A stretch of DNA of 64,000 nt from Styela clava (taxonomy: Eukaryota; Chordata; Ascidiacea; Stolidobranchia; Styelidae), in assembly GCF_964204865.1 (NCBI RefSeq), contig NC_135250.1, forward strand, positions 8,928,001-8,992,000, written 5' to 3'. Numbering within the stretch: the first letter of the stretch is position 1; the number at the start of each line of letters is the position of its first letter. The position numbers and the translations under genes are program-made. This document shows, one piece after another, positions 1 to 64,000 of this stretch. The notes beneath the pieces were generated by a model. That model saw nothing but the letters and a program-made list of their open reading frames with translations. It did not search any database and had not been told where the DNA came from.

Positions 1-174
1 GAAAAGTCGATTTTTGAGATAGTGGATTTCGAAAACAATTCAGAAGAAAGTGAATTAGATATTACAGTTGATTTAATAAGTATCATATATTTGTTTTTTT
101 TTCGGACATTTGTTAGTGTCGTAGTCCTGTTTCTAGAAATATTATTGCCTTTGTTCAAATACATAACCACATAA
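1..174 (+). CDS. Possible C-terminal end of an upstream gene (partial)
   Basis: The first frame is open from the window edge to a TAA at 172-174, giving 57 codons. The reading starts acidic and polar (for example NNSEESELD) and then becomes strongly hydrophobic (for example SVVVLFLEILLPLF), which would suit a C-terminal membrane segment. AATAAA occurs at 344-349 and again near 564, so a transcript could end here. No start or splice site is visible because the window cuts the gene. An edge-open frame of this length could occur by chance in AT-rich DNA, so this is tentative and I do not recognise a family. Confidence 0.35.
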   Translation, partial: EKSIFEIVDFENNSEESELDITVDLISIIYLFFFRTFVSVVVLFLEILLPLFKYITT

Positions 175-1290
175 ACTAAAAAAAGATTAATTGTAAATTG
201 TAATATTTCTGTTCACTATGTTATGTACATATTGTACATTCATTTAATTTTCTTGACTTTTGCGGTAAATTTCTAAGTGAGAAATAACTGATTTATTTGT
301 GTTTTCGTGCTCACGATGTTAATTTGTGACTTCATTGCTTAAAAATAAATACGTTTGATACTTGATAGCTTCTATAAAATGGATGTAGCTTTTTATGCTG
401 TTCTTGTTGTAAACTGCTTGTGGTTATTACATAAAATTTATTCTCAAATGTGAATCAGCGTTGTTGGTGTCGCTGCTTTCGAGGTCACTCCCGACTCCTG
501 TCACACAATTAAAGTATTTTTTGTTGTTGGTTACATGTATGCCATATTTTTCGTAATCTACCTAATAAATTATGATTGACTGAGGAAGTCCGATTTTGGT
601 CAGGCAAAACATTACAGGAATACATTTGTGTTAGTGTGCTGTAGGGCTCTCGAATTGTATAGTTCTTATGTATGCGTTGTAAACTTATGGTTATTGAATT
701 TCCGGGAACCTCTTATATTCAATTTCGCACCAGGATTGTGGAACAAGCTGTAATGCGTTCATTATGTTCGTTTTCACACAAAACTGAAGAATTTATTTAG
801 TTACCAGATGTGCGCTACGAAACTCATTTTCTGGGCGTTTTCATGGTTTCGTCTCACGGCCCATATCCGTGGTAAGGATCTACAAGTGTTTAATAATTTA
901 CTTATACATTTTTCAACAACGTCTTAGCATAACTTAACTAATAATAACTAAACAGGGCTATGGAAAGCCTGCCCAACTCAGCGCAAGGTCGAGCAGAAAT
1001 AACTAATATATTCATCCGCTCGCTAACAGCTGGTTTAATTCAATTGTTACGTCATGCAGAAGTCATTGTTCAGTGCCGACAATGTAGAGAATATAGGACA
1101 GATCGTAGCACATATTTCTTGTAGTAAAAGCGTCTTTTCCGTAAAACGTGCAACTTTTGTAAGTGGGAACAAGGCAATATTTGTTACTAAATTTTTAAGG
1201 AACATTTTAAAATCATTTTCAGGTAGTTACCTGATGTGCGCTACGAAACTCACTTTCTAGGCGTTTTTCAGGGCCTCGGCTCGCGGCCTA
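175..1290. other. Spacer between upstream gene and tandem array
   Basis: I see no convincing gene here. A segment of about 70 bp near 801-868 recurs, diverged, at about 1222-1289 (both contain GATGTGCGCTACGAAACTCA). The second copy abuts the first base of the tandem array, at about 1291. A short open frame at 1054-1260 has no recognisable features. Confidence 0.5.
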
Positions 1291-1482
1291 AATCATACCT
1301 CCCGCGGTGTAGATATATTTTATCAACTTTCTCACTTGCCTTTGCATCTTATTTGATCAACGGAGAATAATTACTAGAGATATTTATTAAGGGTCCGTTA
1401 AATGAATGTTTCTGATAAATTTCTCCGAATGGATTCATTTCTCATGACAATATTTCTGTTTGGATCACTGACCATGACCTTT

Positions 1483-1556
1483 TGTAACATGGCAACTACC
1501 GATTACATAACAATGGTTCAACAATGCCCTTGGCAACCTTGGTATCCATGAGAACC
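1483..1556. promoter_or_regulatory. Possible RFX/X-box-like motifs upstream of the array gene
   Basis: TGTAACATGGCAAC at 1483-1496 and GGTATCCATGAGAACC at 1541-1556 are imperfect two-half-site palindromes resembling the RFX X-box (GTNRCC N0-3 RGYAAC). A further GGCAAC half-site lies between them. The first motif is about 490 bp upstream of the ATG and is kept in the other copies (11015, 20572, 29851, 41350). That conservation is weak evidence, because the copies are nearly identical everywhere. No TATA box is obvious. Confidence 0.2.
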
Positions 1557-1969
1557 AGAGACAACCAATCATGTACCTCTGTACTTTTGCAATTAGTCTT
1601 GTAGTCTGTTCTGTCGAGTCTTTACTCGTTCGGTCGAGGGGGTTTAAGTTTCAATCGTACGATGTTTTCGATAGATCTTTCTGCGTGGCTTGTTATGTAA
1701 CACTTTCCTGGTGAGAAATGATAATAATGTTGGGCTATATGTGCCGATGCAATATTACTTCATGGTAACGTTATATTTAATGACTCAATCTGACGGATCG
1801 AATACCGATGCAAAATCGAACACTTATTGTCTAATCCGATTTTAATTTTCCGAGTTCTGTCAAATCCAAGTTTTTATAGTAATCAGACTTAATCAATATG
1901 TTATATTTTATAGCCTTGGAATAATACAATCAATTACGTTACATCCCATTCTTGCTAGCCAATTTCAAT

Positions 1970-4900
1970 ATGGGGATAGCGTGCTGTAAATGCACAAATG
2001 GAGATAATGATGAAACGATTAATAAAAAGAAAAAAATGACGAAAACGCAAAGGCGGCGTTGGTTAAGGCGGAGAAAAACAGATGGAGAGATATTTCAATC
2101 GACTGAACCAACGAGGGAATCGCTAGATGCAGAGAAGCGGGAAACAGGTCGAATCGCTTTTAAAAAGCAGCAGCTTTCGTTGTGAGTAACAATATTAATT
2201 TAATTCGAATAAGTGAATACTTGTTTTTTTTTATAGTTAAACTCAGAATTAAAACGGTTGTTGATATTACAAACATATTTTTTGATGAAATAATTTTGTC
2301 GTTGATAACACCGCCTACTTTTATCAATCTTGTCCTGCTAGGAATCTTGAAGTGAAGTAGTACTTTTCAGTGATACATCCGAAATTAGGATATATTAGCT
2401 TATTGACATGGAGGTACTCCCGAAGTATATTAACCAAGATGGCGGACACCAGAACGTGGTATGTGTACCAGGTTGAGGTTAGGGTGGGGCCATAATTTTA
2501 TTCCAATTTTCCTTATTTTAGTTCTATTATGAGTTTGCGGTCTAGCCAAATGAATCCCGTAATATTTGTACCTGAAATTATGGCTCAACCCTAACCTGCT
2601 ACACATACTACGTTCCGGTATTCGCCATCTTGGTTCACATACTTCGGGAGTACCGACATGAAAATCACTCGAAACGCTTTTTCCCAATAACACTAATCGA
2701 TCAGAAAGTGGTATTTTTGCACGCGCAACATTTAATGATCTGTTATTCAATACATTACATCAAATATAAGTCAATGTGAAAATAATTGTATTTATTTATC
2801 TTCTCCCATTTTTCTCCTGTCCGCATGGCATTTCCATTATTCCCGCACACAGTCAAACCATATTAAGAATAACTTTACTCGAAAAAAAAATTAACGTCCG
2901 TGGACAAATAACTTTATGGATCAATTGACATACATTAAATGGAATGAACATTGGCAACGGTGGCTGCAAAAAGATGATGAATCTTGTAATAACAACAACA
3001 ATTTTATTGAAAAGAAAAAGTGTGAACATTTTTTCATCGTCAGGAACTGCGTTTCGTTCATAACGAACAAAACCTAACCACAATGTAATGATATCACACA
3101 TCATAAACAATTCATGACATTGAGAGATGGAAGCTGACTGCGAATAACATAATCATCTTCATGCGGATTTTTCATTGATTTTATTCTATTAGTATCAGTT
3201 CGATTTGAATATTTTTGTCTTTTATCATTTGTTCAGAAGACGCTGTTTCTGATTTGTCATTTAATTTGAGTTGGTTTATAGAACCAGGCTGAATTTGCTT
3301 TATAGAATAATTGAATTTTTTTATTTTCAGCGGGCTTGTAACATGGCATTTCTTCAGTGAATTTCATTCCTACTGTCAATTGCATACATTTAAAAATATT
3401 TCTAAAAAAAAAACAGTTTGCTAAAAAAAGGTAATATAATATTTCATCATCAACTAGTAGCCCAAGGCATTTTCAACTCATTCGCGTAACGTGGATGGCT
3501 TTAAATAATATGCATATTCACAAAAATGTAATTAGCAATGCATTTTTAGAAATGGAACTTTTGGGAGGAGAAATACCCTGAAGCCTTTGCGAATATACCT
3601 GGGGAATCGTTTACAAGAGTAAGTTTTTACCTGTTTCATTAATTTGCCGTTGCCACGATTCACTTTTCCACAAAACATTATTTTTACAGAACTCAGAGAG
3701 TTTGGGAGACAAAGCTGCTTTGGGCATCGGATTTGAGATCCAATTACACTGCGCTACTTCTACGAGGACTAGTTCTTTCTTCCAGGAGGGTAATGTGTCC
3801 ATTTACTCTTTCGAAATATTCAGAGTATTCACACGTTTAGACGGTTCATATTATATGTAATCTGCTGATACAAATTGAAACTCATCATGTTAAGCTAAGA
3901 TGCATGTCAAGGCATCAAATTGAGTATCTTTTCGTATAAATTAATCCTTATTCCGTATATCGACAGACACGTCATGTTACAAGAGTAAATGGGCTAATGT
4001 CATCAGTCAACGTTGTCAATACCACTAATAAAAAATGCATCGAATCATTTTCCACAAAAGTCTCGAAATTTCAATCAACAGTAAGTATATTGGTTTCTGA
4101 AAACAAAAATTTGTGTCACTATTAGTAGTATTCCATGTAGTTGTTAATATTTTATTATATTTTCAGAATTGTAATCCGATGCAACAATTTGATCCACTGA
4201 GGTAAGCGCTTTATATTTGAAATATTTTTTATCAATAGACATAAACTTTGAAATTCATACCTGAGCAATTTATACAATTAGCCATAAAAAATATTCTGTT
4301 TTATATATCTAGAAATGGGAATTTCACAGGAGTGATCTCCATGAGGAAGACACTCAGAAACTATTTGCAACAGTAAGTTCATGAATTATATTATTAACTT
4401 GGCATTGTTCCTGCAATTTATACTTTAAAACGAGATTAAATTTTCGCAGAACTCGAATGGCGTGGGAACAAAGTTCCTTGTTATGGGCTTCCAACGTCAA
4501 AGTAAACCCAGGTCGTTGTGTGGAGATTGTTCAAAGTATTGTTCGTTTTACTTTTGAGGTAACTTTCAACAGACGTATTTTTATATTCAAGAATATGTTT
4601 ATTTCAGCCTGCTTAGAAATGCGGAATAGGTCGCTATAAATATGTATATTGATTTTTTAACTGGTTCGTGTCCACAGCACACAACACAATGTGAAGAGTT
4701 TTTAGATCTTGGAGAGTAAAATTAACGCTTGCCTTTAAAAATATCGAATAGGTGTGTGAAGCATTTTTACCAAATGGTATCCATCTTCACCTGTTTTTAT
4801 TTAAACAGGCATCTCCGATGTCTCTTAAAGCAGGAAAACTGATTTCGGCCATTCCTATTGGCCATATGAGGTCGGCCAAATTGGCAAATGACGAATCAAA

Positions 4901-7548
4901 AGTAAGTTCGGTCACTAAAAATAAATATAGTATTGACTGACAGTAATTAAGATAAAACACTTCCAGATAGGGGAAATGCAAATTAACATAAAGTTCAGAC
5001 ATGGTTTCTTTATTTTTGTATTTGGTTAAGTGGTATAACGCGTATCCAAACCCCTTTTTTGTACCTTCATCTTAGTGAGTCCCCATGCTAAGCGTGCACG
5101 TATATAAACTACCGCTAAGACTAACTTTTTGAATGCCTATTTTTTAAAATATTCAGCCGAAAAAAGAAATTGTTTCATCTAGCAATTTGACAGATCTTAA
5201 AACATTGGGTTGCAAAAGAGATGAAACGTTAGTTCAGTCAAGGGTAGGTTGATTTTATTATTCGTAATTCGCAAATTTCTGTGTCAACTAAAAACTATAT
5301 ATTTTTTTGTTTTCTGTATTTTAAGAATTATCAGGAGAACAGATTCCATCAAACTATGTATGTATCTTTTTTCATTTGAATAAAATATATATGTTGAAAA
5401 TCCAATATATTATTCACGTTTCTGTTTTATTTCAGGGAAATTGCAAAACTTAAACAACAGAACGAGAGAACGAAAATAAAAATCAAACGACAGATTCAGG
5501 TGATATATCGACGATCATGGCTGACAAATATTTTACTCGAAAATAAAAACGATTAGAAAGTTCATATACAAATATTCAAAGTATAATTAATTAATTAAGC
5601 GCAAACAATAAACCAATTGTCCATATCAAAACAAAAACTGATCAAAATGTGATCGACTTTTAGGAACGACATGAAATGGCGCAGGACAGAAGCCATCGAT
5701 TCACTAATCCGAAGGTCAGTTATATTTATTCTAACACACATACTCTAATCATTCATCAATTTTGGCTGCTTTTTACTATGCTCTGCACTGCTTATTTACT
5801 ATGCTCTAATATTGTAATAGACACTCATGGATTTCATTTTTAGACACCGTGTTTTGTTAACTGCGAGGTTAATAAATCGGCGATTCATAGCAGTCCTACA
5901 AATGTGAGATCTGCTTCAAACGAAGTTAAACGTGAATCAAAAGTAAGTATATTCATCGGATGTATTGTGATAAAAAAAAATTACATTTTATTTCTTTAAT
6001 ATTCAACAATAATTAATGAGTAAAATTTGAGCGAAAAAGGGGATTTTTATGATAATTCCTATTTTTAATCCGTTTCATTTCTTATTTCAAGTGCTTTCCT
6101 GGAGAAAACGACGTCCGGCCACGTCTGTGAGTATAATATCTATTTTTTCATTTATTAATATGATTGAAATTTTGGGTAACGAATTTAAAGTACTTCTCTT
6201 TTTTAAGTGGATTTGTAAGATTCAAGGAAAAGAATAAAAAAAGGATGGAGACAATCAGGAGGCGGAGAGAGGTAAAATAATAACAGAAACATCAAAAAAA
6301 ATTATTTCAAAATTTGAAAAAAATTATTCGAAAAGTTTTTACAAGCTGATATAGAAAATTGCATGTTTTCACTGGAGTGGGAGCAGGATTTGCATTTTCT
6401 AAATTCCCCAGAGTCGAAGTTTTTGTTACAAAAATTCGATTATTCCGGATTTCATAGCTGGAGTGGGAGTCGGTCCTGAAATATGGTCCGAGTCCGGATG
6501 CGTCAGGCGGAGTCGATTTGAATTCTCTCCGGCTCTAAATCCCTGTAAAAGTAAAAAATGATTTCCATCCTTTTAGGAACTCGAAGAAAGAGTTCGGCAG
6601 ATGGATGAAGACCTCAGAATATCCAAAATGAAGGTCTGGTATTTATTTATTTATACTAGATTTTTTTACTTTTTCTCCATTTCAACTTTAAACTTTGGAT
6701 CAATATTTCTATCTTAAGTTTGTATGAAAAATGTCTTATTCTATTTTTGAGTTTAGTGTTTTGATAACTTTTTTGACCAAACTTCATTATGGTTTTATTA
6801 TTGCCATCTAAGCACCTTTTCGAACAGATTTGAAGAATATTATTTGGTAAAGCAATCACTCGCACATTTCATGTTTGACACAGTTAGAATCACGAATATT
6901 CTAAAATCTATTCCGCTTATTTTTTTTTTTAGCTTGAACGATCTAATTCAGGGAATACTGTAAAACATCATCAAACCGAAGTTGGTAAGTATCATAGTCC
7001 ATTTCGCTATGTTAAAATATCAACTCAATTTTATCTGAATATGACGACATTTGTGTTATTTAGATTTATTAGTTTGCCGCAAAATAGAAAGTGTATTTGT
7101 GAGATTTGGTTGGGTCATAGCCCAAGTTCGTGAGACAAAATAAGATATAACTGCTAAGATTAAGATGATAATAATTGCTGAGTCAAGTAATTAGAATGTA
7201 ATAAAAATATGAAGATGGAAGGATTTAGTCTGTCTAATTTTGGTTATGCGCATACGAAGTAGACAAGGAGAAAGGATCTGCAGTTTAACATAATATCCTA
7301 GTACCCAACGTAGTTCAAACTGATGGTTACAAATTAGTATCGTGGAAATTCCATTACGATTTCGATTGGTGCTAATTCTAGCATATTAAAACATATTTAA
7401 AAAGATAAAATTATCATTCGAATCGCATGGGATACAATATTTTATAAAATACTACAAAAATTCAAAAGATCAATATCCCTATCTCATATTTACAGGTGAC
7501 AGCAGAAACAGGGAATGCCGAAACTCCCAGCAATGTTTTCCGCCATAA
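1970..7548 (+). CDS. Unrecognised 18-exon acylated coiled-coil protein, copy 1 (intact)
   Basis: Coding exons: 1970-2181, 3550-3618, 3690-3789, 3967-4080, 4167-4201, 4313-4372, 4450-4558, 4809-4901, 5157-5243, 5326-5357, 5436-5499, 5664-5714, 5844-5942, 6092-6126, 6208-6271, 6577-6633, 6933-6984, 7496-7548. All junctions are GT..AG with compatible phases; the CDS is 1,386 nt (461 residues). The ATG at 1970 gives MGIACCKC, with Gly2 and Cys5, Cys6 and Cys8 suited to myristoylation plus palmitoylation. A polybasic stretch follows (RRRWLRRRK, about residues 30-40). Residues 72-110 and 178-214 are an internal duplication (WE...LLWAS). Charged coiled-coil-like segments lie at about 305-335 and 388-432. 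The C-terminus is CFPP. A membrane-anchored structural or adaptor role is possible but is inference only. I recognise no family. Confidence 0.8.
2414..2654. mobile_element. Short inverted-repeat element in intron 1 (copy 1)
   Basis: The ends are inverted repeats: GGTACTCCCGAAGTAT on the left and its complement ACTTCGGGAGTACC on the right. The symmetry extends inward through the AACCAAGATGGCG, CGGAACGT, GTATGTGTA and AGGTTAGGGT motifs, making a foldback MITE. GACAT occurs just outside each end as a possible target duplication. It has no coding capacity. Confidence 0.65.
4678..4719 (+). other. Possible alternative terminal exon after exon 7
   Basis: A good acceptor (TCCACAG) precedes 14 in-frame codons (HTTQCEEFLDLGE then TAA) in phase with the end of exon 7. 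It is open in copies 1, 4 and 5, but in copies 2 and 3 the same place reads into an early TGA. If used, it would give an isoform of about 246 residues without the C-terminal coiled coils. No transcript evidence is available. Confidence 0.2.
6370..6545. repeat. GGAGTCGG-type interspersed repeat in intron 15
   Basis: A GC-richer block with reiterated GGAGTGGGAG, GGAGTCGG and GTCCGAGTCCGG motifs. The reverse strand starts CAGGGATTTAGAGCC, which resembles a nonautonomous DNA transposon end. It is present in all copies: about 15930-16103, 25240-25382 (with an internal deletion of about 37 bp), 36707-36881 and 45990-46182 (with a small extra GGAATCGAATCG block). No coding sequence. Confidence 0.5.
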
Positions 7549-7773
7549 CCACTGGGTCACCAATCCACATACATTTGCATATTTGTGTGTCTTGATTTTT
7601 TTATATGCACTTATTTCTCTGTAATTTAGCATAAATATATATATAAACATAATTATCGGATTTGATATCCTTTATTTGGGTGAATTTTTGTAAATGTAAT
7701 AGTTGAATCAGTGTTTTCAGCTGGGTTGCTCGACCTAAAAGGGAAATTGACTTTTGAACTATCGGAAAGAACT

Positions 7774-8232
7774 TGACTACTTTCCTCCTTGACTTCTTCT
7801 CTTTTTTCGCCAAAATGATTTTTTCTGTCTTATTCCACATATTCACACCTTAATTTTTTTGGGGGGCCTCGCCGATTGACCTTATTTATTATATTTTTTA
7901 CTTTAACTTCTCAATGCTTAATTTTTTCATTCCTTTTTTATTCGTAGTGCACACGCATAAACTTTATTTTATCTCACAACTTTCCTTGTCTGTTTTTCTA
8001 GATTACTTTCCTCTTTGGCCAGAATAATTTTTTTTTTCATCTATACTTATTTCAACATTTCCAATCTTAATTTTCTTTGGGGCCTCATTAAACTTTTTTC
8101 TCTACAACTTTGCTTGTCTGTTTTCCTAGACTACTTTCCTCCGTGACTTCTTTTCTCTTTGGCAAGAATGATTTTCTTTTATCTGTACTTATTTCACAAC
8201 ATTTCCAATATTAATTTTCTCTGGGGCCTCGC
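7774..8232. repeat. Degenerate pyrimidine-rich tandem repeat 3' of gene copy 1
   Basis: Three diverged subunits start at GA(C/T)TACTTTCCTC (7774, 8001, 8129). Each runs through a CTT/TTTTC-rich stretch to GGGGCCTC. The equivalents are 17332-17790, 26611-27067 and 38110-38567. Copy 5 of the array breaks inside this repeat. Several hydrophobic open frames here come only from the T-rich composition. Confidence 0.6.
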
Positions 8233-8248
8233 TTTATTATTTTTTCCG

Positions 8249-8584
8249 ATGAGATCTGCAACTTATTCGAGTATGTCACAGAAAACTGAAAGTTTCAAAG
8301 TGAAATCTATGAACGCAGTTGCTGTCACGGACATAGAATGTGAAACAGTATCAACAATCCATACAAACATTCCAAACGAGAAACATAAACTGTCAAATCA
8401 GTCTAAACGTATGAGCTGCCATTCGAAATATGAACATTTATGCAGAAAAGAACATGATACGGAGGAATACAACTCACTTGAATCAATTAAAGTGAATACA
8501 AAACATTTGATAACTTTGGGATTTCGTTGGAGCAGGTACCACACAACTTTGTCTGCTAACTGTCATTCTGCTTCCTTCCATTAA
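8249..8584 (+). pseudogene. Possible extra coding exon, copy 1 (frameshifted)
   Basis: The frame begins MRSATYSSMSQKTESFKV and reads as a plausible hydrophilic protein. Relative to copy 3 one base is lost near 8490, so the last third is out of frame. The normal copy ends in SLEQVPHNFVC, and a CAG|GTACCA donor-like site lies at the SLEQ codons. Function unknown. Confidence 0.25.
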
Positions 8585-9150
8585 ATATTATGATATCCTA
8601 TAAAAAGATTGAAAAAAAAGCTGATCTCTCAACTCTAGCGGATCACGCGACACAATCATAAGAGTCCGAGACCCTTACATTGTATATATACTATGGACGT
8701 TGTGTAAAAACGCGTTGCGTTATTGTAAACTCAAAATTTTCGGAAACTTGATATATCTTCTGTTTCTAGTTTATTCAATAAATTTAACACGGCCTTCGGA
8801 ATGTGTTCATTAAAACATTTTCAAATATTTTATCTGGTCTTCTCAAAATAGTGTAGCAAAAATTCTATTCTACAGACATTTAGAAATATTTGAATGTATA
8901 TTTTGAAATTATTGTGGTGGTTATTGCTCTACTAGAGGTGCGGTTGACGTGTTGTGGAGTAGCGATTCTTGAAATGGGTGAAGCAGATATGAAAAAGCGA
9001 AAAAAACTCGGATGGGGAGATTCATTCAAGCACATTTCAAAAGATTAAAAATATGGAAACTTGTTTTGGGTATGTGCCAGTTGTAAAACGCCCTCAGAAA
9101 TAGAAGCTCAAAGTTAGGCTGTAAGTGTGAAGTCAATTAAGCTATAGTAT

Positions 9151-10158
9151 AGGGCCGGCCTGCCCAACCCTTTTAGTGTCGCGGGCCACTTTCACATAAA
9201 GAATTCATTGCGGGCCACAATCGTTTTTACCAAACTTAAATACCAGCCAAGTTCTGTTTTACGTCGTTTTGTAAAATTCGAATGACCAATACAAGTACCT
9301 AACAAAGCAACGTTTTTAGGATTTCCGAACGAATATATTGAATATGTAGGAATGACATCAAGTCAATATTATCACAATTTTAAACGGATTCGCAGTAACT
9401 AAATTTCAGAATTTTTATTTAACGCAAAATTAGCATGACCACAATAGAAAAATACAAACAGAAGAAAAAAAAACGAATGCCGGACCCAGTAGCAAATATA
9501 TTGTTCACTTTTTTTACGGCGGCGATAAGGAATATCAAAATCGACACGAATAATATGTAATAAGAATGAAATTAATTTCGACAATAGCTTTCGAGTTTGT
9601 CAAACAAAACGCGCAGTTCCGCAAGATATGAAAAACCTAAACATCAAAGTCCACCAGATCGCAAGACGTGATATCTGCGTGATATGGAGAACCGACATTT
9701 GGATAAAGATGGCCGGAATGAACACAGCAAAATCACGAAACATACCTTACTAGCCTATAGAAAATATCTGTATCTGAAATCCCAATTGTCATTCACGGCT
9801 CGTTGGAAAGTGGCGGTTGAATACATTCAATACAACACACTGAAATAGGCAAATCGTTCGTATCACTAATTGAAAGCAATGTCTCGAAAATTGTGATTTC
9901 AAAGCTGACTATGATAAAAAGGAAGTCAAGATATCTCTCCCCGACAATCACGTCCGCAAAGAGACTTGAAAAGTGGCATTTCTCGACCGTTTAAACAAGG
10001 AATAATGTTTTTATGGCATGTGTCAATATTTTCTTAGGTTTGTGGGAGACATCGAGATAAGTTTAGCATACCAAATTCTGGAAAATGCCGCGCGGGCCAC
10101 TCGGAACCCTTCAGTGGGCCAGATGTGGCCCCGCGGGCCATGTGTTGGACGACCCTTG
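9151..10158. mobile_element. hAT-type nonautonomous element, copy 1
   Basis: The left end AGGGCCGGCCTGCCCAACCC and the right end (reverse strand) CAAGGGTCGTCCAACACATG have the look of hAT-superfamily termini. Both are followed by GCGGGCCAC-rich subterminal sequence. TATAGTAT precedes the left end and TATAGCGT follows the right end, a 6/8 match to an 8-bp target duplication. It is 1,008 bp with no transposase frame. Confidence 0.7.
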
Positions 10159-11503
10159 TATAGCGTCTCCGCCACGGGCTTAGTCGAAAAAACGAGTTTT
10201 AGAGTCTATTTCGCAACTCAAGACCAAGGGGTTCATACTCGGGCTGTCAGTACAATGTAAATTCATACTACTTGCTGGCGTTTGCAAATTTATGTGCGTA
10301 TAGAAATTTTATATAGAATGACAGGGAGTTTTATATCCTCGAATATCTTTCTCGATTAAAGCATTGTTATTTGCAAAATGTAATGATGTGAAAAAAATAT
10401 TTCCAATCATAAGGCAGTTAAACATGGAGATTCCCGAGATATTTATTGAGATTTCCAGTTTGTTTCGAGTGTTTAAAATCATTACTAAATAATCATACCT
10501 CCCGCGGTGTAGATATATTTTATCAACTTTCTCACTTGCCTTTGCATCTTATTTGATCAACGGAGAATTTTGAAATATCCGAAGCAGCTCACTCGAATTC
10601 ACTGTGATGATTTTGGGAATATTTGTAAGTAATCGTGGCAACGCAACTCGTGTACGACCGATTTCTTGGAGAACTTTTTTATTCATTGGCGCAACTTAAT
10701 TGGATGATTCAGGAAGAGCTGTAACCTTGATTTGACCTTCGAATACTTATAATACACAAATAGTGGCATAAAATTCTCTACTCCGAATTATTTACTGACA
10801 ACGTTTTAAAAAACATCAGTAAATAAATAAATAATAAATAAATAACACCCGCATGTTAAAACAACGTTGTATCTATGCATTCTAAGATGTAACTGTTTGA
10901 ATTACTAGAGATATTTATTAGGGGTCCGTTTAATGAATGTTTCGAATAAATCTTTCCGAATGAATTCATTTACTCATGACAATATTTCTGTTTGGATCAC
11001 TGACCATGACCTTTTGTAACATGGCAACTACCGATTACATAACAATGGTTCAACAATGCCCTTGGCAACCTTGGTATCCATGAGAACCAGAGACAACCAA
11101 TCATGTACCTCTGTACTTTTGCAATTAGTCTTGTAGTCTGTTCTGCCGAGTCTTTACTCGTTCGGTCGAGGGGGTTTAAGTTTCAATCGTACGATGTTTT
11201 CGATAGATGTTTCTGCGTGGCTTGTTATGCTAACCATTTCCTGGTGAGAAATGATAATAATGTTGGGCTATATGTGCCAATGCAATATTACTTCATGGTA
11301 ACGTTATATTCAATGACTCAATCTGACGGATCGAATACCGGTGCAAAATCGAACACCTATTTTCTAATCCGATTTTAATTTTCCGAATTCTGTCCAAATC
11401 CAAGTTTTTATAGTAATCAGACTTAATGAATATGTTATATTTTATAGCCTTGGAATAATACAATCAATTACGTTACATCCCATTCTTGCTAGCCAATTTC
11501 AAT

Positions 11504-14500
11504 ATGGGGATAGCGTGCTGTAAATGCACAGATGGAGATAATGATGAAACGATTAACAAAAAGAGAAAAATGACGAAAACGCAAAGGCGGCGTTGGTTAA
11601 GGCGGAGAAAAACAGATGGAGAGATATTTCAATCGACTGAACCAACGAGGGAATCGCTAGATGCAGAGAAGCGGGAAACAGGTCAAATCGCTTTTAAAAA
11701 GCAGCAGCTTTCGTTGTGAGTAACAATATTAATTTAATTCGAATAAGTGAATACTTTTTTTTATAGTTAAACTCAGAATTAAAACGGTTGTTAATATAAC
11801 AAACATATTTTTTGATGAAATAATTTTGTCGTTGATAACACCGCCCACTTTTATCAATCTTGTCCTGCTAGGAATCTTGAAGTGAAGTAGTACTTTTCAA
11901 TGATACATCCGAAATTAGGATATATGGGTTACCAGCATATTGACATAGAGGTACTCCCGAAGTATAGTAACCAAGATGGCGGACACCGGAACGTGGTATG
12001 TGTACGAGGTTAGGGTTATGCCATAATTTAATTCCAATTTTCCGTATTTTAGTTCTATTATGAGTTTGCGGTCTAGCCAAATGACTCCCGTAATATTTGT
12101 ACCTGAAATTATGGCTCAACCCTGACCTGCTACACATACTACGTTCCGGTATTCGCCATCTTGGTTCACATACTTCGGGAGTACCGACATGAAAATCTCT
12201 CGAAACGCTTTTTCCCAATAACACTAATCGACCAGAAAGTGGTATTTTTGCACGCGCAACATTTAATGATCTGTTATCCAATATATGAAATCAAATATAA
12301 GTCAATGTGGAAATAATTGTATTTATTTATCTTCTCCCATTTTCCTTATGTTCCGCATGACATTTCCAATATTCCGGCACACAGTCCCACCATATAAAGA
12401 TTAACTTTACTCGAAAAAAAAAAATTTATTGTCCGTGGACAAATAACTTTATGGATCAATTGACATACATTAAATGGAATGAACATTGGCAACGATGGCT
12501 GCAAAAAGATGATGAATCTTGTAATTACATCAACAATTATATTGAAAAGAAAAAGTGTAAAGATTTTTCCATCGTCAGGAACTGCGTTTCATTCATAACG
12601 AACAAAACCCAACCACAATCTAATGAAATCACACATCATAAACAATTCATAACATTGGGAGATGGAAGCTGACTGCGAGTAATATATTCTCTTTAGCCGA
12701 TTTTTCATTGATTTTATTCTATTAGTATCAGTTCGATTTGAATATTTTTGTCTTTTACCGTTTGTTCAGAAGACGCTGTTTCTGATTTGTCATTTAATTT
12801 GAGTTGGTTTAGAGAACCAGGCTGAATTTGCTTTATAGAAAAATTGAATTTTCCTATTTTAGCTGGCTTGTAACATTGCATTTATTCAGTGAATTTCATT
12901 CCTACTATCAATTGCATACATTCAAATATATTTCTAAAAAAAAAACAGTTTGCTAAAAAAAGGTAATATAATATTTCATCATCAACTAGTAGTCCAAGGC
13001 ATTTTCAACTCATTCGCGTAACGTGGATGGCTTTAAATAATATGCATATTCACAAATTGTTATTGGCATATGCATTTTTAGAAATGGAACTTTTGGGAGG
13101 AGAAATACCCTGAAGCCTTTGCGAATATACCTGGGGAATCGTTTACATGAGTAAGTTTTTACCTGTTTTATTAATTTGCCGTTGCCACGATTCACTTTTC
13201 CACAAAACGCTATTTTTACAGAACTCAGAGAGTTTGGGAGACAAAGCTGCTTTGGGCATCGGATTTGAGATCCAATTACACTGCGCTACTTCTACGAGGA
13301 CTAGTTCTTTCTTCCAGGAGGGTAATGTGTCCATTTACTCTTTCGAAATATTCAGAGTATTCACACGTTTAGACGGTTCATATTATATGTAATCTGCTGA
13401 TACAAATTGAAACTCATCATGTTAAGCTAAGATGCATGTCAAGGCATCAAATTGAGTATCTTTTCGTATAAATTAATCCTTATTCCGTATATCGACAGAC
13501 ACGTCATGTTACAAGAGTAAATGGGCTAATGTCATCAGTCAACGTTGTCAATACCACTAATAAAAAATGCATCGAATCATTTTCCACAAAAGTCTCGAAA
13601 TTTCAATCAACAGTAAGTATATTGGTTTCTGAAAACAAAAATTTGTGTCCCTATTAGTAGTATTCCATGTAGTTGTTGATATTTTATTATATTTTCAGAA
13701 ATGTAATCCGATGCAACAATTTGATCCACTGAGGTAAGCGCTTTATATTCAAAATATTTTTTATCAATAGACAAACTTTGAAATTCATACCTGAGCAATT
13801 TATACAATCAACCATAAAAAATATTCTGTTATATATATCTAGAAATGGGAATTTCACAGGAGTGATCTCCATGAGGAAGACACTCAGGAACTATTTGAAA
13901 CAGTAAGTTTATGAATTATATTATCAACTTGGCATTGTTGTTGCAATTTATACTTTAAAACGAGATTGATTTTTCGCAGAACTCGAATGACGTGGGAACA
14001 AAGTTCCTTGTTATGGGCTTCCAGCGTCAAAGTAAACCCAGGTCGTTGTATGAAGATTGTTCAAAGTATTGTTCGTTTTACTTTTGAGGTAACTTTTAAC
14101 ACGCGTATTTTATAATCAAGAATATGTTTATTTCAGCCTGCTTATAAAGTGCGGAATAGGTCGCTATAAATATGTATATTGATCTTTTAACTGGCTCGTG
14201 TCCACAGCACACAACACATAGGTGAAGAGTTTTTAGTTCTCGGAAAGTTAATTTAACGTTTGCCTTTCAAAAAAATCGAATAGGTGTGCGAAGCATTTTC
14301 TACCAAACAGTATCCATCTTCACCTATCAAAAAATATTTGCACCAGCATTTTTATTTAAACAGGCATCTCCGATGTCTCTTAAAGCAGGAAAACTGATTT
14401 CGGCCATTCCTATTGGTCATATGAGGTCGGCCAAGTTGGCAAATGACGAATCAAAAGTAAGTTCAGTAACTAAAAATGAATATATATAGTATTAACTGAC

Positions 14501-17105
14501 TGTAATTAAGATAAAACACTTCCAGATAGGAGAAATGCAAATTAACATAAAGTTCAGACATGGTTTCTTTATTTTTGTATTTGGTTAATTGGTATAACGC
14601 GTATCCAAACCCCTTTTTTGTACCTTCATCTTAGTGAGTCCCCATGCTAAGCGTGCACGTATATAAACTACCGCTAAGACTAACTTTTTGAATGCTTATT
14701 TTTTTAAATATTCAGCCGAAAAAAGAAATTGTTTCATCTAGCGATTTGACAGCTCTTAAAACATTGGGTTGCAAAAGAGATGAAACGTTAGTTCAGTCAA
14801 GGGTAGGTTGATTTTATTTTTCGTAATTCGCAAATTTCTGTGTCAACTAAAAACTATATCTTTTTTGTTTTCTGTATTTTAAGAATTATCAGGAGAACAG
14901 ATTCCATCAAACTATGTATGTATCTTTTTTCATTTGAATAAAATATATATGTTAAAAATCCAATATATTATTCACGTTTCTGTTTTATTTCAGGGAAATT
15001 GCAAAACTTAAACAACAGAACGAGAGAACGAAAATAAAAATCAAACGACAGATTCAGGTGATATATCGACGATCATGGCTGACAAATATTTTACTCGAAA
15101 ATAAAAACGATTAGAAAGTTCATATACAAATATTCAAAGTATAATTAATTAATTAAGCGCAAACAATAAACCAATTGTTCATATCAAAACAAAAACTGAT
15201 CAAAATGTGATCGACTTTTAGGAACGACATGAAATGGCGCAGGACAGAAGCCATCGATTCACTAATCCGAAGGTCAGTTATATTTATTCTAACACACATA
15301 CTCTAATCATTCATCAATTTTAGCTGCTTTTTACTATGCTCTGCACTGCTTATTTACTATGCTCTAATATTGTAATAGACACTCATGGATTTCATTTTTA
15401 GACACCGTGTTTTGTTAACTGCGAGGTTAATAAATCGGCGATTCATAGCAGTCCTACAAATGTGAGATCTGCTTCAAACGAAGTTAAACGTGAATCAAAA
15501 GTAAGTATATTCATCGGATGTATTGTGATAAAAAAAAATTACATTTTATTTCTTTAATATTCAACAATAATTAATGAGTAAAATTTGAGCGAAAAAGGGG
15601 ATTTTTATGATAATTCCCATTTTTAATCCGTTTCATTTCTTATTTCAAGTGCTTTCCTGGAGAAAACGACGTCCGGCCACGTCTGTGAGTATAATATCTA
15701 TTTTTTCATTTATTAATATGATTGAAATTTTGGGTAACGAATTTAAAGTACTTCTCTTTTTTAAGTGGATTTGTAAGATTCAAGGAAAAGAATAAAAAAA
15801 GGATGGAGACAATCAGGAGGCGGAGAGAGGTAAAGTAATAACAGAAACATTAAAGAAAATTATTTCAAAATTTGAAAAAAAATATTCGAAAAGTTTTTAC
15901 AAGCTGATATAGAAAATTGCATGTTTTCACTGGAGTGGGAGCAGGATTTGCATTTTCTAAATTCCCCAGAGTCGAAGTTTTTGTTACAAAAATTCGATTA
16001 TTCCGGATTTCATAGCTGGAGTGGGAGTCGGTCCTGAAATATGGTCCGAGTCCGGATGCGTCAGGCGGAGTCGATTTGAATTCTCTCCGGCTCTAAATCC
16101 CTGTAAAAGTAAAAAATGATTTCCATCCTTTTAGGAACTCGAAGAAAGAGTTCGGCAGATGGATGAAGACCTCAGAATATCCAAAATGAAGGTCTGGTAT
16201 TTATTTATTTATACTAGATTTTTTTACTTTTTCTCCATTTCAACTTTAAACTTTGGATCAATATTTCTATCTTAAGTTTGTATGAAAAATGTCTTATTCT
16301 ATTTTTGAGTTTAGTGTTTTGATAACTTTTTTGACCAAACTTCATTATGGTTTTATTATTGCCATCTAAGCACCTTTTCGAACAGATTTGAAGAATATTA
16401 TTTGGTAAAGCAATCACTCGCACATTTCATGTTTGACACAGTTAGAATCACGAATATTCTAAAATCTATTCCGCTTATTTTTTTTTTTAGCTTGAACGAT
16501 CTAATTCAGAGAATACTGTAAAACATCATCAAACCGAAGTTGGTAAGTATCATAATCCATTTCGCTATGTTAAAATATCAACCCAATTTCATCTGAATAT
16601 GACGACATTTGTGGTATTTAGATTTATTAGTTTGCCGCAAAATAGAAAGTGTATTTGTGAGATTTGGTTGGGTCATAGCCCAAGTTCGTGAGACAAAATA
16701 AGATATAACTGCTAAGATTAAGATTATAATAATTGCTGAGTCAAGTAATTAGAATGTAATAAAAATATGAAGATGGAAGGATTTAGTCTGTCTAATTTTG
16801 GTTATGCGCATACGAAGTAGACAAGGAGAAAGGATCTGCAGTTTAACATAATATCCTAGTACCCAACGTAGTTCAAACTGATGGTTACAAATTAGTATCG
16901 TGGAAATTCCATTACGAAGTCGATAGGTGCTTTTCTAGAATATTAAAACATATTTAAAAAGATAAAATCATCATTCGACTCGCATGGGATACAATATTTT
17001 ATAAAATACTACAAAAATGTAAAAGATCAATATCCCTATCTCATATTTACAGGTGACAGCAGAAACAGGGAATGCCGAAACTCCCAGCAATGTTTTCCGC
17101 CATAA
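11504..17105 (+). CDS. Unrecognised 18-exon acylated coiled-coil protein, copy 2 (intact)
   Basis: Coding exons: 11504-11715, 13082-13150, 13222-13321, 13499-13612, 13699-13733, 13843-13902, 13980-14088, 14364-14456, 14716-14802, 14884-14915, 14994-15057, 15222-15272, 15402-15500, 15650-15684, 15766-15829, 16135-16191, 16491-16542, 17053-17105. Exon lengths and phases equal those of copy 1 and the frame is open throughout. Differences from copy 1 are substitutions, for example Q93 to H at the end of exon 2, N166 to K at the start of exon 5, A to T before WEQ in exon 7, and G to E in exon 17. The N-terminal acylation signal, the exon-pair duplication and the coiled-coil segments are retained. 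Confidence 0.8.
11950..12185. mobile_element. Short inverted-repeat element in intron 1 (copy 2)
   Basis: Same foldback element as in copy 1, with the same termini and flanking GACAT. It sits at the orthologous site, so the insertion predates duplication of these copies. Confidence 0.65.
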
Positions 17106-17806
17106 CCACTGGGTCACCAATCCACATACATTTGCATATTTGTGTGTCTTGATTTTTTTATATGCACTTATTTCTCTGTATTTTAGCATAAATATATATA
17201 TAAACATAATTATCGGATTTGATATCCTTTATTTGGGTGAATTTTTGTAAATGTAATAGTTGAATCAGTGTTTTCAGCTGGGTTGCTCGACCTAAAAGGG
17301 AAATTGACTTTTGAACTATCGGAAAGAACTTGACTACTTTCCTCCTTGACTTCTTCTCTTTTTTCGCCAAAATGATTTTTTCTGTCTTATTCCACATATT
17401 CACACCTTAATTTTTTTGGGGGGCCTCGCCGATTGACCTTATTTATTATATTTTTTACTTTAACTTCTCAATGCTTAATTTTTTCATTCCTTTTTTATTC
17501 GTAGTGCACACGCATAAACTTTATTTTATCTCTACAACTTTCCTTGTCTGTTTTTCTAGATTACTTTCCTCTTTGGCCAGAATAATTTTTTTTTTCATCT
17601 ATACTTATTTCAACATTTCCAATCTTAATTTTCTTTGGGGCCTCATTAAACTTTTTTCTCTGCAACTTTGCTTGTCTGTTTTCCTAGACTACTTTCCTCC
17701 GTGACTTCTTTTCTCTTTGGCAAGAATGATTTTCTTTTATCTGTACTTATTTCACAACATTTCCAATATTAATTTTCTCTGGGGCCTCGCTTTATTATTT
17801 TTTCCG

Positions 17807-17989
17807 ATGAGATCTGCAACTTATTTGAGTATGTCACAGAAAACTGAAAGTTTCAAAGTGGAATCTATGAACGCAGTTGCTGTCACGGACATAGAATGTG
17901 AAACAGTATCAACAATCCATACAAACATTCCAAACGAGACACATAAACTGTCAAATCAGTCTAAACGTATGAGCTGCCATTCGAAATAG
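17807..17989 (+). pseudogene. Possible extra coding exon, copy 2 (early stop)
   Basis: Same frame as in copy 3, but TAT has become TAG after HSK, leaving 60 codons. Copy 4 has the identical stop, in line with their shared recent ancestry. Confidence 0.25.
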
Positions 17990-18709
17990 GAACATTTATG
18001 CAGAAAAGAACATGATACGGAGGAATACAACTCACTTGAATCAATTAATGTTGAATACAAAACATTTGATAACTTTGGGATTTCGTTGGAGCAGGTACCA
18101 CACAACTTTGTCTGCTAACTGTCATTCTGCTTCATTCCATTAAATATTATGATATCCTATAAAAAGATTGAAAAAAAAGCTGATCTCTCAACTCTAGCGG
18201 ATCACGCGACACAATCATAAGAGTCCGAGACCCTTACATTGTATATATACTATGGACGTTGTGTAAAAACGCGTTGCGTTATTGTAAACTCAAAATTTTC
18301 GGAAACTTGATATATCTTCTGTTTCTAGTTTATTCAATAAATTTAACACGGCCTTCGGAATGTGTTCATTAAAACATTTTCAAATATTTTATCTGGTCTT
18401 CTCAAAATAGTTTAGCAAAAATTCTATTCTACAGACATTTAGAAATATTTGAATGTATATTTTGAAATTATTGTGGTGGTTATTGCTCTACTAGAGGTGC
18501 GGTTGACGTGTTGTGGAGTAGCGATTCTTGAAATGGGTGAAGCAGATATGAAAAAGCGAAAAAAACTCGGATGGGGAGATTCATTCAAGCACATTTCAAA
18601 AGATTAAAAATATGAAAACTTGTTTTGGGTATGTGCCAGTTGTAAAACGCCCTCAGAAATAGAAGCTCAAAGTTAGGCTGTTAGTGAGAAGTCAATTAAG
18701 CTATAGTAT

Positions 18710-19716
18710 AGGGCCGGCCTGCCCAACCCTTTTAGTGTCGCGGGCCACTTTCACATAAAGAATTCATTGCGGGCCACAATCGTTTTTACCAAACTTAAAT
18801 ACCAGCCAAGTTCTGTTTTACGTCGTTTTGTAAAATTCGAATGACCAATACAAGTACCTAACAAAGCAACGTTTTTAGGATTTCCGAACGAATATATTGA
18901 ATATGTAGGAATGACATCAAGTCAATATTATCACAATTTCAAACGGATTCGCAGTAACTAAATTTCAGAATTTTTATTTAACGCAAAATGAGCATGACCA
19001 CAATAGAAAAATACAAACAGAAGAAAAAAAAACGAATGCCGGACCCAGTAGCAAATATATTGTTCACTTTTTTTACGGCGGCGATAAGGAATATCAAAAT
19101 CGACACGAATAATATGTAATAAGAATGAAATTAATTTCGACAATAGCTTTCGAGTTTGTCAAACAAAACGCGCAGTTCCGCAAGATATGAAAAACCTAAA
19201 CAACAAAGTCCACCAGATCGCAAGACGTGATATCTGTGTGATATGGAGAACCGACAGTTGGATAAAGATGGCCGGAATGAACACAGCAAAATCACGAAAC
19301 ATACCTTACTAGCCTATAGAAAATATCTGTATCTGAAATCCCAATTGTCATTCACGGCTCGTTGGAAAGTGGTGGTTGAATACATTCAATACAACACACT
19401 GGAATAGGCAAATCGTTCGTATCACTAATTGAAACGATGTCTCGAAAATTGTGATTTCAAAGCTGACTATGATAAAAAGGAAGTCCAGATATCTCTCCCC
19501 GACAATCACGTCCGCAAAGAGACTTGAAAAGTGGCATTTCTCGACCGTTTAAACAAGGAATAATGTTTTTATGGCATGTGTCAATATTTTCTTAGGTTTG
19601 TGGGAGACATCGAGATAAGTTTAGCATACCAAATTCTGGAAAATGCCGCGCGGGCCACTCGGAACCCTTCAGTGGGCCAGATGTGGCCCCGCGGGCCAGG
19701 TGTTGGACGACCCTTG
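18710..19716. mobile_element. hAT-type nonautonomous element, copy 2
   Basis: Same element, site and flanking 8-mers as in copy 1; it was carried along by the tandem duplication. Confidence 0.7.
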
Positions 19717-21061
19717 TATAGCGTCTCCGCCACGGGCTTAGTCGAAAAAACGAGTTTTAGAGTCTATTTCGCAACTCAAGACCAAGGGGTTCATACTCGG
19801 GCTGTCAGTACAATGTAAATTCATACTACTTGCTGGCGTTTGCAAATTTGTGTGCGTATAGAAATTTTATACAGAATGACAGGGAGTTTTATATCCTCGA
19901 ATATCTTTCTCGATTAAAGCATTGTTATTTGCAAAATGTAATGATGTGAAAAAAATATTTCCAATCATAGGCAGTTAAACATGGAGATTCCCGAGATATT
20001 TATTGAGATTTCCAGTTTGTTTCGAGTGTTTAAAATCATTACTAAATAATCATACCTCCCGCGGTGTAGATATATTTTATCAACTTTCTCACTTGCCTTT
20101 GCATCTTATTTGATCAACGGAGAATTTTGAAATATCCGAAGCAGCTCACTCGAATTCACTGTGATGATTTTGGGAATATTTGTAAGTAAACGTGGCAACG
20201 CAACTCGTGTACGACCGATTTCTTGGAGAACTATTTTATTCATTGGCGCAACTTAATTGGATGATTCAGGAAGAGCTGTAACCTTGATTTGACCTTCGAA
20301 TACTTATAATACACAAATAGTGGCATAAAATTCTCTACTCCGAATTATTTACTGACAACGTTTTAAAAAACATCAGTAAATAAATAAATAATAAATAAAT
20401 AACACCCGCATGTTAAAACAACGTTGTATCTATGCATTCTAAGATGTAACTGTTTGAATTACTAGAGATATTTATTAAGGGTCCGTTTAATGAATGTTTC
20501 GAATAAATCTTTCCGAATGAATTCATTTACTCATGACAATATTTCTGTTTGGATCACTGACCATGACCTTTTGTAACATGGCAACTACCGATTACATAAC
20601 AATGGTTCAACAATGCCCTTGGCAACCTTGGTATCCATGAGAACCAGAGACAACCAATCATGTACCTCTGTACTTTTGCAATTAGTCTTGTAGTCTGTTC
20701 TGCCGAGTCTTTACTCGTTCGGTCGAGGGGGTTTAAGTTTCAATCGTAAGATGTTTTCGATAGATGTTTCTGCGTGGCTTGTTATGCTAAGCCATTTCCT
20801 GGTGAGAAATGATAATAATGTTGGGCTATATGTGCCAATGCAATATTACTTCATGGTAACGTTATATTTAATGACTCAATCTGACGGATCGAATACCGGT
20901 GCAAAATCGAACACCTATTGTCTAATCCGATTTTAATTTTCCGAATTCTGTCCAAATCCAAGTTTTTATAGTAATCAGACTTAATCAATATGTTATATTT
21001 TATAGCCTTGGAATAATACAATCAATTACGTTACATCCCATTCTTGCTAGCCAATTTCAAT

Positions 21062-24000
21062 ATGGGGATAGCGTGCTGTAAATGCACAGATGGAGATAAT
21101 GATGAAACGATTAACAAAAAGAGAAAAATGACGAAAACGCAAAGGCGGCGTTGGTTAAGGCGTAGAAAAACAGATGGAGAGATATTTCAATCGACTGAAC
21201 CAACGAGGGAATCGCTAGATTCAGAGAAGCGGGAAACAGGTCAAATCGCTTTTAAAAAGCAGCAGCTTTCGTTGTGAGTAACAATATTAATTTAATTAAT
21301 ATTGTAATAAGTGAATACTTTTTTTTATAGTTAAACTCAGAATTAAAACGGTTGTTAATATAACAAACATATTTTTTGATGAAATAATTTTGTCGTTGAT
21401 AACACCGCCCACTTTTATCAATTTTGTCCTGCTAGGAATCTTGAAGTGAAGTAGTACTTTTCAATGATACATCCGAAATTAGGATATATATCGATTAGGA
21501 TAAAATCTCTCGAAACGCTTTTTCCCAATAACACTAATCGACCAGAAAGTGGTATTTTTGCACGCGCAACATTTAATGATCTGTTATCCAATATATGAAA
21601 TCAAATATAAGTCAATGTGAAAATAATTGTATTTATTTATCTTCTCCCATTTTCCTTATGTTCCGCATGACATTACCAATATTCCGGCACACAGTCCCAT
21701 CATATTAAGATTAACTTTACTCGGAAAAAAAATATTATTGTCTGTGGACGAAGAACTTTATGAATCAATTGACATGCATTAAATGGAATGAACATTGGTA
21801 ACGATGGCTGCAAAAAGATGATGAATCTTGTATTAACAACAACAAATAAATTGAAAAGAAAAAGTGTGAAGATTTTTCTGTGGTCAGGAACTGCGTTTCG
21901 TTCATAACGAACAAAACCCAACCACAATGTAATGATATCACACATCATAAACAATTCATAACATTAAGAGATAGAAGCTGACTGCGAGTAACATATTCAT
22001 CTTTAGCCGATTTTTCATTTATTTTATTCTATTAGTATCAGTTCGATTTGAATATTTTTGTCTTTTACCATTTCTTCAGAAGACGCTGTTTCTGATTTGT
22101 CATTCAATTTAAGTTGGTTTATACTTCAGTCTGAATTTGCTTTACAGAAAAATTGAAATTTTCCTATTTTAGCGGGCTTGTAAAATGGCATTTCTTTAGT
22201 GAATTTCATTCCTACTATCAATTGCATACATTTAAAAATATTTAAAAAAAAAACAGTTTGCTAAAAAAAGGTAATATAATATTTCATCATCAACTAGTAG
22301 CCGAAGGCATTTTCAACTCATTCGCGTAACGTGGATGGCTTTAAATAGTATGCATATTTACAAATTGTAATTGGCATATGCATTTTTAGAAATGGAACTT
22401 TTGGGAGGAGAAATCCCCCGAAGCCTTTGCGAATATACCTGGGGAATCGTTTACAAGAGTAAGTTTTTACCCGTTTTATTAATTTGCCGTTGCCACGATT
22501 CACTTTTCCACAAAACGCTATTTTTACAGAACTCAGAGAGTTTGGGAGACAAAGCTGCTTTGGGCATCGGATTTGAGATTCAATTACACTGCGCTACTTT
22601 TACGAGGACTAGTTCTTTCTTCCAGGAGGGTAATGTGTCCATTTACTCTTTCGAAATATTCAGAGTATTCACACGTTTAGACGGTTCATATTATATGTAA
22701 TCTGCTGATACAAATTGAAACTCATCATGTTAAGACAAGATGCATGTCAAGGCATCAAATTGAGTATCTTTTCGTATAAATTAATCCTTATTTGGTATAT
22801 CGACAGACACGTCATGTTACAAGAGTAAATGGGCTAATGTCATCAGTCAACGTTGTCAATACCACTAATAAAAAATGCATCGAATCATTTTCCACAAGAG
22901 TCTCGAAATTTCAATCAACAGTAAGTATATTGGTTTCTGAAAACAAAAATTTGTGTCACTATTAGTAGTATTCCATGTAGTTGGTAATATTTTATTATAT
23001 TTTCAGAATTGCAATCCGATGCAACAATTTGATCCACTGAGGTAAGCGCTTTATATTCAAAATATTTTTTATCAATAGACAAACTTTGAAATTCATACCT
23101 GAGCAATTTATACAATCAACCATAAAAAATATTCTGTTATATATATCTAGAAATGGGAATTTCACAGGAGTGATCTCCACGAGGAAGACACTCAGGAACT
23201 ATTTGAAACAGTAAGTTTATGAATTATATTATCAACTTGGCATTGTTGTTGCAATTTATACTTTAAAACGAGATTGATTTTTCGCAGAACTCGAATGACG
23301 TGGGAACAAAGTTCCTCGTTATGGGCTTCCAGCGTCAAAGTAAACCCAGGTCGTTGTATGAAGATTGTTCAAAGTATTGTTCGTTTTACTTTTGAGGTAA
23401 CTTTTAACAGACGTATTTTATAATCAAGAATATGTTTGTTTCAGCCTGCTTATAAAGTGCGGAATAGGTCGCTATAAATATGTATATTGATCTTTTAACT
23501 GGCTCGTGTCCACAGCACACAACACATAGGTGAAGAGTTTTTAGTTCTCGGAAAGTTAATTTAACGTTTGCCTTTCAAAAAAATCGAATAGGTGTGCGAA
23601 GCATTTTCTACCAAATGGTATCCATCTTCACCTATCAAAAAATATTTGCACCAGCATTTTTATTTAAACAGGCATCTCCGATGTCTCTTAAAGCAGGAAA
23701 ACTGATTTCGGCCATTCCTATTGGCCATATGAGGTCGGCCAAATTGGCAAATGACGAATCAAAAGTAAGTTCGGTAACTAAAAATAAATATAGTATTGAC
23801 TGACAGTAATTAAGATAAAACACTTCCAGATAGGCGAAATGCAAATTAACATAAAGTTCAAACATGGTTTCTTTATTTTTGTATTTGGTTAATTGGTATA
23901 ACGCGTATCCAAACCCCTTTTTTGTACCTTCATCTTAGTGAGTCCCCATGCTAAGCGTGCACGTATATAAACTACCGCTAAGACTAACTTTTTGAATGCT

Positions 24001-26384
24001 TATTTTTTAAAATATTCAGCCGAAAAAAGAAATTGTTTCATCTAGCAATTTGACAGATCTCAAAACATTGGGTTGCAAAAGAGATGAAACGTTAGTTCAG
24101 TCAAGGGTAGGTTGATTTTATTATTCGTAATTCGCAAATTTCTGTGTCAACTAAAAACTATATATTTTTTTGTTTTCTGTATTTTAAGAATTATCAGGAG
24201 AACAGATTCCATCAAACTATGTATGTATCTTTTTTCATTTGAATAAAATATATATGTTAAAAATCCAATATATTATTCACGTTTCTGTTTTATTTCAGGG
24301 AAATTGCAAAACTTAAACAACAGAACGAGAGAACGAAAATAAAAATCAAACGACAGATTCAGGTGATATATCGACGATCATGGCTGACAAATATTTTACT
24401 CGAAAATAAAAACGATCAGAAAGTTCATATACAAATATTCAAAGTATAATTAATTAATTAAGCGCAAACAATAAACCAATTGTTCATATCAAAACAAAAA
24501 CTGATCAAAATGTGATCGACTTTTAGGAACGACATGAAATGGCGCAGGACAGAAGCCATCGATTCACTAATCCGAAGGTCAGTTATATTTATTCTAACAC
24601 ACATACCGGTACTCTAATCATTCATCAATTTTGGCTGCTTTTTACTATGCTCTGCACTGCTTATTTACTATGCTCTAATATTGTAATAGACACTCATGGA
24701 TTTCATTTTTAGACACCGTGTTTTGTTAACTGCGAGGTTAATAAATCGGCGATTCATAGCAGTCCTACAAATGTGAGATCTGCTTCAAACGAAGTTAAAC
24801 GTGAATCAAAAGTAAGTATATTCATCGGATGTATTGTGATAAAAAAAAATTACATTTTATTTCTTTAATATTCAACAATAATTAATGAGTAAAATTTGAG
24901 CGAAAAAGGGGATTTTTATGATAATTCCTATTTTTAATCCGTTTCATTTCTTATTTCAAGTGCTTTCCTGGAGAAAACGACGTCCGGCCACGTCTGTGAG
25001 TATAATATCTATTTTTTCATTTATTAATATGATTGAAATTTTGGGTAACGAATTTAAAGTACTTCTCTTTTTTAAGTGGATTTGTAAGATTCAAGGAAAA
25101 GAATAAAAAAAGGATGGAGACAATCAGGAGGCGGAGAGAGGTAAAGTAATAACAGAAACATTAAAGAAAATTATTTCAAAATTTGAAAAAAAATATTCGA
25201 AAAGTTTTTACAAGCTGATATAGAAAATTGCATGTTTTCACTGGAGTGGGAGCAGGATTTGCATTTTCTAAATTCCCCAGAGTCGAAGTTTTTGTTACAA
25301 AAATTCGATTATTCCGGATTTCATAGCTGGAGTGGGAGTCGGTCCTGAGTCGATTTGAATTCTCTCCGGCTCTAAATCCCTGTAAAAGTAAAAAATGATT
25401 TCCATCCTTTTAGGAACTCGAAGAAAGAGTTCGGCAGATGGATGAAGACCTCAGAATATCCAAAATGAAGGTCTGGTATTTATTTATTTATACTAGATTT
25501 TTTTACTTTTTCTCCATTTCAACTTTAAACTTTGGATCAATATTTCTATCTTAAGTTTGTATGAAAAATGTCTTATTCTATTTTTGAGTTTAGTGTTTTG
25601 ATAACTTTTTTGACCAAACTTCATTATGGTTTTATTATTGCCATCTAAGCACCTTTTCGAACAGATTTGAAGAATATTATTTGGTAAAGCAATCACTCGC
25701 ACATTTCATGTTTGACACAGTTAGAATCACGAATATTCTAAAATCTATTCCGCTTATTTTTTTTTTTAGCTTGAACGATCTAATTCAGGGAATACTGTAA
25801 AACATCATCAAACCGAAGTTGGTAAGTATCATAATCCATTTCGCTATGTTAAAATATCAACTCAATTTCATCTGAATATGACGACATTTGTGTTATTTAG
25901 ATTTATTAGTTTGCCGCAAAATAGAAAGTGTATTTGTGAGATTTGGTTGGGTCATAGCCCAAGTTCGTGAGACAAAATAAGATATAACTGCTAAGATTAA
26001 GATTATAATAATTGCTGAGTCAAGTAATTAGAATGTAATAAAAATATGAAGATGGAAGGATTTAGTCTGTCTAATTTTGGTTATGCGCATACGAAGTAGA
26101 CAAGGAGAAAGGATCTGCAGTTTAACATAATATCCTAGTACCCAACGTAGTTCAAACTGATGGTTACAAATTAGTATCGTGGAAATTCCATTACGAAGTC
26201 GATAGGTGCTTTCCTAGAATATTAAAACATATTTAAAAAGATAAAATCATCATTCGACTCGCATGGGATACAATATTTTATAAAATACTACAAAAATGTA
26301 AAAGATCAATATCCCTATCTCATATTTACAGGTGACAGCAGAAACAGGGAATGCCGAAACTCCCAGCAATGTTTTCCGCCATAA
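21062..26384 (+). CDS. Unrecognised 18-exon acylated coiled-coil protein, copy 3 (intact)
   Basis: Coding exons: 21062-21273, 22390-22458, 22530-22629, 22807-22920, 23007-23041, 23151-23210, 23288-23396, 23672-23764, 24020-24106, 24189-24220, 24299-24362, 24527-24577, 24713-24811, 24961-24995, 25077-25140, 25414-25470, 25770-25821, 26332-26384. The frame is open over 461 codons. Changes include A to S in exon 1 (LDSEK), NTL to NPP in exon 2 and M to T in exon 6. Intron 1 is short because the inverted-repeat element is absent. Exons 1-5 are almost the same as in copy 5. Confidence 0.8.
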
Positions 26385-27084
26385 CCACTGGGTCACCAAT
26401 CCACATACATTTGCATATTTGTGTGTCTTGATTTTTTTATATGCACTTATTTCTCTGTAATTTAGCATAAATATATATATAAACATAATTATCGGATTTG
26501 ATATCCTTTATTTGGGTGAATTTTTGTAAATGTAATAGTTGAATCAGTGTTTTCAGCTGGGTTGCTCGACCTAAAAGGGAAATTGACTCTTGAACTATCG
26601 GAAAGAACTTGACTACTTTCCTCCTTGACTTCTTCTCTTTTTTCGCCAAAATGATTTTTTCTGTCTTATTCCACATATTCACACCTTAATATTTTTGGGG
26701 GGCCTCGACGATTGACCTTATTTATTATATTTTTTACTTTAACTTCTCAATGCTTAATTTTTTCATTCCTTTTTTATTCGTAGTGCACACGCATAAACTT
26801 TATTTTATCTCTACAACTTTCCTTGTCTGTTTTTCTAGATTACTTTCCTCTTTGGCCAGAATAATTTTTTTTTCATCTATACTTATTTCAACATTTCCAA
26901 TCTTGATTTTCTTTGGGGCCTCATTAAACTTTTTTCTCTACAACTTTGCTTGTCTGTTTTCCTAGACTACTTTCCTCCGTGACTTCTTTTCTCTTTGGCA
27001 AGAATGATTTTCTTTTATCTGTACTTATTTCACAACATTTCCAATATTAATTTTCTCTGGGGCCTCGCTTTATTATTTTTTCCG

Positions 27085-27396
27085 ATGAGATCTGCAACTT
27101 ATTCGAGTATGTCACAGAAAACTGAAAGTTTCAAAGTGGAATCTATGAACGCAGTTGCTGTCACGGACATAGAATGTGAAACAGTATCAACAATCCATAC
27201 AAACATTCCAAACGAGACACATAAACTGTCAAATCAGTCTAAACGTATGAGCTGCCATTCGAAATATGAACATTTATGCAGAAAAGAACATGATACGGAG
27301 GAATACAACTCACTTGAATCAATTAATGTTGAATACAAAACATTTGATAACTTTGGGATTTCGTTGGAGCAGGTACCACACAACTTTGTCTGCTAA
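27085..27396 (+). CDS. Possible extra coding exon or small gene, copy 3 (longest version)
   Basis: A 103-residue frame from the ATG at 27085 to the TAA at 27394-27396. It is hydrophilic with several cysteines and histidines (for example MSCHSKYEHLCRKEH). It lies about 700 bp downstream of the stop of gene copy 3. It could be a single-exon gene or an exon ending at CAG|GTACCA near 27372. A further in-frame ATG upstream would add a hydrophobic leader, but that leader lies in the pyrimidine-rich repeat and is probably not coding. Only this copy of four is undamaged, so it may be a decaying relic. No family recognised. Confidence 0.3.
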   Translation: MRSATYSSMSQKTESFKVESMNAVAVTDIECETVSTIHTNIPNETHKLSNQSKRMSCHSKYEHLCRKEHDTEEYNSLESINVEYKTFDNFGISLEQVPHNFVC

Positions 27397-27987
27397 CTGT
27401 CATTCTGCTTCCTTCCATTAAATATTATGATATCCTATAAAAAGATTGAAAAAAAAGCTGATCTCTCAACTCTAGCGGATCACGCGACACAATCATAAGA
27501 GTCCGAGACCCTTACATTGTATATATACTATGGACGTTGTGTAAAAACGCGTTGCGTTATTGTAAACTCAAAATTTTCGGAAACTTGATATATCTTCTGT
27601 TTCTAGTTTATTCAATAAATTTAACACGGCCTTCGGAATGTGTTCATTAGAACATTTTCAAATATTTTATCTGGTCTTCTCAAAATAGTGTAGCAAAAAT
27701 TCTATTCTACAGACATTTAGAAATATTTGAATGTATATTTTGAAATTATTGTGGTGGTTATTGCTCTACTAGAGGTGCGGTTGACGTGTTGTGGAGTAGC
27801 GATTCTTGAAATGGGTGAAGCAGATATGAAAAAGCGAAAAAAACTCGGATGGGGAGATTCATTCAAGCACATTTCAAAAGATTAAAAATATGGAAACTTG
27901 TTTTGGGTATGTGCCAGTTGTAAAACGCCCTCAGAAATAGAAACTCAAAGTTAGGCTGTTAGTGAGAAGTCAATTAAGCTATAGTAT

Positions 27988-28994
27988 AGGGCCGGCCTGC
28001 CCAACCCTTTTAGTGTCGCGGGCCACTTTCACATAAAGAATTCATTGCGGGCCACAATCGTTTTTACCAAACTTAAATACCAGCCAAGTTCTGTTTTACG
28101 TCGTTTTGTAAAATTCGAATGACCAATACAAGTACCTAACAAAGCAACGTTTTTAGGATTTCCGAACGAATATATTGAATATGTAGGAATGACATCAAGT
28201 CAATATTATCACAATTTTAAACGGATTCGCAGTAACTAAATTTCAGAATTTTTATTTAACGCAAAATTAGCATGACCACAATAGAAAAATGCAAACAGAA
28301 GAAAAAAAACGAATGCCGGACCCAGTAGCAAATATATTGTTCACTTTTTTTACGGCGGCGATAAGGAATATCAAAATCGACACGAATAATATGTAATAAG
28401 AATGAAATTAATTTCGACAATAGCTTTCGAGTTTGTCAAACAAAACGCGCAGTTCCGCAAGATATGAAAAACCTAAACATCAAAGTCCACCAGATCGCAA
28501 GACGTGATATCTGCGTGATATGGAGAACCGACATTTGGATAAAGATGGCCGGAATGAACACAGCAAAATCACGAAACATACCTTACTAGCCTATAGAAAA
28601 TATCTGTATCTGAAATCCCAATTGTCATTCACGGCTCGTTGGAAAGTGGTGGTTGAATACATTCAATACAACACACTGGAATAGGCAAATCGTTCGTATC
28701 ACTAATTGAAAGCGATGTCTCGAAAATTGTGATTTCAAAGCTGACTATGATAAAAAGGAAGTCCAGATATCTCTCTCCGACAATCACGTCCGCAAAGAGA
28801 CTTGAAAAGTGGCATTTCTCGACCGTTTAAACAAGGAATAATGTTTTTATGGCATGTGTCAATATTTTCTTAGGTTTGTGGGAGACATCGAGATAAGTTT
28901 AGCATACCAAATTCTGGAAAATGCCGCGCGGGCCACTCGGAACCCTTCAGTGGGCCAGATGTGGCCCCGCGGGCCAGGTGTTGGACGACCCTTG
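27988..28994. mobile_element. hAT-type nonautonomous element, copy 3
   Basis: Same element, site and flanking 8-mers as in copy 1. Confidence 0.7.
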
Positions 28995-31211
28995 TATAGC
29001 GTCTCCGCCACGGGCTTAGTCGAAAAAACGAGTTTTAGAGTCTATTTCGCAACTCAAGACCAAGGGGTTCATACTCGGGCTGTCAGTACAATGTAAATTC
29101 ATACTACTTGCTGGCGTTTGCAAATTTGTGTGCGTATAGAAATTTTATACAGAATGACAAGGAGTTTTATATCCTCGAATATCTTTCTCGATTAAAGCAT
29201 TGTTATTTGCAAAATGTAATGATGTGAAAAAAATATTTCCAATCATAAGGCAGTTAAACATGGAGATTCCCGAGATATTTATTGAGATTTCCAGTTTGTT
29301 TCGAGTGTTTAAAATCATTACTAAATAATCATACCTCCCGCGGTGTAGATATATTTTATCAACTTTCTCACTTGCCTTTGCATCTTATTTGATCAACGGA
29401 GAATTTTGAAATATCCGAAGCAGCTCACTCGAATGCACTGTGATGATTTTGGGAATATTTGTAAGTAATCGTGGCAACGCAACTCGTGTACGACCGATTT
29501 CTTGGAGAACTATTTTATTCATTGGCGCAACTTAATTGGATGATTCAGGAAGAGCTGTAACCTGGATTTGACCTTCGAATACTTATAATACACAAATAGT
29601 GGCATAAAATTCTCTACTCCGAATTATTTACTGACAACGTTTTAAAAAACATCAGTAAATAAATAAATAATAAATAAATACCACCCGCATGTTAAAACAA
29701 CGTTGTATCTATGCATTCTAAGATGTAACTGTTTGAATTACTAGAGATATTTATTAAGGGTCCGTTTAATGAATGTTTCGAATAAATCTTTCCGAATGAA
29801 TTCATTCACTCATGACAATATTTCTGTTTGGATCACTGACCATGACCTTTTGTAACATGGCAACTACCGATTACATAACAATGGTTAAACAATGCCCTTG
29901 GCAACCTTGGTATCCATGAGAACCAGAGACAACCAATCATGTACCTCTGTACTTTTGCAATTAGTCTTGTAGTCTGTTCTGCCGAGTCTTCACTCGTTCG
30001 GTCGAGGGGGTTTAAGTTTCAATCGTACGATGTTTTCGATAGATGTTTCTGCGTGGCTTGTTATGCTAACCATTTCCTGGTGAGAAATGATAATAATGTT
30101 GGGCTATATGTGCCAATGCAATATTACTTCATGGTAACGTTATATTTAATGACTCAATCTGACGGATCGAATACCGGTGCAAAATCTAACACCTATTGTC
30201 TAATCCGATTTTAATTTTCCGAATTCTGTCCAAATCCAAGTTTTTATAGTAATCAGACTTAATCAATATGTTATATTTTATAGCCTTGGAATAATACAAT
30301 CAATTACGTTACATCCCATTCTTGCTAGCCAATTTCAATATGGGGATAGCGTGCTGTAAATGCACAGATGGAGATAATGATGAAACGATTAACTCTTTGA
30401 ACTCTGATGGCTCTGAGCAAAGTTACTCGCTCACCCTGAAGGTTCGCGGCGCCGTATTGGTAGAACAATAAAATAAGTCTAAATACTGGCTATTTGGCAC
30501 GCTTATAACTTTTTACCAATTATAGGTAGCACGTTGTGTGACATTTCAATCGAAAGGAAATTTTATCGTGCATTCAGAATGTATTTTCCATTTTGAAATA
30601 CATTTTGTCAAAATTAATAAAATTGACTCTAATCTAACAGTGATTTTTCTGCATGTATGTGAGTTTTGGCTTGAAATTTTGTTAGTTTGGTACAAAATAT
30701 ACTGCCAATATTTGATGTTCATAAAGAGTTTTTTATAAGCTTTTTGTTGATATTCGAATTACTATTGTGGCTGCCATATAACCAATTTTATATTTAAATA
30801 TTTAATTGTGTATCATTGTGTCGGGTGAACAACTGCGATAAGCGGCCATGACGCACTGATTACGCAGGTACGCAAAAGCCGATCACGTGACTACCGTCAT
30901 GAATATGTTGATAAGTACGTTCGAAACGTATTGCGTGGCAAAATGCGCGAGATAACTTTCACGACGACGTTCTCAGCGGGACATCGGTCGCCGAGTTTCG
31001 ATATGATATTAACCCTGTATGGATTGAAGTACCGACGTCGAGTAATGCGTGCAGTAATAGCAAAGTGAAGGGAAGCTAATATCGTCATATAAAATTTCAC
31101 GTGGAAAATGTTTTATTCGCCCATAGGTATTTGTTCAAATATCAACCAAAATAAGTACTTGCCTGCTCTGCAGATTAAAATATCTGATTGTACGAATGTT
31201 AGGCGAAGCAA

Positions 31212-31516
31212 GTGGATGGATCAATATCTGAGAGCACTAATAATGCAGAAAGAGCAACTCTTATTCCAACAAGATCATATGCATCGCCAGAACTAGATAC
31301 CCCACCGCAAAACGCCAGTTCTAATAATAGATGCGTCGTATGCAGCAAAATTTACGTTATTGCCAAAAAACCAATCCAGCTGCTAAAGACAAAGCGTTGC
31401 TGAAACGATGCGAGACAGTATATAAGTACAAATACTGTAATGAGTACCTATGTATAGGTAACGAAACCAACAACCATTGGTATAACTGGCACAACAAAGT
31501 GCAATATTGGATCTAG
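31212..31516 (+). pseudogene. Remnant of piggyBac transposase C-terminal cysteine-rich domain
   Basis: One frame reads ASSNNRCVVCSK (about 31310-31350). After a frameshift a second frame reads RCETVYKYKYCNEYLCIG (about 31406-31460). Together they match the order of Cys pairs and the ETxYxCxxCxxxLCxG pattern at the end of piggyBac transposases. The catalytic DDD core is not present anywhere in the element. The frames are broken, so this cannot encode an active enzyme. Confidence 0.6.
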
Positions 31517-32265
31517 AATGTGTCTTTTATCTGCATAATATTTTCATGTTCTTCATTGTTCCTGGCACAACAAAGTGCAATATTCAATTTAAATTTTTTA
31601 GCAAGCAGTCTTTTATGTACATACATTTTTCATGGACTTTATTGTTCTGTTATTCGCTAAGATAATCACAATCTTGTTCATGTTGCGTATACGTAACCAC
31701 AACTTAAAGAGGCTTGGGCAGTCAAAGTGTAGTGCGAATTTTGAATGCGTAGCATCGGGTTAATTAATTACTTCCTGCGGACATTTAAATGATAACATCT
31801 CGACGTAACGTTATTGCGGATATCGTCACGTTTAGTTGCATTTGCGTAATATACGTAAAGTTGTGCGTGACGAGACGTTGCCTCTCTTCAATGAGAACAC
31901 CAATTTGACGCAGCGTCGCTGTTAAATCTACAGATAATCTAATATATTTGGCCATAAAATTTGAATGGCTTATCGTAAAATCGTTTTGGATACGTATATG
32001 AAAAGCTATTCAAATTCTCCACATATATTGCCGATTGAATATGTGGCTATTTAGGCAAGAAATCGAAATTCTTTATATTAAATATTTGTTATCATACAAT
32101 AATTTCATACGCACTTTCAAATTGCCAATTTTACTGAAACATCGTATTTTAGAGCACCGATATTTACAATATAATTAGTCCCAATAACAAGCTTTCATGC
32201 AATATAAAATTTATTTAAATACTCATTGTGGTTCTTGAGATACGATATCATAAAGTTGATTCCCT

Positions 32266-32338
32266 CCGACAAGCCGGTAAACCGGCTTGCCGGGGCACAG
32301 AGCGTACTCAAACAAGCCGGTAAACCGGCTTGCCGGGT
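32266..32338. repeat. Two palindromic subterminal repeats at the right end of the piggyBac-like element
   Basis: ACAAGCCGGTAAACCGGCTT followed by GCCGGG occurs twice, at about 32268 and 32313, separated by GCACAGAGCGTACTCA. Each contains the palindrome AAGCCGGTAAACCGGCTT. Such repeats could be transposase-binding sites or hairpins; this is inference from position. Confidence 0.6.
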
Positions 32339-32742
32339 TCAAGCGGTTAACAAAAAGAGAAAAATGACGAAAACGCAAAGGCGGCGTTGGTTAAGGCGGA
32401 GAAAAACAGATGGAGAGATATTTCAATCGACTGAACCAACGAGGGAATCGCTAGATGCAGAGAAGCGGGAAACAGGTCAAATCGCTTTTAAAAAGCAGCA
32501 GCTTTCGTTGTGAGTAACAATATTAATTTAATTCGAATAAGTGAATACTTTTTTTTATAGTTAAACTCAGAATTAAAACGGTTGTTAATATAACAAACAT
32601 ATTTTTTGATGAAATAATTTTGTCGTTGATAACACCGCCCACTTTTATCAATCTTGTCCTGCTAGGAATCTTGAAGTGAAGTAGTACTTTTCAATGATAC
32701 ATCCTAAATTAGGATATATGGGTTACCAGCATATTGACATAG

Positions 32743-32979
32743 AGATACTCCCGAAGTATAGTAACCAAGATGGCGGACACCGGAACGTGGTATGTGTACG
32801 AGGTTAGGGTTACGCCATAATTTAATTCCAATTTTCCGTATTTTAGTTCTATTATGGGTTTGCGGTCTAGCCAAATGACTCCCGTAATATTTGTACCTGA
32901 AATTATGGCTCAACCCTGACCTACTACACATACTACGTTCCGGTATTCGCCCTCTTGGTTCACATACTTCGGGAGTACC
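32743..32979. mobile_element. Short inverted-repeat element in intron 1 (copy 4)
   Basis: Same foldback element and site as in copies 1 and 2, with a few substitutions (left end GATACTCCCG). Copies 3 and 5 carry a deletion with short filler in its place, at about 21488 and 42266. Confidence 0.65.
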
Positions 32980-35900
32980 GACATGAAAATCTCTCGAAAC
33001 GCTTTTTCCCAATAACACTAATCGACCAGAAAGTGGTATTTTTGCACGCGCAACATTTAATGATCTGTTATCCAATATATGAAAGCAAATATAAGTCAAT
33101 GTGAAAATAATTGTATTTATTTATCTCCTCCCATTTTCCTTATGTTCCGCATGACATTTCCAATATTCCGGCACACAGTCCCATCATATTAAGATTAACT
33201 TTACTCGGAAAAAAATATTATTGTCTGTGGACGAAGAACTTTATGAATCAATTGACATGCATTAAATGGAATGAACATTGGTAACGATGGCTGCAAAAAG
33301 ATGATGAATCTTGTATTAACAACAACAAATAAATTGAAAAGAAAAAGTGTGAAGATTTTTCTATGGTCAGGAACTGCGTTTCGTTCATAACGAACAAAAC
33401 CCAACCACAATGTAATGATATCCCACATCATAAACAATTCATAACATTAAGAGATAGAAGCTGACTGCGAGTAACATATTCATCTTTAGCCGATTTCTCA
33501 TTTATTTTATTCTATTAGTATCAGTTCGATTTGAATATTTTTGTCTTTTACCATTTCTTCAGAAGACGCTGTTTCTGATTTGTCATTCAATTTAAGTTGG
33601 TTTATACTTTATAGAATCAGTCTGAATTTGCTTTACAGAAAAATTGAAATTTTCCTATTTTAGCGGGCTTGTAAAATGGCATTTCTTTAGTGAATTTCAT
33701 TCCTACTATCAATTGCATACATTTAAAAATATTTAAAAAAAAAAACAGTTTGCTAAAAAAAGGTAATATAATATTTCATCATCAACTAGTAGCCGAAGGC
33801 ATTTTCAACTCATTCGCGTAACGTAGATGGCTTTAAATAGTATGCATATTTACAAAATGTTATTGGCATATGCATTTTTAGAAATGGAACTTTTGGGAGG
33901 AGAAATCCCCCGAAGCCTTTGCGAATATACCTGGGGAATCGTTTACAAGAGTAAGTTTTTACCTGTTTTATTAATTTGCCGTTGCCACGATTCACTTTTC
34001 ACAAAACGCTATTTTTACAGAACTCAAAGAGTTTGGGAGACAAAGCTGCTTTGGGCATCGGATTTGAAATCCAATTACACTGCGCTACTTCTACGAGGAC
34101 TAGTTCTTTCTTCCAGGAGGGTAATGTGTCCATTTACTCTTTCGAAATATTCACAGTATTCACACGTTTGGACGGTTCATATTATATGTAATCTGCTGAT
34201 ACAAATTGAAACTCATCCTGTTAAGACAAGATGCATGTCAAGGCATCAAATTGAGTATCTTTTCGTATAAATTAATCCTTATTCGGTATATTGACAGACA
34301 CGTCATGTTACAAGAGTAAATGGGCTAATGTCATCAGTCAACGTTGTCAATACCACTAATAAAAAATGCATCGAATCATTTTCCACAAGAGTCTCGAAAT
34401 TTCAATCAACAGTAAGTATATTGGTTTCTGAAAACAAAAACAAAAATTTGTGTCACTATTAGTAGTATTCCATGTAGTTGTTAATATTTTATCATATTTT
34501 CAGAATTGTAATCCGATGCAAAAATTTGATCCACTGAGGTAAGCGCTTTATATTTAAAATATTTTTTATCAATAGACATAAACTTTGAAATTCATACCTG
34601 AGCAATTTATACAATTAGCCATATAGAAATATTCTGTTTTATATATCTAGAAATGGGAATTTCACAGGAGTGATCTCCATGAGGAAGACACTCAGAAACT
34701 ATTTGCAACAGTAAGTTCATGAATTATATCATTAACTTGGCATTGTTCTTGCAATTTATACTTTAAAACGAGATTAATTTTTCGCAGAACTCGAATGGCG
34801 TGGGAACAAAGTTCCTTGTTATGGGCTTCCAACGTCAAAGTAAACCCAGGTCGTTGTGTGGAGATTGTTCAAAGTATTGTTCGTTTTACTTTTGAGGGAA
34901 CTTTCAACAGACGTATTTTTATAATCAAGAATATGCTTATTTCAGCCTGCTTAGAAATGCGGAATAGGTCGCTATAAATATGTATATTGATTTTTTAACT
35001 GGTTCGTGTCCACAGCACACAACACAATGTGAAGAGTTTATAGATCTTGGAGAGTAAAATTAACGCTTGCCTTTAAAAATATCGAATAGGTGTGTGAAGC
35101 ATTTTTACCAAATGGTATCCATCTTCACCTGTTTTTATTTAAACAGGCATCTCCGATGTCTCTTAAAGCAGGAAAACTGATTTCGGCCATTCCTATTGGC
35201 CATATGAGGTCGGCCAAATTGGCAAATGACGAATCAAAAGTAAGTTCGGTACTTAAAAATAAATATAGTATTGACTGACAGTAATTAAGATAAAACACTT
35301 CCAGATAGGGGAAATGCAAATTAACATAAAGTTCAGACATGGTTTCTTTATTTTTGTATTTGGTTAATTGGTATAACGCGTATCCAAACCCCTTTTTTGT
35401 ACCTTCATCTTAGTGAGTCCCCATGCTAAGCGTGCACGTATATAAACTACCGCTAAGACTAACTTTTCGAATGCTTATTTTAAAATATTCAGCCGAAAAA
35501 AGAAATTGTTTCATCTAGCAATTTGACAGATCTTAAAACATTGGGTTGCAAAAGAGATGAAACGTTAGTTCAGTCAAGGGTAGGTTGATTTTATTATTCG
35601 TAATTCGCAAATTTCTGTGTCAACTAAAAACTATATATTTTTTTGTTTTCTGTATTTTAAGAATTATCAGGAGAACAGATTCCATCAAACTATGTATGTA
35701 TCTTTTTTCATTTGAATAAAATATATATGTTAAAAATTCAATATATTATTCACGTTTCTGTTTTATTTCAGGGAAATTGCAAAACTTAAACAACAGAACG
35801 AGAGAACGAAAATAAAAATCAAACGACAGATTCAGGTGATATATCGACGATCATGGCTGACAAATATTTTACTCGAAAATAAAAACGATTAGAAAGTTCA

Positions 35901-38584
35901 TATACAAGAATACAAAGTATAATTAATTAATTAAGCGCAAACAATAAACCAATTGTTCATATCAAAACAAAAACTGATCAAAATGTGATCGACTTTTAGG
36001 AACGACATGAAATGGCGCAGGACAGAAGCCATCGATTCACTAATCCGAAGGTCAGCTATATTTATTCTAACACACATACTCTAATCATTCATCAATTTTG
36101 GCTGCTTTTTACTATGCTCTGCACTGCTTATTTACTATGCTCTAATATTGTAATAGACACTCATGGATTTCATTTTTAGACACCGTGTTTTGTTAACTGC
36201 GAGGTTAATAAATCGGCGATTCATAGCAGTCCTACAAATGTGAGATCTGCTTCAAACGAAGTTAAACGTGAATCAAAAGTAAGTATATTCATCGGATGTA
36301 TTGTGATAAAAAAAAATTACATTTTATTTCTTTAATATTCAACAATAATTAATGAGTAAAATTTGAGCGAAAAAGGGGATTTTTATGATAATTCCTATTT
36401 TTAATCCGTTTCATTTCTTATTTCAAGTGCTTTCCTGGAGAAAACGACGTCCGGCCACGTCTGTGAGTATAATATCTATTTTTTCATTTATTAATATGAT
36501 TGAAATTTTGGGTAACGAATTTAGAGTACTTCTCTTTTTTAAGTGGATTTGTAAGATTCAAGGAAAAGAATAAAAAAAGGATGGAGACAATCAGGAGGCG
36601 GAGAGAGGTGAAGTAATAACAGAAACATTAAAGAAAATTATTTCAAAATTTGAAAAAAAATATTCGAAAAGTTTTTACAAGCTGATATAGAAAATTGCAT
36701 GTTTTCACTGGAGTGGGAGCAGGATTTGCATTTCCTAAATTCCCCAGAGTAGAAGTTTTTGTTACAAAAATTCGATTATTCCGGATTTCATAGCTGGAGT
36801 GGGAGTCGGTCCTGAAATATGGTCCGAGTCCGGATGCGTCAGGCGGAGTCGATTTGAATTCTCTCCGGCTCTAAATCCCTGTAAAAGTAAAAAATGATTT
36901 CCATCCTTTTAGGAACTCGAAGAAAGAGTTCGGCAGATGGATGAAGACCTCAGAATATCCAAAATGAAGGTCTGGTATTTATTTATTTATACTAGATTTT
37001 TTTACTTTTTCTCCATTTCAACTTTAAACTTTGGATCAATATTTCTATCTTAAGTTTGTATGAAAAATGTCTTATTCTATTTTTGAGTTTAGTGTTTTGA
37101 TAACTTTTTTGACCAAACTTCATTATGGTTTTATTATTGCCATCTAAGCACCTTTTCGAACAGATTTGAAGAATATTATTTGGTAAAGCAATCACTCGCA
37201 CATTTCATGTTTGACACAGTTAGAATCACGAATATTCTAAAATCTATTCCGCTTATTTTTTTTTTTAGCTTGAACGATCTAATTCAGAGAATACTGTAAA
37301 ACATCATCAAACCGAAGTTGGTAAGTATCATAATCCATTTCGCTATGTTAAAATATCAACCCAATTTCATCTGAATATGACGACATTTGTGGTATTTAGA
37401 TTTATTAGTTTGCCGCAAAATAGAAAGTGTATTTGTGAGATTTGGTTGGGTCATAGCCCAAGTTCGTGAGACAAAATAAGATATAACTGCTAAGATTAAG
37501 ATTATAATAATTGCTGAGTCAAGTAATTAGAATGTAATAAAAATATGAAGATGGAAGGATTTAGTCTGTCTAATTTTGGTTATGCGCATACGAAGTAGAC
37601 AAGGAGAAAGGATCTGCAGTTTAACATAATATCCTAGTACCCAACGTAGTTCAAACTGATGGTTACAAATTAGTATCGTGGAAATTCCATTACGAAGTCG
37701 ATAGGTGCTTTTCTAGAATATTAAAACATATTTAAAAAGATAAAATCATCATTCGACTCGCATGGGATACAATATTTTATAAAATACTACAAAAATGTAA
37801 AAGATCAATATCCCTATCTCATATTTACAGGTGACAGCAGAAACAGGGAATGCCGAAACTCCCAGCAATGTTTTCCGCCATAACCACTGGGTCACCAATC
37901 CACATACATTTGCATATTTGTGTGTCTTGATTTTTTTATATGCACTTATTTCTCTGTATTTTAGCATAAATATATATATAAACATAATTATCGGATTTGA
38001 TATCCTTTATTTGGGTGAATTTTTGTAAATGTAATAGTTGAATCAGTGTTTTCAGCTGGGTTGCTCGACCTAAAAGGGAAATTGACTTTTGAACTATCGG
38101 AAAGAACTTGACTACTTTCCTCCTTGACTTCTTCTCTTTTTTCGCCAAAATGATTTTTTCTGTCTTATTCCACATATTCACACCTTAATTTTTTTGGGGG
38201 GCCTCGCCGATTGACCTTATTTATTATATTTTTTACTTTAACTTCTCAATGCTTAATTTTTTCATTCCTTTTTTATTCGTAGTGCACACGCATAAACTTT
38301 ATTTTATCTCTACAACTTTCCTTGTCTGTTTTTCTAGATTACTTTCCTCTTTGGCCAGAATAATTTTTTTTTTCATCTATACTTATTTCAACATTTCCAA
38401 TCTTAATTTTCTTTGGGGCCTCATTAAACTTTTTTCTCTGCAACTTTGCTTGTCTGTTTTCCTAGACTACTTTCCTCCGTGACTTCTTTTCTCTTTGGCA
38501 AGAATGATTTTCTTTTATCTGTACTTATTTCACAACATTTCCAATATTAATTTTCTCTGGGGCCTCGCTTTATTATTTTTTCCG

Positions 38585-38767
38585 ATGAGATCTGCAACTT
38601 ATTTGAGTATGTCACAGAAAACTGAAAGTTTCAAAGTGGAATCTATGAACGCAGTTGCTGTCACGGACATAGAATGTGAAACAGTATCAACAATCCATAC
38701 AAACATTCCAAACGAGACACATAAACTGTCAAATCAGTCTAAACGTATGAGCTGCCATTCGAAATAG
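38585..38767 (+). pseudogene. Possible extra coding exon, copy 4 (early stop)
   Basis: Identical to the truncated version of copy 2, with TAG after HSK. Confidence 0.25.
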
Positions 38768-39487
38768 GAACATTTATGCAGAAAAGAACATGATACGGAG
38801 GAATACAACTCACTTGAATCAATTAATGTTGAATACAAAACATTTGATAACTTTGGGATTTCGTTGGAGCAGGTACCACACAACTTTGTCTGCTAACTGT
38901 CATTCTGCTTCATTCCATTAAATATTATGATATCCTATAAAAAGATTGAAAAAAAAGCTGATCTCTCAACTCTAGCGGATCACGCGACACAATCATAAGA
39001 GTCCGAGACCCTTACATTGTATATATACTATGGACGTTGTGTAAAAACGCGTTGCGTTATTGTAAACTCAAAATTTTCGGAAACTTGATATATCTTCTGT
39101 TTCTAGTTTATTCAATAAATTTAACACGGCCTTCGGAATGTGTTCATTAAAACATTTTCAAATATTTTATCTGGTCTTCTCAAAATAGTTTAGCAAAAAT
39201 TCTATTCTACAGACATTTAGAAATATTTGAATGTATATTTTGAAATTATTGTGGTGGTTATTGCTCTACTAGAGGTGCGGTTGACGTGTTGTGGAGTAGC
39301 GATTCTTGAAATGGGTGAAGCAGATATGAAAAAGCGAAAAAAACTCGGATGGGGAGATTCATTCAAGCACATTTCAAAAGATTAAAAATATGAAAACTTG
39401 TTTTGGGTATGTGCCAGTTGTAAAACGCCCTCAGAAATAGAAGCTCAAAGTTAGGCTGTTAGTGAGAAGTCAATTAAGCTATAGTAT

Positions 39488-40494
39488 AGGGCCGGCCTGC
39501 CCAACCCTTTTAGTGTCGCGGGCCACTTTCACATAAAGAATTCATTGCGGGCCACAATCGTTTTTACCAAACTTAAATACCAGCCAAGTTCTGTTTTACG
39601 TCGTTTTGTAAAATTCGAATGACCAATACAAGTACCTAACAAAGCAACGTTTTTAGGATTTCCGAACGAATATATTGAATATGTAGGAATGACATCAAGT
39701 CAATATTATCACAATTTCAAACGGATTCGCAGTAACTAAATTTCAGAATTTTTATTTAACGCAAAATGAGCATGACCACAATAGAAAAATACAAACAGAA
39801 GAAAAAAAAACGAATGCCGGACCCAGTAGCAAATATATTGTTCACTTTTTTTACGGCGGCGATAAGGAATATCAAAATCGACACGAATAATATGTAATAA
39901 GAATGAAATTAATTTCGACAATAGCTTTCGAGTTTGTCAAACAAAACGCGCAGTTCCGCAAGATATGAAAAACCTAAACAACAAAGTCCACCAGATCGCA
40001 AGACGTGATATCTGTGTGATATGGAGAACCGACAGTTGGATAAAGATGGCCGGAATGAACACAGCAAAATCACGAAACATACCTTACTAGCCTATAGAAA
40101 ATATCTGTATCTGAAATCCCAATTGTCATTCACGGCTCGTTGGAAAGTGGTGGTTGAATACATTCAATACAACACACTGGAATAGGCAAATCGTTCGTAT
40201 CACTAATTGAAACGATGTCTCGAAAATTGTGATTTCAAAGCTGACTATGATAAAAAGGAAGTCCAGATATCTCTCCCCGACAATCACGTCCGCAAAGAGA
40301 CTTGAAAAGTGGCATTTCTCGACCGTTTAAACAAGGAATAATGTTTTTATGGCATGTGTCAATATTTTCTTAGGTTTGTGGGAGACATCGAGATAAGTTT
40401 AGCATACCAAATTCTGGAAAATGCCGCGCGGGCCACTCGGAACCCTTCAGTGGGCCAGATGTGGCCCCGCGGGCCAGGTGTTGGACGACCCTTG
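39488..40494. mobile_element. hAT-type nonautonomous element, copy 4
   Basis: Same element, site and flanking 8-mers as in copy 1. It is nearly identical to the element in copy 2. Confidence 0.7.
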
Positions 40495-40825
40495 TATAGC
40501 GTCTCCGCCACGGGCTTAGTCGAAAAAACGAGTTTTAGAGTCTATTTCGCAACTCAAGACCAAGGGGTTCATACTCGGGCTGTCAGTACAATGTAAATTC
40601 ATACTACTTGCTGGCGTTTGCAAATTTGTGTGCGTATAGAAATTTTATACAGAATGACAGGGAGTTTTATATCCTCGAATATCTTTCTCGATTAAAGCAT
40701 TGTTATTTGCAAAATGTAATGATGTGAAAAAAATATTTCCAATCATAGGCAGTTAAACATGGAGATTCCCGAGATATTTATTGAGATTTCCAGTTTGTTT
40801 CGAGTGTTTAAAATCATTACTAAAT

Positions 40826-43800
40826 AATCATACCTCCCGCGGTGTAGATATATTTTATCAACTTTCTCACTTGCCTTTGCATCTTATTTGATCAACGGAG
40901 AATTTTGAAATATCCGAAGCAGCTCACTCGAATTCACTGTGATGATTTTGGGAATATTTGTAAGTAAACGTGGCAACGCAACTCGTGTACGACCGATTTC
41001 TTGGAGAACTATTTTATTCATTGGCGCAACTTAATTGGATGATTCAGGAAGAGCTGTAACCTTGATTTGACCTTCGAATACTTATAATACACAAATAGTG
41101 GCATAAAATTCTCTACTCCGAATTATTTACTGACAACGTTTTAAAAAACATCAGTAAATAAATAAATAATAAATAAATAACACCCGCATGTTAAAACAAC
41201 GTTGTATCTATGCATTCTAAGATGTAACTGTTTGAATTACTAGAGATATTTATTAAGGGTCCGTTTAATGAATGTTTCGAATAAATCTTTCCGAATGAAT
41301 TCATTTACTCATGACAATATTTCTGTTTGGATCACTGACCATGACCTTTTGTAACATGGCAACTACCGATTACATAACAATGGTTAAACAATGCCCTTGG
41401 CAACCTTGGTATCCATGAGAACCAGAGACAACCAATCATGTACCTCTGTACTTTTGCAATTAGTCTTGTAGTCTGTTCTGCCGAGTCTTTACTCGTTCGG
41501 TCGAGGGGGTTTAAGTTTCAATCGTAAGATGTTTTCGATAGATGTTTCTGCGTGGCTTGTTATGCTAAGCCATTTCCTGGTGAGAAATGATAATAATGTT
41601 GGGCTATATGTGCCAATGCAATATTACTTCATGGTAACGTTATATTTAATGACTCAATCTGACGGATCGAATACCGGTGCAAAATCGAACACCTATTGTC
41701 TAATCCGATTTTAATTTTCCGAATTCTGTCCAAATCCAAGTTTTTATAGTAATCAGACTTAATCAATATGTTATATTTTATAGCCTTGGAATAATACAAT
41801 CAATTACGTTACATCCCATTCTTGCTAGCCAATTTCAATATGGGGATAGCGTGCTGTAAATGCACAGATGGAGATAATGATGAAACGATTAACAAAAAGA
41901 GAAAAATGACGAAAACGCAAAGGCGGCGTTGGTTAAGGCGTAGAAAAACAGATGGAGAGATATTTCAATCGACTGAACCAACGAGGGAATCGCTAGATTC
42001 AGAGAAGCGGGAAACAGGTCAAATCGCTTTTAAAAAGCAGCAGCTTTCGTTGTGAGTAACAATATTAATTTAATTAATATTGTAATAAGTGAATACTTTT
42101 TTTTATAGTTAAACTCAGAATTAAAACGGTTGTTAATATAACAAACATATTTTTTGATGAAATAATTTTGTCGTTGATAACACCGCCCACTTTTATCAAT
42201 TTTGTCCTGCTAGGAATCTTGAAGTGAAGTAGTACTTTTCAATGATACATCCGAAATTAGGATATATATCGATTAGGATAAAATCTCTCGAAACGCTTTT
42301 TCCCAATAACACTAATCGACCAGAAAGTGGTATTTTTGCACGCGCAACATTTAATGATCTGTTATCCAATATATGAAATCAAATATAAGTCAATGTGAAA
42401 ATAATTGTATTTATTTATCTTCTCCCATTTTCCTTATGTTCCGCATGACATTACCAATATTCCGGCACACAGTCCCATCATATTAAGATTAACTTTACTC
42501 GGAAAAAAAATATTATTGTCTGTGGACGAAGAACTTTATGAATCAATTGACATGCATTAAATGGAATGAACATTGGTAACGATGGCTGCAAAAAGATGAT
42601 GAATCTTGTATTAACAACAACAAATAAATTGAAAAGAAAAAGTGTGAAGATTTTTCTGTGGTCAGGAACTGCGTTTCGTTCATAACGAACAAAACCCAAC
42701 CACAATGTAATGATATCACACATCATAAACAATTCATAACATTAAGAGATAGAAGCTGACTGCGAGTAACATATTCATCTTTAGCCGATTTTTCATTTAT
42801 TTTATTCTATTAGTATCAGTTCGATTTGAATATTTTTGTCTTTTACCATTTCTTCAGAAGACGCTGTTTCTGATTTGTCATTCAATTTAAGTTGGTTTAT
42901 ACTTCAGTCTGAATTTGCTTTACAGAAAAATTGAAATTTTCCTATTTTAGCGGGCTTGTAAAATGGCATTTCTTTAGTGAATTTCATTCCTACTATCAAT
43001 TGCATACATTTAAAAATATTTAAAAAAAAAACAGTTTGCTAAAAAAAGGTAATATAATATTTCATCATCAACTAGTAGCCGAAGGCATTTTCAACTCATT
43101 CGCGTAACGTGGATGGCTTTAAATAGTATGCATATTTACAAATTGTAATTGGCATATGCATTTTTAGAAATGGAACTTTTGGGAGGAGAAATCCCCTGAA
43201 GCCTTTGCGAATATACCTGGGGAATCGTTTACAAGAGTAAGTTTTTACCTGTTTCATTAATTTGCCGTTGCCACGATTCACTTTTCCACAAAACGCTATT
43301 TTTACAGAACTCAGAGAGTTTGGGAGACAAAGCTGCTTTGGGCATCGGATTTGAGATCCAATTACACTGCGCTACTTCTACGAGGACTAGTTCTTTCTTC
43401 CAGGAGGGTAATGTGTCCATTTACTCTTTCGAAATATTCACAGTATTCACACGTTTGGACGGTTCATATTATATGTAATCTGCTGATACAAATTGAAACT
43501 CATCCTGTTAAGACAAGATGCATGTCAAGGCATCAAATTGAGTATCTTTTCGTATAAATTAATCCTTATTCGGTATATTGACAGACACGTCATGTTACAA
43601 GAGTAAATGGGCTAATGTCATCAGTCAACGTTGTCAATACCACTAATAAAAAATGCATCGAATCATTTTCCACAAGAGTCTCGAAATTTCAATCAACAGT
43701 AAGTATATTGGTTTCTGAAAACAAAAATTTTGGTCACTATTAGTAGTATTCCATGTAGTTGTTAATATTTTATTATATTTTCAGAATTGTAATCCGATGA

Positions 43801-46800
43801 AACAATTTGATCCACTGAGGTAAGCGCTTCATATTTAAAATATTTTTTATCAATAGACATAAACTTTGAAATTCATACCTGAGCAATTTATACAATTAGC
43901 CATAAAAAATATTCTGTTTTATATATCTAGAAATGGGAATTTCACAGGAGTGATCTCCATGAGGAAGACACTCAGAAACTATTTGCAACAGTAAGTTCAT
44001 GAATTATATTATTAACTTGGCATTGTTCTTGCAATTTATACTTTAAAACGAGATTAATTTTTCGCAGATCTCGAATGGCGTGGGAACAAAGTTCCTTGTT
44101 ATGGGCTTCCAACGTCAAAGTAAACCCAGGTCGTTGTGTGGAGATTGTTCAAAGTATTGTTCGTTTTACTTTTGAGGTAACTTTCAACAGACGTATTTTT
44201 ATAATCAAGAATATGTTTATTTCAGCCTGCTTAGAAATGCGGAATAGGTCGCTATAAATAGGTATATTGATTTTTTAACTGGTTCGTGTCCACAGCACAC
44301 AACACAATGTGAAGAGTTTTTAGTTCTTGGAGAGTAAAATTAACGCTTGCCTTTAAAAATATCGAATAGGTGTGTGAAGCATTTTTACCAAATGGTATCC
44401 ATCTTCACCTGTTTTTATTTAAACAGGCATCTCCGATGTCTCTTAAAGCAGGAAAACTGATTTCGGCCATTCCTATTGGCCATATGAGGTCGGCCAAATT
44501 GGCAAATGACGAATCAAAAGTAAGTTCGGTAACTAAAAATAAATATAGTATTCACTGACAGTAATTAAGATAAAACACTTCCAGATAGGGGAAATGCAAA
44601 TTAACATAAAGTTCAGACATGGTTTCTTTATTTTTGTATTTGGTTAATTGGTATAACGCGTATCCAAACCCCTTTTTTGTACCTTCATCTTAGTGAGTCC
44701 CCATGCTAAGCGTGCACGTATATAAACTACCGCTAAGATTTACTTTTTGAATGCTTATTTTTTAAAATATTCAGCCGAAAAAAGAAATTGTTTCATCTAG
44801 CAATTTGACAGATCTTAAAACATTGGGTTGCAAAAGAGATGAAACGTTAGTTCAGTCAAGGGTAGGTTGATTTTATTATTCGTAATTCGCAAATTTCTGT
44901 GTCAACTAAAAACTATATATTTTTTTGTTTTCTGTATTTTAAGAATTATCAGGAGAACAGATTCCATCAAACTATGTATGTATCTTTTTTCATTTGAATA
45001 AAATATATATGTTAAAAATCCAATATATTATTCACGTTTCTGTTTTATTTCAGGGAAATTGCAAAACTTAAACAACAGAACGAGAGAACGAAAATAAAAA
45101 TCAAACGACAGATTCAGGTGATATATCGACGATCATGGCTGACAAATATTTTACTCGAAAATAAAAACGATTGGAAAGTTCATATACAAATATTCAAAGT
45201 ATAATTAATTAATTAAGCGCAAACAATAAACCAATTGTTCATATCAAAACAAAAACTGATCAAAATGTGATCGACTTTTAGGAACGACATGAAATGGCGC
45301 AGGACAGAAGCCATCGATTCACTAATCCGAAGGTCAGTTATATTTATTCTAACACACATACTCTAATCATTCATCAATTTTGGCTGCTTTTTACTATGCT
45401 CTGCACTGCTTATTTACTATGCTCTAATATTGTAATAGACACTCATGGATTTCATTTTTAGACACCGTGTTTTGTTAACTGCGAGGTTAATAAATCGGCG
45501 ATTCATAGCAGTCCTACAAATGTGAGATCTGCTTCAAACGAAGTTAAACGTGAATCAAAAGTAAGTATATTCATCGGATGTATTGTGATAAAAAAAAATT
45601 ACATTTTATTTCTTTAATATTCAACAATAATTAATGAGTAAAATTTGAGCGAAAAAGGGGATTTTTATGATAATTCCTATTTTTAATCCGTTTCATTTCT
45701 TATTTCAAGTGCTTTCCTGGAGAAAACGACGTCCGGCCACGTCTGTGAGTATAATATCTATTTTTTCATTTATTAATATGATTGAAATTTTGGGTAACGA
45801 ATTTAAAGTACTTCTCTTTTTTAAGTGGATTTGTAAGATTCAAGGAAAAGAATAAAAAAAGGATGGAGACAATCAGGAGGCGGAGAGAGGTAAAGTAATA
45901 ACAGAAACATTAAAGAAAATTATTTCAAAATTTGAAAAAAAATATTCGAAAAGTTTTTACAAGCTGATATAGAAAATTGCATGTTTTCACTGGAGTGGGA
46001 GCAGGATTTGCATTTTCTAAATTCCCCAGAGTCGAAGTTTTTGTTACAAAAATTCGATTATTCCGGATTTCGTAGCTGGAGTGGGAGTCGGGAATCGAAT
46101 CGTAGTCGGTCCTGAAATATGGTCCGAGTCCGGATGCGTCAGGCGGAGTCGATTTGAATTCTCTCCGGCTCTAAATCCCTGTGAAAATGAAAAATGACTC
46201 CCATCCTTTTAGGAACTCGAAGAAAGAGTTCGGCAGATGGATGAAGACATCAGAATATTTAAAATGAAGGTCTGGTATTTATTTATACTAGGTTTTTATA
46301 CTTTTTCTCCATTTCGAGTTTAAATTTCGGATCAATATTTCTATGTTAAGTTTGTATGAAATATGTCTTATCCTATTTTTGAGTTTAGTGTTTCGATAAC
46401 TTTTTTGACCAAACTTTATTATGATTTTATTATTGCCATCTATGCACCTTTTCGAACAGATTTGAAGAATATTATTTAGTAAAGCAATCACTCGCACATT
46501 TCACAGTTAGAGTTACGAATATTCTAGAATCTATTCCGCTTATTTTTTTAGCTTGAACGATCTAATTCAGGAAATACCGTAAAACATCATCAAACCGATA
46601 TTGGTAAGTATCATAGTCCATTTCGCTATGGTAAAATTTCTACTCAATTTTATCTAAATATAACGACATTTGTGTTATCTAGAATTTTAAGAATCTAAGA
46701 ATAACATAATTTTTTTGCGAAATAGGAAGTGTTTTTGTGAGCTTTCGTTAGGCATAGTCTAACTTCGCGAGAAAAAATAATATATAACTGAGAAGATGAA

Positions 46801-47397
46801 GTTTATAATAATTGCTGAGTCAAGTAATGAGAATGTAATAAAAATATGAAGATGGAAGGATTTAGTCTGTCTAATTTTGGTTATGCGCATACGAAGTAAA
46901 CAAGGAGAAAAGATCTGCAGTTTAACATAATATCCTAGTACCCAACGTAGTTCAAACTGATGGTTACAAATTAGTATCGTGGAAATTCCATTACGAAGTC
47001 GATAGGTGCTAATTCTAGCATATTAAAACATATTTAAAAATATAAAATCATCATTCGACTCGCATGGGATACAATATTTTATAAAATACTACAAAAATTC
47101 AAAAGATCAATATCCCTATCTCATATTTACAGGTGACAGCAGAAACAGGGAATGCCGAAACTCCCAGCAATGTTTTCCGCCATAACTACTGGGTCGCCAA
47201 TCCACATACATTTGCATATTTGTGTGTCTTAATTTTTTTATCTGCACTTATTTCTCTATAATATAGTATAAATATATATATAAATAAATTTCAATAATAT
47301 TTGAATTTGATATCTTTTATTAGGGTGAATTTTTGTAATTACGTACTAAGTTGAATCAGTGTTATTTATTGCTGGGTTGACTTCTTTTCTCTTTGGC
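40826..47397 (+). repeat. Tandem repeat unit, copy 5 (truncated)
   Basis: Last copy of the array. It carries the whole gene but ends inside the pyrimidine-rich repeat. After GCTGGGTTGA (ending near 47380) it jumps to a short segment matching the third pyrimidine-rich subunit of the other copies. Unrelated GC-rich DNA begins at about 47398. The last 1.2 kb or so is visibly more diverged than the equivalent parts of copies 1-4. The hAT-type element and the extra reading frame are absent. Confidence 0.9.
41840..47185 (+). CDS. Unrecognised 18-exon acylated coiled-coil protein, copy 5 (intact)
   Basis: Coding exons: 41840-42051, 43168-43236, 43308-43407, 43585-43698, 43785-43819, 43931-43990, 44068-44176, 44427-44519, 44775-44861, 44944-44975, 45054-45117, 45282-45332, 45462-45560, 45710-45744, 45826-45889, 46213-46269, 46552-46603, 47133-47185. 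Open over 461 codons. Copy-specific changes include T to S at the start of exon 7, LRISK to IRIFK in exon 16 and EV to DI at the end of exon 17. Introns 16 and 17 are the most diverged of the five copies, yet the flanked exons stay open and correctly spliced, which suggests the protein is or was under constraint. Confidence 0.8.
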
Positions 47398-49160
47398 GTA
47401 TGGTAATATATTTTCCACTAACCGGTCTGCCGCTGATGTCCGCTTCCTTCTTCCTCCATTTGCGGGAGTTTTTATTTTTTTTGTTCGCTGCTCTGAGCTC
47501 GCTCCTCCCCTGCACGCCGCACGTTTGGTCTGCTGCTGCACGTCTGCCGCTGGATGCCCGCTGTTTTTATCAGGCCGTATCGCTTCTGTCCTCTGATATA
47601 TATAATTCTACTAACACCACGCACGGTCTGCTACTTCTTCACGTTTGCAGCTGGGGTCACCGCTAAGGGGTCACGTCTCCTTGACGTTCGATGGCGCAGG
47701 TCTGCCTAATGCTGCCCCCCTCAGGTTTGCGCCTTGGCTGTTTTGCGCGTCTGGTAGCACGCTCTCCCTGCATTTTTATCAGGAACGCCGGTCTCCTTGA
47801 CGCCCGGTGGGGGGGCTTGCAGGTCTGAGGGTCTGCCTAATGCTGCCCCCCTCCGGTTTGGTTTTCCTTGGCGTTGGTTGTTTTGCGCGTCTGGTCGCTC
47901 AACCTGCACGGCTGCCCCGCTCCTTGGCGTCCCCGTCTGGTGTGTCTATTTGCTGGTATATTTCTGCCCTGCCTTTTGGTCTTTGGGCCTGCCTTGCCTG
48001 TACGTTTTGGTCTGCTGCTGCACGTTTGCCGCTAGATGCCCGTATCGCTTCTGCCCTCTGGCTGCGCCTCTTCCTTGGCGTCCCCGTCTGGTGTGCCTAT
48101 TTACTGGTATATTTTTTCTGCCCTGCCTTTACGTTTGGTCTGCTGCTGCACGTCTGCCGCTCTGCCCTCTGGTATTTCCATTAACCCGGTCTGCTACTTC
48201 TCCACGTTTGCCGCTGGATGCCCGCTATTTGTCAGGCCGTATCGCTTCTGCCCTCTGGTATATATTATTTCCACTGACCTCTCTGCTGGCGCTGATCGTT
48301 CAGGTCACGTCTCCTTGACGCTCGATGGCGCTGTCTAGGCGTCTGCCTAATGCTGCCCCCCCTCAGGTTTGCTTGGCTGTTTTGCGCCGCGCTCTCCCTG
48401 CCGTTTATCAGGAACGCCGGTCTCCTAGACGCCCGGTGGGGGGCTTGCATGTCTTGGGGTCTGTCTAATGCTGCCCAACTCCGGTTTGCCTTGGTTGTTT
48501 TGCGCGTCTGGTCGCTCAACCTGCACAGCTGCCTCTTCCTTGGCGTCCTCGTCTGGTGCGCCTATTTGCTGGTATATTTCTGCACTGCCTTCTGGTATAT
48601 TTTCACTAATCTGCCTAATGCTGCCCAACTCCGGTTTGCCTTGGTTGTTTTGCGCGTCTGGTCGCTCAACCTGCACGGCTGCCTCTCCTTGGCGTTCTCG
48701 TCTGGTGCGCCTATTTGCTGGTATATTTTCACTAATCTCTGCTGGCGCTCGCTCACCTGCACGCCGGGTCTCCTTGGCGTGCGGTCTGCTGCTTGTCGCC
48801 TCTGGTGGTGCGCCTATTTGCTGGTATATTTTCACTAATCTCTGCTGGCGCTCGCTCACCTGCACGCCGGGCCTCCTTGGCGTGCGGTCTGCTGCTTGTC
48901 GCCTCTGGTCTATATTTTCCACTCACCCTGGTTGTTTGCTGCTCTGGCTCTCTCGCCTGCTTCCTCGTCTGCTGACCTTCTACTCTACTCGATTTACCCA
49001 ACCCTCATCTGCGCCACCAGCTGCTGCTCTGGCTCGTATTTGCACGCCTGGTCTGCCTATTGCTGTCCCCTCTGGTTTATATTTCTACCCGCCTCGGCTG
49101 TTTGCTGCTCTGACTCGCTCTCCTGCTTCTCGTCTACTGACCTCTACCTACAGCTCGATC
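47398..49160. repeat. GC-rich, C/T-skewed degenerate minisatellite
   Basis: Composition changes abruptly from AT-rich to GC-rich. Recurring modules include GGTCTGCTGCTGCACGT, CCGTATCGCTTCTGCCCTCTG, GGTGTGCCTATTTGCTGGTAT and CTCACCTGCACGCCGGG, in variable order and spacing. Strand bias is strong, with the plus strand C/T-rich. Long overlapping open frames on both strands are by-products of stop-poor repeats. A shorter related stretch occurs at about 53740-53960. Confidence 0.7.
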
Positions 49161-49164
49161 TAGC

Positions 49165-49245
49165 ATCTGGGGTTCGAACCTAGGCTCATAACTAACCTGT
49201 TGTTTGACCATGTCTCTACGCTTCCCCTGCGCTACCATTACTGAC
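49165..49245 (-). repeat. tRNA-like SINE head (A and B box)
   Basis: On the minus strand, TGGTAGCGCAGGGGAAG (49237-49221) resembles a pol III A box in a D-arm. GGTTCGAACCC (49180-49170) is a B box in a T-arm. The spacing of about 40 nt is right for a tRNA. The flanking 7-mers do not pair as an acceptor stem, so it is not a functional tRNA. The minisatellite lies downstream in pol III orientation. A second head without the B box is at about 53991-54008 (GGTGGCGCAGGGGAGGCG). Confidence 0.5.
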
Positions 49246-49330
49246 GAGAGCGAAAGTATTGAAATCCTACTTGATTAACAACGTCACGCTTGGCAGCTCA
49301 CGTCCAAGCTAATTAATGCGACAAGACAAG

Positions 49331-51411
49331 GGCCACAGGTGGCGCTTAAAAGTAAATGTTAATAGATTCCCAGATTTGCCTACTGAATTTTGCACCTTTC
49401 GTTCGCTGTTGAATCCGACAACTCAATTTAACCGGTTATTTCGGTTCGACTCCGGATTTTTCGACTCCATACGCAAATCGATTGGAAGCTGCCTATAAAA
49501 CCGAATTTATGTAAAAAAAACATCCTATGATGTTTAATTAAAGTTTTATACTGTTACAATTAGCAATCAGAAAAGGTGCAGGCAAAATCAGTTTTTACGT
49601 GACCTGATTTCATATTGTAACGCCACTGAAGTTTGACATATGTATAGGCTGCAGTCAAATGTCACGTACAAATAATCTCATAAATACATTTTTTATGTCT
49701 ACTACGCATAAAATATAGTGCGTTCTGCTTCATGTTTTATATTATTGATCAGTGGATTTGTCCCGTGGTTTGCGGTGCAGCAGGGGTGAAGTTGGTGATA
49801 ATGGAAGCGAAAGAGATGATTAAATGTTCAAATCAAAAAACAGTGGATCAGCGAATAAATATTGAAAAAACTTGAAAATTGAGTGAAATTAATCAAAAAT
49901 AGCATTATCATAGAAATAGCATGTAACATATTTGAAAATACGTGAATGAAACGTTGATGACTCTTAAACATGAACCACGCACCTGCAGCACGGTTCTGTT
50001 TTACAGTATAATAAAATATTTGAGTTATATATGTTCCGCAGATTGAACTCGGATAAGCCTTGACACATCTCGATAAACCAGTGCCAATATTGTCGGTTAC
50101 AGCAAGCAGGATAATTGTTAGAAACCATAAAAATATTGGGACAGTAATGATCACGAATAGAAACAACGTGATTTACATAAATTTATATTTTAAGTACAAC
50201 GGCTTGTTAAAATCATCACGTTTTTTCAAGCCCAATGACTAAAAATATCCAAAACCATGTGATTAAATATTTTCAAATATATTTTGAAAAATAATGTAAG
50301 AAGGAATTAAAAATGTAACTTGTTAACATCATGAATCCCGTCCATATAGTACCTATCTATGCGTAAATTACGTTGTACCGTATAATTACTGGAATAACTT
50401 TAATTAAATTGGTGGAAGATTGATTTATTTATTAAACGCTTCCCACTATTGAACCTTATGCACAACACCAGGCGAAAACTCATCAAATAATCTCAAAGTT
50501 ACATTCGATGTTATCCAAGTTTGAATAATTTATGCGAAATCGGAGATAATCCTCAATTCTCTTATAACAGTTTATGTTTATACATGACAACAATATAGAC
50601 TCTATGGAGTATTAATTTAAATGTACTGGGATAGGTTAAAAATAGGTTTCGAAGTTAAACATGATTTGGCAAAAATAACAGTTCATGTGATATATTTTAC
50701 GTTCTTTAAATAACTTAATCTGCAAATTTGTCACGACTTTCACAGCAACGATTAATCATGGTCTTTGTATCCACGGCCAACGAATGCGCGTTTAAAGACA
50801 AGGTTATTACTTTGTTTACGAAAAATAATTTTAATTTTGAATCGCGTTATGAAAGTTCATTACTTCTTAAGCATGATAATTATCTCAATTCTAAAGCCAA
50901 ATTTAAGAGGATTGTCGTCATGGAAAACAGATATATTTCGATATATGTGATATAACCAACAACTCTTCCGGAGCAAACGATTTTTTTGTCGACATTTAAT
51001 TATGCGTAGTCATTCGAATCGGTTACATAAACCTTTTGGCATCAGTATGTAAATGAGAGGTATTTTAATGCTTCGGTTTATTTTGATTTAGTACAATGTT
51101 GAACGAACATCAGCTCGCTAAATTCAAAAAGCTGGAAACTTTGAATATATATATTTTCGAAATATATCTGAACGCATTTTCCAAAAATATGTACATAGTT
51201 GCAATGCTTAACGGTAGTTAGAAAAGTCAACTAATTTCTGTAATTGAGCATTTATATTTGCATTAATTGAAAGTATGGTTTAAATTTTGGATAAGTTATA
51301 ACAATACTGGAAATATACTTCCCTGATTTTTAGGGGGTTTATTATTGTACAAATATGTCTATTTTTCAGATATTAGTTATTATAAAATATTATCCAACCG
51401 AGAAAACAACG
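49331..51411. other. Upstream region of IGFBP-like gene 1
   Basis: No gene recognised. An open frame at 50759-50955 (MVFVSTANECAF...) is interrupted by a stop and lacks its ATG in the matching part of unit B, so it is not conserved as protein. TTATAACAATACT just before the gene (about 51295) is conserved in unit B (about 58046) and may be part of the core promoter. Confidence 0.5.
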
Positions 51412-52299
51412 ATGAAATTGTTCGTATTGGTTGCGTTTTGCATGGTTATTGTCGCCTGTGACGCATTGAGCTGCCCCCCGTGCAATAAAAAGAAATGTCC
51501 CTACTTATACTGTCGCGGCAGGTCCGAAGTTCCCAACCCATGCGAGTGAGTTTTCTAACCGTGTGGAACGGCGGATATCTTTCTAGGCATTTCCAATGAG
51601 AAAATTCTTCATATTGTAGAAACGAAAAAGATAACGCCAACCTATTGCAGTGAATATCCACGTCGAAACCATAGACTATAAATGAACCAATGTTTATTAG
51701 AATATTTTTCTAGTTCCGCTTTTATGAATTTAGGTGTTGCAATGAATGCGCAAAACTGGAAGGTGAAGAATGTGGAGGTCCGTGGCACATTTACGGAAAA
51801 TGTGACCCCAGGAGATGGGACTTGGATTGCGTCAAGGGTCCGATTTGTGACAAAAAGCCAACAAAAGATTTCAACGCCAAAGGAATCTGCATGCGAAGAA
51901 GAACTGTTGTAAGTTCATAAAAACAAACTTTATTTTCGTTGAAGATTATATTGTTCTTACTCATTGTACTAATTATCTGATATAATTGAATCACCTAATT
52001 GATTAACTTGAAATTATTGTTATGGTTGTGGAACTTTCCCGAATTCACGCTGATAATGACAATGTCACATTTGATCGAGTTTGATATGATAATGTTCATT
52101 ATATTGTATTCTGGCCAACGAAGTCTTGTATATTCCTTACCTGTTTAAATGTAAACATATTTTAATAGGAAATTAATAACAAATAATCATATACACCTAA
52201 AGTTTTGATATAACTCTCTAACTAATATTACTAATTTATTTTCAGAAAATCATCAAAAAATATTGCGATAAGTACCCAGTTTGTATGAAGGAGTATTAG
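51412..52299 (+). CDS. Secreted single IGFBP-domain protein, copy 1
   Basis: Three exons: 51412-51545, 51734-51908 and 52246-52299, with GTGAGT and GTAAGT donors and consistent phases. They encode 120 residues. Residues 1-19 form a signal peptide (VLVAFCMVIVACDALS region). The mature part has the IGFBP N-terminal pattern: CPPC, CP near the start, then CECCNECAKLEGEECGG (about 45-61), WHIYGKC and CVKGPIC. A short cysteine-bearing basic tail follows, encoded by exon 3. Related single-domain proteins in arthropods and molluscs bind insulin-like peptides or act in shell or immunity; the ligand here is unknown. AATAAA is at 52359-52364. A paralogue lies 6.7 kb downstream. Confidence 0.85.
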
Positions 52300-53738
52300 A
52301 TACAATGACGAATTTTCCTTTACATTGCCATGATGAACAACAAAAAGTACCAGGATTTAATAAATGTTTAATTTTACTTTAAAAGCCTATTACATTGATT
52401 TAGTCGCCGCCTTTGGTCTTGAAATGAGTTGAGTTTTGGTGGGGTTTATGTCATAGGCGAGCCAGAAATATACCATATAAATATAAGTTTTTCATGGTGT
52501 AGTCCATAGGCTATACCGTTATACCGTCGCGATTCGAGAATTGATTCGTAGATGAACATATGACTTCTGAGAAAATAGTGACCGACTTTATTTGTTTGAT
52601 TCTGTATACTTAATTAGAAATGGGGAGGGAACCGTGAAAGTATAATATAAGTGGCAGTCACTTTCGGTTGGGACAGTGGTTCATGAGACCCGTGTGGTCC
52701 ACAGTTAGATTTTAGAGGATCCATGATCTGTACATGCATAGGTAAAACAAAATATCAAAATGGAAATACTAGCCATTCGTAATTGGGGACTATAATTTTC
52801 AAAAGTTGATAAACACTATACGTCACGGTCACAGTGTATCACAAGATCGTTGAAAGTCATAATCTGTATTTGTTTCTTCAGGTACCTGATTTGAAATAAT
52901 TCAACACTTTCAGAAATACAAAAATGCGTAAGGAAATATTTATTGAAAATATAATTTGAACATATATATATAAGCAGATACCGCACAGAAACATTATATG
53001 AACTAGAGCTTTAATCTTGTCCAATGGAATGACCAAAACTGGACGCGATTGCATATTGGTTGTAGCGTTGAACTTGAATATGCTGTCATTGCAGGTTAAT
53101 AATACCACCCACGTTTAGCATCCGATTCAACGTGTAAAGGACAATTTCGAACCGGAAAAATTCGGGTTCCAGTAGTAGCCACTTACCTGACAGTGGCTGA
53201 CTCTACCGATCCGAGAAAGGCGTATAAAATTCCGTATAAAAAATTATGTGAAATGAGGTCAGAAAATTTAATCTTTAGAGGTTTACTATAATTCCTTAAA
53301 AAAGTGATCAATGCTCAAATATATGGACACGAAGACCAAAACGAAGAACTAGTCTACCTACCTTTTGCAGTACCGGTACCGTCGCGTAGCACAAGAGGTC
53401 GAAGAACCGCTACAAATAATTTTTATTGATTTTGAAGTCACACACAAAATTTCGAAGTGGAAAACGAACCACATAGAGCCCACAGAATTAAAATAAATAA
53501 ATAAAAAGATTCTCTATCACCGTCTGCTTCTTGCACGAGTTAATAATATTTGAACATATTTTTACTATTACTGTGTAGTTCTTTTTCATTTCGACGATCA
53601 ATTTTTAATCAAACGTAATTTACCCTTAAACTTGAATAAAAGAAATCGGAATTTGTATTCTAAAAATTATTCTGGTAAGGCTATTATAATCTCGTGTAGT
53701 GAGATAGTGTAATAGCCCTCCAATGGTAATTTAAAACC
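52300..53738. other. Intergenic region after IGFBP-like gene 1
   Basis: Contains the poly(A) signal at 52359 and no recognised gene. It is partly conserved with 59367-60151. A minus-strand frame at 52878-53108 has no recognisable features. Confidence 0.5.
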
Positions 53739-54154
53739 AATCTGCGCGCCGGTTTCCTGGCGTTTGCTGGATCGTCCTTAAGGCTGCAGCTGACCCCTCT
53801 GGTTTGTATTCTCAATCGCCCTGGCTGTTCGCTGATCTAGCTTGCTCTCCCTTGGCGCCTGGTGTGCATGCTGCTGACCCCTCTGGTTTCTATTTCCACT
53901 CGCCTTGGCTGTTTGCTGCTCTGGCTTGCTCTCCTGCACGCCGGATTCCTCACATTTCTTGACCTTTTCTGGTCTACTGATTCGTCCCTACGCCTCCCCT
54001 GCGCCACCGCTGCAGACGAGGACCGGATGGATTAGAATCTTACATGATTAACAACGTCACGCTTGGCAGCCCACGCTAAAGCTAATTTCACCGACAAATA
54101 AGAGATTTAGAGTCCAGTGGGTTGTGGGTCACAGGTGGCGCCTAAAAGTAATTG

Positions 54155-54195
54155 TTACTTATCGATTTTAATCGGTAAGTATGTTGATAGGTATT

Positions 54196-54226
<31 letters not shown>

Positions 54227-54559
54227 GTGTTTGTTTGTTTGTTTGTTTGTTTGTTTGTTTGTTTGTTTGTTTGTTTGTTTGTTTGTTTGTTTGTTTGTTT
54301 GTTTGTTTGTTTGTTTGTGTGTTTGTCTGTCTGTCTGTCTGTTAGATGCACGCGATATCTCACGAAAGCGAGATTGAATCTGCTCCAGATTTTGCATGTG
54401 CATTCATCATATATGATTTTTGATGAATTATGTCATATAATTAGCGAGTTATTAATTAATTAGTGATGGGACACAAGGTGTCACTATGGAGTAAGAGTGC
54501 TGTTTTGGGATCCCCTAACTTTCGATCGATAAGTCTTCGGTCTCTGACTGTTATTCTCG
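54155..54559. mobile_element. Microsatellite-bearing inverted-end element, copy 1
   Basis: Absent at the matching point of unit A (about 49355). It begins TTACTTATCGAT and ends with CGATCGATAAGTCTTCG, so CTTATCGAT is inverted at the two ends. It contains a TCTG/TTTG tetranucleotide tract (54195-54343) followed by the conserved TTAGATGCACGCGATATCTC. The layout is like the nonautonomous Helentron/HINE elements that carry GTCY microsatellites, but the assignment is uncertain. Confidence 0.6.
54195..54343. repeat. TCTG/TTTG microsatellite
   Basis: A pure tetranucleotide tract. Short GTCT blocks flank a long GTTT core, suggesting expansion of a variant repeat inside the element. Open frames through it on both strands are artefacts. 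Confidence 0.95.
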
Positions 54560-55697
54560 TTTTTTTATTGTCAGATTTTCATTTGTCAACATAAATTTTG
54601 CACCTGTCGTTCGCCATTGAATCCAACAATTCAACGGGTTATTTTAGCACTCGATGGTGCTAGAAGATGATGAGTTCGAATAATGTTTGAATAAAGTTTT
54701 TACTGTTTTGATCAGCAAACGTACAGGCAAAAATCAGTTTTCACGGGTCCTAATTTCATAGTGCGACGCCACTGAAGCGTAAGTTTGGCAACCAGTATTA
54801 GGCTACATTCAAATACATAACTCTTCTCTTCGTTCTTCATCAGAAAATGTCACGTAGCCCACCAATAATCTCATAAAAATTCAGATTTTTTATGGCTACT
54901 TCGCATTAAATTTTGTGCTTTCTGTTTCATGCTTTATAATTTATATTATTGATGAGTAGACTTGTCCCGTGGCTTACGGTGCAACAAGGGTGAAATTGTT
55001 GATAACGGAAGCGAAAGAGATGATTAAATATTCAAATAAAAACATATAGCGTATCAGTGACCAATAGATATTGAAAAACGTCCTACAGAGAGGAATTAAT
55101 TAAAAACACCATTATCATAGAAATCACATGTGATATACTTCAAAATAGCGTCAATGAATCCAAAATTACAATTAAAATATTATATATTTATTTACCTTCC
55201 GAAAGGTTTACTTGAACACGTCACGTCCACACGTCCAACTAAAAACCTTCGTGTCCTTTAAACACGTCCAACTAACAAAAAAATAACCAAAAAACGAGCA
55301 ATCATTAATAAGCAAAAATACATAAGGTCGATTTTTGTGTGGCTGGAAATACCTTTGGGCATTAAATAGTTTTATGGAGTGCATTCGCAAACCAAATTTC
55401 TGACTATCAGTGAAGGGATACTAAAACTGCACTTTCTGTTTTATGCATGCGTAGTATGTACATACAGTTTTATTTAGGTTCACTCCAAGTTGAAAACAGC
55501 AACCATTGAATATCATATTTGAATTAAGTCACATCTCAATAAATCAGAGACAATATTGTCCGTTGCAGCAAGTCGATAATTATTAAGTCAAAATTACATC
55601 CGATGTTATCTAAGTTTAAATAATTTAAGTGAAATCGGAGATAATTCTCAATTCTTTCTTAACAGTGTACGTGTATATATGACAATATTATATAGAC
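54560..55697. other. Unit B region upstream of the hAT-like insertion
   Basis: Collinear with about 49389-50605 of unit A. No gene recognised. Confidence 0.5.
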
Positions 55698-57305
55698 CAG
55701 GGGTCTGCAACCTTTTGAACTCCGCGTGCCATTTTATGAATAATGAGCACCTTCGCGTGCCAAACATTTTTATGTGTTTAGTTTGCCTAGTCAACTACCT
55801 GATTTGAATAGTCGGAATCGGAAATTTCCTTTTCTTATCTGAAACAGTCGCCGTGATTACACTTTCGTAAAAATAGCCGACTTTTTCAGCGTATACCGAC
55901 TGTTTAGTCGCGTAAAATAATCAATTCATGACAGCTACGAGAATCTATAAAATTTCCTACTATATTGATATAATTGGGTCCAACGTAACTCGCGGCTGCG
56001 TCTTCTTGCGTCAAAATATAAAGATTACTAGTCTAAAATACCGCTCAATCTGTTGACGTATAAAAATATGAGATAATCATGCCTGAGTGTATTCAGTTTC
56101 GATACTTTTTTGTGATCTTGCGAATTCGTTATCGCCGTTAGAAAAATCTCAAGATCTGTAATAAAAATCTCGTAGAGTACAATTAAATACATATAAAGTA
56201 TATCAGTAAATCAAAAATACATATTTATCGCCTCGAAATCCCCGCGGCTTTTTCGACGGATAATAATGGTTTTTCTGTTCTGCAAAGTAATCAATCCATG
56301 CCCGATACGGCCATATTTAAAATGTCTTGCTGTATTATAATTTACTTGTCTTCCATTTAACCTGCAGTTGCGTCGACAATATAAACGCATACGCATCACT
56401 ACACTAAAATACCACATCAATCCGCGGACATAAAAATGTGTGGTAAACTTCCCGGTTATATCTAGTTTTGATCCGTATTTTTCCAATTTTGCGAATTCGA
56501 CAAATCTGAGCTGTACTTGCAAAAATGACTCCGCTCTATCGCAATGCTGCCACTCAGATTTTGTACACGGAGTAAAATTTATTGGGTACAACGAAAATTG
56601 ATTGAATATACTTTAATTAATTATCTTATATCTCAACGCGACTTGGGGGAAAGTCGCGTTTCCAGCCTTATAATATGGATTGTATAATATTAACACGAAA
56701 ATTCCCGAAGGCAATTTAAAGTAATTGATAAAAAGGTAAATCCGCGCAACATTTAACCGTGTTTCTATTCTAATGGCTTTATGATTCTCAATGCCGCTCA
56801 AACTTATGTGTGCACCAGGCACACGAAATTTTGCAATTTACAATGCCTAAAGAAGTTGAATTCCATCAATTTTTTAAAAAGTGAAGTAAAAGTAATTTAT
56901 TTTTATTTTCGATACCAAAGAGATTGGGATTTTATTGGACTACATTCATTTCATCGAACGATTTAAAATTTCACCCAGGTTTTTGATGGTTTATAAAAAA
57001 TGGACTGAAATGTAGAAATTTTGGTATAATTGACATATTTTGTGATGATTCCTGACACAAAGTGTTTGATTGTGTGGCACAGTTATTTCATATGGAATTG
57101 ACGCACTGGATTTCAGTTAATAAAGTTTGAATGTTTGCAGTGCTGTAGGACATTTCTTCACCCATTTAACGATTTATTACCAGAATTTTAAGAGATGATA
57201 GAGGCCGCTTTTCCGAAGTGGAAAAATGTCCTGTAGTTTCACGTCCTGTAGTGTCACATACAATATGCACATTATTGGCATGGATTTACAATGTTACATT
57301 AAGAC
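55698..57305. mobile_element. hAT-like insertion in unit B
   Basis: Absent from unit A at about 50605. It starts CAGGGGTCTGCAACCTTTTG, a typical hAT-type terminus. ATATAGAC (55690-55697) precedes it and CTATAGAC (57306-57313) follows, a 7/8 target duplication. The expected complementary right terminus is not visible, so that end may be decayed or rearranged. Inside, about 55860-56160 and 56225-56530 are diverged direct repeats. A 126-codon minus-strand frame (56211-56591) falls on one repeat and resembles no transposase I know. Confidence 0.6.
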
Positions 57306-57313
57306 CTATAGAC

Positions 57314-58155
57314 TATGGAGTATTGATTAAAATGTACTGGGATTTTTTTATAAATATCAATTTCGAAGTTGAACAAGACTTGGCAAAAACAACAGTTCAC
57401 GTGATATCTATATTTTACGTACTTTGAATAACTTAATCTGCAAGTTTGTCGCGACTTTCGTAGCAACAATTAATCACGGTCTTTGTACCCACGGTCAACG
57501 AATGCGCGGTTAAAGATTAGGTTATTACTTTGTTTACGAAAAATAATTTTAATTTTTGGTTGCGTTATGAAAGTTCATTACTTCTTAAATCATAAGGATT
57601 ATCTCAATTCGAATGCCAAGTTTGAGTCGATTATCGTCATAGAAAATAGATATATTTCGGTATATGTGATATGACCAACAACTCTTCCGGAGTAATCGAC
57701 TTTTTTGTCGACGTTTAATAAGCGTAATCATTTGAACCGGTTACATAAACCTTTTGGCATTAGTATATAAATGAGAGGTTTTCCAATATTCCAGCATATT
57801 TAGGACAATGTTAATCGAAGATCAGCTCGCTAAATTCAAAAAGCTGGAAACTTTGAATATATTTTCGAAATATCTGAACGCATTCTCAAAAAAAATCCAA
57901 ATTGTATGCGGTAATAATCAGTATTTGTTTTAACACGACAGTCTTGTGACAGCATTTTGACAGAGTTGAAATACTCAACTAATTTGTGTAACTCAGCATT
58001 AATATTTGCAATAATTGAAAGAATAGTTGAAATTTTGAATGCTTTATAACAATACTAGAAAATTTTCCTCATTTTTGAGGGGGAGGGGGGTATTTACTGT
58101 GAAGACGTGTACTTTTTTAGATATTATAACATAGCATCCAACCGATACAACAACA
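57314..58155. other. Upstream region of IGFBP-like gene 2
   Basis: Collinear with about 50610-51411. No gene recognised. The frame corresponding to 50759-50955 is interrupted by TAG here. Confidence 0.5.
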
Positions 58156-58814
58156 ATGAAAATGTTCGTATTGTTGGCGTTTTGCATGATTATCGTCGCC
58201 TGTGACGCATTGAGCTGTCCCAAGTGCAATCCGTGGAAATGTCCCCACTTACCCTGCCCTGGAAGATCCCGAGTTCTCAACCCATGCAAGTGAGTTTTCC
58301 TCTCAAGCGGAACGACGAATATTTTTCAGGACATTTTCAATAAGAAAATGTTTTCGAATTGTAAAACGAAAAGGATAATGCCAAACGATTGGAGTAAATC
58401 TCAATGTCGGAACCATAGATTATAAATAGCCCAATGTTTATTAGAATATTTTCCGAGTTTTGCTTTAATGATTTTAGGTGTTGCAAAGAATGCGCAAAAC
58501 TGGAAGGTGAACCATGTGAAGGAATATGGAATATTTACGGAAAATGTGACCCCAAAATAAAGGACTTGAAATGCGTCAAGGGTCCAATTTGTGACAAAAA
58601 CCCAACGGATGATTCCGACGCCTCAGGAGTCTGCTTGCGAAGAAGAACCGTTGTATGTTTATAAAACAAATTATATTCACGTTTAGCAAGACCAGCGCAT
58701 GAGGAGTATATTGTTCTCACTCCTTGTACTGAGTATCTGATATAAGTGAATCATTACTTATCGATCTTTAGATCGGTAAGTATGTTGATAGGTATTTGTC
58801 TGTTTGTCTGTCTA

Positions 58815-58851
<37 letters not shown>

Positions 58852-59366
58852 TAGATGCACGCGATATCTCACGAAGGCGTGGTTGAATCTGCTTCAAATT
58901 GAATACGACAAATGATTTATGTCGTATAATTAGCGAGTTAATAATTAATTAGTGATGAGACACGCGGTGTCACTATAGAGTCATGAATCGAAACCCCAGT
59001 TTCGATCGATAAGTCTTCGTTTTTCGACTGATATTCACGTTCAAATAATTAACTTGAAATTACTGTTATTTTTGTTGAACTTTCCCAAATTTACGTCGGT
59101 AATGACAAAGTCACATTTGATATGATTTGTGTGAATGTTTGATCTGAATGTTCATTATATTGTATTCTGGCCAACGAAGTCATGTATATTCCTTTCCTGT
59201 TTAAATATAAAAATATTTTAATAGGAAATTAATTACAAATAATCATATACACCTAAAGTTAAAAAATATTCATAATGTTAATAATTTTTTTTTTCAGAAA
59301 AATATTAAAAAAACGTGCGATAAGTACCCACTTTGTGAGAAGAGGTATTATATTAGGTTACAATGA
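58156..59366 (+). CDS. Secreted single IGFBP-domain protein, copy 2
   Basis: Three exons: 58156-58289, 58478-58652 and 59298-59366. The first two match copy 1 exactly in length. They encode 125 residues. The signal peptide is almost unchanged (FCMIIVACDALS). The mature part keeps every cysteine and the core CCKECAKLEGEPC, IYGKCDP and CVKGPICDK motifs, but many residues between cysteines differ from copy 1. The GG of the usual CGG motif is changed (CEG). The tail is longer (KRYYIRLQ), because the stop of copy 1 is lost and reading continues to a TGA at 59364. Intron 2 carries a microsatellite element. AATAAA is at 59416-59421. Confidence 0.85.
58754..59041. mobile_element. Microsatellite-bearing inverted-end element, copy 2 (in an intron)
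   Basis: Inserted in intron 2 of IGFBP-like gene 2; intron 2 of gene 1 has an empty site (about 51990). It has the same ends as 54155-54559, a TCTG tract at 58797-58851, and the shared TTAGATGCACGCGATATCTC. Confidence 0.6.
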
Positions 59367-60151
59367 CGAATTTTCCTTTACATTGCCTGATGAACAACAA
59401 AAAGTAGCAAAACTTAATAAATGTTTAATTTTAATTTCAAATCTTATTGCATTGTTTTGGTCGTCGCCATTAGTATTTAAATGAGTTGAGTTTTGGTGAG
59501 GTTTATGTCATATGCGATGCGAGCCAGAAATATACCACAAGATTTTCATGGGGGTGGCTTACATCGCATCATTAATATTATGCGTTATTGTAGCTCAAAC
59601 TAAAATGTTAACCTTGAGATATACCGTTGCGTATACTGGGGCGATTCGCAAATTGATTCATAGATGAACATATGACTTCTGAGGGAATATAGTGACCAAT
59701 CCCCCCACAAAATAGACCGAAAGTTTGACCCACACAACAAGCAAATTAGAATTAGAATTAAATCAGACTTACCTCACTCAAAGTATAGAGACAATTCCAA
59801 ACCGGAAAGATTCCAGTTCCAGTAGTAGCCACTTACCTGACAATGGCTGACTCTACAGATCCGAGAAAGGTGTATAAAATTCCGTATACAAATTTATGTG
59901 GAATGAGGTCAGAAAATTTAATCTTTAGAGGTTTACTATAATTCCTGAAAAAAATAGAGCGATGCTCAAATATATGGACACGAAGACCAAAACGAAGAAG
60001 TAGTCTATCTACCTTTTACGGTACCGGTACCATCGAAAAAGTCGAAAGGAATCAGAATTTGTATTTTAAAAAGAATTCTGGTAAGGATATTATAATCTCA
60101 TGTAGTGAGATAGTGTAATAGCCCGCAAATGGTTATTCACAGCCAATCTGT
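59367..60151. other. 3' flank of IGFBP-like gene 2
   Basis: Contains the poly(A) signal at 59416. It is collinear with the end of unit A; similarity stops near 60151. No further gene. Confidence 0.5.
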
Positions 60152-62559
60152 TGGGGAATATTGCAAATCCTCAAACCAAAATTCCATGAGAATTCAGAAA
60201 TGCATCAGAGAAATTCGATACTCATAAACAACTTTTGTACAATCAATGATATTGATATATTTGAATAGCGTACGAGAAGTACGAGGGGGATATTACAATT
60301 GGAATGAATACTGTGCTAAGCGGGTAAAATGAAACCATACTTTAGATGTGTAATATATAATTAATATTACTGATGATAATTTTTTTTGTAAACTCCACGG
60401 AAATTTGGCAACGAGGAAGTTCTCTGTTCAAATAAAAAAACAGCTGAAGCAAACAACTGTGTAATTGCAAATTAAGAAATAAGAACACGAATACCTTTAT
60501 AAAAGATAAAGCTCGCTCTTGTTTGCTGTCACAACTCACCTATTTCTGATAATCAATAGTAGTGACGTTAACCGAAAAATCAAAATTGTAGTTAAGGTTT
60601 TGATTTGGAGGAAATTCCCAGGAAATCGGTCTTAGTCAGTCGAAACCACATATTTGCCTCCAGATAGCAAACAAATCGCTCATTTTTCAGTTTCTATTAA
60701 AAAATAGGATCAAAAGTTTATTATCTACTAATCCAAGTACGTCATTTCAATGTGTGTATTAGAACAAGGTAAGCATGAACTCACATAATAGAGAAAACAG
60801 AGACATCAGGCAACAAAATTGGAGATTGGAAAACGTAACTTTGCAACGATCCAATTTATGAAGTAATCGAATAGAGGTTGTTTTTTCTGAAATATATATT
60901 CAATTATGCTATTTTTATTATATATATTCCTAAATGGACACTCGCTAGTTAAAAGTTGAATAAACGTAAAAAATTCGAAATATACACCCCACTGCGCTCA
61001 TGCACCAAGAGATTGAGTTTAAAAATGCACTTGTTATATTGTTGTTATATACGGTATTCCCGTAGTATATGTACCAGGTTAGAGTTAGGCCATAATTTTA
61101 TTCCGAGTTCCGGGACTGTCTGTGTTAGCCAAGTTAATATCCCCTTGCCCATAGGTTTCAATCACTTTACACAACTTAATGTAAAATAGGTGAACAAAAT
61201 TAGTTACCTCAATATTGGTACACACACATCTGAAGGGTCGTTACATCTGCGTGGAACAGTTTGTTTCGACTTTTTATTCTGCGCCATGTAATTTAAGCGT
61301 TTTCCTAATACCTGCTGTAAAATCTTTGGCCCCAAATTCGTTTTTGAATCGGGTTAAAGAGGGGTTACTGGTGATTTGCGTGATAGTAATTCTACGCTCT
61401 TGTTGGTAACATGAAATTGCAGTTATGGCGCTCACTAATTGGTCAGGAAGAACCCAGAACAACACGAAGACAATCAAGTGAAGCATGTATTATTAGATAT
61501 AAGAATCAAAATTCATAACAATAGTATAACAACGCGAGAAAGTACGACAGTTGAATTGGTTTTACTGGGCATCAGTTATATTGTTATAACATCGAATTTA
61601 TACAATATATTAAAGACGCCACTTAAATTTTGTTTGTTTACCATACATGCTAATAACCAACCAACCTCGTGTCATGCAGCATGGCATCCTTACGTTGTCC
61701 AAGCATTGCCTCTTTTTAGACAACTAATCTTGCTGTTGACTAATATCCGGCATATTTTTCCGTATCCTATATCCATATGGGGTGAGGTAAAGCCAGATAA
61801 GTCGTTATGAACTTTTCTTGTGACATCACGGCTCACTAATAGAATGTAGATTAGCATACAGCGAACACGAGTGCAGGAATTTTACTCAAAATATGTGGAA
61901 TAATTCTAATATATATATATATATATATATAGCAATGTTATGTTAAAAATTCACTGTCAACGAACGATACAAAATAAATAATGGCGGGTTCCAAGCTTGT
62001 TGTACATGTATGACTAAAAGTTTCAGAATGTTAATTACATGGAATCCAGGAAAACGATAGATGCAATGTTGATATAAATTATTCGCTGAAAATTTTGACG
62101 ACAAATATATTTTCAATGTTATTGTCTTCACAATTGCACTTGATCAATAATCTGGTAATTTGACTGTAGAACAAGCTTCGAGAGTGGAAATCATTTCTCA
62201 TCTATAAATAGAATTAGGTGGAGTGAAAATAGTTTTTATGCAGATTTGTTTATACCCAAACTAAATTTTCCAAGTCTGCTTGTGAGGATAAAAAATGATT
62301 GGAGAAATTCAACAAAAATAAATGCCAGAATCTCGTTCGGTCACATGAAGTCTAAAGTTTATATTTTTTCTTATGCAATTCTCCCCTATTTAGCCGTGAT
62401 CAGAATCCTAGGCATTTAGACCATGATTGTATTTATAATATCGCTTTAATATCAGCGAATACTTGAATAAATAGTCCTATAAACTACGGAAAAAAAACAA
62501 TATTTTAAACAATCAGGAAAGACAAAACGACTTTACTCATTCATTCAGAGATATCTAAA
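60152..62559. other. Intergenic region before the JmjC gene
   Basis: No gene that I can support. At about 61052-61115 there is a decayed relic of the inverted-repeat element of the array (GGTATTCCCGTAGTATATGT and AGGTTAGAGTTAGGCCATAA). An AT dinucleotide run lies at 61909-61931. A 123-codon frame (61439-61810) has no recognisable features. Confidence 0.5.
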
Positions 62560-64000
62560 ATGTGTACCTGGCAGGGAGTGTATATTTTGTTATGCATTTC
62601 ATTTCTAATAACATGCGGGAAACCCGAGGGCGATAATTTCCCACCTGGTCATATGGAACCTCTTGGATCTCACATGCCTCCCATTGAGATAGAAGTCAGA
62701 GAATCAGTACCAAATCCAGTTGAATTTTATCAAAAATATATCAAACCTGGCAAGCCGGTTGTTATGAAAGAAGCGGCAAAAGTGTTCGAAAACTATAAGA
62801 CATGGAAGAACGACACTTACTTAAGGTATGTGACAAAACCAATGTACAATTTATAAGCAAAATATACATTCAATAATTTTTAAAGATTGCATCTATCGCA
62901 GTTTGTATTTTTAATAAAATATTATCCCGATAAATTCTAAATTCCTGGCAATAAAGTAGTTGCATTTCATACGAGTGTACGAAATTATAACGAACGAACC
63001 AGTCTAATGGTTCATGTCTATTAATTACCCCTCAATCAATAGTATTTCATTTCATTTAGAGAAAAGTACGGAGATTGGTTCATATCTGTAGAAGTTGGAA
63101 AATATGAAGGAAGTGTATTTGGAAATGATATTGAAATTCCATTCCGAATATTTATTGATTATTACAAAGAAAAAAATATCTATTTAATTACAGATATTGT
63201 GAAAGATAATCCTATGAGAGGTAATCAAATCTATCATTCGACATAATCTCAACTTTGATGCGTTTAAAAAATGCGGCACCAGATAGAAACAAGTGTCAAA
63301 CCCCGTCTCCACTGACCGTGTTTCTCTTTGACTTTTGTCTATACTCTATCCTATGCAGATGGCTGATTATTCGATCTCACTCCTCAACGAATAATCTTTG
63401 TAATACCGTCATTTTCTATTTTCTTGAATCATTGGGATCACTTAAAGAATTTTAATGTTTATCTGTATTAATATGTTGTCAAGATTGCCCCGACTGCATA
63501 TGGCTTCCTGAAAATTCCTACTACCAAGTACCAACTTTTAGAAGTTTGGAATTCCGATCCTATAAAGTTCAAAATTTCACCTCCGACAGACAGGCCTTTA
63601 TTATTGAATTTTGGCCCTTCAGTAGCAAGCTTGCTAAATATTCGGCTATAATATGTTACGAATAATATTATTATAAACCGCATTTCCACCTTCTATTTTT
63701 TCAACCATTGTGTTTATTTTTAGAATTCTAACATTTACTTGACCCAATATGTCTCTTTGCTCCAACCGCATAAATACCGGCAAAATATCTATTATGAGTA
63801 TAGTCGAAGTAAATTGCATTTGATTCTTATCCAGATGAAGTCTCACTACTGAAATCGATGGCCTGTGGAGGATATGCTGAACTCGTGGATAGCGTTATGT
63901 TGTTTTACTCTTCTGCAAGCACACAATCTGCTTTACATATGGACGACATTGAAAACATGCATTGCCTCTTCGACGGACAAAAAGAATGGGTTCTCTTTGA
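62560..64000 (+). CDS. JmjC (cupin_8) domain protein with signal peptide, 5' part
   Basis: Exons 62560-62825, 63060-63220 and 63835 to beyond the window edge join in phase (GTATGT and GTAATC donors; CATTTAG and TTATCCAG acceptors). An N-terminal hydrophobic segment (VYILLCISFLITC) predicts entry to the secretory pathway. The PLGSHMPP motif follows, then VEFYQKYIKPGKPVVMKEAA, typical of the start of cupin_8/JmjC proteins. The third exon has ACGGYAELV, an FYSSASTQSALHMDDIENMH stretch and FDGQKEWVLF. The HMD gives the HxD iron ligands of a 2-oxoglutarate-dependent oxygenase; the distal His would lie beyond the window. It most resembles ER/secreted JmjC proteins of invertebrates, and the substrate is unknown. 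Confidence 0.8.

Follow-up and report, generated by a model that had tools for sequence, protein, structure and literature searches.

Structure of the array

We identified an array of five head-to-tail units of about 9.5 kb each (1369-47379), the last one incomplete, in a window of 64,000 nucleotides from the genome of the tunicate Styela clava (Table 1), which bears out the five-copy tandem array described in an earlier note on this DNA. The array opens with a remnant of a preceding unit, since positions 1291-1368 repeat the unit tail (10491-10568); and beyond the left edge of the window, at a distance of about 3.8 to 1.7 kb, is a partial unit that matches unit positions 8246-10493 at 95%. 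Pieces of mobile elements are found inside the units, as would be expected if a gene or gene fragment were carried by a locally amplified mobile element; but the units stand head to tail at a single location, and DNA and protein searches of the same genome (with queries other than the unit tail) gave as dispersed copies only a fragment on C8 and a locus at 8.80 Mb on C1, so that we regard such carriage as scarcely credible.

The gene model has 18 exons and 461 codons, the same counts as in the earlier note (which gave no exon coordinates). Seventeen of the exons were chosen from U1 only, and a later search added one exon and a longer exon 7 donor; a further 51-base candidate from the same search was omitted. 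Exon lengths and phases had been said to be the same in all five units, and this holds everywhere except in exon 1 of U4, which is interrupted by an insert (30393-32346). Four units (U1, U2, U3, and U5) have open frames with AG and GT at 17 out of 17 introns each, in agreement with the uninterrupted frame previously proposed for four units. In U4, GG replaces GT at the exon 7 donor, and the remaining 33 splice dinucleotides are intact; the only splice-site loss among the five units is thus in the copy already broken by the insert. The locus combines head-to-tail copies with a conserved gene structure, as in a tandem gene family. The join between exons 1 and 2 is the least certain link of the model. 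An ORF in the unit (8249-8581) was rejected as a further exon: a stop interrupts it in two units (U2 and U4), and in U1 its frame differs from that of the others. Judged by eye, most of the changes between this ORF and the left partial unit look like replacements.

DNA transposons of the piggyBac type have TTAA on either side and similar ends. The U4 insert shares both features, with a TTAA target duplication, and is piggyBac-like; a Pfam scan of three of its ORF pieces gave no match to a transposase domain, and the element may be non-coding.

Table 1. Features of the tandem array (positions in the window).
Feature	Position	Strand	Remarks
Remnant of preceding unit	1291-1368	+	repeats unit tail
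Unit 1 (U1)	1369-10899	+	coding exons span 1970-7548
U1 exon 1	1970-2181	+	begins MGIACCKC: acylation-type N-terminus, polybasic after
Element with inverted ends	2396-2660	.	intron 1; in U1, U2, U4; missing from U3, U5
U1 exon 2	3550-3618	+	module A, first part
U1 exon 3	3690-3789	+	module A, WE..LLWAS
U1 exon 4	3967-4080	+	
U1 exon 5	4167-4201	+	
U1 exon 6	4313-4372	+	module B, first part
U1 exon 7	4450-4558	+	module B, WE..LLWAS
U1 exon 8	4809-4901	+	
U1 exon 9	5157-5243	+	
U1 exon 10	5326-5357	+	
U1 exon 11	5436-5499	+	
U1 exon 12	5664-5714	+	
U1 exon 13	5844-5942	+	
U1 exon 14	6092-6126	+	
U1 exon 15	6208-6271	+	
U1 exon 16	6577-6633	+	charged, coiled-coil-like
U1 exon 17	6933-6984	+	
U1 exon 18	7496-7548	+	contains stop codon
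Unit 2 (U2)	10900-20456	+	open, 461 codons
U2 exons 1-18	11504-11715, 13082-13150, 13222-13321, 13499-13612, 13699-13733, 13843-13902, 13980-14088, 14364-14456, 14716-14802, 14884-14915, 14994-15057, 15222-15272, 15402-15500, 15650-15684, 15766-15829, 16135-16191, 16491-16542, 17053-17105	+	
Unit 3 (U3)	20457-29735	+	open, 461 codons
U3 exons 1-18	21062-21273, 22390-22458, 22530-22629, 22807-22920, 23007-23041, 23151-23210, 23288-23396, 23672-23764, 24020-24106, 24189-24220, 24299-24362, 24527-24577, 24713-24811, 24961-24995, 25077-25140, 25414-25470, 25770-25821, 26332-26384	+	
Unit 4 (U4)	29736-41234	+	broken: exon 1 split by insert; exon 7 GT donor lost
U4 exon 1 insert	30393-32346	.	1,954 bases; TTAA at both flanks; ends alike (CTCTTTGAAC / CCGCTTGAAC)
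U4 exons 2-18	33882-33950, 34021-34120, 34298-34411, 34504-34538, 34651-34710, 34788-34896 (exon 7, no GT donor), 35147-35239, 35493-35579, 35662-35693, 35772-35835, 36000-36050, 36180-36278, 36428-36462, 36544-36607, 36913-36969, 37269-37320, 37831-37883	+	
Unit 5 (U5)	41235-47379	+	open, 461 codons; ends ~190 bases past stop codon
U5 exons 1-18	41840-42051, 43168-43236, 43308-43407, 43585-43698, 43785-43819, 43931-43990, 44068-44176, 44427-44519, 44775-44861, 44944-44975, 45054-45117, 45282-45332, 45462-45560, 45710-45744, 45826-45889, 46213-46269, 46552-46603, 47133-47185	+	

Constraint on the exon chain

Exons 2-18 are constrained across the five units: their 1,174 bases vary at 34 sites and show no indel, compared with means of 9.4 indels and 73.2 variable sites when the same variation pattern was subjected to 2,000 circular shifts (only 0.25% of the shifts were as low for indels, and 0.2% for variable sites). 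Each pair of units differs by 0.9-1.9% in exons and by 2.0-4.7% in introns, consistent with the intron indels and substitutions reported before. A chain finder based on splice sites and frame, which used neither coding nor conservation data, gave U1 a score of 41.5 at penalty 3, versus 7.3 for the reverse strand and 10.2 for shuffled sequences (n = 60, SD 3.7, maximum 20.1); nine out of its 11 predicted exons were exact, with a similar outcome at two other penalties. U2, U3, and U5 scored 41.8, 40.7, and 38.7, against an average of 15.7 for 64 controls (32 neighbouring stretches on both strands), although one control stretch reached 38.9 and exceeded U5. The finder failed to recover half of the 18 exons (including exons 1 and 2) and used a different start ATG.

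AT-rich sequence offers many AG and GT dinucleotides, and free choice of each join lets any chain be forced, so the chain could in principle be a product of chance. A first, strict-threshold chain finder gave only three exons and at its main setting was indistinct from shuffles; and a generic matrix assigns negative scores to six of the model's 34 splice sites, one donor among 17 and five acceptors among 17. Against this stand the deficit of indels and substitutions relative to the shifted controls, the chain scores far above shuffles, the codon pattern of modules A and B (see below), and the finding that exons chosen from U1 alone are indel-free in the other units, except for the U4 insert. 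The exon chain is more than chance, and an accidental origin is highly improbable.

Variation among copies and relatives in the genome

Constraint on amino acids between copies is weak. The dN/dS ratios range from 0.55 to 0.90 when intact copies are compared with one another (six pairs) and from 0.64 to 1.40 in the four pairs involving U4, and are not distinguishable from 1; the variable codons comprise 30 replacement and 10 silent ones, which fits the neutral expectation (P = 0.36), and two of the 30 replacement codons (16 and 17) sit at the edge of the U4 insert and are not genuine substitutions. The earlier note named dN/dS near 1 among copies as a refuting outcome, and these values are compatible with it; the claim of a multi-copy gene kept open in most copies stands, at four of five. 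Exons 10-15 are invariant across units, and gene conversion explains part of this invariance, because their introns also hardly vary.

Heterozygosity at the level of 2-5% is known from some tunicates. The intron differences between units are of this size, so the copy number could partly be an assembly artefact, with haplotypes of a very heterozygous animal set in series. We consider this unlikely: shared variants link different copies in different segments, with no two-block pattern, the insert is specific to U4, and the intron 1 element is missing from two units.

Searches at the DNA and protein levels found few relatives, all decayed, in the 377-Mb genome of the animal itself, whose GH6 gene, TTAGGG repeats, and genes of animal type point to a tunicate; a search of this assembly for COX1 was negative. 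One of the relatives is the partial unit beside the array. The C8 fragment is dead, with stops and indels. The C1 locus, about 125 kb to the left of the array, is a cluster of decayed related exons, with a third copy of the motif of modules A and B (WEANSLLWASDL) and six relatives of exon 1, five of which encode MGLACCK and the sixth LGLACCK; internal stops interrupt four of these six MGLACCK-type copies, and the two copies of array type at the locus are degenerate. These dead and degenerate relatives, together with the broken U4 and the dN/dS values, would suit a once-functional gene whose array consists of recent duplicates under little or no constraint, becoming pseudogenes like the relatives elsewhere. 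Pseudogenes in the making would not be expected to lack exon indels and to show about half the substitutions of the shifted controls, nor to include four stop-free copies with 34 out of 34 splice dinucleotides in each; we hold this reading to be a serious but clearly less probable one.

The predicted protein

The predicted product has 461 residues and is very basic (pI about 10.4) and soluble-looking. Hydropathy gave no obvious signal peptide or membrane span in it (the best 19-residue mean is 0.73, at residue 232), and charged residues follow the N-terminal MGIACCKC. N-myristoylated proteins have G2 in a motif written G-{EDRKHPFYW}-x-x-[STAGCN]-{P}; by eye, G-I-A-C-C-K fits it at G2 in all four intact copies.

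Modules A (exons 2-3) and B (exons 6-7) align with a score of 61, versus 25.2 for shuffled sequences (SD 4.7; none of 500 as high), and among 29 aligned codons 14 specify the same residue, 10 of them by a different codon. By this comparison, the two exon pairs stem from an ancient duplication within the gene. Another reading frame of the modules is open in the scanned exon pieces and protein-like, but its Pfam search was empty; it was ruled out because it does not suit the exon phases and because it is in the chosen frame that changes are silent.

The protein matched no family in the libraries searched, and the earlier note could not place it in one either. Pfam gave no family for the whole protein (the C-terminal part and exon 1 had weak matches that stayed below the cut-off), NCBIfam, a prokaryote library, gave one match below the cut-off, and PDB gave none with a 419-residue version and one at chance level with a 193-residue part. 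Scans of viral and prokaryote contigs found no homologue, and Rfam gave no match. A lineage-specific gene, as first proposed, is plausible.

Comparison with known systems

Lineage-restricted (orphan) genes are known to amplify as tandem arrays with birth-and-death evolution. The present array is similar: its copies lie head to tail at one place with patchy conversion among them, one copy is dead, decayed relatives are close by, and no domain is recognised. Its 18 short exons are, in our judgement, more than expected for a young orphan gene. We treat the array gene as a candidate orphan family, and not as a new kind of system.

Schistosome micro-exon genes (MEGs), whose internal exons are symmetric, likewise have numerous short exons, no known domain, and multiple copies, but only 8 of the 16 internal exons here are multiples of three. 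MEGs have exons of 3-81 bp and secreted products, according to PMC10526429, whereas 7 of our 18 exons are longer than 81 bases (87-212) and the product has no apparent signal peptide. MEG identity was dropped on these last two grounds.

MARCKS- or GAP-43-like proteins are dually acylated, polybasic membrane-tethered adaptors; the product seems similar in its acylation-type N-terminus followed by a basic stretch and in being hydrophilic, and differs in having no Pfam or PDB similarity.

Interpretation

Our best reading is birth-and-death turnover in a gene family that looks home-grown and amplified via ordinary tandem duplication. As a whole, we give a probability of about 0.55 to a real spliced protein-coding gene, tandem-amplified in this tunicate, whose product is an acylated, membrane-tethered basic adaptor; the adaptor role is probable, judging from sequence features. 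Unequal exchange would have produced the five units, and patchy gene conversion would keep stretches of them similar; four copies remain open, and the transposon-like insert would have killed one. If the gene is transcribed, the N-terminus MGIACCK (MGLACCK in the relatives) may be acylated, with myristate on G2 and palmitate on the cysteines, and the polybasic stretch would help to hold the protein at the inner face of the membrane, where the two duplicated tryptophan modules (WE..LLWAS) and the charged helical stretches toward the C-terminus could bind partners. Multiple copies may give a higher dosage, or freedom for copies to drift. More speculatively, and in our view rather unlikely, this could be a family of membrane-tethered adaptors confined to tunicates, which arose through exon duplication near the C1 locus, with fast turnover of copies and first exons, and with variability between copies kept for a role in a fast-evolving process (such as self/non-self recognition, defence, or reproduction).

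A single genome that has well-preserved multi-exon genes without recognised relatives in a live array, beside a broken copy and older, decayed relatives, lets one trace how a gene family arises, spreads, and dies; and if the gene is expressed, its acylation-type N-terminus and duplicated LLWAS module would be testable handles on a protein outside the family models searched.

Array layout and surroundings

Comparison of the window with itself bore out the five-copy tandem array that the earlier note had described: five units (U1 to U5) of about 9.5 kb are arranged head-to-tail, with 94-99% identity between units over long aligned stretches, except for 89% in one stretch where U5 is truncated. 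The unit tail is repeated at 1291-1368, and C1:8924166-8926338, just left of the window (C1:8928001-8992000) on the same contig, matches unit positions 8246-10493 at 95%; thus, the five are preceded by part of another unit. No other exons turned up in a protein search of the 100 kb on either side.

Positions of the array units (in the window) and of related loci elsewhere in the genome (by contig)
Feature	Position	Remarks
U1	1369-10899	self-comparison
U2	10900-20456	self-comparison
U3	20457-29735	self-comparison
U4	29736-41234	self-comparison; with insert
U5	41235-47379	self-comparison; ends ~190 bases past its own stop codon
C8 fragment	C8:23884709-23885555	exon 5 and exons 12-18
C1 8.80-Mb cluster	C1:8796001-8808000	minus strand

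The unit tail holds an ORF (8249-8581) with copies in U2-U4, open in U1 and U3 and stopped in U2 and U4; its reading in U1 differs after a small change, and neither it nor its copies gave a clear constraint signal. U1 also contains a possible hAT-like element remnant (9130-10170; ends alike by eye). Immediately after the truncated U5 lies a GC-rich repetitive stretch (47380-49250), including a 103-base tandem repeat at 48703-48909.

Animal-type genes adjoin the array, with Pfam matches to Cupin_8 (above cut-off) and IGFBP (below cut-off). At 62509-64000 lies the beginning of a gene encoding a Cupin_8 domain (the piece at 63813-63998 is the one above cut-off) and an N-terminus that resembles a signal peptide; 51334-51917 and 58135-58661 form a similar pair for small, apparently secreted proteins with the IGFBP-like domain. 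A GH6 glycosyl hydrolase in an animal-type genome is a marker for tunicates; such a match, above cut-off, lies at C9:16179895-16180164. Several short open pieces surround it, which suits an intron-bearing gene. Contig C1 has TTAGGG-type telomere repeats at one end and a TCAGGG repeat at the far end, and the end of C8 is a short satellite repeat. The small contigs C377, C378, and C379 likewise consist of short satellite repeat, which in all these places gives long repetitive ORFs.

Gene model and internal duplication

The first 17 exons were picked by eye from U1 alone, and the remaining units were inspected afterwards. A scan of the introns for additional in-phase exons with conservation across every unit gave one good candidate (69 bases) and one weaker; with the 69-base exon and a longer exon 7 donor the model has 18 exons and 461 codons, matching the numbers in the earlier note. 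The frame is uninterrupted in four units, as claimed: U1, U2, U3, and U5 are open, with GT-AG at 17 of 17 introns. That all five units share exon lengths and phases holds except for exon 1 of U4, which is interrupted by 1,954 inserted bases bounded by TTAA at each end; U4 also has GG at its exon 7 donor (the remaining splice dinucleotides are intact).

Exons 2-3 and 6-7 are related: they align with a local score of 61 (shuffles 25.2, sd 4.7; 0 of 500 as high), sharing the same residue at 14 of 29 aligned codons, 10 of these 14 being different codons; the motif LLWAS is preserved although four of the five codons differ silently. Such a codon pattern argues strongly that this frame was under selection in the past, and it supports both the 69-base exon 2 and the longer form of exon 7. 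No other pair of exon groups tested was clearly related (the best, exons 10-13 versus 14-17, was equalled by 46 of 500 shuffles).

A chain finder using only open frames and generic splice matrices scored U1 at 41.5 (penalty 3), versus 7.3 for its own reverse strand and, for 60 shuffles, a mean of 10.2 (sd 3.7, max 20.1); with penalties 0 and 6, U1 was likewise above all shuffles. Nine of the 11 exons it chained in U1 were exact, and the other nine model exons, including exons 1 and 2, were missed; six of the 34 model splice sites score below 0 with these matrices. U2, U3, and U5 scored 41.8, 40.7, and 38.7, with nine exact exons in each. The 64 controls (32 neighbouring stretches on both strands, some with other genes, e.g., the Cupin_8 gene) averaged 15.7, and one reached 38.9, slightly above U5. 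An earlier, stricter version found only three exons in U1, which was not outstanding at the main setting.

Variation, selection and probable exchange between copies

Across all five units, exons 2-18 have 34 variable sites and no indels in 1,174 bases; when the exon pattern was shifted round the gene 2,000 times, the means were 73.2 and 9.4, with 0.2% and 0.25% of shifts as low. The introns do carry the indels and substitutions previously noted: in the 17-exon version, 305 of 4,423 intron sites vary versus 37 of 1,260 in exons, with 40 indel events versus one (the U4 insert). Pairwise differences are 0.9-1.9% in exons and 2.0-4.7% in introns; exons 10-15 are invariant, and the introns between them also vary little.

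dN/dS among the copies is 0.55-0.90 when both are intact (six pairs) and 0.64-1.40 when one is U4 (four pairs). The variable codons (30 replacement, two of them at the edge of the U4 insert, versus 10 silent) agree with the expectation without protein selection (P 0.36), so a ratio near 1, named beforehand as counting against a gene family, would still fit the intact pairs. From these ratios, the codon counts, and the exon/intron differences, we conclude that length, splicing, and frame are kept, and that constraint on the amino-acid sequence after the duplications has been weak or unmeasurable.

Variants shared by two copies switch partners along the gene: U1 and U2 share 28 sites in 2660-3600, U2 and U3 share 25 in 4300-5250, no two-copy sharing occurs in 5250-6300, and in 6300-7700 U5 stands apart from the rest at 81 sites. 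We read this pattern as unequal exchange and gene conversion.

Relatives in the genome and the predicted protein

We searched the S. clava genome (376.6 Mb, 379 contigs); match counts are lower bounds, scoring being confined to the best candidates. Every DNA query retrieved at least the five array copies. Exons 12-15 also matched C8 once, at 78%; the exon 2-9 region matched the C8 place again and, at 76%, C1:8800548-8800697; exon 1 matched two places at C1 8.80 Mb. With the protein as query and E of 10 or less there were at least 79 matches; among those listed, all but two (one on C8, the other at C1:8803814-8804002) belong to the array. The C8 copy carries stops and indels, and its exons 12-18 diverge by 13% versus 18% for the introns between them (P 0.015), which marks it as a dead fragment of an older copy. 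The C1 8.80-Mb locus, some 125 kb to the left of the array and on the opposite strand, has six tandem copies resembling exon 1 (MGLACCK in five and LGLACCK in the other; internal stops in four of the six), a further two, degenerate, whose sequence is more like exon 1 of the array, and an exon-3-like piece, WEANSLLWASDL; it is possibly a relative with many first exons. More short repeated segments lie downstream of this cluster.

The searches placed the protein in no recognised family, in line with the earlier note: Pfam has none for the whole protein, with weak matches below cut-off for the C-terminal part (the best an alpha-helical domain) and two weak ones for exon 1; the single NCBIfam match is below cut-off; and PDB gave none in one search and one at chance level in another. 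The product has a pI of 10.4, a hydropathy of about -0.96, and no membrane span by hydropathy. Its N-terminus, MGIACCKC, fits the myristoylation pattern, with cysteines available for palmitoylation and a polybasic stretch next to it; this acylation-type start, the polybasic stretch, and the protein properties suggest a putative membrane-tethered adaptor.

Overall, the array appears to be a family of coding genes with no recognised relatives. To that extent the interpretation in the earlier note is borne out; the family may be lineage-specific and expressed, and a dN/dS near 1 would still fit the copies. Its tandem, turning-over orphan character places it in an already known kind of system.
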